Part shown: piece after piece, positions 1 to 64,000 of the stretch
How positions within the stretch are numbered: position 1 is the first letter of the stretch
Layout: each line of letters starts with the position of its first letter
NCBI GenBank assembly: GCA_030447505.1
Contig: JAUJOT010000003.1
Location: 62,001-126,000 of the forward strand
From: Solirubrobacteraceae bacterium
Lineage (GTDB): Bacteria; Actinomycetota; Thermoleophilia; Solirubrobacterales; Solirubrobacteraceae
Length of the DNA: 64,000 bases
Direction of reading: 5' to 3'
Translations under genes and position numbers: made by a program
The notes under the pieces: generated by a model
The model's database searches: none
The model's input: the letters and a program-made list of their open reading frames with translations, nothing else
Told to the model about the DNA's origin: nothing

Positions 1-2
1 CG

Positions 3-3000
3 TCGGCGTGCCGGACAGGGAACACGCGCGTGGTCTACGTCTCGCCGCTGAAGGCGCTCGCCTACGACATCGACCGCAACCTGCGCGCGCCGCTGCGCGG
101 GATCGGCGCGGACATCAGCGTCGCCGTGCGCACCGGAGACACGCCGCAGCGCGAGCGCGCGGCGATGCGCCGCAACCCGCCCGACATCCTCATCACGACG
201 CCCGAGTCGCTGTACCTCATGCTCTCGAGCGGGGCGCGCGAGATCCTCACGAACGTCGAGGCCGTGATCGTCGACGAGATCCACGCGGTGGCGGCGACGA
301 AGCGCGGCTCGCACCTCGCGCTGACGCTCGAGCGCCTGTCGGCATTGCAGGAGGGCGACCGCGACCCGCAGCGGATCGGTCTGTCGGCCACGCAGAACCC
401 GCTCGAGGAGATCGGGCGCTTCCTGGTCGGCCCGCGGCGCAGCTGCACGATCGTCGACGCCGGCGTGCGCAAGCCGCTTGACCTGCAGATCCACGTGCCG
501 GTCGAGTCGATGGTGGAGCCCGATCAGGGCGTGAGCCCGGACCCGCTCGACGCGATGATGGGCGGCGAGGCGACGCGGCGCTCGATCTGGCCCGCGATCT
601 ACCCGGAGATCCTCAAGCTCGTCCAGCAGCACCGCTCGACGATCGTCTTCGTCAACGCGCGCCGCGGCGCCGAGCGCCTCGCGCTGCGCCTCAACGAGCT
701 CGCAAACGCCGACCTGCCCGAAGGCGCGCCCGCCCGCGACGTCGCGCGCGCGCATCACGGCTCGCTGGCGCGCGAGGAGCGGGCGGTGGTCGAGGAGATG
801 CTCAAGGCCGGCGAGCTGCCGTGCCTCGTCGCGACGTCCTCGCTCGAGCTCGGCATCGACATGGGCGCCGTCGACCTCGTCCTGCAGGTCGAGTCGCCGA
901 AGTCGGTCGCGCGCGGGCTGCAGCGGATCGGCCGCGCCGGCCACAACGTGGGCGACGTCTCGAAGGGGCGCATCTTCCCGAAGTTCCGCGCCGACCTGCT
1001 CGAGTGCGCGGTCGTCTGCAAGCTGATGCGCGACGGCGAGATCGAGCCGACGGTCGTGCCCCGCAACGCCCTCGATGTGCTCGCCCAGCAGATCGTCTCG
1101 ATCGCCGCCAGCCGCGATGAAACGGATGCCGGCGCGATCGCCGTCGACGAGCTCTACGCGCTCGTCACGAGCACCCACTCCTACGCCGATCTGTCGCGCC
1201 CGCTGCTGGAGAACGTGCTCGACATGCTCGACGGGCGCTACCCGTCACAGGAGTTCGGCGAGCTGCGCGCGCGGATCGTCTGGGACCGCGTCGGCGGCAC
1301 GATCCGCGCGCGCAAGGGCGCGCGCCAGCTCGCGATCACGAACGCCGGCACGATTCCCGACCGCGGCCTGTTCAACGTCACGCTGCCCGACGGCCGCCGC
1401 GTCGGCGAGCTGGACGAGGAGATGGTCTACGAGGCGCGCGCGGGCCAGACGTTCCTGCTCGGCGCGAGCGCCTGGCGGATCGAGGAGATCGGCCGCGACC
1501 GCGTGATCGTCACCCCCGCGCCCGGCGCGCCGGGCGCGGTGCCGTTCTGGAAGGGCGACGGCGTCGGGCGGCCAAAGGAGCTGGGCAGGGCGATCGGCGC
1601 CTTCAGCCGCTGGGCCGTCGAGCAGGACGCCGAGACGCTGCAGGCCGACTACGACCTCGACGCGTTCGCGGCCAAGAACCTGCTCGCGTTCCTGCGCGAG
1701 CAGCAGGACGCCACGCGGGTGCTGCCGTCAGACCGCACGATCGTCGTCGAGCGCTTCCGCGACGAGATCGGCGACTGGCGCCTGTGCGTGCTCTCGCCCT
1801 ATGGCGGGCGGGTGCATGCCGCCTGGGGGCTGGCCCTCTCGCGCCGTATCCGCGAGCTGTACGGCCTCGAGTCGGACGCGATCTGGTCTGACGACGGCAT
1901 CATCGTGCACCTGCCCGACGCGGACGAGTTGCCGAGCGCAGAGCTCGTGCTCGTCGAGCCCGACGAGGTGCAGGACGCGGTCGTCGCCGAGCTCGCGTCG
2001 AGCGCGCTGTTCGGCGCGCGCTTTCGTGAGAACGCGGGCCGCGCGCTGTTGATTCCCCGCGCCTATCCCGGAAGGCGCACGCCGCTGTGGCAGCAGCGGC
2101 TGAAGTCGCAGTCGCTGCTGGAGGTCGCGAAGCGCTATCCGGACTTCCCGATCATCCTCGAGACCTACCGCGAGTGCCTGCGCGACGTGCTCGACGTTCC
2201 GGGGTTGCAGGAGCTCCTGCGCGGGCTGCACGCGCGCGAGCTGTCGCTCGTCGAGGTGCAGACGCCGACGGCGTCGCCGTTCGCCTCGTCGCTGTTGTTC
2301 GACTACGTCGCGACGTACATGTACGAGGGCGACCAGCCGAACGCCGAGCGTCGAGCGGCGGCGCTGTCGCTGGATCGCGACCTGCTGCGCGAGCTGCTCG
2401 GCCAGGAGGAGCTGCGCGAGCTGATCGACGCGGGCGCGCTGGACCGCGTCGAGGCCGACCTGCAGCATCGCTCGGACCGCACGCGTGCGGAGACGCGCGA
2501 CGCGCTGGCCGATGTCCTGCGGCGGGTCGGCGACCTGACGAGCGCCGAGGTCCGCGACCGCGTGCTCGCCGGAATCGACGCAGACGCGATGATCGAGGCG
2601 CTCGTCGCCGAGCGCCGGGCGATCTCGCTGCGCGTCGGCGGCGAGCAGCGCTGGGTCGCGGCCGACGACGCCGGCCTCTACCGCGATGCGCTCGGCGCGG
2701 TCCCGCCCGGCGGGCTGCCCGAGACGTTCCTCGCCGACGTGCCCGACGCGCTGGCGAAGCTCGTCGCGCGCTACGCGCGCACGCACGGGCCATTCACGAC
2801 CGACGAGCTGCGCGCGCGCTACGGGTTCGGCCCCGTCGCAGCGGTTCTCGAGCGCCTCGAGCGCGACGGGGACATCGTGCGCGGCGAGTTGCGCCCGGGC
2901 GGTCGGCCGGGCGAGCCGGAGTGGTGCGACAGCGAGGTGCTGCGGCGGCTTCGGCGCGCGTCGCTCGCCGCGCTGCGCAAGGAGATCGAGCCGGCCGAGC

Positions 3001-4262
3001 AGCGCGCGCTGGCGGCGTTTCTGCCCTCGTGGCAGGGCGTCGACCGCCATCCCGCGGCGGGCGCCGGCATCGACCGGCTGCGCGAGGTGCTCGTCTCGCT
3101 GCAGGGACTCGCGCTGCCCGCCGAGGTCTGGGAGCGCGACGTGCTGCCGCGCCGCGTCGGCGCGTACTCGCCGACCTGGATCGATCAGCTCTGCGCCTCC
3201 GGCGAGGTCGTCTGGCTGGGCGCCGGCACGCTCGGCCGCTCGACCGGGCGGGTCGCGCTGTACTTCCGCGAGGACGCCGAGGCGATCGGGCGGGTGGCGC
3301 CGCCGCGGGGCGCGACCGCGCCGGGCGAGGCCGGGCACGACCTGATCCGCGAGCGCCTGCTCGCGGCGCCGTGCTTCTTCACCGATCTGCTCGCCGACGT
3401 CGCGCTCGAGCCCGAGCAGGTACAGGAGGCGCTGTGGGATCTCGTCTGGGCGGGCGAGGTGAGCAACGATTCGTTCGCTCCGCTGCGCGCGCCGCGGCTG
3501 GCGCTCGCCCGCGCGCGGCAGCGCGCGCCGCGCCACACGACGCGCCGCTTCGGCGCGCGGCGCAGCGGCTCCCAGCCCAACACCCACGCGCACCCGCCCG
3601 GCCGCTGGGCGCGCACCGACACGATCTTCCGACGCGAGCCCGAGCCTGGTCAGCGACGGCGCACGCAGGCCGAGCTGCTGCTCGAGCGCTACGGGATCGT
3701 CACCCGCGAGCAGGTCCTCGCCGAGGGCGTCGCCGGCGGCTTCGCGCTCCTCTACGACGTGCTGTCGCAGCTCGAGACGCTCGGCCTCTGTCGCCGCGGC
3801 TACTTCGTCGAGGGCCTCGGCGGCGCGCAGTTCGCGCTGCCCGGCGCGGTCGAGCGGCTGCGTGCGCAGAAGGTCGTCGAGGAGGCGCCGCCGCTCGTGC
3901 TCGCCGCGACCGATCCGGCGCAGCCCTACGGCGCGGCGCTGCCGTGGCCCAAGCGGGCCGACGAGGATCAGCCGTCGCGCCGGGCGGCGCGCGTGGGCGG
4001 CGCCTACGTCGTGCTCGCCGGCGCCGAGCCCGTCCTCTACGTCGAGAAGGGCGGCCGCGCGATCGTGACGCTCGTCGACGCCGGCGACCCGCGCCTGCGC
4101 GCGGCCTTCGAGGCGCTCGCGCAGTTCGTCATCGCCGGGCGCGGGCGCAAGCTCTCGCTCGAGCGCATCGACGGCGAGCCGGTCGTCGGCTCGCCGCTGG
4201 AGCCGATGCTGATCGAGCTCGGCTTCCGCGGCGGGCCGCGCAGGCTCACGCTGAGCGCCTGA
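3..4262 (+). CDS. lhr: Lhr-like DEAD/DEAH-box ATP-dependent helicase, 5' truncated by window
   Basis: Frame open from nt 3; contains VYVSPLKALAYDI, VDEIHA, GLSATQ, ATSSLELGIDMGAVDLV, QRIGRAGH helicase motifs and the long C-terminal Lhr region. Confidence 0.9.
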   Translation, partial: SACRTGNTRVVYVSPLKALAYDIDRNLRAPLRGIGADISVAVRTGDTPQRERAAMRRNPPDILITTPESLYLMLSSGAREILTNVEAVIVDEIHAVAATKRGSHLALTLERLSALQEGDRDPQRIGLSATQNPLEEIGRFLVGPRRSCTIVDAGVRKPLDLQIHVPVESMVEPDQGVSPDPLDAMMGGEATRRSIWPAIYPEILKLVQQHRSTIVFVNARRGAERLALRLNELANADLPEGAPARDVARAHHGSLAREERAVVEEMLKAGELPCLVATSSLELGIDMGAVDLVLQVESPKSVARGLQRIGRAGHNVGDVSKGRIFPKFRADLLECAVVCKLMRDGEIEPTVVPRNALDVLAQQIVSIAASRDETDAGAIAVDELYALVTSTHSYADLSRPLLENVLDMLDGRYPSQEFGELRARIVWDRVGGTIRARKGARQLAITNAGTIPDRGLFNVTLPDGRRVGELDEEMVYEARAGQTFLLGASAWRIEEIGRDRVIVTPAPGAPGAVPFWKGDGVGRPKELGRAIGAFSRWAVEQDAETLQADYDLDAFAAKNLLAFLREQQDATRVLPSDRTIVVERFRDEIGDWRLCVLSPYGGRVHAAWGLALSRRIRELYGLESDAIWSDDGIIVHLPDADELPSAELVLVEPDEVQDAVVAELASSALFGARFRENAGRALLIPRAYPGRRTPLWQQRLKSQSLLEVAKRYPDFPIILETYRECLRDVLDVPGLQELLRGLHARELSLVEVQTPTASPFASSLLFDYVATYMYEGDQPNAERRAAALSLDRDLLRELLGQEELRELIDAGALDRVEADLQHRSDRTRAETRDALADVLRRVGDLTSAEVRDRVLAGIDADAMIEALVAERRAISLRVGGEQRWVAADDAGLYRDALGAVPPGGLPETFLADVPDALAKLVARYARTHGPFTTDELRARYGFGPVAAVLERLERDGDIVRGELRPGGRPGEPEWCDSEVLRRLRRASLAALRKEIEPAEQRALAAFLPSWQGVDRHPAAGAGIDRLREVLVSLQGLALPAEVWERDVLPRRVGAYSPTWIDQLCASGEVVWLGAGTLGRSTGRVALYFREDAEAIGRVAPPRGATAPGEAGHDLIRERLLAAPCFFTDLLADVALEPEQVQEALWDLVWAGEVSNDSFAPLRAPRLALARARQRAPRHTTRRFGARRSGSQPNTHAHPPGRWARTDTIFRREPEPGQRRRTQAELLLERYGIVTREQVLAEGVAGGFALLYDVLSQLETLGLCRRGYFVEGLGGAQFALPGAVERLRAQKVVEEAPPLVLAATDPAQPYGAALPWPKRADEDQPSRRAARVGGAYVVLAGAEPVLYVEKGGRAIVTLVDAGDPRLRAAFEALAQFVIAGRGRKLSLERIDGEPVVGSPLEPMLIELGFRGGPRRLTLSA

Positions 4263-4343
4263 GCGTTGGAGGATGGAACCTGACCTCGCGGCGTGGGATG
4301 CTGGCGCGCACGCGAACTTCCCGACACCCCGAAGGAGACAGCG

Positions 4344-4703
4344 ATGATCAGCGGGCTCGACTTCGTGGCGATCCCCTCGCAGGACTCAGAGCGCTCGCGC
4401 GCGTTCTACGTCGAGACGCTCGGGCTGCGGCCCGACGACCACGCCCGCTTCGAGGTCTGGGCGGGCGACACGTGCTTCGGGATCTGGCAGCCCGAGCGCC
4501 TCGGAATGCCGTTCGCAGCGCAGAAGAACGCCCACCTCGCGCTGCACGTCGACGACGTCGCGGCGGCGCGCGCGCAGCTCGAGGCCAAGGGCGTGACCTT
4601 CGCCGGCGAGACGTTCGACACCGGCGTGTGCCAGATGGCGCTCTTCACCGATCCCGACGGCAACGACCTCATGTTGCACAGCCGCTACGCGCCGCGCGAG
4701 TGA
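4344..4703 (+). CDS. VOC/glyoxalase-family protein
   Basis: ATG preceded by GAAGGAGA; MISGLDFVAIPSQDSERSRAFYVETLGL ... LFTDPDGNDLMLHSRY. Confidence 0.8.
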   Translation: MISGLDFVAIPSQDSERSRAFYVETLGLRPDDHARFEVWAGDTCFGIWQPERLGMPFAAQKNAHLALHVDDVAAARAQLEAKGVTFAGETFDTGVCQMALFTDPDGNDLMLHSRYAPRE

Positions 4704-4713
4704 GTGCCGGCGC

Positions 4714-5805
4714 TCAGCCTCGCGACGAGCGGACCGCGGCCGCCTCGATCTTCTCCAGCCACTGTGCGACGGCGTCCTCGCCGAGCAGGTCTGCGGTCAG
4801 CCGGGCGGGCAGCTTGAGGAACATCCGCTGCGCCTGCCACTGTCGGCTGTAGGAGGCCGGACCGAGCAGGATCACGCGGTGGCCGTCGAGCACCGGGATG
4901 TCGGCCGGCATGCCCTCGTTCCAGATCCACGTATGGCTGAGCGACATGTCGGCCGGATCGGGCAGCTCGCCGCCGGGTTGCAGCGCCTCGAACGTGAAGA
5001 GGTTCCAGCCGCCCGTCACGGTCTCGTCGATCTGCTGCGGCCCCTCGCCCCGCGCGACCGCGACGGCCGCCTTCGAGACGCGCGGCTCGTCGCGCGGGAA
5101 CTCGTCCATCAGCAGGGTGTTGAGTTGGAAGTTCTCGACGATCCCGCTCATCCGACCGATGATCCCGCTGCGCGTCGCCGGCTCGATCGCGACGTACGGC
5201 TCGTCGTGCAGCACGCTCAGCATCGCGCGCAGCCAGCCGGCCGCCTCGTGGACGTCCTCGATCCGTTCGGCGATCGGCGCGAGCTCCTGCGCCTCGGCGC
5301 GCGCCTCGGGATCGACGGAGAACAGCGCGATCGCACCCGGCCAGACCTCGTGCAGGCGCTGCCATGCCGTCGCCGCGGCCGGCCTGCGCCCAGCGGCCTC
5401 GTTCAGCGCCTGCGCCCCGCGCTCGGCGAGCCACTCCTCGGCCTCGTCCTCGTCGAGCTGCTCGGGCGGCTCGCCGACCTCCGCGCGCGCCTCGTCGGCG
5501 ATGTCGGCGCAGACGGGCAGCGTCTGCTGCAGCGCGCCGAGCATCGCGGCGCGCGCCGGCCGCGGGTCCTGACCGGCCTCGATCATCGCGCCGACGACGC
5601 GCGAGGCGACGCCGGCCGGCTCGGGATCGAGCGAGTTCAGGCCGGAGGCGAGCGTCGCCATCGCCTGGCGCGACTCGGCCGGCGACGCGCGGCCGATCGA
5701 CGGCCCGAGCGTCTGGATGAGGCGGTCGGCGCGACCGTCGGTCCAGGTGTTGCTGCCGAGCGCGTCGAGCAGCTCACGGGCGGTGGAGACGATCTCGGTG
5801 GCCAC
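4714..5805 (-). CDS. Hypothetical protein
   Basis: Long ORF with coherent composition; start chosen at the GTG lying 7 nt after TACTGT. Confidence 0.65.
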   Translation of the reverse strand: MATEIVSTARELLDALGSNTWTDGRADRLIQTLGPSIGRASPAESRQAMATLASGLNSLDPEPAGVASRVVGAMIEAGQDPRPARAAMLGALQQTLPVCADIADEARAEVGEPPEQLDEDEAEEWLAERGAQALNEAAGRRPAAATAWQRLHEVWPGAIALFSVDPEARAEAQELAPIAERIEDVHEAAGWLRAMLSVLHDEPYVAIEPATRSGIIGRMSGIVENFQLNTLLMDEFPRDEPRVSKAAVAVARGEGPQQIDETVTGGWNLFTFEALQPGGELPDPADMSLSHTWIWNEGMPADIPVLDGHRVILLGPASYSRQWQAQRMFLKLPARLTADLLGEDAVAQWLEKIEAAAVRSSRG

Positions 5806-5957
5806 GCCCAGCACAGTAGTCGGTTCTCCGCGTCATGCTCACGCGTCGAACGGCAGCGCTGCGGTGTGGCGGCTGCGCACGTCAGGCCGCGCGTCGGCGA
5901 CGCGGCGGACCAGGAAACGGGCTCAGGCACCGCTGTAGCCTTCGGCTCTTGCAGCTG

Positions 5958-7304
5958 ATGCCGCTACGTCTTGCGTACGGCTTATCCGCTGCAGCTGCTG
6001 CGACGGTCGTCATCGTCGCGTCGACGCCGAGTCGACCGCCGACCTATGACACGCGTTGGCAGCTGTTGTGGGGCGAGCAGATCGCCGGCGCGGACATCCC
6101 CGAGTACGCGACGGGGCCTACCGCTCATCCGCTGATCATCGCGCTCGGCGCGATCTTCTCGATCGTGCAGCGTCTGACGGGGCTCGGCGACCGTCTCGCC
6201 GACGACGCGATCAGAGCGCTGACCGTCTTCGCATTCCTTGCTGCAGCGCTCGCGATCGGCTTGCTCACGTCGCGTATCGCCGGCGCCCTCGCGGGAGCGG
6301 TGACCGCTGCGATCGTGCTGACCCGTCCCTTCCTCGTCGAGTCCGCAGTGGTGGCCGTCTTTGACGTCGTCTTCGTAGCGATCGTCGCGTGGGCGGTGCT
6401 CGCGACGTACGAGCGGCGCTGGACCGCGGCGCTCGTTCTGCTGCTCGCTGCGGGACTGGTCCGCCCGGAGGCCTGGCTGTTCAGTCTCGTCGTCGCTGCG
6501 GTGATGCTGCGGTCTGGCGAGCCGGTCCGCGCGCCCGCGGCGGCGCTCGCGGTCGCCGCGCCGGTGCTGTGGGTCCTACTCGACTTCGCCGTGACGGGTG
6601 ACCCGCTGCACTCGTTCACCGCCACTCGCAACGCTGCTGCCGAGCTCGGCCGAGACCGAGGACCGCTCGACGCCGTGCTGCTCGCCCCAGTGCGCGTCGG
6701 TCAGGTCGTGGGACGCGAGATCGCGCTGCTGCTGCTCGTCGGGCTTGCCCTTGCCGTCTTCCGCCGGCCGGTCTCGATGCGCACCCGGCAGGCGATATCG
6801 GCCTTCGTCGTATCGGTGCTCGCGTACTTCCTCGTCAACGCCTGGGGGACGTCGATCCTCGCCCGGTACCTCTTGGCGCCGGCGCTGCTTGGCCTGCCAC
6901 TGATCGGGCTGATGCTCGGGCGCGTTCTCCCCGATCGAGCGATGCGCCGGGGGCCCGAGCAGTACCTTGCCGCGGCGCTGCTGCTGGGGCTCAGCGTGAC
7001 GCTCGGCGCACGCGCCGCGTCCTTGCGCCACATCTCCGACGCCGGCCGCGCCGAGGCGCGCCAGGCGGCCGCCCTGCATCTGGCGATCGACCGCCTGAGC
7101 GGCTGCCGGTCGGTATCGACGAACGACTTCTTCGTCGTCGTCGACGTCGCGCGCCGGCTCGACCTCAGTCCGGCGCAGGTGCGGCTCGTCGAGGCGAACG
7201 GCGGCGAGACCAGACCGGCCGTGACGGCACTGGCAGGTGACGGATCGGGGCGACGCGAGCGGATCGGGTCGATCGCCGTCTCCGGAGCCTGCACTCCACG
7301 CTGA
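5958..7304 (+). CDS. Polytopic membrane protein, glycosyltransferase-like
   Basis: Multiple hydrophobic segments and N-terminal W-LLWGEQIAGADIPEY region; no exact family recognised. Confidence 0.6.
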   Translation: MPLRLAYGLSAAAAATVVIVASTPSRPPTYDTRWQLLWGEQIAGADIPEYATGPTAHPLIIALGAIFSIVQRLTGLGDRLADDAIRALTVFAFLAAALAIGLLTSRIAGALAGAVTAAIVLTRPFLVESAVVAVFDVVFVAIVAWAVLATYERRWTAALVLLLAAGLVRPEAWLFSLVVAAVMLRSGEPVRAPAAALAVAAPVLWVLLDFAVTGDPLHSFTATRNAAAELGRDRGPLDAVLLAPVRVGQVVGREIALLLLVGLALAVFRRPVSMRTRQAISAFVVSVLAYFLVNAWGTSILARYLLAPALLGLPLIGLMLGRVLPDRAMRRGPEQYLAAALLLGLSVTLGARAASLRHISDAGRAEARQAAALHLAIDRLSGCRSVSTNDFFVVVDVARRLDLSPAQVRLVEANGGETRPAVTALAGDGSGRRERIGSIAVSGACTPR

Positions 7305-7322
7305 GTCGAGATCGGACTGCGC

Positions 7323-8651
7323 CTACGGCAGCTTCTTGCCGGGGTTCAGCAGCCCCTTCGGATCGAGGGCATGCTTGATCGCGCGCTGCGCCGCGACGGC
7401 GGCGGGTGCCCACTGCCGTGTCAGCTGGCCGCGCTTGAGCACGCCGATCCCGTGCTCGCCGCTGACCGTGCCGCCCAGTCGCAGGGCGAGCTCGAAGAGC
7501 TCCTGCGCGGCCTCGCCGGCGCGGCCCCGCTGGGCCTCGTCGGCGGGGTCGAGCAGAAAGGTCGCGTGCAGGTTCCCGTCCCCCGCGTGTCCCCACGAGC
7601 ACGCCTCGAGGTCGTGGCGCGCGCCGATCTGCACGGTCTGCGCGATCGCCTCCTCGAGCCGATCGACGGGCACGCCGATGTCCTCCGACAGCTTCGCCCC
7701 GCGCGCCGCGGCGACCGCGAGCGAGACGCCGTCACGCCAGCGCCAGACGGCGCGCGCGACGTCGTCGGGTGCGTGCACCGCCGCGGCGCCCGGCGCCAGT
7801 GCCTCGCGCAGCTCGTCGCGCACGCGCGCGGCCTCCGCGCTGGCACCGTCGGCCTCCGCGATCACGACGAAGCCGCGCAGCGCGCCGAGCGGGAACGCCG
7901 CGCCTGCGGCACGCATCGCGCCCTCGTCGAAGAACTCGAGTGCCGCGGGAAGCGAGCCGCTTTCGAGCACGCGCAGGATCGCAGCGCAGCCGGCGGCGGC
8001 GCCGGGGTAGGCGGCGACGACGGGCAACTGCGCCTCGGGCGCGGGCGTCAGCCGCAGCCAGGCCGCGGTGACGATCCCGAGCGTTCCCTCCGAGCCGGTC
8101 AGCAGCGCGCGCACGTCATAGCCCGCGACGTCCTTGCGCAGCGGGCCGCCGACGCGCACGAGCTCGCCCGGCGCGAGCACGGCCTCGATCCCGGTCACCC
8201 AGTCGCCGGTCGCGCCGTACTTGAAGGCGTGCGGCCCGCCGGCGTTCGTCGCGATCGTGCCGCCGAGCTGCGACTGCTCGGGTGCGCCGGGATCGGGCGG
8301 GAAGCTGAGGCCGTTCTCGCGCGCGAGCCGCGCGATCGTGGCGGTCGTGACGCCGGCCTCGGCCTCCATGCGCCAGAGCTGGGGCTCGAAGGAGCGGACG
8401 GCGGTCAGGCGTCCGAGCGACACCGCCACCGCGCCGGCCTGCAGGACCGCGGCGCCGCCGGCGAGGCCGCTGCGCCCGCCGACCGGAACGAGCGCGACGT
8501 CGTTGGCGTAGCACCACGCCACGACCGCGGCGACCTCGCTGGCGCTCGCGGGGCGCACGAGGGTCGCGCGAACGCCGGGGACGGCGATGTCGCCGACGAC
8601 CGTGTCGTGCTCGACGTGTGCGGCGCCGACGATGCGCTCGAGCTCGTGCAT
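7323..8651 (-). CDS. FAD-binding oxidase, glycolate/D-lactate dehydrogenase GlcD-like
   Basis: VPVGGRSGLAGGAAVLQ, GTIATNAGGPHAFKYGATGDWVTG, SGEHGIGVLKR, LDPKGLLNPGK. Confidence 0.9.
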   Translation of the reverse strand: MHELERIVGAAHVEHDTVVGDIAVPGVRATLVRPASASEVAAVVAWCYANDVALVPVGGRSGLAGGAAVLQAGAVAVSLGRLTAVRSFEPQLWRMEAEAGVTTATIARLARENGLSFPPDPGAPEQSQLGGTIATNAGGPHAFKYGATGDWVTGIEAVLAPGELVRVGGPLRKDVAGYDVRALLTGSEGTLGIVTAAWLRLTPAPEAQLPVVAAYPGAAAGCAAILRVLESGSLPAALEFFDEGAMRAAGAAFPLGALRGFVVIAEADGASAEAARVRDELREALAPGAAAVHAPDDVARAVWRWRDGVSLAVAAARGAKLSEDIGVPVDRLEEAIAQTVQIGARHDLEACSWGHAGDGNLHATFLLDPADEAQRGRAGEAAQELFELALRLGGTVSGEHGIGVLKRGQLTRQWAPAAVAAQRAIKHALDPKGLLNPGKKLP

Positions 8652-8788
8652 GGCGTGCGCGGATGGTGACCGCAATCGAGCCCTACCGCGAGCTGCGGAT
8701 CTCTCAGCCGCCGCGGCAAGTGTTCGTGTTCCCGCTGCAAACGCGCGGCCCGCGCTCGGTGCGCTGCAGGCTCCCTAGTCTGGGAGAC

Positions 8789-9562
8789 ATGCCCGAGGGC
8801 GACACGATCCACTACGCGGCGCGGCGCATCCGCTCGCTCGTCGACGGTCGGGTCCCGGAGATCGCGCACCCCCACCCGCGCCTGCGCGGTGAGCGCTGGC
8901 CCGAGAAGCTCGTGGGGCGCGCCGTGACCCGCGTCGACGCCCACGGCAAGCACCTCTTCGTGCACTTCGAGGGCGAGCTCGCGATCCACTCGCACCTGCG
9001 CATGAGCGGGTCCTGGGGCACCTACCGGCCCGGTCAGCGCTGGCGCCGGGCGCAGCACCGGGCCTGGCTCGTGCTGCGCAGCGACGAGGGCGAGGTGGTC
9101 CAGTTCGACGGGCCGGTCCTCGAGCTGCTGACCGAGTCGCGCACGCGCTTGGAGCGCCGCCTGTCGATGCTCGGACCCGACATCCTCGCCGCCGAGCTCG
9201 ACGAGCCCGCGATCATCGCGCGGCTGCGCGCAGACGACCAGACGCGCCCGATCGGCGACGCCCTGCTCGACCAGCGCACGATCGCGGGGATCGGCAACCT
9301 CTGGAAGTGCGAGGGCTGCTTCGCGGCGGCGATCGACCCGTGGCGGCCGACCGGCCGCGTCAGCGACGACGAGGCGCTGGCGATCATCCGCGCCGCGCGA
9401 GCCCGGATGCAGCAGTCGGCGCTGGACGGGATGCAGGACGCACATCGCGTCATCCATGCCGGGGCCGGGCGCCCGTGCCCGCGCTGCGGCGCCCCGATCC
9501 GCAGCCGCGGGCAGGGCGACGACAACCGCATCACCTACTGGTGCGCCGGGTGCCAGCGGTGA
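8789..9562 (+). CDS. nei: Endonuclease VIII / Fpg-Nei family DNA glycosylase
   Basis: MPEGDTIHYAARRI N-terminus, H2TH region, C-terminal zinc finger CPRCGAPIRSRGQGDDNRITYWCAGCQ. Confidence 0.9.
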   Translation: MPEGDTIHYAARRIRSLVDGRVPEIAHPHPRLRGERWPEKLVGRAVTRVDAHGKHLFVHFEGELAIHSHLRMSGSWGTYRPGQRWRRAQHRAWLVLRSDEGEVVQFDGPVLELLTESRTRLERRLSMLGPDILAAELDEPAIIARLRADDQTRPIGDALLDQRTIAGIGNLWKCEGCFAAAIDPWRPTGRVSDDEALAIIRAARARMQQSALDGMQDAHRVIHAGAGRPCPRCGAPIRSRGQGDDNRITYWCAGCQR

Positions 9563-10290
9563 CGCGTCGGCCGCGCGAGCGCAAGGCGCTGCGCCGCGTG
9601 GGCCACAAGGGCGCGGGCCACATCGCGCCTGGCAACACCTTCGGGTCCTTTGCGGCGGCGCTCGAGGGCGGCGTCGACATGATCGAGTTCGACATCCTCC
9701 CCGAGCACGCCGACGGAACCGGCGATCTGCTGCTCGCGCACGACTGGGAGGACGCCGCCGGACGCACGCCGCACACGCTCGACGAGGGCCTCGCGCACTT
9801 CACCGACGCCGCCTACGACGGCGTCGAGCTGCTGCTCGACCTCAAGACGGGCGGCTACGAGGAACGCGTCGTCGCCGCGCTGCACGAGCACCGCCTCTGC
9901 GATCGCGTGCTGATCTCGACGACGGAGGACGCGTCGCTCGAGCTCCTGCGCCGCCGCCATCCGCAGATCGCGCTCAGCTGGTCGTTGCCGCGGCTGCGCC
10001 GCAACCCGCTGCGTAACCCGTTCACGGTGCTGCCCGCCGTCGCCGTGCTGACGTACGTGCGCAGCGCGCTTCCCGGCGTCGCCGCGAACCGCATCCGCCG
10101 CGGCGAGATCGACGCGCTGACGGTGCACTGGCGGCTCATCACCGCGCGCCTGGCGGAAGCGATCGGGCGCGCCGGCGGCGAGCTCTACGCGTGGACGGTC
10201 GACGACCTCGAGCGGATCGAGAGCCTCGAGCTGATGGGCGTGACGGGCGTCATCTCCAACGACCCGGGCCTGTTCACTGGCCCGGCGTGA
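9559..10290 (+). CDS. Glycerophosphodiester phosphodiesterase
   Basis: GTGA overlap with nei; GHKGAGHIAPGNTFGSFAAALEGGVDMIEFDI ... WTVDDLERIESLELMGVTGVISNDPGL. Confidence 0.85.
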   Translation: MTRRPRERKALRRVGHKGAGHIAPGNTFGSFAAALEGGVDMIEFDILPEHADGTGDLLLAHDWEDAAGRTPHTLDEGLAHFTDAAYDGVELLLDLKTGGYEERVVAALHEHRLCDRVLISTTEDASLELLRRRHPQIALSWSLPRLRRNPLRNPFTVLPAVAVLTYVRSALPGVAANRIRRGEIDALTVHWRLITARLAEAIGRAGGELYAWTVDDLERIESLELMGVTGVISNDPGLFTGPA

Positions 10291-10780
10291 TCGTGCAGGT
10301 CGACGCCGAGTAGCCGGTCGGGTCGGCGCCCGCGTTGGAGCGGTGCCCCTTGCGCGTGCGCGCGCTCGCGCGCCGCAGGACACTGCCGCCCGCGCTACGC
10401 CACTGAAAGTAGACGCGGCCGCGCAGCAGCACCGGCTGGCGGGCGCTCGGCTCGATCCGCAGCGAACGGCCGAACTGCCGCGGCCGGCGGCCCTTGCCGA
10501 CGCGCAGGAACCCCGAATCGCCGCCCTCGAGGCGGTACCAGCGATCGTCGACCTTCGAGTGGTACTCGACGACGAATCGCATCCAGCGCACCTGCGCGCC
10601 GCTCCTCGAGCCCGGCATCGAGGCGCGGATCCCGATCGTGTTCGGAGCGCCGGCGGTGTCGCAGACGTTGACGGTCGCCCACACCCGCCGGCTGTCGTCG
10701 GAGCCCTGCGCGGCGGCGATCGGTCCCGCGAGCAGCACGAACAGCGTGATGATCCGAGCGCGGCGGCGTAGTACTCGCAT
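10274..10780 (-). CDS. Hypothetical secreted protein
   Basis: N-terminal signal peptide RRRARIITLFVLLAGPIAAAQG; no family recognised. Confidence 0.6.
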   Translation of the reverse strand: MRVLRRRARIITLFVLLAGPIAAAQGSDDSRRVWATVNVCDTAGAPNTIGIRASMPGSRSGAQVRWMRFVVEYHSKVDDRWYRLEGGDSGFLRVGKGRRPRQFGRSLRIEPSARQPVLLRGRVYFQWRSAGGSVLRRASARTRKGHRSNAGADPTGYSASTCTITPGQ

Positions 10781-10796
10781 GAGCGGCGCTGTGACC

Positions 10797-11309
10797 ATGG
10801 CAACCCCTCTCAACACGTCAAGCGCGAGCTTCGATGCGCTGTACCGCGACAGCGCACGCGACCTGTACGCCTACGTGCGCACGCTGCTCGGCGACGACGC
10901 GGCCGCCGAGGACGTCACGGCGCTCGCGTTCGAGCGCGCCTACCGGCGCCGTTCGAGCTTCGATGCGGGCCGCGGCAGCCAGCGCGGCTGGCTGTTCGGC
11001 ATCGCGAGAAACGCGGCGCTGGACGAGCTGCGCCGCCGCAAGCGCGCTGCGCCGCTCGTCGGCGAGCTGCCTGACGAGGGTGCGCCGGCACCCGAGGAGG
11101 AGGCCGACCTCGCGGTGCGCCGGACCACCGTCCGCGCCGCGCTCGCGGCGCTCGCGCCCCGCGACCGTGAGCTCGTCGCGCTGAAGTTCCACGGCGGGCT
11201 GACGAACGCCGAGCTCGCCGCCGTGCTGGGCACAAGCGAATCCAACGCCGGAACCCGAGTGCATCGGGCCGTCGCGAAGCTGAGGGAGGCCTGCAATGCG
11301 CCCGCGTGA
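10797..11309 (+). CDS. ECF-type RNA polymerase sigma factor
   Basis: FDALYRDSARDLYAYVRTLLGDDAAAEDVTALAFERAYRR ... GWLFGIARNAALDELRRRKR ... LAPRDRELVALKFHGGLTNAELAAVLG. Confidence 0.9.
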   Translation: MATPLNTSSASFDALYRDSARDLYAYVRTLLGDDAAAEDVTALAFERAYRRRSSFDAGRGSQRGWLFGIARNAALDELRRRKRAAPLVGELPDEGAPAPEEEADLAVRRTTVRAALAALAPRDRELVALKFHGGLTNAELAAVLGTSESNAGTRVHRAVAKLREACNAPA

Positions 11310-12390
11310 GACGTTGACCCCGGAGCAGGAGCGCGACCTCGAGGCGATCGACGGCGCGCTCGCCGGCGCTGCAGTCGAGTCGCAGCTGCGCGATCTCGAG
11401 GAGCTCGTGCTCGACGTGCGCGCCACCGCGCCGCAGATGAGCCCCGGCTTCGCCGCGCGCCTGGAGCACGAGCTGAGCGAGGGCTTCCCTGCGCCGCGCG
11501 AGCAGCCGTCGCGCGTGCGCCGGCCCGGCCGGCGCTGGCTGCTGCTGCCGGCCGTCGGCTCGCTCGCGGCGGTCGTCGTCGCGCTCGTGGTCGTGTTCGG
11601 CGACGGCGGCGATCAGCGGCCGCTCGGCGCTCGAGCCGAGCCTGCGCCGACCGCATCCTCGGCCGCCCGCGCGAGATCCACGCCGTCGGTCGACCTGAAT
11701 CGGTCGCAGCGAAAGGTCGAGCACAGCGCCTCGCTCGCGCTGCAGGCGCCCGAGGGCGGATTCGACAGCGCGACCGACGCGGTCAACGCGACCGTCGCTC
11801 GCTTCGGGGGGATCGTCGCCAGCGCGCAGATCGGTGCGAGCGACGCCGACGGCGGCGAGGCGACGTATGACCTGCGGATCCCGAGCGATCGCCTGAACCG
11901 CGCGCTCGCCGCACTGGCGCAGCTCGGCCACGTAACCGAGCGCAGCCAGAGCCTCGAGGACATCACGGGCTCGTTCGGCTCCGCGCAGGAGCGCCTGACC
12001 GACGCGCGCGCCGAGCGCCGCGGCCTGCTGCGCGCGCTCGAGCGCGCAACGACGCAGGCGCAGATCGACAGCCTGAAGGCGCAGCTGCGCGGCGTCGGCG
12101 GCCGGATCGGCAGGCTGAAGGGGCAGCTCGCATCGCTGCGCCGGCGCGCCGACCTGGCGACCGTCGGCCTCACGATCCGCAGCACCGGCGAGGCCGGCGA
12201 GACCGGTGGCGGAGCCTGGACGCCCGGCGACGCGGCGGGCGACGCGGTCCGCGTGCTCGAGGTCCTGGCGGGTGTCCTGCTGATCGCCCTCGCGCTGCTC
12301 GTGCCGGCCGGCCTGATCGTCGCCCTGATCGCGCTCGCCGTCCGCTTCGGCCGCCGCCGGCGCCGCGAAGCAGCGCTCGATCCGGCCTGA
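11296..12390 (+). CDS. Membrane protein with DUF4349-like domain; candidate anti-sigma partner
   Basis: 14-nt overlap with the sigma gene; cytosolic N-terminus, TM, RSQRKVEHSASLALQAP...YDLRIPSDRLNRALAALAQLGHVTERSQSLEDIT, C-terminal TM. Confidence 0.75.
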   Translation: MRPRETLTPEQERDLEAIDGALAGAAVESQLRDLEELVLDVRATAPQMSPGFAARLEHELSEGFPAPREQPSRVRRPGRRWLLLPAVGSLAAVVVALVVVFGDGGDQRPLGARAEPAPTASSAARARSTPSVDLNRSQRKVEHSASLALQAPEGGFDSATDAVNATVARFGGIVASAQIGASDADGGEATYDLRIPSDRLNRALAALAQLGHVTERSQSLEDITGSFGSAQERLTDARAERRGLLRALERATTQAQIDSLKAQLRGVGGRIGRLKGQLASLRRRADLATVGLTIRSTGEAGETGGGAWTPGDAAGDAVRVLEVLAGVLLIALALLVPAGLIVALIALAVRFGRRRRREAALDPA

Positions 12391-12480
12391 CGGCAGGCGG
12401 CGCCTCGCGCGGATCCCCGCCGCGCGAGCCGCCGCCGCGCCGGCGCTCGCGCCCCGCTGATCGCTCGCACTCGAGGCTTG

Positions 12481-12496
12481 TGTGCTATTGCTCACA
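12481..12496. promoter_or_regulatory. CRP/FNR-like palindrome TGTGC-TATTGC-TCACA just upstream of the crp-like ATG
   Basis: TGTG-N8-CACA dyad, 9/10 match to TGTGA-N6-TCACA. Confidence 0.6.
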
Positions 12497-12499
12497 CGA

Positions 12500-13195
12500 A
12501 TGGGGACGCGAGAGCAAGACGCGATCGAGCTGCTCTCGCACGTACCGGTCTTCGAGACGCTCGGTCCGACGGAGCTCACCCAGGTCGCCGCGGTGACCGT
12601 GCCGCGCTTCTTCGGCGCCGGCCACGTGATCTTCCGCGAGGGCGACCAGAGCGACACGTGCTACATCGTCCGCAGCGGCCATGCGCGCGCCGTGCGCGAG
12701 CACGGCGACGGGCGCAGCCTGACGCTCGCGCACTTCGGCCCCGGCGACATCTTCGGTGAGCTGGCGATGTTCGACGACGAGCGCCGCTCGGCGACCGTCG
12801 AGACGCTCGATCCCGTCGACGCGGTCGCGATCCTCGGCGCCGATATGCGCCGCCTGCTGCGCGAGCACCCGGAGATCTCCGTCAAGCTCGTCATCTCGCT
12901 CGGGCGCCGGCTGCGCGAGGCCAACGAGCGGATCGCGCGACAGTCCTTCCAGACCGTCCAGAGCCGCGTCGCGGGCGTCCTCGCGCATCTCGTCGTGCAG
13001 GCCCAGGCGGAGGGCGCGGGCGAGCGCGACGTGCTCGTGATCATCACCCAGTCCGACGTCGCCAGGCTCGCAGGCTCCTCGCGCGAGTCCGCCAGCCGCT
13101 TCCTCGCCGTTCTCGAGCGCGCCGGCGTCGTCACGCAGGGCCGCGGGCGCGTGACCGTCCACGACCCGGCGGCGCTGGAGGGCTACGTCTACTGA
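12500..13195 (+). CDS. Crp/Fnr-family transcriptional regulator
   Basis: cNMP-binding fold (IFREGDQSDTCYIVRSGHARA, GDIFGELAMFDDERRSATVETL) plus HTH (ITQSDVARLAGSSRESASRFLAVLERAGVV). Confidence 0.9.
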   Translation: MGTREQDAIELLSHVPVFETLGPTELTQVAAVTVPRFFGAGHVIFREGDQSDTCYIVRSGHARAVREHGDGRSLTLAHFGPGDIFGELAMFDDERRSATVETLDPVDAVAILGADMRRLLREHPEISVKLVISLGRRLREANERIARQSFQTVQSRVAGVLAHLVVQAQAEGAGERDVLVIITQSDVARLAGSSRESASRFLAVLERAGVVTQGRGRVTVHDPAALEGYVY

Positions 13196-13623
13196 TGGCG
13201 GTGACCGAGTTCTCCGCCGGCGGCGTGGTCGTCAACGGCGATCGGGAGATCGTCGTCATCGTGCCGACGCGCCGCGCGGCCGACGGGTCGCGGGTGCTCG
13301 CGCTGCCGAAGGGCCATCCCGACGGATCGGAGTCCTCCGCCGAGGCGGCGCTGCGCGAGGTGCGCGAGGAGGCCGGCGTCGAGGCCGAGATCGTCGGCCC
13401 GCTGGGCGAGGTGCGCTACTGGTATCAGCGCGGTGGCAGGCGGATCGCGAAGGTCGTCGAGTTCTTTCTGCTGCGCTACGTCTCGGGCGACGTCGGCGAC
13501 CACGATCACGAGGTCGAGCACGCCCGTTGGGTGCCGGCCGCGGAGGCCGTCAAGACGCTCACGTACGCCGGCGAGCGCGACATGGTGCGCGAGGCGCTGT
13601 CGCGCATCGAGCGTGGCTTGTAG
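13195..13623 (+). CDS. NUDIX hydrolase
   Basis: ATG overlaps stop of the crp-like gene; GHPDGSESSAEAALREVREEAGVEAEI matches Nudix box. Confidence 0.85.
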   Translation: MAVTEFSAGGVVVNGDREIVVIVPTRRAADGSRVLALPKGHPDGSESSAEAALREVREEAGVEAEIVGPLGEVRYWYQRGGRRIAKVVEFFLLRYVSGDVGDHDHEVEHARWVPAAEAVKTLTYAGERDMVREALSRIERGL

Positions 13624-13634
13624 TCTGCCCGGCT

Positions 13635-14033
13635 GTGCAGGTGCTCAACTTCTACTCGACGATCTTCGCCGACCAGCTCAAGCGCGGGCGCAAGACCGCC
13701 ACGATCCGCCTCGGCGACAAGTCGCACAAGTACCGCAAGAACCAGGCCGTGCTCGTGACGATCGGCTACCAGCACTCGCCCCGCGAGAAGGTCTTCATGG
13801 CGGTGATCGACAGCGTCGAGGTCAAGCGCGTCAAGGAGCTCTCGCCGCGCGACATCGAGCACGACAACCCCGAGTTCCGGCGCACCGAGGAGATGATCCA
13901 CTTCCTCGAGCAGATCTACGGCCGTGACGTCGGCGTCGAGGACACGGTCACGGTCGTGCGCTTCAGCCAGATCATCGAGAACCCACCCTCGATGACCGAG
14001 CGGCTGCACGGCATCGGCGGGGCGCAGAACTAG
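13635..14033 (+). CDS. ASCH-domain-like protein
   Basis: [42 protein letters not shown]. Confidence 0.6.
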
Positions 14034-14114
14034 CGGCTCGGCTCGCGGGGCAGCCCCACCGGCGCTCGCCGAACGCGTGCGAGACGACCGCGTCGCCGAG
14101 ACGTGAAGAACCTG

Positions 14115-14141
14115 TTGGCACTCCTTCACCACGAGTGCCAA
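14115..14141. promoter_or_regulatory. CIRCE element 1 (HrcA operator)
   Basis: TTGGCACTC-N9-GAGTGCCAA perfect inverted repeat upstream of groES. Confidence 0.93.
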
Positions 14142-14162
14142 GTGCGCTAGAGTCAGAGCACG

Positions 14163-14189
14163 TTGGCACTCTGGCCGTGCGAGTGCCAA
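14163..14189. promoter_or_regulatory. CIRCE element 2 (HrcA operator)
   Basis: TTGGCACTC-N9-GAGTGCCAA perfect inverted repeat upstream of groES. Confidence 0.93.
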
Positions 14190-14221
14190 ATCACGTTCAC
14201 GAAGGCTCTGGAGGTCAACAC

Positions 14222-14512
14222 ATGAAGCTCAAGCCCCTGGGCGACCGGCTCATCGTGCGGGCGATCGAGGAGGAGGAGACCACAGCGAGTGGCCTCGTCC
14301 TGCCCGACACCGCGAAGGAGAAGCCGCAGAAGGGCAAGGTCATCGCCGTCGGTGACGGCAAGTTCGACGAGGACGGCGACAAGCGCATCCCGCTTGACGT
14401 GGCCGAGGGCGACGAGGTCCTCTACTCGAAGTACGGCGGCACGGAAATCAAGGTCGACGGCGAGGAGCTGCTCGTGCTCCGCGAGTCCGACGTTCTCGCC
14501 AAGATCCTTTAG
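14222..14512 (+). CDS. groES: Co-chaperonin GroES
   Basis: [44 protein letters not shown]. Confidence 0.97.
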
Positions 14513-14530
14513 TCAGGAGACCAGATACGT

Positions 14531-16168
<1,638 letters not shown>

Positions 16169-16237
16169 GCAGCCTCTCGGCTCACTCTCCCGAGCCGAAG
16201 AGCAGGTGCTCGCCTCCACGAGGGCGAGTGGAACTAC

Positions 16238-16270
16238 AGAGGGCCCGGCGATCCGATCGCCGGGCCCTCT
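16238..16270. terminator. Strong hairpin downstream of groEL
   Basis: AGAGGGCCCGGCGAT-CCG-ATCGCCGGGCCCTCT, 15-bp perfect stem, 3-nt loop, no clear T tract. Confidence 0.75.
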
Positions 16271-16378
16271 CCCGTTCACCAGCGGCCTGCTCCGTCAGGC
16301 TGCACCTTGCTGGTGTCGTCTGTTGCGTGACAGCTCGATGAACGACGTTCGCAACCACGGTACGGTTGCGGCCCGCTC

Positions 16379-17704
16379 ATGAGCCACTCGCCCTCGTCTC
16401 TCCGGTCCCGACGCCGCCGCCTGGCCGTCGCGCTCGTGCTGCTCGGGCTCGCCACGGCCGCCCCCGCGCAGGCGGCGCGCTGGAAGCTCGAGTCGATCGG
16501 CGCCTCCAAGGGCGTCGCCGAGCTGCAGGATCTCGCGTTCGATGCGCAGGGCCGCGCGCTGCTGAGCTGGAACGGCATGTCGCGCGCTCGCGCGCCGCTG
16601 TTCGGCGGCCTCGCGACGCGCGACCCGTCCGGCGGCTGGCAGCGACCGTCCGACCTCGAGGGCATTCAGCGCACGACGGCGCAGATCCACCTCGTCGCGC
16701 CGGCGCGCGCGCTGCTCGTCGCGCACGAGGCCGCCACGAAGGCGAACCTGCGCCGGCTCGTCTTCGCCGAGGGCCGGTCCGACGGCCGCTTCGGCCCGCT
16801 CACCCCGCTTGACGACTTCGTCGGCACATTGTGGTCGGACGCCAACGCGGCGGGCGACGCGATCGTCGCGTGGACGGGCGAGCGCTCGCCGTTTCTGCGC
16901 GTCGCGGAGCGCGCGGCAGGCCAGCCGTTCGGCGCGGCGCGCGAGCTCGCCGTCGGCCGGAGCGCCGCCGTCGCGATCAACGCCCGTGGCGACCGCGTCC
17001 TCGCCTGGCGCGCCGGCCAGCGGCTCGCCGCCCGCGTTCGTCTCGCCGGCGGCGAGTGGGGCGACACCGTGCGCTTCGGCCGCATCAGGTCGGTTCAGAA
17101 CCTGCGGCTGACCGCGTTGATGGCCCGCAACGGGCGCGTCCTGCTGACGTGGGGCAGCGTCCGGCGCCCGTGCGGCGTGTCCGTCCGCGACGGCGCCGGC
17201 AGGTGGCGCTCACGAACACTGGAGCGTCGCTGCGGCCCGACCGGCGCCGGCGAGCGCCGCGCGCCGGTGCTGCCGGTCGCAGACGCCCGCGGCGCAACGT
17301 ACGTCGCGTGGACCGGCCGTACGCGCAGCGGTCGCCGCGCCGTCAAGCTCGCGCGCATCCGAGCCGGCGCATCGGCGAGACCGATCGTGCTGTCGCGCGA
17401 GCGCGGCGCGGTGCTCGACGACGTCGCCGCAGGACCGCGGCGCGCGCTGGCGGTCACGTACGCGGCCCCGCGGCCGACGCGGGCCAACCCGTTGCTCGTC
17501 GCGACGTTCGCCGCGCTGCGCGGCGGCGGCGGCGCGTTCGCGCGCGACCGGCTGACGCCGCATGGCTTCGTCGCGCGGCGCGGCAGCCGCGTCGCGTTTC
17601 ATCCCCTGACCGGCAAGCCTGTCGTCGCGCTGCCGTTTCTGATCGGGCTCGACGTCGCCGTCGGCGCCGCCGTCGGCCCTGCCGCGCCGATCGCAGCGCG
17701 GTGA
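16379..17704 (+). CDS. Hypothetical secreted repeat protein
   Basis: Signal peptide RRRLAVALVLLGLATAAPAQA followed by repeating beta-rich segments. Confidence 0.65.
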   Translation: MSHSPSSLRSRRRRLAVALVLLGLATAAPAQAARWKLESIGASKGVAELQDLAFDAQGRALLSWNGMSRARAPLFGGLATRDPSGGWQRPSDLEGIQRTTAQIHLVAPARALLVAHEAATKANLRRLVFAEGRSDGRFGPLTPLDDFVGTLWSDANAAGDAIVAWTGERSPFLRVAERAAGQPFGAARELAVGRSAAVAINARGDRVLAWRAGQRLAARVRLAGGEWGDTVRFGRIRSVQNLRLTALMARNGRVLLTWGSVRRPCGVSVRDGAGRWRSRTLERRCGPTGAGERRAPVLPVADARGATYVAWTGRTRSGRRAVKLARIRAGASARPIVLSRERGAVLDDVAAGPRRALAVTYAAPRPTRANPLLVATFAALRGGGGAFARDRLTPHGFVARRGSRVAFHPLTGKPVVALPFLIGLDVAVGAAVGPAAPIAAR

Positions 17705-19134
17705 CCGCGGGCGGGCTCATGCTGCGGCCGGCCGACGAGCTGGCCGACCTCGTGCGCACGCGAGAGCTGACCGCGCTCGAGCTCGTCGACGCGGCGCTCG
17801 AGCGCATCGCGGCGCTCGAGCCGCAGGTCAACGCGTTCGTCGACGTCGACGCCGAAGGAGCCCGCGCGGCCGCAGCGGCGATCGCCCCCGGCGAGGAGCG
17901 CCCGTTCGCGGGCGTGCCGATCGCGATCAAGAACAACCGCGCCGTGGCGGGCCGGCGCCTGACGCTCGGCGCAGCGTTGATGGGCGACTACACGCCCGGC
18001 CACGACCACAACGTCGTGCGCCGCCTGCGCGCCGCCGGCTTCGTGATCGTCGCCACGACGGCCCTGCCGGAGTGGGGCATCCTGCCCGTGACGGAGGGGC
18101 GGCGGCAGGGGCCGACCCGCAACCCCTGGGATCCGCAGCGCACGCCGGGGGGCTCGTCGGGCGGCTCGGCGGCCGCGGTCGCCGCCGCGATGGTGCCGCT
18201 CGCGCACGGCAACGACGGCGGCGGCTCACTGCGCATCCCGGCCGCCTGCTGCGGTCTCGTCGGCCTCAAGCCGCAGCGCGGGCGGATCTCGCTGGCCCCC
18301 GACGCCGGGGAGCAGTTCCTCGCCCAGGACGGCGTGCTGACCCGCACGGTGCGCGAGAGCGCCCTGCTGCTCGACGTGCTGGCCGGACCGGAGCCGGGCG
18401 ACGCGTCCTGGGCACCGCCGCCGTCGGAGCCCTTCGCGCGCTCTGCGGCGCGCGAGCCGGGCCGCCTGCGGATCGGCGTCGCGACGCTCATGCCGCTGCT
18501 CGAGGCGCAGCTTCACCCGGCCTGCGAGCGTGCGGCGCACGATGCGGCGGCGCTGCTTCGATCGCTCGGCCACGAGGTCGAGCAGGTCCAGCCACCATGG
18601 CACCGGCCCGGTCTGCTGCGGCTCTTCACACACGCGTTCGGGCCCGCGATCTGCTCGTCGATCGCTGCCGCCGGGCTGCTCGCGGGGCGCGATCCGCGCG
18701 CGGAGGACATGGAGCCGCTGAGCTGGGAGCTGTGGCAGACGTCAAAGCGCATCGACTCCGTCCAGGCCGAGCTCGCGCGCTATCAGCTGCAGGCCTTTGG
18801 ACGTGCGATCACGCGCTGGGCGGCGCCCTACGACGCGCTGCTGACGCCCGCGCTCGCCCAGCCGCCGCTGCCGATCGGCGCCCTCGATCCGTGCGGACCC
18901 GATCCCTGGGGCACCTTCGAGCGCTCCGGGCACTTCACGCCGTACACGGCGATCTCGAACGTCACCGGCTCGCCGGCGATCTCGCTGCCGCTGTACGCGC
19001 ACGAGGACGGGCTGCCGCTGGCCGTGCAGCTCATCGGCCGCCCGGCGCAGGAGGGCGCGCTGCTCGCGCTGGCGGCGCAGCTCGAAGCGGCGGCGCCGTG
19101 GCACGGCCGGCGTCCCGCGCTGGCGGCGTGCTGA
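17701..19134 (+). CDS. Amidase-signature-family amidase
   Basis: GTGA overlap with upstream gene; GVPIAIKNN, TRNPWDPQRTPGGSSGGSAAAVAAAMVPLAHGNDGGGSLRIPAACCGLVGLKPQRGRI. Confidence 0.93.
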   Translation: MTAGGLMLRPADELADLVRTRELTALELVDAALERIAALEPQVNAFVDVDAEGARAAAAAIAPGEERPFAGVPIAIKNNRAVAGRRLTLGAALMGDYTPGHDHNVVRRLRAAGFVIVATTALPEWGILPVTEGRRQGPTRNPWDPQRTPGGSSGGSAAAVAAAMVPLAHGNDGGGSLRIPAACCGLVGLKPQRGRISLAPDAGEQFLAQDGVLTRTVRESALLLDVLAGPEPGDASWAPPPSEPFARSAAREPGRLRIGVATLMPLLEAQLHPACERAAHDAAALLRSLGHEVEQVQPPWHRPGLLRLFTHAFGPAICSSIAAAGLLAGRDPRAEDMEPLSWELWQTSKRIDSVQAELARYQLQAFGRAITRWAAPYDALLTPALAQPPLPIGALDPCGPDPWGTFERSGHFTPYTAISNVTGSPAISLPLYAHEDGLPLAVQLIGRPAQEGALLALAAQLEAAAPWHGRRPALAAC

Positions 19135-19137
19135 CGG

Positions 19138-20034
19138 CTATACGCCGAGTACGTCGCCCATCGCGCGCGGCGTCACGCCAAGCCCCTCGGCGTCCGCGGT
19201 CCCGACCAGCGAGGTCATCGACACCTCGAGCAGCTCGGCCTCGTCCCAGGTCGCCGGCGCGCGCGACTTCATGAGGGCCTCGAGGACGCGCAGGACGCCG
19301 CTGACGAGCGGCGTCGGCACGTGGACGATCCGCCGCGCGCGCCCGGCGGAGCGCAGCACGAGCGCGACGATCTGCTCGTGCGAGAGCGTCTGCGGCCCGG
19401 CGAGCTCGAAGCGCTCGTTGCCGTTGCCGGAGTCGAACGCGGCCGGCTTCGCGGAGAGCGCCGCCATCACGCAGTCGGCGACGTCCTCGGCCCAGATCGG
19501 CTGGTAGAGCGCCTGCCCGTGCCCGCTGACCGGCATCACGGGCAGCAGCAGCGCCATCCGCTCGAGCAGCGTCATGAACATGTCGCCGGGCGCGTAGATC
19601 ATCGACGGCGCGAAGACCGTGTGACGCACGTCGGAGGCGAGCACGGCGCCCTCGGCGAGCGCCTTCGCGCGCAGAAAGCGCGTGCGGTCGTGGCGCTGCG
19701 CGCCGAGTGAGCTCATGAAGACGAAGTGCTCGACGCCCGCGCGCTCGGCGGCACGCACCATCCGCCAGGTGGCGATCCCGTTGAGCTCCTCGATCGAGCC
19801 GGCGGGCTGATCGCGGATCGCCGCCGCGAGGTGCACGACGGTCTTCACGCCGCGCATCGCGTTGCGAAACGAGGGCGGGTCGGCCAGGTCGCCGAGCGCG
19901 ATCTGGACGCGCACGCGCTCCGACCCGAGCCCCCGCGGGTCGCGCACGAGGCAACGGACCGGCTCGGCGGAAGCGGTCAGGCGGCGCAGCAGCGCACGTC
20001 CGACGCAACCCGTGGCACCGGTCAGCAGGAGCAC
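19138..20034 (-). CDS. NAD(P)-dependent epimerase/dehydratase, NmrA/NDUFA9-like
   Basis: LLLTGATGCVGRALLRRL ... VKTVVHLAAAIRD ... FVFMSSLGA; GTG start. Confidence 0.85.
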   Translation of the reverse strand: MLLLTGATGCVGRALLRRLTASAEPVRCLVRDPRGLGSERVRVQIALGDLADPPSFRNAMRGVKTVVHLAAAIRDQPAGSIEELNGIATWRMVRAAERAGVEHFVFMSSLGAQRHDRTRFLRAKALAEGAVLASDVRHTVFAPSMIYAPGDMFMTLLERMALLLPVMPVSGHGQALYQPIWAEDVADCVMAALSAKPAAFDSGNGNERFELAGPQTLSHEQIVALVLRSAGRARRIVHVPTPLVSGVLRVLEALMKSRAPATWDEAELLEVSMTSLVGTADAEGLGVTPRAMGDVLGV

Positions 20035-20098
20035 GGCTGGATACTATGTCCGCCCGGCCGGACCCCTGACACCACGCAAGCGAAGGAACGAACTCTTC

Positions 20099-20365
20099 AT
20101 GGCCTACGTCATCGCGGAGCCCTGCATCGGCACGAAGGACAACTCCTGCGTCGAGGTATGCCCCGTCGACTGCATCCATCCCACGACCGACGAGCCCGAC
20201 TACGACAAGGTCGAGATGCTCTACATCGACCCGGAGGAGTGCATCGACTGCGATGCCTGCGTCGAGGCCTGCCCGGTCGATGCGTGCTTCGCCGAGGATC
20301 AGCTCCCGGACGAGTGGGCGCACTTCACGCAGGCCAACGCCGACTACTTCAAGCAGCAGGTGTAG
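20099..20365 (+). CDS. fdxA: Ferredoxin, 7Fe/4Fe-4S type
   Basis: MAYVIAEPCIGTKDNSCVEVCPVDCIHP ... YIDPEECIDCDACVEACPVDACF. Confidence 0.93.
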   Translation: MAYVIAEPCIGTKDNSCVEVCPVDCIHPTTDEPDYDKVEMLYIDPEECIDCDACVEACPVDACFAEDQLPDEWAHFTQANADYFKQQV

Positions 20366-20537
20366 CAGCCGCACCGGCGCCGGGCGACCCGCTCCTCGAC
20401 GCCGCGGCTCACGTCGCGGCGTTGTTCGTCAAGCGCCTGCCGTCGCACGGAACGCCGAGACGCGTCCGGAGCCTGCATTCCGATCGATTGGGGTAATGTC
20501 GGTCGTGATTAGGCTATATACGAGGAGGCATGACCGA

Positions 20538-21029
20538 ATGAGCGTCACCGACGAACTGATCGAGAACGCCAAGAGCTACGCGGCGGGATTCGACAAGGCC
20601 GACCTGCCGATGCCCCCCGGGCGCAAGATCGCGATCGTCGCGTGCATGGACGCCCGCCTGAACCCGTACGGCCTGCTGGGCCTGCAGGAGGGCGACGCCC
20701 ACGTGATCCGCAACGCCGGCGGCGTGATCACCGACGACGAGATCCGGTCGCTGGCGATCTCGCAGCGCCTGCTCGGCACGGAGGAGATCGTCCTCATCCA
20801 CCACACGGACTGCGGCATGCTGACGTTCACCGACGACGAGTTCAAGCGCTCGATCCAGGACGAGACCGGCATCAAGCCCGAGTGGGCGGCCGAGGCCTTC
20901 GCGGACCTCGAGGAGGACGTGCGCCAGTCCGTCGCGCGCGTGAAGGCGAGCCCGTTCATTCCCAAGAAGGACTCCGTGCGCGGGTTCGTCTACGAGGTCG
21001 AGAGCGGCAACCTGCGCGAGGTCACGTAG
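20538..21029 (+). CDS. Beta-carbonic anhydrase-like protein
   Basis: IAIVACMDARLNPYGLLGLQEGDAHVIRNAGGVITDD ... IVLIHHTDCGM. Confidence 0.9.
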   Translation: MSVTDELIENAKSYAAGFDKADLPMPPGRKIAIVACMDARLNPYGLLGLQEGDAHVIRNAGGVITDDEIRSLAISQRLLGTEEIVLIHHTDCGMLTFTDDEFKRSIQDETGIKPEWAAEAFADLEEDVRQSVARVKASPFIPKKDSVRGFVYEVESGNLREVT

Positions 21030-21063
21030 CGTTTCTCCGTCCGGCGACGTCACACGCGCGTGA

Positions 21064-22188
21064 TCAGCCTGCCGCCATCGGCAGGCTGATCCCGGTCGGC
21101 GCCGGAGCCTGCAGCACCGGCAGCTCGACGGGTGACAGCGCGACGATCCCGCGCGCCGCGTGGTGGATCGCCTGCGCGGCGGGATCGTCGGGATCGGTGA
21201 AGACGAGCGGCGTGCCCTCGTCGGCCTGCGCGCGCAGCGGCATCGTCAGCGGGACCTTGCCGAGCAGCGGTACGTCGAGCTCGTCGGCCAGCGCCTGGCC
21301 GCCGCCCTCGCCGAAGATCTGGAAGCGCTCGCCCGACGGCGTCGTGAAGCCGGCCATGTTCTCGACGATGCCGGCGATCTCGAGCGAGACCTTGCCCGCC
21401 ATCTGCGCGGCGCGGCGCGCGACCTTCTGCGCCGTCGGCTGCGGCGTCGTGACGATCACGAACTGCGCCTGCGGCAGCAGCTGGGCGAGCGTCATCGAGA
21501 CGTCGCCGGTGCCGGGCGGCAGGTCGACGAGCAGGTAGTCGAGCTCGCCCCACGCGACGTCCTCGAGGAACTGCGTGAGCGCCTTGTGCAGCATCGGCCC
21601 GCGCCAGACGACGGCGGCGTCCTCCTCGACGAAGAAGCCGATCGACATGACCTTCACCCCGTGGGCCTGCATCGGCAGGATCTTGCGCTGCGGCGATACC
21701 GGCGGGCGCTCGCCGCCGAGGCCGAACATGCGCGGGATCGAGTAGCCCCAGACGTCGGCGTCGAGGATGCCGACCGACTTGCCGTCGAGCGTCAGCGCGG
21801 CTGCGAGGTTCGACGTCAGCGTCGACTTGCCGACGCCGCCCTTGCCCGAGCCGATGCACAGCACGTTCTGGACCTGCGCGAGCGCACCGGCCGGCAGCGA
21901 GCCACGGCCGAGCGTCTTCTGCAGCGTCGACTTCTCGCTGTCGGAGAGCACGTCGAAGCCGACCTTGACCGTCGTCACGCCGGCGACGCTGCCCGCCTCG
22001 CGTGTCACGGCCTCGACGAAGTGGTTGCGGATCGGACAGCCGGCGGTCGTCAGCGAGACGGTGACGTCGACCGCGCCGTCCGCGGAGATCGCGATCGAGC
22101 GCACCATCCCCAGCTCGACGATCGAGCGGCGCAGCTCGGGGTCGATGACGCGCGCGAGGGCGCTGCGGATCTCGTCTTGTGTCGGCAT
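21064..22188 (-). CDS. Mrp/NBP35-family iron-sulfur carrier ATPase
   Basis: N-terminal MIP18-like domain, then CIGSGKGGVGKSTLTSNLAAALTLDGKSVGILDADVWGYSIPRM. Confidence 0.95.
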   Translation of the reverse strand: MPTQDEIRSALARVIDPELRRSIVELGMVRSIAISADGAVDVTVSLTTAGCPIRNHFVEAVTREAGSVAGVTTVKVGFDVLSDSEKSTLQKTLGRGSLPAGALAQVQNVLCIGSGKGGVGKSTLTSNLAAALTLDGKSVGILDADVWGYSIPRMFGLGGERPPVSPQRKILPMQAHGVKVMSIGFFVEEDAAVVWRGPMLHKALTQFLEDVAWGELDYLLVDLPPGTGDVSMTLAQLLPQAQFVIVTTPQPTAQKVARRAAQMAGKVSLEIAGIVENMAGFTTPSGERFQIFGEGGGQALADELDVPLLGKVPLTMPLRAQADEGTPLVFTDPDDPAAQAIHHAARGIVALSPVELPVLQAPAPTGISLPMAAG

Positions 22189-22315
22189 GCGATCCAGTCT
22201 AGGAAAACGCGGTCGTGCTGCCGCGGGGCGCTTGAAGCGCGCCGTCTGACGCGATCTCCGTCACCGGATGCGCCGCTGCGTCGAGCTCGCGGCCCGACGC
22301 GCCGGCGCTGACGCG

Positions 22316-23371
22316 CTACGCCGCGACGGGCGCGCCCATGCGCCGCATCCACGCCTGCGGGTCGCGCAGCTCGGCGGCGCTCGGCAGCTGCTCGGGCGCG
22401 TCGAACACGCGGTGCAGCGCGGCGGGCCCAGCGGCCGCGACGACGGCGTCGCAGAAGCGCTTGCCGTCCTCGTACTGGCGCATCTTCGCGTCGAGGCCGA
22501 TCAGGCGCTCGAGCAGGGCCAGCAGCGGCGGGCGCTCACGGCGGCGGCGGTCGAGCGCCGAGCGCAGCTCGGCGAGCGACGGCAGCGCCTCGGCGCCGAC
22601 GACGTCCATGACGTGCTCGGCGTGTCCCTCGACGACGCCCATGACGCCCTGCACGCGGTCCAGCAGCTCGCGCCGGCCGCTGCCCAGCGCCGCCACGATC
22701 CCGCCCTCCTTCAGGCCCTCGACGAGCCCGCGCACGTCGTCGAGCGACGGCAGCTTCCGCAGTGCGCGCCCGTCGACCTTCACCTCGAGCGAGGCCAGCA
22801 GCTCGCGCAGCAGGTCGGCGAGGTACGGCCGCAGCCACGGGACGCCGGCGAACTGGACCGCGTGCGTGACCTCGTGAAAGGCGATCCAGCGTAGAAGCTG
22901 CTCGGGATCGGCGTCGAGGCGGTGCGCGGCGTGTGCGATGTTGGGGCCGACGAACAGCAGGCGCGCGGGCGCCTGCGGGTCGACCATCACGAACTCGTAC
23001 TGGCCGAGCACGCGCTGCGACAGGTAGCCCGTCAGCGCGCCCGCCTCGACGGACACCAGCAGGCCGGCGGCGCTGCGCGTGGCCCCGCCCAGCAGGCCTC
23101 CGCTCGCGAGCCGGTCGCCGACCGGATCCAGCAGCGCGCCCATCGAGTTGACGTTCGCGGCGATCCAGCCCGACCGCGCAAGCGCCTCGGGCGCCGGCAG
23201 CGGCGCAGCGGGCCGCAGGCCGGTGTACTGCACGATGCGCGCCTCGGCGTCGGCACAGATCATCGCGAGGTCGCCGGGCAGCGGTGACGGGACTGCTGCG
23301 GCGGCGCGGGCCGAGCCGGTCCCGCGCGAGACGGCGTTGGCGATGCGCTGGGTCAGAGCTCGATCGATCAC
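22316..23371 (-). CDS. Zinc-dependent metalloprotease-like protein (DUF2342-type)
   Basis: HEVTHAVQF (HExxH) within LLRWIAFHEVTHAVQFAGVPWLRPYLADLLREL. Confidence 0.8.
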   Translation of the reverse strand: MIDRALTQRIANAVSRGTGSARAAAAVPSPLPGDLAMICADAEARIVQYTGLRPAAPLPAPEALARSGWIAANVNSMGALLDPVGDRLASGGLLGGATRSAAGLLVSVEAGALTGYLSQRVLGQYEFVMVDPQAPARLLFVGPNIAHAAHRLDADPEQLLRWIAFHEVTHAVQFAGVPWLRPYLADLLRELLASLEVKVDGRALRKLPSLDDVRGLVEGLKEGGIVAALGSGRRELLDRVQGVMGVVEGHAEHVMDVVGAEALPSLAELRSALDRRRRERPPLLALLERLIGLDAKMRQYEDGKRFCDAVVAAAGPAALHRVFDAPEQLPSAAELRDPQAWMRRMGAPVAA

Positions 23372-23424
23372 CCAGCCATGATGGCGCACCCGGGCCGCCG
23401 GCTCGCCGCCTGCGAGCGCCGGCG

Positions 23425-24294
23425 TCAGCCCTCGGGCGTCTCGTCGGCCGACCAGACGACCGCGACGAGCCGCGCGAGCGACTCGGGCGTCCGTGCGGCG
23501 ACGACCGGCGAGTGCGGCTCGATGTCCAGCGGCGCGCCGAGCGGGTCGTCGAACGCCGGGAAGGCGACGAGCGCGCCGGCCTCGCGCACGATCAGCTGGG
23601 CCGCCGCGACGTCCACCGCGCGCGTGCGCCAGAGCGTGAGCATGCCGTCGACGCGCGTCGGCGCGAGCTGGCACAGCGAGATCGCGATCGAGCCGATCGC
23701 GCGCAGGCGGTAGGCGGTCTCGCCCAGCGCCGCGACGTTCGGCGCGATCCAGCGCGGGTCCGAGGACTCGATCGCGATCATCTCCAGGCGCCCGTCGGGC
23801 AGGCGGCGCTCGTCGGGCGACGACTCGATGCGCTCGCCGTCGAGCCAGGCGCCCTCGCCGCGTCGCGCCACCCATTCCTCGCGGGTGCCGAAGTCGTAGA
23901 CGTAGCCGAAGAGCACGTCGGCCATCGTCGGGCCGTCGGCGACCGCGACCGACAGCGAATAGCTGCGGATGCCGCGCTTGGCGTTCAGCGACCCGTCGAG
24001 CGGATCGATGACGACGAGCACGCCGTCGGCGCCGTAGTCGACGACGCCGCGCTCCTCGCTGACCGCGGTGAAGCGCGCGCCCGCGGCGTGCAGCGCGTCG
24101 AGCTGGGCGAAGACGGCGTCCTCGGCCTGCTGGTCGATGACGAGCGTCTGGTCGCCGCCCTCGCCCGTCTCGCCGGTCTCGATCACGCGCTCGCGGCTCG
24201 TCGGGTGCTCGGCGAAGACCCCGCGCATCCCCTCGACCGCGCTGCGGCAGGCCCCGAGCCAGTCGTGGCCCAGGGCGTCGGAGGGCGATGGCAT
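23425..24294 (-). CDS. Inositol monophosphatase/FBPase-family phosphatase
   Basis: VIDPLDGSLNAKRGIRSYSLSVAVA; WRTRAVDVAAAQLIVREAGA. Confidence 0.85.
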   Translation of the reverse strand: MPSPSDALGHDWLGACRSAVEGMRGVFAEHPTSRERVIETGETGEGGDQTLVIDQQAEDAVFAQLDALHAAGARFTAVSEERGVVDYGADGVLVVIDPLDGSLNAKRGIRSYSLSVAVADGPTMADVLFGYVYDFGTREEWVARRGEGAWLDGERIESSPDERRLPDGRLEMIAIESSDPRWIAPNVAALGETAYRLRAIGSIAISLCQLAPTRVDGMLTLWRTRAVDVAAAQLIVREAGALVAFPAFDDPLGAPLDIEPHSPVVAARTPESLARLVAVVWSADETPEG

Positions 24295-24312
24295 CGCAGG
24301 CATACTAGGCCG

Positions 24313-27300
24313 GTGCCGGAGCTCACCACCGCCCAGGCCCGCGCAGTCACCCATCACGGCGGCCCGCTGCTCGTGCTCGGCGGCGCGGGCAGCGGCAAGA
24401 CGACGGTGCTCGCGCAGCGCTTCGCCTGGCTCGTCGCAGACGAGCACGCGGCGCCCGAGTCGATCCTCGCGCTGACCCCGTCGGCGGCCGGCGCGGTGGC
24501 GCTGCGGCGCGCTGTCGAGGACGCGCTCGACCGGCCCTATGAGGAGCTCGTGATCCACAGCGTGCGCGACTTCTGCGCGCGGCTGCTGCGCGAGGAGACC
24601 GCCGAGGCCGGCGTCGACCCGTTCTTCGCACCGGTCTCGCGAGCCGACCGGCTCGCGCTGCTGCTCGATCGGATCGACGACCTGCACCTGCGCAGCCACG
24701 ACATCGGCGGGCGCCCGGCCGTCCTGCTCGCCGACGTGATCGAGCGCATCGACCGCTGCAAGGACGCGCTCGTGACGGCGGCCGACTACGCGGCGTGGGC
24801 GGAGTCCCTGCCTGCCGCCGAGGATGCCGAGCGGACCCGCGCCGCGCGCGAGGCGGAGTTCGCGCAGCTCTACGTCGACCACGACCGGCTGCTCGCGGCC
24901 GAGGGCGCGCTCGACGGCGGCGAGCTCGTCCTGCGCGCGGTCGCGCTCCTGCGCGAGCGCCCGGACGTGCGCGCGCGGGTGGCGGAGCGCTACCGCCACG
25001 TGCTCGTCGACGAGTACGCCGACCTCGGCTTCGCTTCGGCGCTGCTCGTCGAGCTGCTCGCCGCCGACCACGACGGGCTGACCGTCTGCGCCGACGACGA
25101 CGGCGCGGCGCGGCGGATGCGGGCAGCGGCGACGAAGAACATCCGCGACTTCGAGCGCGCCCATCCCGAAGCCGAGATCGTCCGCCTCGAGCAGTCGCTG
25201 CGCTGCCCGCAGCGCGTGCTCGACGCCGCCGCCGCCGTGCTCGAGCCGGTCGCCGACCGGCTCCGCACGCCGCTGACCGGCGCGCCCGGCGGGACCGTCC
25301 GCTTCTGGCGCGCGGCCGACGAGCGCGCGCAGGCGCAGGCGGTCGCCGCCGAGGTCGAGCGGCTCGTGCGCGCAGGCTGTCCGCCGGAGCGGATCGCCGT
25401 GATCGTGCGCTCGCCGCGCGACGAGGGCCGCCACCTGACGCTCGCCTTCGAGCAACGCGCGATCGCGCTGCGCGCCGTCGGCGAGGCCGACTTCTTCGCG
25501 CAGGCCGAGGTGCGCGACGTGCTCGCCTGGCTGCGACTGCTGGCCGATCCCGCTGACGCGGGGGCGGTCGTGCGCGCGCTCGCGCGCCCACCGGTGGCGC
25601 TGCGCTCGGTCGACATCGCGCGCTGCGTGCAGATCGCGCGACGGCGCAAGCTCGACATGGTCTCGGCGCTCGTCGCGGCAACCGAGTCGCCGCAGCTTCC
25701 GCCCGAGGCGCGCGAGCACATCCACGCGTTCCTGCGCCTGTACCGCGATGTCGCGGGCTCGCTGGACTCGGCGCGCCCGGACCTCTTCGTCCACCGCCTC
25801 GTCGACCGTCTCGGGCTGCGCCGCCAGCAGGTCTTCTCGGCGCAGGCCGACGTCGTCGAGCGGCTCGTGAACCTCGCCCGGCTCGGCGAGCTCGCGAGCT
25901 CCTACGCGCAGCGCGCGCCGCACGCCACGCCGCGCGACTTCGCGCGCTATGCGGCCGCCGTCGCCGAGGCCGGGCTGCGCGAGGAGGACGGCGCGGGCGG
26001 ACCGCCGCCCGCCGGCGCCGTGCAGCTGCTGGCGCTCGATGCCGCGGCGGGGCGCGAGCTGGACTGGGTCTTCGTGCTCGGCCTGACGTCGGCGCGGATG
26101 CCGGGTGCGCGGCTGCGCGCGGGCGAGAACATCCCCGATGCGCTGCTCAAGGAGTCGCTCGGACCCGACGACCGCACAACGCACACGGACGCGATGCGGC
26201 GGCTGCTGCATGTCGCGATGACGCGCGCCGCGCGCGGCCTCGTGCTCGCCTGTCCGGCGCTGTCGGCCAGCGGCGTGGCGCAGCCGCCGTCGCCGTTCGC
26301 CGAAGAGGCGCGCGTCGCACTGGACGCCGAGTGGGAGCTGCTCGAAGAGGAGCTGTTCGGCCCCGAGGAGGCACTGCACGCGACGTTCCAGGCGCTGCGC
26401 GACGAGCTGCTGGCCGACGTCGCACGGGTCGGCAAGGGCCTGGGCGAGCTGCGGCTGGACACCGACCTCGACGTCACGCACGCCGTCGCGCGCTACCTCG
26501 AGCTCGTCAAGCTCGCGGCGCTGATCGAGCGGCCCGAGGGGCAGTCGGTCGCGGACGCACTGGGGCCGGTCAACCAGCAGCTCGGCGCGGCGCTGTCGCC
26601 ATTGCAGCGCGAGGTGCTCGCGACGTCGCCGCTGGACGAGCTGCTGCTCGATGCCGAGCGCGACGACCGGGCGCGGGCGGCGGCGCGGGCGGCGCGCAGC
26701 GAGCCGTCGCTGGAGGTCTTCCTGCCGCGCCGCGGCGATGGGCTGATGCTGTCGGCGTCGGACATCGAGACCTACCGCGGCTGCCCGCTGCGCTACAAGT
26801 TCGCACGCGTGCTGCGCGTGCCGCAGGAGCCGACGCTCAACCAGCGCTTCGGGATCCTCGTCCACCAGGTGCTCGAGCGCTACCACCAGCTGGCCGTCGA
26901 GTCGCTCGACGAGCTGCTCGGCCTGCTGGACTTCGGCTGGCGGCGCGGCGGCTTCGGCGACTCCGACGAGGAACGCCAGCTGCGTGCGAAGGCCGCCGCC
27001 GCGCTACGGCGCTACTACGCGCGCGTCGCGGAGGAGCCCGTCGAGCCGGTCTGGTTCGAGCGTGGGTTCTCGTTCAAGATCGGCGCCCACACGCTGCGCG
27101 GCCGCGTCGACCGCGTCGACCGGCTGGCAGACGGCGGCTATGAGCTGATCGACTACAAGACCGGCCGGCCGCGCTCGGCGGCGGCGCTGCGCGAGGACGT
27201 CCAGCTGTCGCTCTACGCGCTCGGCGCGCGCGAGGCGTGGGAGCTCGACGCGACGCAGCAGGCGTACCTCTACGTGCTCGACGACCAGAAGGTGCGCGTG

Positions 27301-27450
27301 CCGAGCTCTGAGATCGACGCCGACTGGATCGCCGACACCGTCGACGAGGTCGCCGGCGGCATCCTCGCCCAGGACTTCGAGCCGACGCCGTCCTACACGG
27401 TCTGCTCGATCTGCGACTACCGGATCGCCTGCCCGGCGGCGGAGCGGTAG
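24313..27450 (+). CDS. UvrD/Rep-family helicase with C-terminal PD-(D/E)XK nuclease domain
   Basis: LLVLGGAGSGKTTVLAQRFAWL; C-terminal ETYRGCPLRYKFARVLRV ... YELIDYKTGRP ... CSICDYRIACP. Confidence 0.92.
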   Translation: MPELTTAQARAVTHHGGPLLVLGGAGSGKTTVLAQRFAWLVADEHAAPESILALTPSAAGAVALRRAVEDALDRPYEELVIHSVRDFCARLLREETAEAGVDPFFAPVSRADRLALLLDRIDDLHLRSHDIGGRPAVLLADVIERIDRCKDALVTAADYAAWAESLPAAEDAERTRAAREAEFAQLYVDHDRLLAAEGALDGGELVLRAVALLRERPDVRARVAERYRHVLVDEYADLGFASALLVELLAADHDGLTVCADDDGAARRMRAAATKNIRDFERAHPEAEIVRLEQSLRCPQRVLDAAAAVLEPVADRLRTPLTGAPGGTVRFWRAADERAQAQAVAAEVERLVRAGCPPERIAVIVRSPRDEGRHLTLAFEQRAIALRAVGEADFFAQAEVRDVLAWLRLLADPADAGAVVRALARPPVALRSVDIARCVQIARRRKLDMVSALVAATESPQLPPEAREHIHAFLRLYRDVAGSLDSARPDLFVHRLVDRLGLRRQQVFSAQADVVERLVNLARLGELASSYAQRAPHATPRDFARYAAAVAEAGLREEDGAGGPPPAGAVQLLALDAAAGRELDWVFVLGLTSARMPGARLRAGENIPDALLKESLGPDDRTTHTDAMRRLLHVAMTRAARGLVLACPALSASGVAQPPSPFAEEARVALDAEWELLEEELFGPEEALHATFQALRDELLADVARVGKGLGELRLDTDLDVTHAVARYLELVKLAALIERPEGQSVADALGPVNQQLGAALSPLQREVLATSPLDELLLDAERDDRARAAARAARSEPSLEVFLPRRGDGLMLSASDIETYRGCPLRYKFARVLRVPQEPTLNQRFGILVHQVLERYHQLAVESLDELLGLLDFGWRRGGFGDSDEERQLRAKAAAALRRYYARVAEEPVEPVWFERGFSFKIGAHTLRGRVDRVDRLADGGYELIDYKTGRPRSAAALREDVQLSLYALGAREAWELDATQQAYLYVLDDQKVRVPSSEIDADWIADTVDEVAGGILAQDFEPTPSYTVCSICDYRIACPAAER

Positions 27451-27490
27451 CCGCGAGCTACACCGGCACACCGACAGGGCGCGACTCGCC

Positions 27491-28363
27491 TTAGCGTTCG
27501 GGGCCCTGCTGCCTCAGGAAGCGCTGGAACTCCGACGCGATCGCGTCGCCCGACGGCAGGTCGCCGGGTCCGAGCTGCGAGGTGTCACGCTCCGCGGCCT
27601 GCTCGAGGCGCTCGACGAACGCCTGCACGTCGGGGTCGGACTGGACGGCCTGCCCGACCTGGCGCTCGTAGTCCTCGGTCGCGCTCTCGAGGTCGCTGGC
27701 GTCGACCGTGACGGCGACGAGGCTCTCGATCTTGCGCACGAGCGCGAGCGCGGCCTTCGGATTGGGCGCGGCCGCGACGTAGTGCGGCACCGCGGCCCAC
27801 AGGCTCGCCGACGGCAGCCCGGCCTCCATGCACGCCGTGTGCATCACGCCGACGATCCCGGTCGGGCCCTCGTACGTCGTCTCGCGGATCGCGAGCTTCT
27901 CGACGAGCGCGTCGTCGGAGGCCAGTCCCGTGATCGACACCGGATGGCTGTGCGGCACGTCGGCGAGCAGCGCGCCCATCGTGACGACGAGCTGCGTGTC
28001 GAGCGCCTCTGCGAGATCGACGAGGTGGCGGCAGAACGTGCGCCAGCGCATCGACGGCTCCGGGCCCTGCACGAGGATCAGGTCGCGCGGGGCGCGCGGA
28101 ACACGCGCCGAGAAGATCTCGATCCCCGGCCACGTGACCTCGCGCTTGCGTCCCTCGATGAAGCGGATGTGCGGGCGCGTGGACTGAAAGTCGTAGAACT
28201 CCTCGGGGTCGAGGCGCGCGAAGCGCTCGGCACCGAGCGACTCGCCGATGAACGTCAGTGCCGCGGAGGCCGCGTCGCCGGCGTCGTTCCAGCCGCTGAA
28301 CGCGGCGATCATCGCCGGTGCACGCAGTCCGTCGGGACGGCTCTCCCAGATCAGGGGCTGCAT
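27491..28363 (-). CDS. PAC2-family protein
   Basis: PAMIAAFSGWNDAGDAASAALTFIGESLGAERFARLDPEEFYDFQSTRPHI. Confidence 0.88.
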   Translation of the reverse strand: MQPLIWESRPDGLRAPAMIAAFSGWNDAGDAASAALTFIGESLGAERFARLDPEEFYDFQSTRPHIRFIEGRKREVTWPGIEIFSARVPRAPRDLILVQGPEPSMRWRTFCRHLVDLAEALDTQLVVTMGALLADVPHSHPVSITGLASDDALVEKLAIRETTYEGPTGIVGVMHTACMEAGLPSASLWAAVPHYVAAAPNPKAALALVRKIESLVAVTVDASDLESATEDYERQVGQAVQSDPDVQAFVERLEQAAERDTSQLGPGDLPSGDAIASEFQRFLRQQGPER

Positions 28364-28388
28364 CCGATTCACGGTACATCATGGGCAT

Positions 28389-29255
28389 ATGACGATCGCC
28401 AAACTGCGCCAGGGCCAGGAGGTCGACGGCGTCTTCGCGTGCACCCGCAAGGACCGGCTGCTGTCGCGGGCGGGGACGCCGTATCTCGCCGTCGAGCTGC
28501 GCGATCGCACGGGTTGCGTGCAGGGGCGGGCGTTTCGCGACGCCGACGTGCTCGCGGGGCGCTTCGATCGCGGCGACCTCGTGCGGGTCGCGGGCCGCGT
28601 CGAGCGCTTCCGCGACGAGCTGCAGGTGGAGCTTCGCTCGATCGGCCGCGCAGGAGAGGCAGAAGGCGATCCGGCCGCCTTCTTGCCGGTCGCCTACCGC
28701 GACCTCGACGAGCTCGACGGCTTCCTCGAGCACCTCGCGCGCGAGGTTCACGACCCGGGCCTCGCGGCGCTGCTCGACTCGCTGCTCGCCGACGCGGAGC
28801 TGCGCGCGCAGTGGAGCCGCGCACCGTGCACGCGCAACGGCCACCACGCCTACCTCGGCGGCCTGCTCGAGCACACGGTCGCCGTCGGGACACTCGTCGT
28901 CGAGACCTGCACGCTGCACCCGCGCCTGGACAGCGACCTGCTGATGACGGCCGCGCTCGTGCACGATCTCGGCCGCACGCGCGAGTTCACGTACGGGGCC
29001 GAGATCGGTCTCACGCAGGCGGGGCGGCTGCTCGGGCACATCGAGCTCGGGCTCGCGCTGCTGCGCGAGCGCGCCGCGCGGATTCCGGCGCTGGAGGGCG
29101 ACCGGCGGATCGCGCTCGAGCACTGCGTGCTCTGCCACCACGGACCGGAGCCGGCGCCGGGGCGGCGCTTCGGGTCGGCGGAGGCGCTTGCGCTGCATCG
29201 CCTCAACGCCCTCGACGGCTCGGTGAAGGGTGCGCTGGAGCACGGGCTGCCGTAG
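28389..29255 (+). CDS. OB-fold plus HD-domain protein, 3'-5' exoribonuclease YhaM-like
   Basis: OB-like N-terminus (LAVELRDRTGCVQGRAFRDADVLAGRFDRGDLVRVAGRVERF) and HD domain (GGLLEHTVAVG...AALVHDLGRTREF). Confidence 0.85.
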   Translation: MTIAKLRQGQEVDGVFACTRKDRLLSRAGTPYLAVELRDRTGCVQGRAFRDADVLAGRFDRGDLVRVAGRVERFRDELQVELRSIGRAGEAEGDPAAFLPVAYRDLDELDGFLEHLAREVHDPGLAALLDSLLADAELRAQWSRAPCTRNGHHAYLGGLLEHTVAVGTLVVETCTLHPRLDSDLLMTAALVHDLGRTREFTYGAEIGLTQAGRLLGHIELGLALLRERAARIPALEGDRRIALEHCVLCHHGPEPAPGRRFGSAEALALHRLNALDGSVKGALEHGLP

Positions 29256-29500
29256 CGCGCCCGACCCGCCTCGTACACGCCGGCCGGAAGGGGTCTTCCG
29301 CGATCCACTTAGTGGTGCGCCCGCCGACGCGCCATAGCCAGCGTGCGCCCCGCGCCGAGGAGCCCCCACACGGACGGCGGTGAAGCGCTGTTGCAAGCCC
29401 AGTTACAGCGCCGACCGAGTGGGTAGATCGTTCCTGAACACCCCCTCGGAGCCAGACATGTCCGGGGGCTTCCAACACCCGTTGGAGGAGGTCACGCCAG

Positions 29501-29944
29501 ATGGTTGCGAAGGGAGACACAACCGGGCGTACGGCGCGCATCGGCGACTGCGGCGAGGTGGCGTCGAAGCGGAGGTCTCTGCGCGCGATCTGCCTCACCG
29601 GGTTGCTGGCGGCGGCGCTCGCAGCGGCGGCGCTGATGCTTGCTGCGTCGTCGGCGTCCGCCCACAACACGGACTACTGCTCTGTAGTGCGGGAAACCGG
29701 AATGAGCTTCGACTTCACCGACGAGTGTCATGAGCACGACCACTGCTGGCAGGCGATCCGTGATCGCGCGGGCACGATCAAGAACGATCGCAGGGCGCGA
29801 AACGACTGCGACTTCGCCTTCATGGACGCGATGTACGCGGAGTGCCTCGACCGCTGGAGCGGTTGGGACCCGCGGCGCCAGTCCTGCATGCTCGCGGCGG
29901 ATGTCCGCTTCAACGGCGTGCACTATTGCTGGTGGTGCAATTGA
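29501..29944 (+). CDS. Secreted phospholipase A2-like protein
   Basis: Signal peptide ending SASA; FTDECHEHDHCWQAIRD (CxxHDxC-type motif) and RNDCDFAFMDAMYAECL. Confidence 0.65.
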   Translation: MVAKGDTTGRTARIGDCGEVASKRRSLRAICLTGLLAAALAAAALMLAASSASAHNTDYCSVVRETGMSFDFTDECHEHDHCWQAIRDRAGTIKNDRRARNDCDFAFMDAMYAECLDRWSGWDPRRQSCMLAADVRFNGVHYCWWCN

Positions 29945-30035
29945 CCTGAGGCCCATCTGCAGATCGTCATGCCGTCGAGCCCTACGCCCGGCGCGGCGTG
30001 CGTTCTGGACGTCGTCCCCGCAGCGAACAGGCCAA

Positions 30036-30413
30036 CTAGCCGCGCTCGCGCTGCGGCGCCGACAGCGTGCGCCGCGCGAGCTGCGACGCGACGAAGAGGA
30101 TGAACAGCGCGAAGCTCACCTCGAGCGCGCGCTGCGGGACGGCGTTGGCGATCACGGCGCCGGCGACCGCGCCGGCGACGCCGAGCAGCCCGAGGACGAC
30201 GCCGGTGCGCAGGTCGACGTTGCCGTGCCCGTGCTGGCGCAGCGCGCCGACGAGCGCCACCGGGATGATCGCCAGCAGCGACGTCGCCTCGGCGTCGAGC
30301 TGGGTCAGGCCGAGGCCGATCGTCAGGGCCGGGACGAACAGCGCGCCGCCGCCGACGCCGAGCAGACCCGCGACGACGCCCGCCAGCAGGCCGATCAGGA
30401 CCGCCTCGATCAT
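30036..30413 (-). CDS. Half-size TauE/SafE (TSUP) membrane protein, copy 2
   Basis: LLAGVVAGLLGVGGGALFVPALTIGLGL; ATGA overlap with copy 1. Confidence 0.85.
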   Translation of the reverse strand: MIEAVLIGLLAGVVAGLLGVGGGALFVPALTIGLGLTQLDAEATSLLAIIPVALVGALRQHGHGNVDLRTGVVLGLLGVAGAVAGAVIANAVPQRALEVSFALFILFVASQLARRTLSAPQRERG

Positions 30414-30775
30414 CCGGGGACGAGCAGGTCGACGGCGACGACGACGAGCAGCGCGGCGAAGATCAGCGAGATCGCCTTCGTCGAGATGCGCTGCTGCAGC
30501 TCGGTCCCGACCAGGACGCCCGCAACCGCCGGCACGCCGATCAGGATGCCCTCCTGCAGGTGGACGTTGCCGTAGACGCCGTGCGCCGCCGCTGCGACCG
30601 CCGCGATCACGACGATCGCCGCAAGCGAGGTCCCGCTCGCCAGACGCTCGCCGAAGCCGCACCACAGCACGAGCAGCGGCACGATCAGAATCCCGCCGCC
30701 GACGCCGAACAGCCCGCTCAACAAGCCCGCGCCGGTGCCGATCGCCGCCAGCGTGAGCGTTCGGCGCGGTGGCAT
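30410..30775 (-). CDS. Half-size TauE/SafE (TSUP) membrane protein, copy 1
   Basis: GAGLLSGLFGVGGGILIVPLLVLWCGF; about 122 aa. Confidence 0.85.
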   Translation of the reverse strand: MPPRRTLTLAAIGTGAGLLSGLFGVGGGILIVPLLVLWCGFGERLASGTSLAAIVVIAAVAAAAHGVYGNVHLQEGILIGVPAVAGVLVGTELQQRISTKAISLIFAALLVVVAVDLLVPG

Positions 30776-30794
30776 GCGCGCCATACTAAAAGCC

Positions 30795-31598
30795 ATGTCC
30801 GCAGCGGCCACGCTCGTCGAGGCGCTCCAGTCCGTGCGCGCCGATCCGGCGGGCGCGGCGATCCTGCTCGACATCGACGGCACGCTCGCGCCGATCGTGC
30901 GCCATGCCGACGACGCGCATGTTCCCGAGCCGACGCGCACGCAGCTGATCGCCGTCGCCAAGCGCTACGCGATCGTCGGCTGCATCAGCGGGCGCCGCTC
31001 CGCGACCGCGCGCCAGATGGTCTCGCTGGGCACGATCGCCTACGTCGGAAACCACGGCGCCGAGCTGCTGGCGCCGGCCGCGACGGACGTCGAGATCGAC
31101 CCGGAGATCGCCGCCTACGAGCGCACCGTGCGCGAGTTCGCCGAGGCGGTCTACACGATCGAGCTGCAGCGGCTGCGCGTGCGCGTCGAGGACAAGCAGG
31201 CGATCAAGGCCTTTCACTGGCGCGGGGCGCCCGACGAGAACGCCGCCGAGCAGGCGGTGCGCGCGATCGCCGAGCGCGCGCAGGCCGAGGGTCTGGCGAT
31301 CCACTGGGGCCGCAAGGTGCTCGAGGTCCGCCCGCCCGTCGAGATCAGCAAGGGCCGCGGCGTGCGGCGCCTGCTCGACGGCCGCGACCTCGCCGCCGCT
31401 CTCTACGTCGGCGACGACATGACCGACCTCGACGCCTTTGCGGGCCTGCGCGGGCTGGTCGCGGAGGGCCGCCTGGGCGCCGCGCTCTGCGTCGGCGTGC
31501 GGTCAGAGGAGACCCCGCAGCAGCTCGAGGAGCAGGCCGACCTGCTGGTCGACGGTCCGCTCGGCGTGCGCGGGCTGCTGATGGCGCTGGCGAGCTAG
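30795..31598 (+). CDS. otsB: Trehalose-6-phosphate phosphatase
   Basis: LLDIDGTLAPIV, SGRR, VEISKGRGVRRLL, YVGDDMTDLDAF. Confidence 0.92.
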   Translation: MSAAATLVEALQSVRADPAGAAILLDIDGTLAPIVRHADDAHVPEPTRTQLIAVAKRYAIVGCISGRRSATARQMVSLGTIAYVGNHGAELLAPAATDVEIDPEIAAYERTVREFAEAVYTIELQRLRVRVEDKQAIKAFHWRGAPDENAAEQAVRAIAERAQAEGLAIHWGRKVLEVRPPVEISKGRGVRRLLDGRDLAAALYVGDDMTDLDAFAGLRGLVAEGRLGAALCVGVRSEETPQQLEEQADLLVDGPLGVRGLLMALAS

Positions 31599-31613
31599 GG
31601 GAGCGAGGGTCAG

Positions 31614-32141
31614 ATGCGGTTCGTCGACTTCCTGCGGGCCGCGGTGCTGCTCTGCGCCGGCGCGGCGACCGCGCTCGCGACGCTCACCGTGCTGTCGGCA
31701 GGTGCGATGGACGACAGGGTGCTCGTCGTCTTCATCATCGGCTGGTGGACCGTCGCGGTGATGATCGGGACGTGGCTGGGCAGGCGTGCGGAGACGAACT
31801 CGCCAATCGCGCGGCTGCTGGCGTCGGCGAAGTCGAGCATGTCGCTGCCCGAGCAGCGCCCGAGCAGCCTGCTGCTCAACCGGATGTGGCCGCTGCTGCT
31901 GTCGACGGTGCTCGCGCTCGGCCTCGGCCTGTTCGCGCCGCAGATTCCGGCGATCGCGTGCGGCTTTGCGATCATCGGCGCGCTCGCGTGGCGCCAGCAG
32001 GAGGCGGCGGTGACGGCGATCGAGGAGCGCGACGGCGTCGCGTTCTACGTCGAGCCGACCTCGCCGCTCAAGCCGATCAAGCTGGTCCGCGCGCCGGGCT
32101 TCCGGCGCGACCTCGTGTCGGTCGACGGCGCGCCGCGCTGA
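31614..32141 (+). CDS. Hypothetical membrane protein
   Basis: Hydrophobic helices; SD-like GGGAGCGAGGG upstream. Confidence 0.65.
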   Translation: MRFVDFLRAAVLLCAGAATALATLTVLSAGAMDDRVLVVFIIGWWTVAVMIGTWLGRRAETNSPIARLLASAKSSMSLPEQRPSSLLLNRMWPLLLSTVLALGLGLFAPQIPAIACGFAIIGALAWRQQEAAVTAIEERDGVAFYVEPTSPLKPIKLVRAPGFRRDLVSVDGAPR

Positions 32142-32150
32142 GGGGCGGCC

Positions 32151-32867
32151 TCAGAGCAGCGAGACGAGCCCCACGAGCGCCGGCGCGAGCACGAGCGCCG
32201 GCAGGAAGTTGCCGACCTTGACGTCCTTGAGGTCGAGCAGCTTCAGCGAGATCCCGATGATCAGCACGCCGCCGGTCGAGGTCATCGCGCTGAGCGCGTC
32301 TGCGCGCAGGACGTCCTCGAAGAGGCCTGCGCCGAGCGTCAGCGCGCCCTGCACGACGAGCACGGTCACGGCGGCGAACGCGACCCCGGCGCCGAGCGTC
32401 GAGGCGAGCGCGATCGAGGCGAAGCCGTCGAGCAGCGACTTCGTCGCCAGCGGCTCGACGTTGCCGTTCAGGCCGTCCTCGAAGGAGCCGACGACCGTCA
32501 GCGGGCCGACGCAGAACAGCAGGCTCGCCGTGAAGAACGCCTCGCTGACGGTCGATTCGCCCCGCCCACCCCGCGCGCGATCGCGCGAGCGGATGACGCG
32601 CCGCTGGAGGCGATCGCCGAGCCGGGCGAGGCGCGCCTCGATCGCGATCGCCTCGCCGACCAGCCCGCCGAGCAGGATCGCGCCGAGCACGTAGAGCGGG
32701 CTCGTGTCGCGCCAGGCGAGCGCGAGGTCGACGCCGATGACGGCGGTCACGAGGCCGAGGCCGGCGAGCACCCGCTGCTGCAGCCCCGCCGGCAGGCGCC
32801 GGCCGACGGTCACGCCGGCCGCGGTTCCGACCAGGACGGCGCCGACGTTGAGGAGCGTGCCCGTCAT
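32151..32867 (-). CDS. DUF554-family membrane protein
   Basis: GTLLNVGAVLVGTAAGVTVGRRLP ... FCVGPLTVVGSFEDGLNG. Confidence 0.9.
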   Translation of the reverse strand: MTGTLLNVGAVLVGTAAGVTVGRRLPAGLQQRVLAGLGLVTAVIGVDLALAWRDTSPLYVLGAILLGGLVGEAIAIEARLARLGDRLQRRVIRSRDRARGGRGESTVSEAFFTASLLFCVGPLTVVGSFEDGLNGNVEPLATKSLLDGFASIALASTLGAGVAFAAVTVLVVQGALTLGAGLFEDVLRADALSAMTSTGGVLIIGISLKLLDLKDVKVGNFLPALVLAPALVGLVSLL

Positions 32868-32902
32868 CCGGCGTGGGAGGATGGCAGGGTGGGTGGGTGC
32901 TA

Positions 32903-33889
32903 ATGGCGGTCGACGTCCTCATCGTCTCGCTCGGATCGACCGCCGGCCTACGCGCCTCCGACGAGGAGCTCGCTGCGGCCCTGCGCCGGGCGGGCGCCGA
33001 GGTGCAGGTCGTCGCCGCGAAGGCGCCGCGCGAACTGCGCACATACGGGCTGACCGACCTCGCCTGGGCGCGCGCCGCGCGCGTCGCCGCCAGCGGCGCG
33101 ATCGCCGCGCTCGCGCCGCGCGCGGTCGTCTACTCGACGGTCACGGCCGCGCTGCTGTGGCCGCAGCCCGGTGCGATCCGCTATGACGCGCCGGCGGTCG
33201 CCAACCGGCCGGGACGCCACGGCATCTGGCAGCGGCCGCTGGAGCGCCGCCGGCTCGCCGAGGCGCCGCTGCTCGTGGCGGTCGATCCGGGCACGCTCGC
33301 CGAGACGCCGCGCCCGCACGCGCAGGCGATCGTCGTGCCGATCCCCGTCGAGCCGTCGCCGGAGACCGGCGCGCCGCGCGACATCGCGGCGATCACGTAC
33401 GCCGCGAACCCGGAGAAGAAGGGCCTGGATCGCGTGCTGGCCGCATGGACGCGGGCGCGGATCGACGGCGAGCAGCTCGTCGTCGCCGGCGCCGAGCTGC
33501 GGATCGACGCACCGGGCGTGCGCGTCGCCGGCGCGATGCAGCCGCAGACCTACCGCGCGCTGCTGCGGCGCGCGCGCGTCTTCGTCACGGCCCCGCGCCG
33601 CGAGGACTACGGGGTCGCGCAGCTCGAGGCGCTGGCCGATGGCTGCGTCCTCGTCACGAACGCCGCGCCCGGCCCGTACGCCGCGCTGGCGCTCGCGCGC
33701 GAGCTGGACGCGCGGCTCGTCGTCGAGCGCGACGACGCCGGTCCGGGCCTGGCACGCGCGCTGCGGGTCGCGCTCGACGCGACGCCGCCGGACTACGCGC
33801 AGCGCGCGGCGGCGGCGGTGGCGCCGTTTCGCCGCGCCGCGGTCGACGCGGTCGTCCGCGACGAGCTGCTGCCCCGGCTGCTGCGCTGA
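32903..33889 (+). CDS. Glycosyltransferase (GT4/GT1-like)
   Basis: PEKKGLDRVLAAWTRAR ... RVFVTAPRREDYGVAQLEALADGCVLVT. Confidence 0.8.
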   Translation: MAVDVLIVSLGSTAGLRASDEELAAALRRAGAEVQVVAAKAPRELRTYGLTDLAWARAARVAASGAIAALAPRAVVYSTVTAALLWPQPGAIRYDAPAVANRPGRHGIWQRPLERRRLAEAPLLVAVDPGTLAETPRPHAQAIVVPIPVEPSPETGAPRDIAAITYAANPEKKGLDRVLAAWTRARIDGEQLVVAGAELRIDAPGVRVAGAMQPQTYRALLRRARVFVTAPRREDYGVAQLEALADGCVLVTNAAPGPYAALALARELDARLVVERDDAGPGLARALRVALDATPPDYAQRAAAAVAPFRRAAVDAVVRDELLPRLLR

Positions 33890-33930
33890 ACGTGCGCCGG
33901 CGCCGCCGCGCCGCCGCCGGGCGAGCGCGC

Positions 33931-35667
33931 TCAGCCGCGCGCCCGCTTGCGCAGCGCTGCGAACTGCGTCCACGGCCGCGTATTGGCCACCTGCTCGGGC
34001 GTCAGCCAGGCGCGGCGCGCGGTCGCCACGCCCCAGCGCACATGCTCCATCCGCTCGGCGCCGTGGGCGTCGGAGTCGATCAGCAGCAGCACGCCGTGCT
34101 CTGCGGCGGCGCGGGCGTGGACGTCGTCGAGGTCGCGGCGGTCCGGTGCGGAGTTGATCTCGAGCATCGTGCCGGTGCGTGCGGCGGCCGCGATCACCTC
34201 GTCGACGTCCAGCGCGTACGGTTGGCGCGACTGGATCTTGCGCCCCGTCGGGTGGCCGATCGCGTCGATCCAGGGGTGCTCCGTCGCGGCGACCATGCGC
34301 TTGGTCATGTCCGCGGACGACATGCCGAACGAGGTGTGCACCGAGCCGATCACCCAATCCAGCCGCGCGAGCAGCTCGTCGTCGTAGTCCGGCGATCCGT
34401 CGGGCAGGATGTTCGTCTCCGTCCCGGCGAGGACCGTGATCCCCGCGAGCGTCGCGTTGACCTCCGCCACGCGCTCGATCTGGCGCTCGAGATCGTCGGG
34501 CGAGACGTGGTTGCCGAAGCCGTGCGTCGCCGAGTGGTCGGTGATCGCGATGTACTCGTAGCCGCGCTCGAGGGCGGCCCGCGCCATCTGCTCGATGCTG
34601 TTGCGACCGTCCGACGCGGTCGTGTGCATGTGCAGGTCGCCGCGCAGGTCCTCGACCGTGATGAGCCTCGGCGGGACGAAGCCGGGTGACAGCTCGCCGC
34701 GGTTCTCGCGCAGCTCGGGCTCGGGATACGCCAGCCCGAGGCGCTCGTAGACCGCCTCCTCGCTCGGGCAGCGCAGCGTCTCGCCGCTCTGGTCGTCGAG
34801 GATCCCGTACTCGCTGACGTGCAGCCCGCGCCGCACGGCCGCCTCGCGCAGCGCCACGTTGTGCGCCTGTGAGCCGGTGAAGTGCTGCAGCAGGTTGCCG
34901 AAGTTCTCGGGCTCGACGACGCGCAGGTCGACCGGCAGGCCGGTGTGCGTGCGCCCGCGCGCGGCGTTCTCGTTGGGCGCCGACGCCGACTCGATGAGGT
35001 CGAGCTCGCCCAGCGCGCGTGCAAGGGCACCGGGGTCGGTCGCGGTCGCGACGATGTCGAGATCCTTGACGGAGTCGGCCTGGCGACGCGCCGATCCGGC
35101 GAGCTCGACGCGCTCGGCAGCGGGATGCTCGCGCAACGCGGCGACGATCTGCTCGCCGACGCCCAGGGCGCGGTGCAGCAGCACGCGCTGCGCCGGCTTG
35201 TCGCCGATGCCGGCGCCGATCGACGACAGCACGGAGGCCTCGAACTTCGGCCCGAAGCCCCTGATGCCGCGCAGCTGCTCGCCCTCGGCGGCCGCACGCA
35301 GCATCTCCAGGGAGTCGATCCCGAGCTCGTCGAACAGCCGCCGTGCGCGCTTCGGTCCGAGCCCGGGCAGGCGCGTCATCTCGAGCAGCCCCGTGGGGTA
35401 CTTCGCGCGCAGCTTGACCGCCGACGGGATGTCGCCGGTCTCGAGCAGCGCGAGGATCTTCTCCTCGAGCGTCTTGCCGATCCCTGGCAGCGAGGTCACC
35501 GTGCCCTTGCGTGTCAGCGCCGCGACCGACACCGTCGCCTCGCGCGCAGCCTTCGCCGCCGACCGGTAGGCGAGCACGCGATGGACGATCGCCCCGTCGA
35601 GCTCGTAGAGGTCGGCAAGCTCGTCGAACGCCGCCGCGATCTCGAGGTTCGAGGGGTCCGCTGCCAT
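33931..35667 (-). CDS. polX: Family X DNA polymerase with PHP domain
   Basis: N-terminal helix-hairpin-helix (SLPGIGKTLEEKI), nucleotidyltransferase (ELAGSARRQADSVKDLDIV), PHP (RGDLHMHTTASDGRNSIEQM). Confidence 0.93.
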   Translation of the reverse strand: MAADPSNLEIAAAFDELADLYELDGAIVHRVLAYRSAAKAAREATVSVAALTRKGTVTSLPGIGKTLEEKILALLETGDIPSAVKLRAKYPTGLLEMTRLPGLGPKRARRLFDELGIDSLEMLRAAAEGEQLRGIRGFGPKFEASVLSSIGAGIGDKPAQRVLLHRALGVGEQIVAALREHPAAERVELAGSARRQADSVKDLDIVATATDPGALARALGELDLIESASAPNENAARGRTHTGLPVDLRVVEPENFGNLLQHFTGSQAHNVALREAAVRRGLHVSEYGILDDQSGETLRCPSEEAVYERLGLAYPEPELRENRGELSPGFVPPRLITVEDLRGDLHMHTTASDGRNSIEQMARAALERGYEYIAITDHSATHGFGNHVSPDDLERQIERVAEVNATLAGITVLAGTETNILPDGSPDYDDELLARLDWVIGSVHTSFGMSSADMTKRMVAATEHPWIDAIGHPTGRKIQSRQPYALDVDEVIAAAARTGTMLEINSAPDRRDLDDVHARAAAEHGVLLLIDSDAHGAERMEHVRWGVATARRAWLTPEQVANTRPWTQFAALRKRARG

Positions 35668-35691
35668 CCGGCACGTAGGGTAGTCGCGCCC

Positions 35692-36435
35692 ATGCCGGCA
35701 GCCGTCTGGCTCATCATGCCCACCTACGACGAGGCCGAGAACATCGCGGCGGTGCTGGCGGCCGCGCGCGCCGTGCTCGAAGAGGCGGCGCCGGCCGGCT
35801 ACCGGATCCTCGTCGTCGACGACGGATCGCCCGACGGGACGGGCGACATCGCCGACGCGATCGCGGCCCAGCACGACGTCGTCGACGTTCTGCACCGCAC
35901 GACGCGCGAGGGGCTCGGGCCGGCGTACCTCGCCGGCTTCGCGTATGCGCTCGGGCACGGCGCGCAGTTCGTCATCGAGATGGACGCCGACTTCTCCCAC
36001 GACCCCGCCGACCTCGCCCGGCTGCTCGCCGCCGCCCGCGACGCCGATCTCGTGCTCGGCTCGCGCTACGTCGCCGGCGGCGCCGTCACCGACTGGGGCC
36101 GCGTGCGGCGGTTCGTCAGTCGCGCCGGCTCGTGGTACGCGCGGGTCGTGCTCGGCCTCGACGTGCGCGACCTGACGGGCGGCTTCAAGTGCTTCCGCCG
36201 CGAGGTGCTCGAGGCGATCGACCTGCCGACGGTGCGATCGCGCGGCTACGCCTTCCAGGTCGAGCTCACGCACCGCGCCGTGCATGCGGGCTTTCGCGTC
36301 GTCGAGCTGCCGATCGTCTTTCGCGACCGCGAGCAGGGGCACTCGAAGATGTCGTGGCGGATCGCGGGTGAGGCGGCCCTGCTCGTCCCGCAGCTGCGCT
36401 TTGCTCGCACATCCGGCCAGCGCCGCCGCCGCTGA
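35692..36435 (+). CDS. Polyprenol monophosphomannose synthase-like GT2
   Basis: LIMPTYDEAENIAAVL, ILVVDDGSPDGTGDIAD, MDADFSHDPADLARLL, LTGGFKCFRREVLEAI. Confidence 0.93.
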   Translation: MPAAVWLIMPTYDEAENIAAVLAAARAVLEEAAPAGYRILVVDDGSPDGTGDIADAIAAQHDVVDVLHRTTREGLGPAYLAGFAYALGHGAQFVIEMDADFSHDPADLARLLAAARDADLVLGSRYVAGGAVTDWGRVRRFVSRAGSWYARVVLGLDVRDLTGGFKCFRREVLEAIDLPTVRSRGYAFQVELTHRAVHAGFRVVELPIVFRDREQGHSKMSWRIAGEAALLVPQLRFARTSGQRRRR

Positions 36436-36470
36436 GCGCGCCCGCCGGCGCGCGCGCCGATCCGTCGCAC

Positions 36471-37166
36471 GTGCAGACATCGGATCTCGTGCTCGTCCGC
36501 GGGCTGGCGCACACCCGAGCCACGCTCGACGCGTGGAACGAGCGTCCGGCGCCGATCGTCGGGCGCTGGATCGCCGGCGCGCTTGCGATCGCCCTGCTGC
36601 TGCTGGCCGCGGTCTGGGTCGTCGCGCGAGTGGCGACGCCGGACGTCTCGCAGTCCTCATTCGGAATCCTCGATCGTCCCGATCTCGGTCAGGTCGTGCA
36701 CGTCCTCGTGCGCAACGCGCTCGTGCTCGCGCTGCACGCGTTCGCCTGCATCGCCGGCTTCATCGCGGGAAGCTCCCTGCCGCAGGAGGCCCAGCGCCAC
36801 AGCGGCGCCTGGCGCTGGATCCACGACAAGGCCGGGCCGCTGGCGATTTCCTTCGTCGTCGCTGCGACGACCTTCTCGCTGGTCACGCAGGCGTACGTCC
36901 TCGGCCAGGGCACGTCTTCGCTGGCCGCGCAGCTCGACATCTCCCCCGGACTGCTGCTGATCGGCCTGCTGCCGCACGCGCTGCCCGAGCTCGTCGCGCT
37001 CTTCCTGCCGCTCGCGGCCTGGATCGTCGCCAGCCGCCAGAAGGACTGGCACGAGCTGCTGGCCGCCACGCTCGTGACCGTCATGCTCGCCGCCCCCGTG
37101 CTCGTCGCCGCTGCCTTCGTCGAGGTCTACGTCACCCCGGGCCTGCTGCGCGCGCTCACCGGGTAA
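36471..37166 (+). CDS. SpoIIM-like membrane protein
   Basis: Multiple TMs; ALHAFACIAGFIAGSSL ... LLPHALPELVALFLPLAAWIVA. Confidence 0.7.
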   Translation: MQTSDLVLVRGLAHTRATLDAWNERPAPIVGRWIAGALAIALLLLAAVWVVARVATPDVSQSSFGILDRPDLGQVVHVLVRNALVLALHAFACIAGFIAGSSLPQEAQRHSGAWRWIHDKAGPLAISFVVAATTFSLVTQAYVLGQGTSSLAAQLDISPGLLLIGLLPHALPELVALFLPLAAWIVASRQKDWHELLAATLVTVMLAAPVLVAAAFVEVYVTPGLLRALTG

Positions 37167-37293
37167 GCCTCACGAGCAGGCGCCGACATCGCGGCGACCG
37201 GCACTACTTCAGTTTGTATAGTGGCATGCAGCCTTCGCCCTGCGGTCGTCGCGACCGCCGAACCTACGGGCGACGTCACAAAGGAGACAGCGA

Positions 37294-37623
37294 ATGGCCG
37301 GACCGATCATCGAAGTGACGGACGACAGCTTCCAGGCCGAGGTCCTCGAGTCCGAGAGCCCGATCCTCGTCGACTTCTGGGCCCCGTGGTGCGCTCCGTG
37401 CCGCGCGATCGCCCCGCTGCTCGAGGAGATCGCCGAGGGCCGTGACGATGTGCGCATCGTGAAGCTCAACGTCGACGAGAACCAGATCACGGCCGCGCAG
37501 TACCAGATCCTCTCGATCCCGTCGCTGATCCTCTTCAACAACGGCGCCGAGACCAAGCGCCTGCGCCCGACCCGCTCGAAGAGCCAGCTCGAAGAGCAGC
37601 TCGAGCTCGAGCCCGCCGCCTAG
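37294..37623 (+). CDS. trxA: Thioredoxin
   Basis: ILVDFWAPWCAPCRAIAPLLEEIA; AAGGAGA SD upstream. Confidence 0.95.
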   Translation: MAGPIIEVTDDSFQAEVLESESPILVDFWAPWCAPCRAIAPLLEEIAEGRDDVRIVKLNVDENQITAAQYQILSIPSLILFNNGAETKRLRPTRSKSQLEEQLELEPAA

Positions 37624-37652
37624 TCCGCTGCCCGCGCAGCCCAGCGATCGCG

Positions 37653-40600
37653 TCAGGCGGGAGCGACGGAGATCCGCAGCTCGCGGCCCTCGATGCTCGC
37701 GACGCGGTCGCTGCCGTTGGCGCTGTAGCGCACCGCGACCGCGAGCACCTCGCCGCTGAGGTAGCTCTCGTGCAAGCGCGCGGCGTCGAGCAGCAGATCG
37801 TCGCCGTCGAGCGTCAGGACGATCCGGTCGGAGATGTCGAGGCCGGCATCGCGGCGCGCGAGCTGGACGGCGTGCACGATCTCGCGCGCGAGGCCTTCGC
37901 GGCGCAGGTCGTCGTCGACCGCGAGCTCCAGCGCGACGGCGTGCGATCCCTCGCGCTCGAGCTGGTAGCCCGCCAGCGGCGCCATCGCGACCTGCAGGTC
38001 GTCGGAGTCGAGCGTGTGGTCGTGGCCGTCGATGAAGATGCCGACCGGCCGGCCGTCGCGCAGCGCCTCGGCGACGTGGTCGGCATCGAGGCCGGCGACA
38101 GCCGCGGCGACCTGCGGCATCGCCTTTCCGAAGCGCGGCCCGAGCGTGCGGTAGTTGGGCTTCAGCGTGTACGAGCCGAGCTCGTCGGCCTGTGAGACGA
38201 AGCGCAGTCCCTTGACGTTGAGCTCCTCGCGCACGACCTCGCCGAGGCGCTCGATCGCGTCGCGCTCGCGACCGGCGGCCACGACGACGGCCTCGTGCAG
38301 CGGCTGGCGGACCTTGATCTTCGCGGCGGCGCGCGCGGCGAGCCCGAGCCGCACGGTCTCGCGCGCGATCGCCATCGCCTGCTCGAGCGCCTCGTCTCGC
38401 GCCGGCGCCTCCGGCCAATCGGTGAGATGGACGCTCGGCTGGCCCCCGTCGAGGTTGTCGTAGATCTCGTCGGCGATGAACGGGGTGAACGGCGCGAGCA
38501 GCTGGGCGACCGTCACGAGGCTGTGGCGCAGCGTCTCGAGCGCGACCGCGTCGCCGTCCCAGAAGCGTGGCCGCGAGCGGCGCACGTACCAGTTGGAGAG
38601 GTCGTCGACGAACTCCGCTATCGCACGACCGGCCACCGTCGCGTCGTAGGCGTCCAGGCGCTCGGTGACGATCGTGGTCGTCGCGCTCAGGCGCGACCGG
38701 ATCCAGCGGTCGAGGTCGGTCTGCTCGCCGCTCTCGCCGGGTTCGTACATCGCGCAGACGCGATAGGTGTTCCAGAGCTGTCGCAGGAACAGCCGCACGC
38801 CCTCGCCGACGGCGTCGGGCGAGAAGAGGTAGCCGTCCCATGGCTGCTTCGAGGTGAAGAAGTACCAGCGCAGCGCATCGGCGCCGAAGCGGTCGATGAC
38901 ATCGGCCGGAGCGATGACGTTGCCCCTCGACTTCGACATCTTCTGCGCTTTGTCGTCGAGGATCAGGCCGAGGCAGACGACGTGGCGATAGGGCGCCTGC
39001 GGTCCGCGCAGCAGCGTGGAGACGGCGAGCAGCGAGTAGAACCAGCCGCGCGTCTGGTCCAGGGCCTCACAGATGAAGTCGGCCGGGTAGAGCTGCTCGA
39101 CGGCGTGCTCGCCGGCGAACGGCTCATGGCGCTGGGCGAACGGCATCGCGCCCGAGTCAAACCAGACGTCGATCACCTCCGGTACGCGCGTCGCGCTCTG
39201 CCCGCAGGCGTCGCAGGCGAACGTGACGTCGTCGACGAACGGGCGGTGCGGGTCCCGCAGGCGAACGCCGGAGCGCTGCTCGAGCTCGTCGAGCGAGCCG
39301 ATCACCGTGACGTGGCCCTGTTCGCAGCGCCAGACCGGCAGTGGCGTGCCCCAGTAGCGCTCACGCGACAGCGCCCAGTCGACGTTGTTCTCCAGCCAGT
39401 CGCCGAAGCGCCCGTGCTTGATGTGCTCGGGGTGCCAGCTGACCTGCTCGTTGGCGGCGAGCAGCTCGTCGCGGATCCGCGAGGTCGCGATGTACCAGGA
39501 CGGCTTGGCGTAGTACAGCAGCGGCGTCGAGCAGCGCCAGCAATGCGGATAGGAGTGCTCGTAGGACTCGGCGCGCAGCAGCCGGCCGCGCCTGCGCAGG
39601 TCCTCGATCAGGTCCTGGTCGGCATCCTTGACGAAGCGTCCCTCGTAGGATCCGACGCGCTCGTCGTACGTGCCGTCGACGCGCACAGGGTTGACGACGT
39701 TCAGCCCGTACTGCTGGCCGAGCCGGAAGTCGTCCTCGCCGAAGGCGATCGCCGTGTGGACGATCCCGGTGCCGTCGTCGGCGCTGACGAAGTCGCCGAG
39801 CAGGACGGTGTGCCCGCGCTCGCCGTACTCGTCGGCCGCGAGGTAGGAGAACGGCGGCTCGTAGCGGACGCCGTCCAGCGCGGCGCCCGGAAAGCGATCG
39901 AGGATCTGCACGTGCTCGGGGTCGCCGAGCACCTTCTCGGTGAGCGCCTCGGCGAGCACGACCGGGGCCTCCAGCGTGCCGGTCTTGGCGCGAACGTAGA
40001 CGAGCTCGGGATCGACCGCGACCGCGGCGTTCGACACGAGCGTCCACGGCGTCGTCGTCCAGATCAACAGCTCGTCGCCGGCCTGCAGCGGGCCGCCGTC
40101 CTGCGCGACGCGGAAGCGCACGTAGACCGACGGGTCCTCGACGTCCTCGTAGCCGAGCGCGACCTCGTGGCTCGACAGTGCGGTGCCGCAGCGCGGGCAG
40201 TAGGGGACGACGCGGTGGCCCTCGTAGAGCAGGCCCTTGTCGGCGATCTGCTTCAGCGACCACCAGACCGACTCGACATAGCTCGCATCGAGCGTGCGGT
40301 AGGCGTTCTCGAGGTCGAGCCAGAAGCCGATCCGCTCCGTCAGCGCGTTCCAGTCCTCGAGGAACTCGAACACGGACTCGCGGCACTGGGCGTTGAACGC
40401 CTCGATCCCGTACTCCTCGATCTCCGCCTTCGTCTTGATCCCGAGCTTCTTCTCGACCGCGATCTCGACGGGCAGGCCGTGCGTGTCCCAGCCTCCGCGC
40501 CGCTCGACGTAGTAGCCGCGCATCGTGCGAAAGCGGGGAAAGATGTCCTTGAAGGCGCGGCTCAGGACGTGGTGCACGCCGGGCCGGCCGTTGGCTGTCG

Positions 40601-40745
40601 GCGGGCCCTCCCAGAAGCTCCACGGCTGCGCAGCCTCGCGGCGGCGCAGCGACTCACGGAAGACGTCACGCTCGCGCCAGCGCACGAGAACCTGCTCCTC
40701 GAGTCGGGGGAACGAGACCTGCGCGTCGACGGGGCGCTTCGCCAT
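37653..40745 (-). CDS. ileS: Isoleucyl-tRNA synthetase
   Basis: FWEGPPTANGRPGVHHVLSRAFKDIFPRF, GWDTHGLPVEIAVEKKLGI, KMSKSRGNVI. Confidence 0.97.
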   Translation of the reverse strand: MAKRPVDAQVSFPRLEEQVLVRWRERDVFRESLRRREAAQPWSFWEGPPTANGRPGVHHVLSRAFKDIFPRFRTMRGYYVERRGGWDTHGLPVEIAVEKKLGIKTKAEIEEYGIEAFNAQCRESVFEFLEDWNALTERIGFWLDLENAYRTLDASYVESVWWSLKQIADKGLLYEGHRVVPYCPRCGTALSSHEVALGYEDVEDPSVYVRFRVAQDGGPLQAGDELLIWTTTPWTLVSNAAVAVDPELVYVRAKTGTLEAPVVLAEALTEKVLGDPEHVQILDRFPGAALDGVRYEPPFSYLAADEYGERGHTVLLGDFVSADDGTGIVHTAIAFGEDDFRLGQQYGLNVVNPVRVDGTYDERVGSYEGRFVKDADQDLIEDLRRRGRLLRAESYEHSYPHCWRCSTPLLYYAKPSWYIATSRIRDELLAANEQVSWHPEHIKHGRFGDWLENNVDWALSRERYWGTPLPVWRCEQGHVTVIGSLDELEQRSGVRLRDPHRPFVDDVTFACDACGQSATRVPEVIDVWFDSGAMPFAQRHEPFAGEHAVEQLYPADFICEALDQTRGWFYSLLAVSTLLRGPQAPYRHVVCLGLILDDKAQKMSKSRGNVIAPADVIDRFGADALRWYFFTSKQPWDGYLFSPDAVGEGVRLFLRQLWNTYRVCAMYEPGESGEQTDLDRWIRSRLSATTTIVTERLDAYDATVAGRAIAEFVDDLSNWYVRRSRPRFWDGDAVALETLRHSLVTVAQLLAPFTPFIADEIYDNLDGGQPSVHLTDWPEAPARDEALEQAMAIARETVRLGLAARAAAKIKVRQPLHEAVVVAAGRERDAIERLGEVVREELNVKGLRFVSQADELGSYTLKPNYRTLGPRFGKAMPQVAAAVAGLDADHVAEALRDGRPVGIFIDGHDHTLDSDDLQVAMAPLAGYQLEREGSHAVALELAVDDDLRREGLAREIVHAVQLARRDAGLDISDRIVLTLDGDDLLLDAARLHESYLSGEVLAVAVRYSANGSDRVASIEGRELRISVAPA

Positions 40746-40769
40746 CGCGAGCAGTGTAGGTACAACGCG

Positions 40770-41201
40770 TCAGGCCGCGAGCTTGCGGCAGATGCTGGCC
40801 AGGCTGCGCTTCTCTGCCTCGTCGAGGACGGCGAACGCCTGCGCGACGCGCTCGCTGTGCTCGGGGAACAGCCGATCGACGGTCTCGGCACCGCGCGCGG
40901 TGATCGCGACGCTCGCCGCGCGACGGTCGCTCAGCAGGCGCTGACGATCCACGAGCCCGCGACTCTCGAGCGTCGTCACGACCTCGGTCGCGTTGGCCTT
41001 CGACGTGCGCAGGCGCGCGCGCAGCAGGCGCAGCTCGAGCTCGCCGCCGGCGGTGGTGAGGATCACGAGGACCGAGAAGCCGGTCGCCGACAGCCCCTCG
41101 CGCTCGAGGTCGCAGGTCAGGCGGCGGCGAACGGACGCCTCGGCGCGCAGAAGCGAATCGAGAGCGCGATGCGCGAGCGGGTCGCCGGGAACGAGCGTCA
41201 T
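40770..41201 (-). CDS. MarR-family regulator
   Basis: LSATGFSVLVILTTAGGELELRLLRARLRTSKANATEVVTTLESRGLVDRQRLLSDRRAASVAITARG. Confidence 0.88.
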   Translation of the reverse strand: MTLVPGDPLAHRALDSLLRAEASVRRRLTCDLEREGLSATGFSVLVILTTAGGELELRLLRARLRTSKANATEVVTTLESRGLVDRQRLLSDRRAASVAITARGAETVDRLFPEHSERVAQAFAVLDEAEKRSLASICRKLAA

Positions 41202-41247
41202 CCTGGCCCCGGACCGTAGCGGCCGGAGCGGACGCGATTGAGCTGCG

Positions 41248-42123
41248 TTATCCGACCTGCGCGAGGCGCGAGCGACGGCGCACCGTCGCCTCGCCGGCGT
41301 TGAGCCGCGCGAGCAGCAGGTCGCGCGCGCCGACGGCGCTCGTGCCCAGGCGCGGCACGCTCGACTGGTCGCACTCCGGCAGCGCGCCGCGGAAGTCGAG
41401 GACGTCGATGTGCTCGGATGCCCGGCGCGACTGGTAGGCGATGCGCCCGAGCGCGTCCAGCCAGGCACGGCGACCGGTCAGGACGACGAGGCGCGGGTTG
41501 AGCGCCTGCAGGACGTGGGCGAGACGGCCGGCGTCGGGCTCGGCGGTCAGCATCAGGGTACGGATGCCGGCGCGGCGCAGGCACAGCTCGAGCGCCTGCG
41601 CGTGCAGCGCGTCGATGTCGCACGGCGCGCTGGCGTCGAAGATCAGGACTCCCTCTGGGCGCGTCGCCGCGGGCGCGACGCGCTTTGCGGCCGCCAGCCA
41701 GCCTGTCGCCCAGCGCCAGGCGAAGCCGAGCTCGGCCGACGGTGCCTCGCCTTGCGGGCCGCGCAGGCCGTCGACGGCGGGCAGCAGCACCTCCTCGACC
41801 GTGCGCTCGACGGAGCGCACGGCAAGGCTCTCCTCGAGGATCCGGTCGCCCTCGATCTCGTCGAAGCGCCGCAGCGCGGAACGCAGGCGCGTCGGCGAGG
41901 ACGGGCCGCTGCCGCGCTCACGGGCGATCGAGATCGCCGAGGACACGTTGTGCGTCTCCTCGAACGCCTGACGCAGCGCCTCGACCTCCGCAAGATCGAA
42001 CTGCCGGTGTCCGCCTGCGGTCCGGCGGGGCGTCGGATACCCGAACCTGCGCTCCCAGGACCGCAACGTGTTCGGGCTGACGCCCAACATGGCTGCGGCG
42101 GCATGGGTGCGTAGGACGCTCAT
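41248..42123 (-). CDS. MerR-family regulator with C-terminal B12-binding-like fold (copy 1)
   Basis: RTHAAAAMLGVSPNTLRSWERRFGYPTPRRTAGGHRQFDLAEVEALRQAF plus CarH-like domain architecture. Confidence 0.85.
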   Translation of the reverse strand: MSVLRTHAAAAMLGVSPNTLRSWERRFGYPTPRRTAGGHRQFDLAEVEALRQAFEETHNVSSAISIARERGSGPSSPTRLRSALRRFDEIEGDRILEESLAVRSVERTVEEVLLPAVDGLRGPQGEAPSAELGFAWRWATGWLAAAKRVAPAATRPEGVLIFDASAPCDIDALHAQALELCLRRAGIRTLMLTAEPDAGRLAHVLQALNPRLVVLTGRRAWLDALGRIAYQSRRASEHIDVLDFRGALPECDQSSVPRLGTSAVGARDLLLARLNAGEATVRRRSRLAQVG

Positions 42124-42265
42124 CGTCAGCTTTATCGAGCCAAGCCCGGCGTCGCGCAAGAGGCGCAAGACCTCGTGCGGGCGAGTCGATCGAGTACAGG
42201 TTAGGGAATCGCCGGCGACGAGTACATACGGCCGGACGTTGCGGCGGAACTCGCGGACGAATGTA

Positions 42266-42302
42266 CTAGTGGGTCGCCCACACGTCCTGGGCGACCCACT
42301 AG
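42266..42302. terminator. Perfect 15-bp inverted repeat at the 3' end of the PAS gene
   Basis: CTAGTGGGTCGCCCA-CACGTCC-TGGGCGACCCACTAG; right arm includes the PAS-gene stop codon. Confidence 0.7.
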
Positions 42303-42784
42303 GTGAGCACGAGGAGCGCCGCGTGCGGCGGACCGCACGGGCCGATCCGCGCCCTGAAGCGCACGCCGAACTCCTGCCGCGGGCGCACGACGGTCATCCG
42401 CGGCTCGCCGCAGCCGCCCGCGACCTCGACGAGCAGCGCAAGCAGGTTCTCCGCGCTGGGCGCGTTGGCGTCGGCCGGAACGAGGAAGTCCGCGATGTGC
42501 TTGTTGACCGCATGCGTCTCGTCGATCCCGAGCAGCTCCTCCGCTGCCGCGGACACCGCGCAGACCGACAGCGTCGCGTCGACGACGAGAAACGGCTCGC
42601 CGCGGCTCGGCGCCAGATCGACCGTCGCCTGCAGCACGAGCCCGAGCCCACAGTGCCCGCAGACGCGCGAGCGCTGGGCTTGCCTGACGGACTCCGGCTG
42701 CATCGCGCAGTGGCCGCAGAACGACACGACCTCGAGGCCGCGCTCGTCGAGTTCGACGGGCCGCAGTGCTCGCAGGCGCCTCAC
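42299..42784 (-). CDS. PAS-like sensor protein with N-terminal zinc-ribbon-like CxxC/CxxC
   Basis: SFCGHCAMQPESVRQAQRSRVCGHCGLGLVL, then PFLVVDATLSVCAVSAAAEELLGIDETHAVNKHIADFL. Confidence 0.7.
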   Translation of the reverse strand: MRRLRALRPVELDERGLEVVSFCGHCAMQPESVRQAQRSRVCGHCGLGLVLQATVDLAPSRGEPFLVVDATLSVCAVSAAAEELLGIDETHAVNKHIADFLVPADANAPSAENLLALLVEVAGGCGEPRMTVVRPRQEFGVRFRARIGPCGPPHAALLVLT

Positions 42785-43695
42785 GCCCGGGCCTCGCGGC
42801 GCTCGACGTCACCGTCGAGGACCGACAGCGCCGCGATCTCGTGGATGCGGGTGGTCTGGCGGTCGTCGATCAGCGCGAGCAGGTGGCGGTGGGCGCCGAA
42901 CGGCGTGTCGGGCAGGATCCGCGTGGCCGTCGTGCGGACCTTCGCGCCGTGCTGCGCGCGGCGAAACAGCGCCATCGGCAGCGGCCCGGCGGCAGCGCGC
43001 ACGCGGTAGGCCCAAAGCGCGACGTCGTCGTCGGCCAGGTGGCCGCCGGCGATCACGACCGCGTCGGGCGACAGCGACTCGACGACGTCCGACAGGCCGG
43101 AGACCCCGCCGACCGGCAGTGCCATGACGCGGGCGCCGGAGCGGCCGCAGAAGAGCTCGAACGCGCGCACGGCGAGCGCGTCGGGATCGAGTTCGTTGCG
43201 CGTCGCGTCGCCGACGAGGATCGCCAGGCGGCGAACGGGCGGCGGGGCGAGGCGCTGCGCCCGCCGCAGCCAGCCATCGGCCCAGCGCGCGGCGAAGGCC
43301 CAGGGAGCGCTGTCGGTGCCGTAGCGCTCACCGAGCTCGTCGAGCGAGGGCAGCAGCACCTCCTCGACCGAGCGCTCCAGCGACCGCAGGGCGAGCGCGG
43401 ACTCCATCGCGCTGTCGGCGCGATCGAGCTCGAACGCGGCGAGGGCGCCGACGAGCGCGTGCGTGTCCGTGCTGAGCGCTTCGCGCGCGCGGCTGACGGC
43501 GGAGGAGATCGAAAGGCCCTGCTGAAGCGCGTCGCGCAGGGCCGCCACCTCCCCGTGCGTGTACAGACGGTGGCGTCCCGCCGACCGCTGCGGCTTGGGA
43601 TAGCCAAAGCGGCGTTCCCACGCACGCAGCGTGTTCGGGCTCACGTTCAGCAGCGCAGCCGCTTCACTCGTCTTCAGGGTCCGCATCGTGAACAT
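42781..43695 (-). CDS. MerR-family regulator with C-terminal B12-binding-like fold (copy 2)
   Basis: RTLKTSEAAALLNVSPNTLRAWERRFGYPKPQRSAGRHRLYTHGEVAALRDAL; 4-nt overlap with PAS gene. Confidence 0.85.
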   Translation of the reverse strand: MFTMRTLKTSEAAALLNVSPNTLRAWERRFGYPKPQRSAGRHRLYTHGEVAALRDALQQGLSISSAVSRAREALSTDTHALVGALAAFELDRADSAMESALALRSLERSVEEVLLPSLDELGERYGTDSAPWAFAARWADGWLRRAQRLAPPPVRRLAILVGDATRNELDPDALAVRAFELFCGRSGARVMALPVGGVSGLSDVVESLSPDAVVIAGGHLADDDVALWAYRVRAAAGPLPMALFRRAQHGAKVRTTATRILPDTPFGAHRHLLALIDDRQTTRIHEIAALSVLDGDVERREARA

Positions 43696-44074
43696 GATCG
43701 TGGTTGACCCGATTCGCTGCAAACCGCGCTGATGGGAAATTGCATACCTTTCGGCATCGAAACCGTTTCTTTCGGACGCTTCGGCGTCCTCGCGCCGACC
43801 CCGTTCGTCACAGCTCGCACGACGGTAGCGGTTGCAGGCGCCGCCGCGCTTGCCGGCCGCGCGGACGCGCGGCGAGCCCTTGCAGAAGCAACGAGCGAGA
43901 TCAAGCCAAAGCCTGGAGTGCGGGCAGCTTGCATCGGCTTTGCCCGAAAAAGCGGTGCGTTTTGCCCGTGCTCTTTACAAATTTGCATATGTTCGTGCCG
44001 CGAAGCATTCGACTTCTGATGGCTGGGCTAATTTTGGCGCCCGTTCACCAGCACCACCCACCCCGGAGGTCGTA

Positions 44075-44167
44075 ATGACCAGCTTCAAGCGCCGTCTGTA
44101 CAGCCCCGCTCTCATGACCGCGATCACGGTGTTCGCCGCGACGGGGGGTGCCTTCCGCATCAAGTGA
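44075..44167 (+). CDS. Candidate 30-aa small protein
   Basis: ATG preceded by GGAGG at SD distance: MTSFKRRLYSPALMTAITVFAATGGAFRIK; basic N-terminus plus hydrophobic segment. Confidence 0.45.
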   Translation: MTSFKRRLYSPALMTAITVFAATGGAFRIK

Positions 44168-44210
44168 TCCTCGATGCTTCCGGTCGGGTCCGGGTCGCTA
44201 ACCTCACGAT

Positions 44211-45611
44211 GTGAAGGACCCGGACCGTTCCGACGTCGGGCATCCGGCGGTTGCCGTGACGGCGGCAGTGCTGCTGTTGCTGTCCTCGCTGCCGGTGCTG
44301 CTGCTCTCCTCGAGCGACGCGCTGTTCAAGCCGCTGACGTTCGTGCTCGCGACGGGCGCGATCGTCAGCGTGCTGTGCGCCTCCGAGTGGGAGGGAACCG
44401 TCGACATATCAGCTGCGTTCGTGTGCTTCATGCTCGCCGCCGCGTTCCTCGGCCCGACCGCCGCGTTCTCGATCGCGATCGTCGCCGAGGCGATGACGTG
44501 GGCGGTCCGCCGCTATCGCCTCGTCGCACTTCCGATCAACCTCGCCGGCACCGCCGTGCCCAGCCTCGTCGCGGCGCTCGCGTTCCAGGAGCTGACAGGC
44601 GGGTTGCGAGAAGGCAGTCTGCGCGACTTCGCGCTGCTGGCGGCGGTCGCAATCGGTTTTCTGATGTTCAACTACGCGCTGCTGAGCACGCTTGCGACGT
44701 TGCTTGACGGCGGGCGTCTGCGTCATGCGCTGCGCCCGCCGCGGGCGCTGCTGCCCTCGCTGGCGATCACCGTTGCGCTGACGGTCTCGATCGCCGCGGT
44801 ATTCGCGGCGATCGGCCTCGCCGCCGGAGTCTTCCTCGTGCTGGTCATCGTCGCCTTCACCTACATGTCGCGGCTCGTCGGCATCGCGCGCCAGCGCACG
44901 GGTCAGTACGCGGCGCTGTCGTGGGGCGTGCTGTCGTCGCTGGTGCGCTCGCTGGATCGCCGCGACCGCCGAACGGCGCGCCACAGCGCAGCGGTCGCCG
45001 CGTTCGCGCGCGACATCGCGCTCGAGTGCGGAATGAGCAAGCGCGACGCGGAGCTCGCGCACACCGCAGGGCTGCTGCACGACATCGGCCGCTTCGCGCT
45101 GCCCGACCGCGTCATGGAGCGCCACGGCACGCTGACCCAGGACGACTGGGAGGCGATCCACCAGCACCCCGAGCTCGGCGCCGACCTGCTGCGCGACCTC
45201 GGCGTCTACGGGCCGGTCGCTCAGATCGTGCACGCACACCACGAGCGCATCGACGGCCGCGGCTATCCCGAGGGGCTGAAGGGCGAGGAGATCCCGAAGA
45301 TCGCGCGGATCGTCGCGGTCGCCGAGGTCTACGACACGCTCACAGCCGAGGACACCTATCGCGACCGGATGACGTCGTTTCAGGCGATCACCGAGCTGCG
45401 CCGTGTCGCCGGGCGCCAGCTCGACGAGCGCTTCGTCGAGGCGCTCGCCGGCCTGCTGGCCGGCCGCGGAATGGAGTACCGCCACGCGGACAGCGCCGAC
45501 TTCGACACGGAGCTCGCGATCGAAGGCCGGATCGCCGACTCAGTCGCGACCGACTCCGCCGCCGGCTCGGGCGGGACGAGCGCGCTCGCGAGCAATCCGT
45601 CGCCTCAGTAG
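44211..45611 (+). CDS. Membrane-anchored HD-GYP domain protein
   Basis: N-terminal TM region; HTAGLLHDIGRFALPDRVM ... HHERIDGRGYPEGLKGEEIPKIARIVAVAEVYDTL. Confidence 0.92.
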   Translation: MKDPDRSDVGHPAVAVTAAVLLLLSSLPVLLLSSSDALFKPLTFVLATGAIVSVLCASEWEGTVDISAAFVCFMLAAAFLGPTAAFSIAIVAEAMTWAVRRYRLVALPINLAGTAVPSLVAALAFQELTGGLREGSLRDFALLAAVAIGFLMFNYALLSTLATLLDGGRLRHALRPPRALLPSLAITVALTVSIAAVFAAIGLAAGVFLVLVIVAFTYMSRLVGIARQRTGQYAALSWGVLSSLVRSLDRRDRRTARHSAAVAAFARDIALECGMSKRDAELAHTAGLLHDIGRFALPDRVMERHGTLTQDDWEAIHQHPELGADLLRDLGVYGPVAQIVHAHHERIDGRGYPEGLKGEEIPKIARIVAVAEVYDTLTAEDTYRDRMTSFQAITELRRVAGRQLDERFVEALAGLLAGRGMEYRHADSADFDTELAIEGRIADSVATDSAAGSGGTSALASNPSPQ

Positions 45612-45704
45612 GCGTGCGCGCGCCGCTCGACGACGGCGAGCCTCGACGCGTGTCATGTCGAGCGAACGGCGATCCCAGCGCGCGGCGGACTCTACGATTC
45701 CGCC

Positions 45705-46178
45705 GTGCACGCAGATGCGATGACCGCCGCCGCGCGCGCGCTTGCCGTGCTCGCGCTGCTGCTCCTCGCGGGTTGCGCGAAGGAAGGCGAGCCGGTCCCG
45801 GCGGCGTGCTTCGCCGAGCCGGCGGCGGTGCTGTCGGCGCTCGGGCAGGCGCCCCGCGCGGTGGCGCTCGCAGACGGGTCGCGCCTGTCGCGCTGCGTCA
45901 GCGCCGCGCGCACCAGCGGTGAGCTGCAATCGCTCGGCCTGACGTTCGTGGGCACCGCCGACGCGCTGCGCGCGGATGCCGGCTCTGACCCCGATGCCGC
46001 GCTGCGGCTGGGCTACCTCGCCGGCGCCGTCAATGGCGGAGCCGCGAAGAGCAGCGGCAGCATCGCCGCGCAGCTCGCGCGGCGCGTCGACCAGGTCGCG
46101 TCGCTCGGGGAGGCCGCGAGCCCGGCCTCGCGGTCGGCGCTCGCACGCGGCCGGCGCGCCGGTCGGAACGACGGATGA
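45705..46178 (+). CDS. Putative lipoprotein
   Basis: Lipobox LLLLAGCAK after hydrophobic signal. Confidence 0.65.
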   Translation: MHADAMTAAARALAVLALLLLAGCAKEGEPVPAACFAEPAAVLSALGQAPRAVALADGSRLSRCVSAARTSGELQSLGLTFVGTADALRADAGSDPDAALRLGYLAGAVNGGAAKSSGSIAAQLARRVDQVASLGEAASPASRSALARGRRAGRNDG

Positions 46179-47014
46179 AGCTGCGCCTGTACCACCACCG
46201 CGACGGGGCGAGGATCGCCTATCGCGAGGCGGGCGTCGGCCCGAGCCTGTGCCTCGTGCACAGCGCGGCGCTGTCGCACCGCGAGTTCGCTCCCGTCGTC
46301 GAGCACCTCGCAGACCGCTTCCGGCTCGTGCTGCCCGACCTGCCGCTGCACGGCGACTCCGAGGATCGCCCGCGCCATCCCTACACGCAGGCCTGGCTGG
46401 CCGAGGTGATGGCGGCGTTCTGTCGCGAGACGTGCGGACCGCATCCGCTCGTCGGCGGTCATGGCGCAGGAGCGGAGATCCTGTTGCGCGCGTCGGTCAG
46501 CGGGCAGATCGCGCCGTCGCGGCTCGTGCTCATGCCCAACCGCCTGCACCGCGAGCCGATGCGCTCGCGCCTGCCCGTGGCGCTGCGCACGATCGCCCCC
46601 GCGGCGGCGCTGCCGGGACTCGACCGCGCGGCGTCGCGCGTCGTCTGCCTCGCCTATCGGCCCGAGCACGGGATGAAGCTCACGGCGCGGGGCAATCCGG
46701 CGGCGCGCGACCTGGTGCGCCACGCGACGGCCGACGTCGCGGGCAACGCGAACCTCGCGCGCTCGTGGTCACGATGGGTGCGCCGCTGGCCGACGGGCGC
46801 GCAGAGCGACCTGCTCGAGGCCTACAGGCGGATCGCGGCGCGCGTGCTGCTGCTGTGGGCCGACCGCGACCGCTACCACCCGCTGGCCGGCGCCGAGGAG
46901 GCGCTCGACCTACTGCCCGACGCGCAGCTGCGCGTGCTGCCCGGCACGGGCTTCCTGATCGCCTACGACGACCCGGTCGGCGTCGCGCGCGAGCTGACGG
47001 CGTTCTGCCTGTAG
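46175..47014 (+). CDS. Alpha/beta hydrolase
   Basis: GPSLCLVHSAALSHREFAPVVEHLADRFRLVLPDLPLHGDSEDR; late LLLWADRDRYHPLAGAEEALDLLPDAQLRVLPGTGFL. Confidence 0.82.
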   Translation: MKLRLYHHRDGARIAYREAGVGPSLCLVHSAALSHREFAPVVEHLADRFRLVLPDLPLHGDSEDRPRHPYTQAWLAEVMAAFCRETCGPHPLVGGHGAGAEILLRASVSGQIAPSRLVLMPNRLHREPMRSRLPVALRTIAPAAALPGLDRAASRVVCLAYRPEHGMKLTARGNPAARDLVRHATADVAGNANLARSWSRWVRRWPTGAQSDLLEAYRRIAARVLLLWADRDRYHPLAGAEEALDLLPDAQLRVLPGTGFLIAYDDPVGVARELTAFCL

Positions 47015-47020
47015 TGGGCG

Positions 47021-47653
47021 CTACGCGGCGCCGACGCGGCCCAGCGGCCAGAAGGTCGCGACGGCGCGGCCGATGATCTGGCTGCGCGGGACCGGGCCCC
47101 AGTAACGGCTGTCGTCGGAGTTGCCGCGGTTGTCGCCCATCAGGAAGTAGTGGCCGGCGGGAATGACGATCGCGTCGAGATCGCAGGCCGGCCCGCCGCC
47201 GCAGGGCGCGGCGAACGGCTCCGGCACGCGCTTGCCGTTGCGGATCACGCGGCCGTCCTGCACGGCGATCCGGTCCCCGGGCATCCCGACGACGCGCTTG
47301 ATGTAGGGCTGGCTTCCCGTGCCCGGCGCCGGGCGCGTGCAGGAGCGCTCGCTCGTCGGGCCACCCTCGTAGGACGGTCCCTCGCCGGCGATCCCGCACT
47401 GGCCGCCGTTGCTCTCGGCGCCGGCGGGCGGCATGAAGACCGTGATGTCGTTGAGCTTCGGGTCGGCGCCGACGCGGTGCGAGAAGCGGTCGACGAGCAC
47501 GCGCTGGCCGACCTCGAGCGTCGGCAGCATCGACGGCGTCGGGATGACGTAGGGCTTGACCGCGTACGCCTGGATCGCGAGCGCGAAGAACAGCGCCGTC
47601 GCGACGATGACGACGAGCTCGCCGAACGAGCGCAGGCTGCGGCTCGTGGTCAT
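47021..47653 (-). CDS. lepB: Signal peptidase I
   Basis: PSMLPTLEVGQRVLVDRFSHR, YIKRVVGMPGDRIAV, GHYFLMGDNRGNSDDSRYWGPV. Confidence 0.95.
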   Translation of the reverse strand: MTTSRSLRSFGELVVIVATALFFALAIQAYAVKPYVIPTPSMLPTLEVGQRVLVDRFSHRVGADPKLNDITVFMPPAGAESNGGQCGIAGEGPSYEGGPTSERSCTRPAPGTGSQPYIKRVVGMPGDRIAVQDGRVIRNGKRVPEPFAAPCGGGPACDLDAIVIPAGHYFLMGDNRGNSDDSRYWGPVPRSQIIGRAVATFWPLGRVGAA

Positions 47654-47694
47654 GGCGCAGACCCTAGCGGCGGCAGCTCAGAGCGACGTAAGAG

Positions 47695-49020
47695 TCAGGC
47701 GGCCGAGCCGCGCGCCATCCTGCGCAGGTCCATCGCCTCGTCGAACGTCGCCTCGTCGACGCCGTGCTCGAGCGCGACGTCGCGCAGCATGCGGCCCGAG
47801 GTCGCGGCCTCCTTGACGATCGCGCCGGCCTCGTCGTAGCCGATGTACGGGTTCAGCGCGGTCGCGGCGGCGAGCGTCGACTCGGCCGAGCGGCGGCAGC
47901 CCTCGAGGTTGGCCTCGATTCCCTCGACGCACTTGTCGGCGAACAGGCGGCTCGCCGTCGAGAGCAGCTGGATCGATCCGAGCAGGTTGCGGGCGATCAG
48001 CGGGATCCGCACGTTGAGCTCGAAGTTGCCCTGCAGACCGCCGACGGTGATCGCCGTGTCGTTGCCGATCACCTGCGCGGCGACCTGGAGGACCACCTCG
48101 GGGATGACCGGATTGACCTTGCCCGGCATGATCGACGAGCCCTTCTGCAGCTCGGGCAGCAAGATCTCGCCGATCCCGGCGCGCGGGCCGGAGCCCATCA
48201 GCGCGAGGTCCTGGGCGATCTTCGTCAGCGAGACGGCGACGACCTTCAGCGCGCCCGACAGCTCGACGAGCGCGTCGCGGTTGGCCTGCGCCTCGAAGGG
48301 GTCCTCGGGCGGTGCGATCTGCAGGCCGCTGGCCTCGCTCAGCCGCGCACGGACGCGCTCGGCGAACTCCGGGTGCGTGTTCAGGCCGTTGCCGACGGCG
48401 GTGCCGCCGAGCGGGATCTGCGCGACCTGCGGCAGCGCGTTGCGCACGCGCCGCGCGCCGAGGCGCAGCTGCGCCCGGTAGCCGGCGAACTCCTGCCCGA
48501 GCGTCACCGGGACGGCGTCCATGAGGTGCGTGCGACCGGACTTCACGACGTCCTCGAACTCCGCCGCCTTGGCGGCGAACGCCGCCTCGAGGTGCTCGAG
48601 CGCGGGCAGCAGCGTGTTCGTCGCCTCGTCGAGCGCGGCGAGGTGGACGGCGCTGGGAAACACGTCGTTCGACGACTGGCCCATGTTCACGTGGTCGTTC
48701 GGATGGGCGCCCTCGCCGGCGAGGTTCGCGATCACCTCGTTGGCGTTCATGTTCGTCGAGGTGCCCGAGCCGGTCTGAAAGACGTCGATCGGAAACTGGT
48801 CGTCGTGCTTGCCGGCGGCGATGTCGTCGGCGGCCTGACCGATGCGCTCGGCGAGCTCGCCGTCGAGCTTGCCGAGGTCGGCGTTCACGCGCGCGGCGGC
48901 GCCCTTGATGGCGGCCAGCCAGCGCACGACGCTGACCGGCACGCGCTCGCCCGAGACGGGGAAGTTCTCGACCGCCTTGGCCGTCTCAGCACCCCACAGC
49001 TGCTGCTCAGCCACGCTCAT
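47695..49020 (-). CDS. fumC: Class II fumarate hydratase
   Basis: QTGSGTSTNMNANEVIANLA, GQSSNDVFPSAVHLA, GSSIMPGKVNPVIPE. Confidence 0.96.
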   Translation of the reverse strand: MSVAEQQLWGAETAKAVENFPVSGERVPVSVVRWLAAIKGAAARVNADLGKLDGELAERIGQAADDIAAGKHDDQFPIDVFQTGSGTSTNMNANEVIANLAGEGAHPNDHVNMGQSSNDVFPSAVHLAALDEATNTLLPALEHLEAAFAAKAAEFEDVVKSGRTHLMDAVPVTLGQEFAGYRAQLRLGARRVRNALPQVAQIPLGGTAVGNGLNTHPEFAERVRARLSEASGLQIAPPEDPFEAQANRDALVELSGALKVVAVSLTKIAQDLALMGSGPRAGIGEILLPELQKGSSIMPGKVNPVIPEVVLQVAAQVIGNDTAITVGGLQGNFELNVRIPLIARNLLGSIQLLSTASRLFADKCVEGIEANLEGCRRSAESTLAAATALNPYIGYDEAGAIVKEAATSGRMLRDVALEHGVDEATFDEAMDLRRMARGSAA

Positions 49021-49140
49021 CTTGCCGCCCTTCGCAGTCGCGCTTCATCGGCCGTCAACGCTATCGACCCGCAGCAGCCGGCGCAGTCGAGCGCGCAGAC
49101 GGCGATTTCGCCGTCGGCTCGCCGCAGGCGGCGAGCTCGC

Positions 49141-51042
49141 TCAGCGCCCGTCGGCGGCGGCCTGCGCCGCGAAGCGCCCGCCGACGACCTCGACGGACGG
49201 CTTGGCGTCGTTGCGGACATCGAACAGGCCCTTCTGGTTCAGCCCGCGGACGAGCTTGATGTCGGGGACCTGGGTCTTGATCGAGCCGCCGTAGAAGGTC
49301 GGCGCGACCGCGAAGTCGCGCAGGTTCCAGACCAGCGCGCCGGCGAGGTTGGGGATCGAGCCGTACGTCGCAAGGTGCAGGTCGAGCAGGTGCGACTGGA
49401 ACGCGTAGCCGCCCGGCCTGGTCGTCGCGTTGCGGCCGTTGGCCTCGGCACCGAACTCCGTCACCGCGATCACCTTGTCGGGGAAGACCGCCCGCAGCTT
49501 CGCCAAGCGCGTGCGGATCATCTTGCGCAGCTCGGATTGCGGCGCGTGCGTCGCCTCGTACCAGCCGATGTAGTTCGTCCAGCCGATCATGTCGATGTTG
49601 TTGTAGATCCGCGAGTTCCTGCGCGGCGGATGCGCGCCCCAGATGTCGAGCGCGACGGGTCGGCTGGGGTCGATCTCGTGAAGCTCCTGCGCCATCGAGT
49701 CGACGTACGGGATCTGGCCCTTCGGATGACCGCCGCCGGCGACCTCGTTGGCGAGGTTCCAGGTGATGATCGACGGGTGCAGCTGGGTCTGGCGGAACGT
49801 CCTGCGCACGCGGTCCTTGGCGATCCTGATTCGCCGCGCGCCGCGCGACGTCCACGCGCCCGGAGCATCCGTCGGGCCGATCCCCTGCCAGATCATGATC
49901 CCGGCGGCGTCGAGCCGCTCGAGCAGGCCGGGATCGAGTGGGTGCTGGCTGCGGGTCGCGTTGGCGCCGATCGTCTTGAGCTGCTCGACGATGCGATCCT
50001 GGTCGGCCGGCTGCAGCCCGTCGCCGCGGCCGAAGACATCCTCGTGGATCGAGGCGCCGCGCAGCCGCAACGGCGCGCCGTTGAGCAGCAGCCGGCTGCC
50101 CTCGGCCCTGACCTCGCGCAGCCCGACGCGGGCGCGGTACGTCGCCTCGCCGGGCACCTCGAGCGCGAGCTCCCAGAGCCTCGGCGACGCCGGTGACCAC
50201 AGGTCGGGATCGTCGACGCGCACCGACGTCTGCAGGACCTCGGTTCCCTCCTTCGCGACGGGCTCGGCCGGGAACTCGAACTCGACCTTCCTGTCGCCGC
50301 GGCTGAGGGTGCCCTTCACCGCAAGCGGGCGCGGCGCGCCGTTGTTGTGGACGTGGACGGCCATGTCGACGAGCGCCGAACCGCCCTGCAGCCGCGTGCG
50401 CAGCGTCGGATACAGCAGCTCGCTGGGGCCGATCCGGCGGATGCTGACCCCCCGGTTGATGCCGCCGAAGTTGAACCACAGGCGGTGCCAGCCGTCGCGC
50501 TTCATGGCGGTCGGCCCGCGATAGTCGGCGCGCACGACGAGCTTGTGGCGCGCTCCGGCCTTCAGGAAGGTCTTCACCTCGAAGGGCAGGTACTCGCCGG
50601 TATGCTTGGCGACGCGCTTGCCGTCGATGAAGACCTGCGCCTTGTGGTTGACGGACTCGAAGCGAATCGCGTAGGTGCCGTCGACGGGGACGTCGATCTT
50701 CGTCCGGTACCACGCGACGGTGCCGCGGAAGACGGCGATCCCGCGGCGGCCGCTGATCTTCGTCGCGTCGGGCACGTAGGGGACGCGCACGAGCTCGCCG
50801 TCGAAGGTGCCCGCCTGGAAGCCCTTGTCCAGGCCGACGTCCTGGCGGTCGCGCCGAAAGCGCCACCGGCCGTCGAGCTGGGCGCGGTCGCCGGGGCCGG
50901 CGTAGATCGTCGGGGGGGCGCCGTGCGGGGCGAGCACGACCGGCGTCGTCGTCGCCTCTGACTCGGCCGAGGAGACCATCACGAGGACGCCGGCGAGCAC
51001 GGCGAGGAGCGCACACACTCCACCGATCACGGCCCGCATCAT
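49141..51042 (-). CDS. Glycoside hydrolase family 2 protein with N-terminal membrane signal
   Basis: GH2 sandwich/TIM-barrel architecture; NLANEVAGGG and VIAVTEFGAEA active-site-like motifs. Confidence 0.85.
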   Translation of the reverse strand: MMRAVIGGVCALLAVLAGVLVMVSSAESEATTTPVVLAPHGAPPTIYAGPGDRAQLDGRWRFRRDRQDVGLDKGFQAGTFDGELVRVPYVPDATKISGRRGIAVFRGTVAWYRTKIDVPVDGTYAIRFESVNHKAQVFIDGKRVAKHTGEYLPFEVKTFLKAGARHKLVVRADYRGPTAMKRDGWHRLWFNFGGINRGVSIRRIGPSELLYPTLRTRLQGGSALVDMAVHVHNNGAPRPLAVKGTLSRGDRKVEFEFPAEPVAKEGTEVLQTSVRVDDPDLWSPASPRLWELALEVPGEATYRARVGLREVRAEGSRLLLNGAPLRLRGASIHEDVFGRGDGLQPADQDRIVEQLKTIGANATRSQHPLDPGLLERLDAAGIMIWQGIGPTDAPGAWTSRGARRIRIAKDRVRRTFRQTQLHPSIITWNLANEVAGGGHPKGQIPYVDSMAQELHEIDPSRPVALDIWGAHPPRRNSRIYNNIDMIGWTNYIGWYEATHAPQSELRKMIRTRLAKLRAVFPDKVIAVTEFGAEANGRNATTRPGGYAFQSHLLDLHLATYGSIPNLAGALVWNLRDFAVAPTFYGGSIKTQVPDIKLVRGLNQKGLFDVRNDAKPSVEVVGGRFAAQAAADGR

Positions 51043-51228
51043 CAGCCTCGCCACCTGCTCCCGTTCATCGTGTCTCCTCGAGCTCCCTGCGGCCGCATCG
51101 CACGCCACGTAGCGCGGCGCGCGCGGACAACCTGCCACTCCCCCAAACCAGGTGGCGGGCAGAATGTAGCGTTCCCGACCGCGTCACACCCCACCCGAAC
51201 GGCGGTGATCGACGCACGAGCGCTTCAA

Positions 51229-51807
51229 ATGGGCCGCGAATACGACACCATCGACGAGCATCTTGCCGGCTGGATCGCGCGCCAGCCGCTGTTCTTCGTG
51301 GGCAGCGCGCCGCTGGCCGAGGACGGCCACGTCAACATCTCGCCGAAGGGCCCGATCGGGTCGCTGCGCGTGCTGGGGCCGACGACGGTCGCGTACCTCG
51401 ACATCTACGGCAGCGGAGCGGAGACGATCGCGCACATCCGCGAGAACGGGCGAATCGTCGTGATGTTGTGCGCCTTCTCCGGGCCGCCGCGGATCGTGCG
51501 GCTGCACGGGCGCGGGGAGCTGCTGCGACCGGGCGATGACGGCTTCGAGGCGCTGCTCGCAGAGGCGGCGTTCGAGGACCCGGCGATTGCCGAGGCGCGG
51601 CGCGCGATCGTGCGCGTCGACGTGTCGCGGATCGCCGACTCGTGCGGCTACGGCGTGCCGCTGATGGCCTACGAGGGCGAGCGGCCGCACAGCACGCTGT
51701 CGGCGCAGAAGCGCCTGCGCACGCAGGGGCGCGACGGCTACGCGAAGTTCGTCGCCGAGCGCAACGCGAGCAGCGTCGACGGGCTGCCGGCGATCGACGC
51801 TTCGTAG
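51229..51807 (+). CDS. Pyridoxamine 5'-phosphate oxidase-family protein
   Basis: QPLFFVGSAPLAEDGHVNISPKGP ... AYLDIYGSGAETIAHIRENGRIVVML. Confidence 0.85.
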   Translation: MGREYDTIDEHLAGWIARQPLFFVGSAPLAEDGHVNISPKGPIGSLRVLGPTTVAYLDIYGSGAETIAHIRENGRIVVMLCAFSGPPRIVRLHGRGELLRPGDDGFEALLAEAAFEDPAIAEARRAIVRVDVSRIADSCGYGVPLMAYEGERPHSTLSAQKRLRTQGRDGYAKFVAERNASSVDGLPAIDAS

Positions 51808-51811
51808 GTGG

Positions 51812-52321
51812 TCAGCGCAGCCGCAGGCGATCGCCGGGCTGCAGCGACTTCGGCTTGAGCTTCGGGTTGAGCCGCCGCAGCCGCGTGATCGACTTGCCCG
51901 TCTTCGCCGCGATCGAGCCGAACGAGTCGCCCGTGCGCACGGTCGCGTACTTCGGCCCGAGCGGCTTGGGCTTGGGCTTGGGGACGTTCTTGCGCAGCTT
52001 CAGGCGCTGGCCCGGCTGGATCGCCGACGGGTCGACGTCGGGGTTGAACGTCTCGAGCTCGTCGACGGTCAGCCCGGTCTTCTGCGCGATGCGGACGTAC
52101 GTGTCGCCGCGCCGCACCTTCCAGTAGACCGGCAGGTCGCGCCGCTCCGCGCGCTGTTCGCTCGCCGCGCTCGCGGCCTCGTCGTCCGCGCCGGAGCTGA
52201 CGGCGACGACGACGATCGCGAGGAAGAGCAGTGCGAGGCCACCGAAGATCAGGTACGCGCGCAAGCGACGGTCGTCGTCGACGCCGCTGCTCCCGGCAGG
52301 TGCTCCGGCTGGCCCTGACAT
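51812..52321 (-). CDS. TM protein with two LysM domains
   Basis: YWKVRRGDTYVRIAQKTGLTVDELETFNPDVDPSAIQPGQRLKL and TVRTGDSFGSIAAKTGKSITRLRRLNPKLKPKSLQPGDRLRL. Confidence 0.9.
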   Translation of the reverse strand: MSGPAGAPAGSSGVDDDRRLRAYLIFGGLALLFLAIVVVAVSSGADDEAASAASEQRAERRDLPVYWKVRRGDTYVRIAQKTGLTVDELETFNPDVDPSAIQPGQRLKLRKNVPKPKPKPLGPKYATVRTGDSFGSIAAKTGKSITRLRRLNPKLKPKSLQPGDRLRLR

Positions 52322-52387
52322 GTTCGTCCGTTGCGGCGCGTTTTCCCCGCTCGCAGCGCATCTAACTGTGCAAGTGTTTAGTTCGTG

Positions 52388-53899
52388 TTAATCGATTGCG
52401 ATCGCGACGTACTTCGTCTCGAGGAACTCCGCGATGCCCTCGGGCCCGCCCTCGCGGCCGATCCCCGAGTGCTTGATCCCGCCGAAGGGCGCGCCCGCGT
52501 TCGAGACGAGGCCCTGGTTGAGGCCGACCATCCCGGTCTCGATCCGCTCGCTGACGCGCAGCGCCCGCTTGACGTCGGCGGTGTAGAGGTAGGCGACGAG
52601 CCCGAACTCGGTGTCGTTGGCGGCCGCGAGCGCCTCGTCCTCGGACGCGAACGCCGCGACCGGCGCGACCGGGCCGAAGATCTCCTCCTTGAGCAGGCGC
52701 GCGTCGTCGGGGACGTCGGCGAGCACCGTCGGCTTGTAGAAGTGGCCCGGTCCGTCGACGCGCTCGCCGCCGCACAGCACGCGCGCGCCCTTGGCGACCG
52801 CGTCGTCGACGAGCTCGGCGACCTTCTCGAGCTGATCTTCGTCGATCAGCGGCCCGACCTCGACGCCGTCGTCCGTGCCGCGGCCGATCTTCAGCGCGCC
52901 CATCTTCTCCGCGAGCCTGTCGGCGAACTCGGCGGCGATCGGCTGCGCGACGTGGAAGCGGTTGGCGGCCGTGCAGGCCTCACCGACGTTGCGCATCTTG
53001 GCGACCATCGCGCCATGCACCGCGTCGTCGACGTCGGCGTCCTCGAAGACGACGAACGGCGCGTTGCCGCCGAGCTCCATCGACACGCGCAGGATCTGGT
53101 CGGCGGCGTGCGCCATCAGCCTGCGGCCGACGCGGGTCGAGCCGGTGAACGACAGCTTGCGCGTGCGCGGGTCGCGGATGACGGGCTCCATGACCGATCC
53201 CGACGAGCGCGTCGTGATGACGTTCAGCACGCCGCCCGGCAGGCCCGCCTGCTCGAGGATCTTCGCCAGCATCAGCGTCGACAGCGGCGCGAGCTTCGCG
53301 GGCTTGACGACGATCGTGCAGCCGGCCGCGATCGCGGGGCCGATCTTGCGCGTGCCCATCGCGAGCGGGAAGTTCCAGGGGGTGATGAAGACGCACGGGC
53401 CGACGGGCTGCTTCATCGTCAGCAGGCGGCCGCCGCCGGCCTCGTGCATCGTGAAGCGGCCGTCGAGCCGGACGGCCTCCTCGGCGTACCAGCGCAGAAA
53501 GCTCGCGCCGTAGGTGACCTCGGCCTTGGACTCGGCCAGCGGCTTGCCCATCTCGAGCGTCATCAGCAGCGCGAGGTCGTCGGCGCGCTCGACGATCGCC
53601 TCGTAGGCGCGGCGCAGGATGTCCGAGCGCTCGCGCGGCGGGCTGTCGCGCCAGCCGCCGTACCACGCGTCGTGCGCGGCGCCGAGCGCGGCGAGCGCAT
53701 CGTCGGGCGTCGCGTCGGCCACCTCGGCGATCGTCTCGCCCGTCGCCGGGTCGTCGACGGCGACGGTGTCGCCGCCTGCGCCGTCGCACCACTGTCCGGC
53801 GATGTAGAGCTGTGTCGGGACGGCGTCGAGCACGGCCTGCTCGCCGGCGGGGAGGGCGCTGCTGATGTGCGCGGCGTCTGACGCGGGCGAACCGGTCAT
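52388..53899 (-). CDS. Aldehyde dehydrogenase, succinate-semialdehyde dehydrogenase-like
   Basis: ITPWNFPLAMGTRKIGPAIAAGCTIVVKPA, SFTGSTRVGRRLM, MELGGNAPFVVFEDADVD, NRFHV. Confidence 0.93.
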   Translation of the reverse strand: MTGSPASDAAHISSALPAGEQAVLDAVPTQLYIAGQWCDGAGGDTVAVDDPATGETIAEVADATPDDALAALGAAHDAWYGGWRDSPPRERSDILRRAYEAIVERADDLALLMTLEMGKPLAESKAEVTYGASFLRWYAEEAVRLDGRFTMHEAGGGRLLTMKQPVGPCVFITPWNFPLAMGTRKIGPAIAAGCTIVVKPAKLAPLSTLMLAKILEQAGLPGGVLNVITTRSSGSVMEPVIRDPRTRKLSFTGSTRVGRRLMAHAADQILRVSMELGGNAPFVVFEDADVDDAVHGAMVAKMRNVGEACTAANRFHVAQPIAAEFADRLAEKMGALKIGRGTDDGVEVGPLIDEDQLEKVAELVDDAVAKGARVLCGGERVDGPGHFYKPTVLADVPDDARLLKEEIFGPVAPVAAFASEDEALAAANDTEFGLVAYLYTADVKRALRVSERIETGMVGLNQGLVSNAGAPFGGIKHSGIGREGGPEGIAEFLETKYVAIAID

Positions 53900-53999
53900 G
53901 CGTCTCGGAGGATCTGTCGCGGCTCGTTTCGCACGCATGCGACGTACCCATCAGTCCAGCCGCCGCAACTCGAAGCAGGCCGGCGTGTCCGGAGACGCG

Positions 54000-55433
54000 A
54001 TGAGGCACACCGCTCTCCTCGCCGCCCTGTTCGCGCTGTTCGCAGCCGCCCCGGTGCACGCCGCGTCGCGGCTCGTCGTCAAGGGCGCGGGCTTCGGCCA
54101 CGGTGTCGGCATGAGCCAGTACGGCGCGTACGGGTTCGCCGAGCGGGGCGCCGACCACGGCAGGATCCTGCGCCACTACTACAGCGGCACGCGGATCGGC
54201 ATGCTCGCCGGCGGCGGCGGCCAGGTCCGGGTGCTGCTGAAGACCGCCCGCCGGATCGTCTTCACGAACGCGGCGAGCGTCGCCGGATCCAGGCGCCTTG
54301 ATCCGGCGAAGCGCTACGTCGCGACACGCCGGCTGAGCGGCGCCATCACGCTGCGCAGCGCGAGCGGCCGCGACCTCGGCAGCTACGCGTCGCCGCTGAC
54401 GATCACGGGCGCGCGCGGCGGATTTCAGATCAACGGGCGCAGCGGGTTCGCCGCCGTCGACGGGCGCTACCGCGGCAACCTGCAGATCCGCGCCTCGGCG
54501 CTGGCCGGCGTGTCGGCGATCAACGCGCTCGGCCTCGACGACTACATCCGCGGCGTGGTCGCCGGCGAGATGCCCTCGGGCTGGCCGCAGGCGGCGCTGC
54601 GCGCGCAGGCCGTCGCCGCACGCACGTACGCGCTCGCGACGAGCAAGGAGGGTGACGGCTTCGACCAGTACGCCGACACGCGCTCGCAGGTCTACAACGG
54701 CATCGCCGGCGAGACGGCGCCGACCGACGAGGCGGTCGCCGCGACGGCCGGCGAGATCGTCACGTTCGAAGGAAGGCCGATCGTCACCTACTACTTCTCG
54801 ACGTCGGGCGGCCGCACCGAGGACGTCGAGAACTCCTTCCTCGGCGCCGAGCCCAAGCCCTACCTGCGCTCCGTCGAGGATCCGCACGACGACGCGTCGC
54901 CGCGGCATCGCTGGACGATCCAGATGAGCCTGCGCTCGGCGCAGCGGCGCCTCGGCGGGCTCGTCAAGGGGCGGCTCGTACGGATCAAGGTGCTCAGCCG
55001 CGGCAGGTCGCCGCGCGTCGTTCGCGCGCAGGTCGTCGGCACGCGCGGGCGCACGAGCGTCAGCGGCCCGACGCTGCGCAGCAGGCTCGGGCTGTACGAC
55101 ACGTGGGCGCGCTTCACGGTGATCACCGCGCGCGCCCGGCGCGGCGACGGCGATCGGCCGAGCAGCCCGGGGACGGCGACAGGCGGCGCGGCGCCGCGGC
55201 TCGCGCGCGCGTCGATGCTGCGCGTGCCCGTCGGCACGATCGCCGGGCGCGTGGACCCGGCGATCGCTCAACGAAGCTGGGTCTCGGTGCAGCGCTGGAA
55301 CGGCAGGCGCTGGATCGCGCGCTTCGACGTTGCGGTCAGCGTGGGCGGCCGCTACGCGGCGCCGCTGCGGACGTCTGGGCTCTACCGCGTGGTCTACCGC
55401 GACGTGGTGGGCCCAAGCGTGCTCGTGCGCTGA
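54000..55433 (+). CDS. SpoIID/LytB-domain secreted protein
   Basis: Signal peptide; GFGHGVGMSQYGAYGFAERGADHGRILRHYYSGTRIG; LDDYIRGVVAGEMPSGWPQAALRAQAVAARTYAL. Confidence 0.92.
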   Translation: MRHTALLAALFALFAAAPVHAASRLVVKGAGFGHGVGMSQYGAYGFAERGADHGRILRHYYSGTRIGMLAGGGGQVRVLLKTARRIVFTNAASVAGSRRLDPAKRYVATRRLSGAITLRSASGRDLGSYASPLTITGARGGFQINGRSGFAAVDGRYRGNLQIRASALAGVSAINALGLDDYIRGVVAGEMPSGWPQAALRAQAVAARTYALATSKEGDGFDQYADTRSQVYNGIAGETAPTDEAVAATAGEIVTFEGRPIVTYYFSTSGGRTEDVENSFLGAEPKPYLRSVEDPHDDASPRHRWTIQMSLRSAQRRLGGLVKGRLVRIKVLSRGRSPRVVRAQVVGTRGRTSVSGPTLRSRLGLYDTWARFTVITARARRGDGDRPSSPGTATGGAAPRLARASMLRVPVGTIAGRVDPAIAQRSWVSVQRWNGRRWIARFDVAVSVGGRYAAPLRTSGLYRVVYRDVVGPSVLVR

Positions 55434-55437
55434 ACGC

Positions 55438-55896
55438 TCAGCCCGCGCTGTACAGCCGCGTCAGCTGCTCGGCGACGCAGACGGCCTTGAGCGCGCCCTC
55501 ACCCTCGAACGTGAGCTTCATCGTGACCTGCGCACCGCCGACGACGTCCTCGACGTCGACCAGCGTGGCCCGCATGCGGACCCGATTTCCGACCGGCAGC
55601 GGGGCCGGGAAGCGGACCTTGTTGAGCCCGTAGTTGACCGCGAACGCGAAGCCCTCGAACGCCACGATCTGCGCGGCGAAGCGCGGGTGCAGCGAGAGCG
55701 TGTAGTAGCCGTGGGCGATCGTGCCGCCGAACGGCGTCTGCGTCGCACGCTGCGGATCGGTGTGGATCCACTGCTGGTCGCCGGTGACCTCGGCGAACGC
55801 GTCGATGTCCGCCTGCGCGACGTCGTGCCAGTCGCTGACGCCAAGCTCCTCGCCGACCTTCGCGCGCATCTCCTCGAGCCCGGTGATCGTGAGCAT
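55438..55896 (-). CDS. MaoC-family dehydratase
   Basis: VTGDQQWIHTDPQRATQTPFGGTIAHGYYTLSLHP. Confidence 0.92.
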   Translation of the reverse strand: MLTITGLEEMRAKVGEELGVSDWHDVAQADIDAFAEVTGDQQWIHTDPQRATQTPFGGTIAHGYYTLSLHPRFAAQIVAFEGFAFAVNYGLNKVRFPAPLPVGNRVRMRATLVDVEDVVGGAQVTMKLTFEGEGALKAVCVAEQLTRLYSAG

Positions 55897-56788
55897 CGCG
55901 CGGGAGCATAGCCTTACCCGGATCGCCTCCCCGCTGCTCGCCGTCGACGCCCCGTCGCTGCTGTACCGCGCGTTCTTCGCGCTGCCGCGGAGCATCACCG
56001 ACGGCGACGGACACGCCGTCAACGGCCTGCTGGGCATGGCCAACCTGATCCTCTTCGTCGTCGAGCGCCACGACCCGCGCGCCGTCGTGCTGTGCTGGGG
56101 CGCCGAGTCGGCGGCATACCGCAGCGAGCTCTTCGAGCCCTACCACGCCGACCGACCGCCGATGCCGCCCGAGCTCGAGCGCCAGTGGCGCGACGCGCCC
56201 CGGTTCTTCGCCGCGTTCGGATGGCAGAGCCTGTCGGCGGGCGATCTCGAGGCCGACGACCTGCTCGCCTCGCTCGCGCGCGTCGAGACCGAAGCGGGCG
56301 GCGAGGCGCTCCTGTTCACCGGCGACCGCGACATGTTCCAGTGCGTCGGCGACGGCGTGACCGTGCTGTTCCCGCGCGGCGGCAAGGACGGCCCCGAGGT
56401 CGTCGACGCCGCCGGCGTGCGCGAGCGCTACGGCATCGAGCCCGACCAGGTGCCGGACTTCATCGCCCTGCGTGGCGACCCGTCCGACGGCCTGCCGGGC
56501 GCCAAGGGGATCGGCGCGAAGACGGCGCGTGACCTGCTGCGCGAGCACGGGACGCTCGAGGGCGTCATCGCGGCTGCGTCCAAGCCGGGCACGATGACGC
56601 CGCGCCAGGCGGGCGCGCTGACCGGCGACCCGGCCGCGCTGCGCACGTTCAAGGACATCGCGACGCTGCGCCTGATCGAGCTCGAGCGACCGCCCGACGC
56701 GGCGCTGGAGGGCGCGCCCGCGGCGGCCGCCGCGCGCGAGCGCGGGATGAACCGGCTCGCGGAGCGGCTGGAAGACCTCGGCCGCTAG
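55889..56788 (+). CDS. Stand-alone 5'-3' exonuclease (PolA N-terminal domain-like)
   Basis: AVDAPSLLYRAFFALP, EADDLLASLARVE, LFTGDRDMFQCV, DFIALRGDPSDGLPGAKGIGAKTARDLL; start codon uncertain. Confidence 0.85.
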   Translation: MSIAREHSLTRIASPLLAVDAPSLLYRAFFALPRSITDGDGHAVNGLLGMANLILFVVERHDPRAVVLCWGAESAAYRSELFEPYHADRPPMPPELERQWRDAPRFFAAFGWQSLSAGDLEADDLLASLARVETEAGGEALLFTGDRDMFQCVGDGVTVLFPRGGKDGPEVVDAAGVRERYGIEPDQVPDFIALRGDPSDGLPGAKGIGAKTARDLLREHGTLEGVIAAASKPGTMTPRQAGALTGDPAALRTFKDIATLRLIELERPPDAALEGAPAAAAARERGMNRLAERLEDLGR

Positions 56789-56871
56789 TGGGTCTGGATC
56801 TCGGCGTTCTGACCGCCACGCGCCGGGGAACCGGAGGTTCCGCGCTGAGCTTCGGGCATCATGTCGCCGCA

Positions 56872-58890
56872 GTGCGCCTCATCTCCGCCCTCGCGGTGGT
56901 CGTTGCGCTCGTGCTCGCCCTGCCGGGCGTTGCGCTTGCCGCCGACCCGCCCGGACCGGTCTCGCTCGCGCAGGGCTGGGATTTCGCCACCGACCCGACC
57001 GATCGGGGCACGCTGCTCAACTGGCAGAGCGGCCAGCGGGGCTCGGGCTGGGAGCCGGCGACGATTCCGCACGTCCTCGACCCGCGCACCGACCCGCAGC
57101 TCTTCTACGGATCGATCGGTTGGTATCGGCTGACCTTCACCGGTCCGCGGACGCAGCCGGGCCTGCGCTGGGCGCTGCGCTTCGAGCAGGTCCGGCGGAT
57201 CGCGCGCGTCTGGCTCAACGGCGAGGAGCTCGGCGTCCACCGCGACCCCTACACGCCGTTCGAGCTGCCCGCGAAGGGCCTGCGCCCGGGCGAGCCGAAC
57301 ACGCTCGTCGTCCGCGTCGACTATCGCCGTAGTGCGGAGCTGCGCGAGGGCTGGTGGAACTGGGGCGGGATCACGCGCCCGGTCTCGCTCGTCGCGCGCG
57401 GGCCGGTCGTGATGCACGACGCCGGCCTGCTGCCGCGGCGGTCCTGCGTCGAGTCCAAGTGCGCGTGGAGCGTGCTCTTCGACGGCTGGCTGGAGAACGC
57501 CAGCGACAGCGTCCAGGCGCCGGCCGTCTCCGTACGGATGCAGTCGCCGGACGGGACGGTCTCCGAGGGCAGCACGACGTCACGCCAGCTGCAGCCCGGC
57601 GAGCGCGTGCGCGTGCGCCTCGCGGTCCCGGTGCGCGGCGTGCCGAAGCTCTGGTCGCCCGAGCACCCGAACCTCTACGCCGGCATCGTCTCCACGCGCG
57701 CCGGCGGGCAGGTCGTGCAGCTCGATCGGCGCCGCATCGGGCTGCGCAGCGTCGCAGTCGTCGACGGGATGCTGCGCCTCAACGACCGGGTCCTCGACCT
57801 GCGCGGCGCCTCGGTGCAGGAGGACGTTCCGGGCCGCGGCCCGGCGCTGACGGACGCCGACATCGACGGCATGGTCGACGAGCTCAAGGCGCTGGGCGCG
57901 AACGTCACCCGCGCGCACTACCTGCTCGACCAGCGGCTGCTGGACCGCCTCGACGAGGAGGGGATCCTCGTCTGGAGCCAGGCGCCGGTCTACCACCGCG
58001 ACAAGCAGCTCAGGACGCCGGGTCAGCGCTCCTACGAGCTCGACGTCCTGCGCAAGACGATCCTCGAGGCGCGCAACCACCCGTCGGTCATCACCCACTC
58101 GGTCGCAAACGAGCTGACGGCGCTGCCCGACGAGCACCGCACGTCGGAGGTGTGGATGCGAAACGCCGCCGACCTGGCACGCGATCTGGACCCCACGCTG
58201 CCGGTCTCGATCGACATCCTGTCCTACCCCGGCATCCCGCGCCAGACGACCTACGAGGCGTTCGACATGCTCGGCATCAACTCCTACTACGGCTGGTACG
58301 AGGGCAAGGTCGACCGCTCGACGGCCGACATCGACGACCTCGCGCCCTACCTGCGCGCGATGCGCAGCAAGTATCCCGGCAAGGCGCTCGTGATCACGGA
58401 GTTCGGCGCCGAGGCGACCGAGCCCGGGCCAGCGGACGTCAAGCAGACCTACGCCTTCCAGACGCAGTACCTCAAGCGCAACCTCGACATCGTCGAGCGG
58501 CTGGGCTTCATGGGCGGCGCTATCTACTGGACCGCACGCGAGTTCGCCGTCAAGCCGGAGTGGGACGGCGGCGCGCACCCGCCAGTGCGCGACTCGATCC
58601 ACAACAAGGGGCTGATCAGCTACGCCGGCAAGATCAAGCCGGCGTTCAGCGCTGCGCAGGAGGCGTTCAAGGCGACGCCGCTGTACCGCGACGATCCGGC
58701 GGCGGTCGTCCGCGCGCAGCTGTCGGAGTCCGGCTCGCTGATCCCGCGCGCGCTGCTGCTCGTCGGCGCCCTGGGCTTCATCCTGGCCCTGCTCGCGCTC
58801 GACGCCTGGTGCCTGCGCGACATCTGGCGCGCGTGGCGCCCGCATGGCGAGGGGCAGGTCGTCGAGCTGCCGGCGCGGCGGGTGGCGTAG
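56872..58890 (+). CDS. Glycoside hydrolase family 2 protein with signal peptide and C-terminal TM
   Basis: WYRLTFTG...RWALRFEQVRRIARVWLNGEELGVH; SVANELTALP and LVITEFGAEA; C-terminal hydrophobic helix. The in-frame ORF extends up to 56788. Confidence 0.85.
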   Translation: MRLISALAVVVALVLALPGVALAADPPGPVSLAQGWDFATDPTDRGTLLNWQSGQRGSGWEPATIPHVLDPRTDPQLFYGSIGWYRLTFTGPRTQPGLRWALRFEQVRRIARVWLNGEELGVHRDPYTPFELPAKGLRPGEPNTLVVRVDYRRSAELREGWWNWGGITRPVSLVARGPVVMHDAGLLPRRSCVESKCAWSVLFDGWLENASDSVQAPAVSVRMQSPDGTVSEGSTTSRQLQPGERVRVRLAVPVRGVPKLWSPEHPNLYAGIVSTRAGGQVVQLDRRRIGLRSVAVVDGMLRLNDRVLDLRGASVQEDVPGRGPALTDADIDGMVDELKALGANVTRAHYLLDQRLLDRLDEEGILVWSQAPVYHRDKQLRTPGQRSYELDVLRKTILEARNHPSVITHSVANELTALPDEHRTSEVWMRNAADLARDLDPTLPVSIDILSYPGIPRQTTYEAFDMLGINSYYGWYEGKVDRSTADIDDLAPYLRAMRSKYPGKALVITEFGAEATEPGPADVKQTYAFQTQYLKRNLDIVERLGFMGGAIYWTAREFAVKPEWDGGAHPPVRDSIHNKGLISYAGKIKPAFSAAQEAFKATPLYRDDPAAVVRAQLSESGSLIPRALLLVGALGFILALLALDAWCLRDIWRAWRPHGEGQVVELPARRVA

Positions 58891-58999
58891 CGGCTGCTTT
58901 CAGGCAGCGGGTGGTTTCAGGCGCGAGCAGCAGTCCGCGTCAGGCGATCCCTCGCTACTGGTGCCGCTCCCGGTGAGCCGCCGCGGCTGGCGAGTCGCG

Positions 59000-59015
59000 T
59001 GTGACGCAGCTCACA
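59000..59015. promoter_or_regulatory. Perfect CRP-consensus palindrome TGTGA-CGCAGC-TCACA
   Basis: Exact TGTGA-N6-TCACA dyad in noncoding DNA between the GH2 gene and the transposon module. Confidence 0.5.
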
Positions 59016-59084
59016 GCGGCAGCACGGAATCTCGCTTTGCTGCGTCGGGCCATGCCGTCAGTGGCGGGCGTTGCTTGTGACCTT

Positions 59085-59124
59085 CAGCGCTTGTTGGCCG
59101 GGTTCTGACAGCGCTTGTTGGCCG
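59085..59124. repeat. Two direct repeats CAGCGCTTGTTGGCCG with 24-bp period; candidate transposase-binding end
   Basis: 59085-59100 and 59109-59124 identical over 16 nt, adjacent to tniB 3' end. Confidence 0.7.
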
Positions 59125-59126
59125 CT

Positions 59127-59975
59127 TCAGGGTTGGCCGATGACGAGGGCGTCACGGGCGGACTGAACGACTTCGCTGGTCACGGTCGTCAGCTGGTTGA
59201 TGTCGAGGATGCGGGTGATCTGGGCGAAGAGCCGTTGGACGAGGCGGAAGTTGCCGTTGGTGATGCGGGCGACGGCGGCGACGGCTTCGCTGTCGGTGAA
59301 GTCGTCTGCGGTGAGGGTCAGGCCGAGGCGTTGCCAGTGGTGGGTGAGCACAAAGCGCAGCTCGTCGGCGCTGAGCGGTTCGTAGCGGTGCGCGAAGCCG
59401 ACGCGGCTGTAGAGCTGCGGGTAGCGCGCGAGGCGCTTTTCGAGGCCGGGCATGCCGATCAGGATCAGTCCGATCGGGTGTCGGTCGAAGTAGTCGCGCA
59501 GCTGCTCGAGCCCAGCGGGCTTGAGGCGGTCGGCCTCGTCGACAATCAGCAGCTCGACGTTCCACATGCCGCTGGCGAACTGCGGCGGCCGGCCGCCGTG
59601 CGGGTCGCGGTGGTGCTCGACGACGGCGCTGAAGCGCCGGCAGAGCATCGGGACCTGCTGGTCAAGCTGGCGCGGCGTGACGGTGACCGTTGGGGTCCAC
59701 AGGACGGTGCTGGCGTTCGCGAGGACGTCGGGTCCGGCGGCGCCGGGTTCAGTCCAGGAGCGCGTGAGCCAGTCGCCGATCTGGTCCCAGTGGGTGTAGT
59801 GGCGGGCCGACAGCGTCTTACCGACACCGGGTGGTCCGTAGCAGACGCCGATGTAGCGCTCACGGCGACACGCGTCGGCGAACTCCGCGAAGCGCCGGTG
59901 TTGCTTGGTGATCACGAAGTCCAGATCGGGACGTCCGGGCGCGGTGTCGATCAGGTCATCCAGCGGATGTGGCAT
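59127..59975 (-). CDS. tniB: TniB/TnsC-like AAA+ transposition ATPase
   Basis: GVCYGPPGVGKTLSARHY Walker A; NVELLIVDEADRLKPAGLEQLRDYFDRHPIGLILIGMPGLEKRLARYPQLYSRVGFAH. Confidence 0.9.
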   Translation of the reverse strand: MPHPLDDLIDTAPGRPDLDFVITKQHRRFAEFADACRRERYIGVCYGPPGVGKTLSARHYTHWDQIGDWLTRSWTEPGAAGPDVLANASTVLWTPTVTVTPRQLDQQVPMLCRRFSAVVEHHRDPHGGRPPQFASGMWNVELLIVDEADRLKPAGLEQLRDYFDRHPIGLILIGMPGLEKRLARYPQLYSRVGFAHRYEPLSADELRFVLTHHWQRLGLTLTADDFTDSEAVAAVARITNGNFRLVQRLFAQITRILDINQLTTVTSEVVQSARDALVIGQP

Positions 59976-59978
59976 GCG

Positions 59979-61430
59979 TCAGTCCTCGCGGTAGCGGCGT
60001 AGCCGCGGCCGAGGCGCGGCAGGCTGAGACGTCGTCGGCGTCGAGGTCGCCGGCGCGGCCGGAAGCGCGATGTCGTCGACGAGGCTGCGGCGCTGGTCAA
60101 GCGCACTGCGAAGCTGTCGCCGGCGAGCAGTCCGCACGGCCTGCAGCTCGCGCAAGCTAATCGTCTGGTCGGCCAGCTCGGGGCTGACGGCCCGACAGAG
60201 GAACTTGCCGTCATGAAAGACGCGGATCTCGGCCATGTCACGCGGGTCGTAGCGGACGGTGACGGGCTCGCCGACGTAGGCGGCGAGCGTGAGGTCCAGG
60301 TAGCGCAGCCCGGCGAAACGAATCCCGTCGCGGTGCACGATGCGAGGCTTGGCGACCGCGAGGAGCAGCAGGTCGAGCTGCTCCAGGGACTCCGGCAGCC
60401 GGGGCAACCAGCCGCCCCCCGCCCAGCGCTCAAGCGGTGCGATCTTCGTCTCTGAGTGCGGTCGCGCGTGATAGCTGGCCGAGATCCAGTGGCCGAGCGC
60501 GGCGTCGAGTTCGGCCAGCGAGAGCCGTGGCGGGCTCGGCGGGCCGGCGCCGGCCGGCGGCAGGTAACCGGGCAGCTCGGGCAGCAGCTCGGTCGTGATC
60601 GTCCCGAAGAGGCGTTCGATCTTGCCGCGACCCTGCGGCACGCCGGCGGTCGAATTGATCAGCTGGATGCGCAGGTCCGCCGCGACCTGCTCGAGATGGT
60701 GGCTCTTGAAGTCCGAGCCGTGGTCGCTGTAGAGGACGCCGGGCAGCCCGCAGACCGTCCAAACAGGATCCGGCTTGCGCCAGATCGCCTGTCGCAACGC
60801 CAGCGCCGTCTGCAGCGCCGAGGGCGCGCCGACGTTGACCGCGTAGCCGGCGACCGCGCGGCTGAAGTCATCGAGGATCGCCGTCAGCCACGGCCGCGCG
60901 GGCCGCCCCTGCTCGTCGAGGATCATCACATCCAGCTGGGTGTGGTCGGCCTGCCAGATCGCGTTGGCGGCCGCGGCCTCGCGGCGAAAGACCAGCTCGA
61001 AGCGGTCGCGGTAGCCCGCCGGCCCGTCGTGCGCGAGCGCCACCAGTCCCGGATCCAGCGCCACGACGATCGATCGCACCGTCCCGTAGCTGGGTGCCCG
61101 CCAGCCACGCTCACCGGCCACGCGGACCGCCTGGCGGTGTATGTGCGCCGTCGAGCTGCGCGGGCGCCGCAACGCCAGCCCCTCCACCAGCGCCACGAGC
61201 TCGGCTGGCTGGCGGCGGGTGTCGCGGTCACGCCGCGGCGCCCGCGCCAGACCCGGCAGCCCGCCAACGCGGAAGCGTGCCAGCCAATGGCGCGCCGTGC
61301 GCGCCGGGATCCCGGCCGCTGCGGCCGCGTCCGCCAACGCGACGCCGTCCTCGATGTGCGGCCGCAGCACCTCAAAGCGCCGCTGAGCCAGGTCGCGCTG
61401 CTGCTCGGAGAGCTCGCTCAGCGCGACCAC
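59979..61430 (-). CDS. tniA: TniA/Mu-type DDE transposase
   Basis: N-terminal HTH, DDE integrase core (WQADHTQLDV, VLYSDHGSDFKSHH, PQGRGKIERLFGTI), Mu-type C-terminal beta-barrel. Confidence 0.92.
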   Translation of the reverse strand: MVALSELSEQQRDLAQRRFEVLRPHIEDGVALADAAAAAGIPARTARHWLARFRVGGLPGLARAPRRDRDTRRQPAELVALVEGLALRRPRSSTAHIHRQAVRVAGERGWRAPSYGTVRSIVVALDPGLVALAHDGPAGYRDRFELVFRREAAAANAIWQADHTQLDVMILDEQGRPARPWLTAILDDFSRAVAGYAVNVGAPSALQTALALRQAIWRKPDPVWTVCGLPGVLYSDHGSDFKSHHLEQVAADLRIQLINSTAGVPQGRGKIERLFGTITTELLPELPGYLPPAGAGPPSPPRLSLAELDAALGHWISASYHARPHSETKIAPLERWAGGGWLPRLPESLEQLDLLLLAVAKPRIVHRDGIRFAGLRYLDLTLAAYVGEPVTVRYDPRDMAEIRVFHDGKFLCRAVSPELADQTISLRELQAVRTARRRQLRSALDQRRSLVDDIALPAAPATSTPTTSQPAAPRPRLRRYRED

Positions 61431-61441
61431 GGCGCGAGCCT

Positions 61442-62035
61442 TCAGGCGGCCGCGGCGTCGTCGGCCGCTGGCCGACGGTCGCGCGGAGCGAGGTGTCGGT
61501 AGACGCTCGCGCGGCTCACGCCGAGGACCGCCGCGATCGCCGCGACGGTGTGGTCGCCCGCGGCGTACATCTCGCGCGCGATCGCCAGCTTGTCCGGCGT
61601 CATCACTGACGGACGGCCGCCCTTGCGCCCGCGCGCCCGAGCAGCCGCGAGGCCCGCGTTCGTGCGCTCTCGGATCAGGTCCCGCTCGAACTCCGCCAGC
61701 GCGGCGAAAACGTGAAACACCAACCGGCCGCCGGGCGTGGTCGTGTCGATGCTCTCCTGCAGCGACACAAACCCGACATCGCGCTCGGCGAGCATCGCGA
61801 CCGTATCGATCAGGTGGCGCAGCGACCGCCCGAGGCGGTCCAAGCGCCAGACAACCAGCGTGTCGCCCTCGCGCAGGTGATCGAGCACCCGCGCCAGCTC
61901 GGGTCGGTCGTCCAACGCGCCGCTGGCGGTGTCACTGAAGATCCGCACGCAGCCCGCGGCGCTCAACGCATCGTGCTGCAAACCGAGCTCCTGCTCGCCC
62001 GTGGAGACCCTCGCATAGCCCAGCAGCGCGCCCAT
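61442..62035 (-). CDS. tniR: Serine recombinase/resolvase
   Basis: LLGYARVSTGEQELGLQHDAL, VVWRLDRLGRSLRHLI, FVSLQESIDTTTPGGRLVFHVFAALAEFERDLIRERTNAGLAAARARGRKGGRP. Confidence 0.93.
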   Translation of the reverse strand: MGALLGYARVSTGEQELGLQHDALSAAGCVRIFSDTASGALDDRPELARVLDHLREGDTLVVWRLDRLGRSLRHLIDTVAMLAERDVGFVSLQESIDTTTPGGRLVFHVFAALAEFERDLIRERTNAGLAAARARGRKGGRPSVMTPDKLAIAREMYAAGDHTVAAIAAVLGVSRASVYRHLAPRDRRPAADDAAAA

Positions 62036-62045
62036 TCCGCCTACC

Positions 62046-62078
62046 GTCTCACAACCCTCCACGGCGCGCAACTGAGAC
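62046..62078. promoter_or_regulatory. Candidate resolvase res subsite upstream of tniR
   Basis: GTCTCA-N21-TGAGAC inverted repeat, 33 bp, immediately 5' of the resolvase gene. Confidence 0.35.
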
Positions 62079-62238
62079 ATTGATTATCGACACGGGTTCT
62101 GAACGCATCGGCAGCTGTGCAGCTCGCTCAGCGCGGCTCGTTGCAGAATCGGTCGTTTCTGCGACGGCGGCTCGTCGGGTCGTCGAGCTGCGAGTTGCGC
62201 GGCGTGATGCAGCAGTTCGGGAGCGGGATGCGCACCGT

Positions 62239-62586
62239 TCATTCGGCAGGGCGGGGGGCGTACATGATCACCACGACGCCGATCAGGCAGATGACGGCGC
62301 CGACGATGTCGTAGCGGTCCGGACGGAAGCCGTCGAAGGCGATGCCCCACGTGAGCGATCCGGCGACGAATATGCCGCCGTAGGCGGCAAGGATCCGCCC
62401 GAAGTGCGGGTCGGGCTGGAACGTGGCGACGAACCCGTAGAGAAAGAGCGCGAGGCCCCCGAGAAGGGCGAGTGCCCAGCCTCGGCCCTCTCGGACTGAT
62501 TGCCAGATGAGCCAGGCGCCGCCGATCTCGGCGATAGCGGCGACGACGAAGAGCGCGATCGAACGACTGATCTCGCTGCTCGTCAT
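62239..62586 (-). CDS. YnfA/UPF0060-family small membrane protein
   Basis: [19 protein letters not shown] ... [46 protein letters not shown]. Confidence 0.9.
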
Positions 62587-62630
62587 GGCCAGGGGTCGCG
62601 CCATCATCCGCGCGAAATCCAACGCTTGGT

Positions 62631-62802
62631 GTTTGTCGCCACTCGCGACCGGCGCCGCGACCGCACGGGCTGGATCCCCGTGGTCGGTCCTCTTTGTCGC
62701 CACCCTTGAGGTGCCCTCGCGCCGCCCCGTAGACCCGTTTGTCGCCACGATCGCCGGTTCCGCGGCGACAAAGAGCAGTTAGCCGCCGCTTCTTGTCGTC
62801 AC
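62631..62802. repeat. Cluster of TTTGTCGCCAC motifs; candidate transposon end
   Basis: GTTTGTCGCCAC at 62631, CTTTGTCGCCAC at 62692, GTTTGTCGCCAC at 62737, inverted GGCGACAAAGAG at 62764, degenerate CTTGTCGTCAC at 62792. Confidence 0.6.
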
Positions 62803-63593
62803 GTCGCGTGCGGCTCGGCGCGGTGTTTGGTGAGCGTCCGGCCGATAAGGACGATGGCGAGCAGCGCGATGCTTGTCCATTGGGCGTTGTTGAGGCCGAG
62901 TGCGAGTTGGGGGCTGTCGCTGCGCAAAAAGAACACGAAGAACCGTCCAGCTGCGAAGAGGCCGAGCACGAGCCATGCGAGGTCGGCGGGGCGTTTGAGG
63001 CGGTGGCGCAGTGGCCAGATCGCCGCGAAGATGATCGTGGCGAGCAGGACTTCGTAGAGGCCGCCGTTGTGGTAGGCGTAGTCGGGGTTGGGCGTCAGCG
63101 CGTCGGGGTGGGCGTTGCGTACGGCGAGCAGGAAGTCGCTGCGCTCCCCGTAGTGCTCGCCGTTGATGACGTCGCCGATGCGCCCGATCGCGACGCCGAG
63201 CGGCAGGCCGGCGGCACCGGCGTCGAGGTAGCGGGCACTGAGGCCGCTTCGCTGCACGTAGGCGGCGATCAGCAGTGCGGCGAGGATGATGCCGCCGTCA
63301 AACGTGTACCCGTTGCCCGTGATGAGGCGATCGGGCGCCAGCAGCGCGCCGGGGTCGTGCTCGAGCAGATAGAAGATGCGGGCGCCGATGATGCCGCCGA
63401 CTGCCGCGAGCACGGCGAAGGTGTACATCGGTTCGGGCGACAGGTCGCGTTCGCGCAGCCAGCGCGCGGCGGCGAGGGCCCCGATGAGGATGCCCAGCGC
63501 GATCGTGATGCCGTGCCAGGCGAGCGTGATCGGTCCGAGCTCGATCGTCGGGTCGATCCCGATCGTGATGACGGCCATGACCTCGATGCTCAC
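62799..63593 (-). CDS. lgt: Prolipoprotein diacylglyceryl transferase-like protein
   Basis: ITLAWHGITIALGILIGALAAARW ... GLPLGVAIGRIGDVINGEHYGERSD. Confidence 0.88.
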   Translation of the reverse strand: MSIEVMAVITIGIDPTIELGPITLAWHGITIALGILIGALAAARWLRERDLSPEPMYTFAVLAAVGGIIGARIFYLLEHDPGALLAPDRLITGNGYTFDGGIILAALLIAAYVQRSGLSARYLDAGAAGLPLGVAIGRIGDVINGEHYGERSDFLLAVRNAHPDALTPNPDYAYHNGGLYEVLLATIIFAAIWPLRHRLKRPADLAWLVLGLFAAGRFFVFFLRSDSPQLALGLNNAQWTSIALLAIVLIGRTLTKHRAEPHAT

Positions 63594-64000
63594 TCGCGCG
63601 AGGCGCCGCGGCGCCCGCCTGTGCCCTGGCCAGGCACCGCAGGTTTTGCGGGGCGATCGTCGGTCGAGCCGCGCCCGTCGCGCCGCCGCTGCGCGTCGTC
63701 GTGTCCGTCGGGCTCTGGCCGCTCGTCGTCACGGCCGCCACGCAGGCGCGTCAGCCACTGGCGTATCCCGCAGCGGTCGGCGGGGTCTTCGATGGTCCGC
63801 CAGGCGAGCAGCGCGCCGAGCAGTGCGACGAGGACGGCTGTCAGCATCGCGGCGCGGTAGGCGTCGACGGTCGCGTCGGCCAGGACGGCTTGCAGCTGTG
63901 GCTGCGCTTCGTCGGTGATGCCCGACTCGAGGGCGGCGGTAGGTCGGTCGCGGGCTGCTGCGACGACGGCAGGATCGTCCGTCGCCGCGGGTGGTGGGAG
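63590..64000 (-). CDS. C-terminal part of a membrane transporter, probably MFS (5' end outside window)
   Basis: Frame open to nt 64000; DATVDAYRAAMLTAVLVALLGALLAWRTIEDP resembles MFS/DHA2 C-termini; ATGA overlap with lgt. Confidence 0.6.
   Translation of the reverse strand, partial: LPPPAATDDPAVVAAARDRPTAALESGITDEAQPQLQAVLADATVDAYRAAMLTAVLVALLGALLAWRTIEDPADRCGIRQWLTRLRGGRDDERPEPDGHDDAQRRRDGRGSTDDRPAKPAVPGQGTGGRRGASRE

What the first reader, a model, noticed from the sequence alone, without database searches (positions are those of the whole stretch)
5805..55910. Recurring TAnnnT (or CATACT) box exactly 6-8 nt before start codons: widespread leaderless transcription
Read directly: TACTGT-N7-GTG (5805,-), TAGTCT-N7-ATG (8789,+), TAGTCT-N8-GTG (13635,+), TAGTAT-N6-GTG (20034,-), TAGACT-N7-ATG (22188,-), TAGTAT-N7-ATG (24294,-), CATACT-N6-GTG (24313,+), TACCGT-N7-ATG (28363,-), TAGTAT-N7-ATG (30775,-), CATACT-N7-ATG (30795,+), TACACT-N7-ATG (40745,- ileS), TAACCT-N6-GTG (44211,+), TACGAT-N6-GTG (45705,+), TAGGGT-N7-ATG (47653,- lepB), TATGCT-N8-ATG (55896,-). 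TAnnnT is the actinobacterial sigma-70 -10 consensus and transcription normally starts 6-8 nt downstream, so the start codon would be the 5' end of the mRNA. This also corrects several ORF starts (5814 to 5805, 24303 to 24294, 28372 to 28363, 30784 to 30775).
Basis: partly seen in the sequence, partly recalled or inferred. Interest (0 to 1): 0.72.

Follow-up and report, generated by a model that had tools for sequence, protein, structure and literature searches.

The report
Leaderless promoters, some shared two ways
In this actinobacterium about one gene in five has its promoter's -10 box placed so close to the start codon that the messenger RNA should begin at the start codon itself; that is a known actinobacterial habit, but several back-to-back gene pairs share a single symmetric box serving both start codons, and that arrangement is kept across much of the family and appears undescribed.

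Summary
In detail: all 15 boxes lie exactly where stated. In 1.98 Mb of the same genome (Solirubrobacteraceae by closest named relatives), TANNNT peaks sharply 6-11 nt before start codons. At spacers 6-8 there are 220 boxes in 1,845 genes against about 12 expected. The lower edge is abrupt at 6, internal ATG/GTG codons show no peak, and boxed genes almost never carry a Shine-Dalgarno motif (4/401 against 277/1445 elsewhere). The leaderless reading is well supported by sequence; no transcription-start data exist here. It is not new: TANNNT about 12 bp upstream marks leaderless genes throughout Actinobacteria.

Its two TAGTAT/CATACT pairs (24294/24313, 30775/30795), plus a third (35667/35692), are divergent genes sharing one palindromic -10 box, start codons 19-25 nt apart, both genes predicted leaderless. 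This recurs in 15 of 258 divergent pairs (6 expected) and is conserved across the family with changing box sequence. In helicase/IMPase homologues the base completing the box on the opposite strand is A in 29/31 genomes where the box is shared and 3/17 where it is not. I found no description of leaderless genes on a shared bidirectional -10.

The parts
5813..5818 (-). TACTGT -10 box, N7 before GTG 5805; an in-box GTG (5814) is a false start
   Evidence: read directly; in-box codon
8776..8781 (+). TAGTCT -10 box, N7 before ATG 8789 (Fpg/Nei-type glycosylase, start fixed by MPEG)
13621..13626 (+). TAGTCT -10 box, N8 before GTG 13635 (ASCH domain protein)
20041..20046 (-). TAGTAT -10 box, N6 before GTG 20034 (NAD-binding epimerase-like)
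22196..22201 (-). TAGACT -10 box, N7 before ATG 22188 (Mrp/NUBPL-type Fe-S ATPase)
24301..24307 (.). shared CATACTA box: TAGTAT-N7-ATG 24294 (-, inositol monophosphatase family) and CATACT-N6-GTG 24313 (+, UvrD/PD-(D/E)XK helicase-nuclease); starts 19 nt apart
   Evidence: conserved in relatives
28371..28376 (-). TACCGT -10 box, N7 before ATG 28363 (PAC2 family); an in-box GTG (28372) is a false start
30782..30788 (.). shared CATACTA box: TAGTAT-N7-ATG 30775 (-, TauE/SafE half-size permease) and CATACT-N7-ATG 30795 (+, trehalose-phosphatase); starts 20 nt apart
   Evidence: conserved in relatives
   Evidence: conserved in relatives
40753..40758 (-). TACACT -10 box, N7 before ATG 40745 (IleS)
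44199..44204 (+). TAACCT -10 box, N6 before GTG 44211 (HD domain protein)
45693..45698 (+). TACGAT box, N6 before GTG 45705; start uncertain (caller prefers 45720)
47661..47666 (-). TAGGGT -10 box, N7 before ATG 47653 (signal peptidase S26)
55905..55910 (-). TATGCT -10 box, N8 before ATG 55896 (MaoC-like)

Best explanation
The boxes are -10 elements of primary-sigma promoters without a recognisable -35, placed so that transcription starts at, or within about 5 nt of, the start codon. The mRNAs are leaderless and translation begins directly at a 5'-terminal ATG or GTG. About 18-22% of genes here use this layout. In a subset of divergent gene pairs one palindromic core (A-N3-T, often extended to YANNNTA) serves as the -10 element of both genes: polymerase can load in either orientation, the two transcription starts lie about 18-25 bp apart, and both messages are leaderless. 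Shown: positions, statistics, exclusion of Shine-Dalgarno motifs, conservation, and covariation of the opposite-strand base with sharing. Inferred: the transcription start sites, use of both strands, and leaderless translation.
For: Peak at spacers 6-11 with a hard lower edge and no peak at internal codons or with rearranged patterns; repeats in G014 and pooled relatives. SD motif in 4/401 boxed genes against 277/1445 others. Boxed genes are rare at overlapping codirectional junctions (2/325), where no own promoter is expected. Third base of the box is mostly G or C and the middle is free, as in other actinobacterial -10 boxes. Shared boxes: 15/258 own divergent pairs against 6.2 expected; with relatives 37/456 against 11.6; T...A, G...C and C...G palindromes not enriched. 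Three pairs keep a shared box in 26/29, 23/29 and 20/29 loci that keep the neighbour. Base after the box is A in 29/31 shared against 3/17 unshared helicase loci.
Against: No transcription-start or protein N-terminal data. A third of boxes sit at N9-11, which would give leaders of 3-5 nt if the start site is fixed. In the trehalose-phosphatase pair the plus-strand box has C or G, not T, at -12. In this genome alone the excess of shared boxes is modest (p about 0.002), and relatives are not independent samples.
Confidence: 0.88

Rival explanations
1. The boxes are real -10 elements, but the divergent pairs only look shared: one gene uses the box and the neighbour's start codon lies close by chance or compaction, with its own promoter inside the opposite gene.
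For: Genome-wide excess of shared boxes is only about 2.4-fold in this genome; some relatives with the neighbour kept have starts 40 nt or more apart and separate boxes.
Against: Both spacers stay at 6-10 across many genera while box letters change. The base serving only the opposite strand is A in 29/31 shared and 3/17 unshared loci, and is rare (1.7-5%) in ordinary leaderless boxes.
Confidence: 0.15
2. The boxes are -10 elements but mRNAs carry very short leaders of 1-6 nt, and a signal other than a 5'-terminal start codon is used.
For: 115 of 360 boxes lie at spacers 9-11, where ATG is favoured over GTG (GTG 20% against 42% at N6-7).
Against: The main mass is at N6-8, which fits a start site 6-7 nt after the box; no SD motif remains.
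Confidence: 0.2
3. Artefact: upstream in-frame stop codons (TAG/TAA), start mis-calling or base composition create an apparent TA...T signal.
For: TAG is a common beginning of the box, and at N6 TA. is in frame with the start.
Against: TAC and TAT boxes are common, the peak is as high at N7-8 as at N6, rearranged patterns and internal codons do not show it, and boxes are conserved across genera.
Confidence: 0.01
4. The boxes are binding sites of a regulator or a translation signal rather than promoter elements.
For: CATACTA is strikingly conserved upstream of trehalose-phosphatase.
Against: Genome-wide only TA...T is shared among boxes; CATACTA occurs twice in 1.98 Mb, both at divergent pairs, and is replaced by TATCCTA or TACGATA in relatives.
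Confidence: 0.03

Closest known systems
Leaderless genes of Actinobacteria with TANNNT about 12 bp upstream of the start (Zheng 2011 PMC3160421; Cortes 2013 PMC3898074; Shell 2015 PMC4633059)
   Same: Same box, same distance, similar share of genes (19% average in Actinobacteria; about a quarter in M. tuberculosis, no -35); ATG/GTG starts
   Different: A lineage (Solirubrobacterales) for which I found no study; tail of spacers to 11; no RNA data here
Bidirectional promoters with a symmetric -10 element (Warman and Grainger; PMC12825309, PMC10268837)
   Same: -11A and -7T of the two strands coincide; separations centred on 18 bp, with 10 and 23 also common
   Different: Here both products are predicted leaderless coding messages, the intergenic gap is only the box and spacers, and the arrangement is conserved across genera with covarying symmetry
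Leaderless -10 motif next to ORFs in Deinococcus-Thermus (PMC12340547)
   Same: TANNNT adjacent to ORFs, shown experimentally there to be a promoter
   Different: Different phylum; divergent or bidirectional use not mentioned
Juxtaposed divergent promoters in M. tuberculosis, e.g. prpD/Rv1129c (Cortes 2013)
   Same: Divergent neighbours both leaderless
   Different: A shared symmetric -10 box is not described in the passages read

Membership tests
Actinobacterial leaderless genes | TANNNT centred about 10 nt before the start codon, in excess over controls | tested here: met
Actinobacterial leaderless genes | No Shine-Dalgarno motif | tested here: met
   4/401 against 277/1445
Actinobacterial leaderless genes | ATG or GTG start, no conserved -35 | tested here: met
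   start codons; no -35 signal (TTG starts were excluded by design)
Actinobacterial leaderless genes | Mapped transcription start at the start codon | not testable with these tools
   needs dRNA-seq or Cappable-seq
Bidirectional (symmetric -10) promoters | -11A and -7T of the two strands reciprocally paired (palindromic ANNNT) | tested here: met
   three window pairs; conserved
Bidirectional (symmetric -10) promoters | Opposite transcription starts 7-25 bp apart, mostly 18 | tested here: inconclusive
   start codons are 18-27 nt apart at shared boxes; transcription itself not measured
Bidirectional (symmetric -10) promoters | Transcription on both strands from one element | not testable with these tools
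   needs RNA mapping or reporters

The most novel reading that the evidence does not exclude
In Solirubrobacterales a recurrent layout, the bidirectional leaderless promoter, pins two divergent start codons 18-25 nt apart around one 7 bp symmetric -10 box. Selection keeps the box symmetric where it is shared, and keeps ordinary leaderless boxes asymmetric (A after the box in 1.7% of codirectional cases against 8-11% expected), perhaps to suppress antisense transcription.
Probability: 0.55. Interest if true: 0.6.

Novelty: new variant of a known kind. Interest (0 to 1): 0.45.

Why it matters
Leaderless genes let a promoter be read from sequence alone, because the start codon marks the transcription start. 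Divergent leaderless pairs on one box therefore give a sequence-only record of promoter bidirectionality over long evolutionary times, which elsewhere needs RNA mapping. They make it testable whether promoter symmetry is selected for where two genes need it and against where antisense RNA would result. Practically, a share of annotated starts in this group will be 9 nt too long, because the box itself contains a start-like codon.

Tried and rejected
Stop-codon and base-composition artefact: rejected. A specific regulator site: rejected in general because only TA...T is common to the boxes; CATACTA occurs just twice in 1.98 Mb, both at divergent pairs. A -35 element: not found. Phylum-wide pattern scan CAY-N6-TANNNTA-N6-RTG against ATNNNAT: uninformative, because AT-richer genomes dominate and gene context is missing. 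The first gene caller over-extended starts into opposite genes and was replaced. In relatives pooled around ileS the depletion of A after the box seemed absent until shared pairs were separated by context. No tRNA or Rfam match in the window.

Full report
WHERE. The window is bases 62001-126000 of contig 10 of a 3.84 Mb, 13-contig genome. IleS relatives at 81-83% identity are Solirubrobacteraceae MAGs, so this is an actinobacterium of the class Thermoleophilia, 72% GC in the window.

CHECK. All 15 boxes are exactly as described. To test for chance I took 1.98 Mb of the same genome in stretches, called genes from codon statistics alone, and counted TANNNT by distance. The result is a sharp block at spacers 6-11, almost nothing at 0-5, and nothing at internal ATG/GTG codons. 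Rearranged patterns of equal composition do not show it. With a second, better gene caller the counts at spacers 3-12 are 6, 1, 1, 67, 98, 80, 59, 36, 20, 5 in 1,885 genes. Another genus of the family (G014: 22.6% of genes above background) and pooled relatives (20%) give the same picture; a small sample of other Actinomycetota loci gives 6%. Shine-Dalgarno-like motifs are found in 4 of 401 boxed genes and 277 of 1445 others. Boxed genes are rare where genes overlap in the same direction (2 of 325) and more common where there is room upstream. No -35 signal appears. This is what leaderless promoters should look like.

INDEPENDENT STARTS. The gene at 8789 encodes a Fpg/Nei-type glycosylase beginning MPEG. 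In that family the proline after Met removal is the catalytic residue (established knowledge), so the start is certain, and it lies 7 nt after the box. The TauE start at 30775 aligns with homologues from residue 1. The four start corrections make sense: the rejected upstream codon is inside the box (TANNRT followed by G), in frame 9 nt upstream; 19 of 123 N7 starts in the sampled genome carry this trap.

SHARED BOXES. The pairs 24294/24313 and 30775/30795 each lie around a single CATACTA. Reading A-N3-T palindromically, -11A and -7T of one strand pair with -7T and -11A of the other, the geometry described for bidirectional promoters with starts 18 bp apart (PMC10268837; PMC12825309). A third pair, 35667/35692, shares TAGGGTA. 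Genome-wide, 15 of 258 divergent pairs have a palindromic ANNNT with both spacers 6-10 (6.2 expected from other spacings, p 0.002); with relatives it is 37 of 456 against 11.6. The control palindromes T...A, G...C and C...G are not enriched, and divergent start-to-start distances peak at 20-27 nt.

CONSERVATION. In relatives down to about 48-60% protein identity the three divergent pairs keep a shared box in 26/29, 23/29 and 20/29 loci that keep the neighbour. Box letters change (CATACTA, TATCCTA, TACGATA, GATACTA) but the palindromic core and both spacers are kept. In L142, L143, L144 and L149 the start codons are exactly 18 nt apart. Where the helicase box is not shared, the helicase mostly still has a box 6-10 nt before its start, but the base after it, which supplies T-12 for the opposite strand, is A in only 3/17 loci against 29/31 in shared boxes. 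Over all three pairs, classed by whether the neighbour is kept, it is 82/95 against 7/19. The loci are related by descent, so the p values overstate the strength.

AN OPPOSITE TREND ELSEWHERE. In ordinary leaderless boxes A after the box is rare: own genome 12/435 against 7.9% after T upstream, G014 2/107 against 8.7%, all codirectional cases 6/343. This may be selection against two-way promoters, or simply a base preference of the polymerase next to the -10 element; these data cannot tell the two apart.

COMPARISON. The headline is known: Zheng 2011 reported TANNNT about 12 bp upstream and 19% leaderless genes on average in Actinobacteria, Cortes 2013 mapped it in M. tuberculosis, without a -35 and with juxtaposed divergent promoters noted as common, and Shell 2015 found a 5'-terminal ATG or GTG necessary and sufficient in mycobacteria. 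Bidirectional promoters are also known. The combination, two leaderless genes on one conserved symmetric box, was not found in nine searches of the open-access library. The original 2021 paper on bidirectional promoters is not held there, so prior mention cannot be excluded.

LIMITS. No RNA or protein data. Gene calls are my own, on half of the genome. The names PolX and glycosyltransferase for the third pair rest on sequence recall, not on a family search.

Noticed in passing
genome-wide, 1.98 Mb of G000 and 0.4 Mb of G014: The base after the TANNNT box is almost never A in ordinary leaderless genes (1.7% in codirectional context) although A follows T in 8-11% of upstream sequence; cause open.
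   Followed up: partly
genome-wide, spacers 6-11: GTG starts fall from 42% at N6-7 to 20% at N9-11, against 23% in genes with a Shine-Dalgarno motif: GTG may be tolerated best exactly at the 5' end.
   Followed up: no
window 5814, 24303, 28372, 30784: Start-like codons inside TANNRT+G boxes, in frame 9 nt upstream of the real start, are a systematic annotation trap: 19 of 123 N7 starts.
   Followed up: yes
window 28363(-)/28389(+): Divergent pair with two adjacent boxes (TACCGT minus, CATCAT-N6-ATG plus) rather than one shared box; possibly an intermediate layout.
   Followed up: no
L118, L162, L176, L138, L157: Public contigs titled Bifidobacterium breve, Chlamydiae or Microthrix carry IleS most like Solirubrobacterales or other actinobacteria: the record titles look mislabelled.
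   Followed up: no
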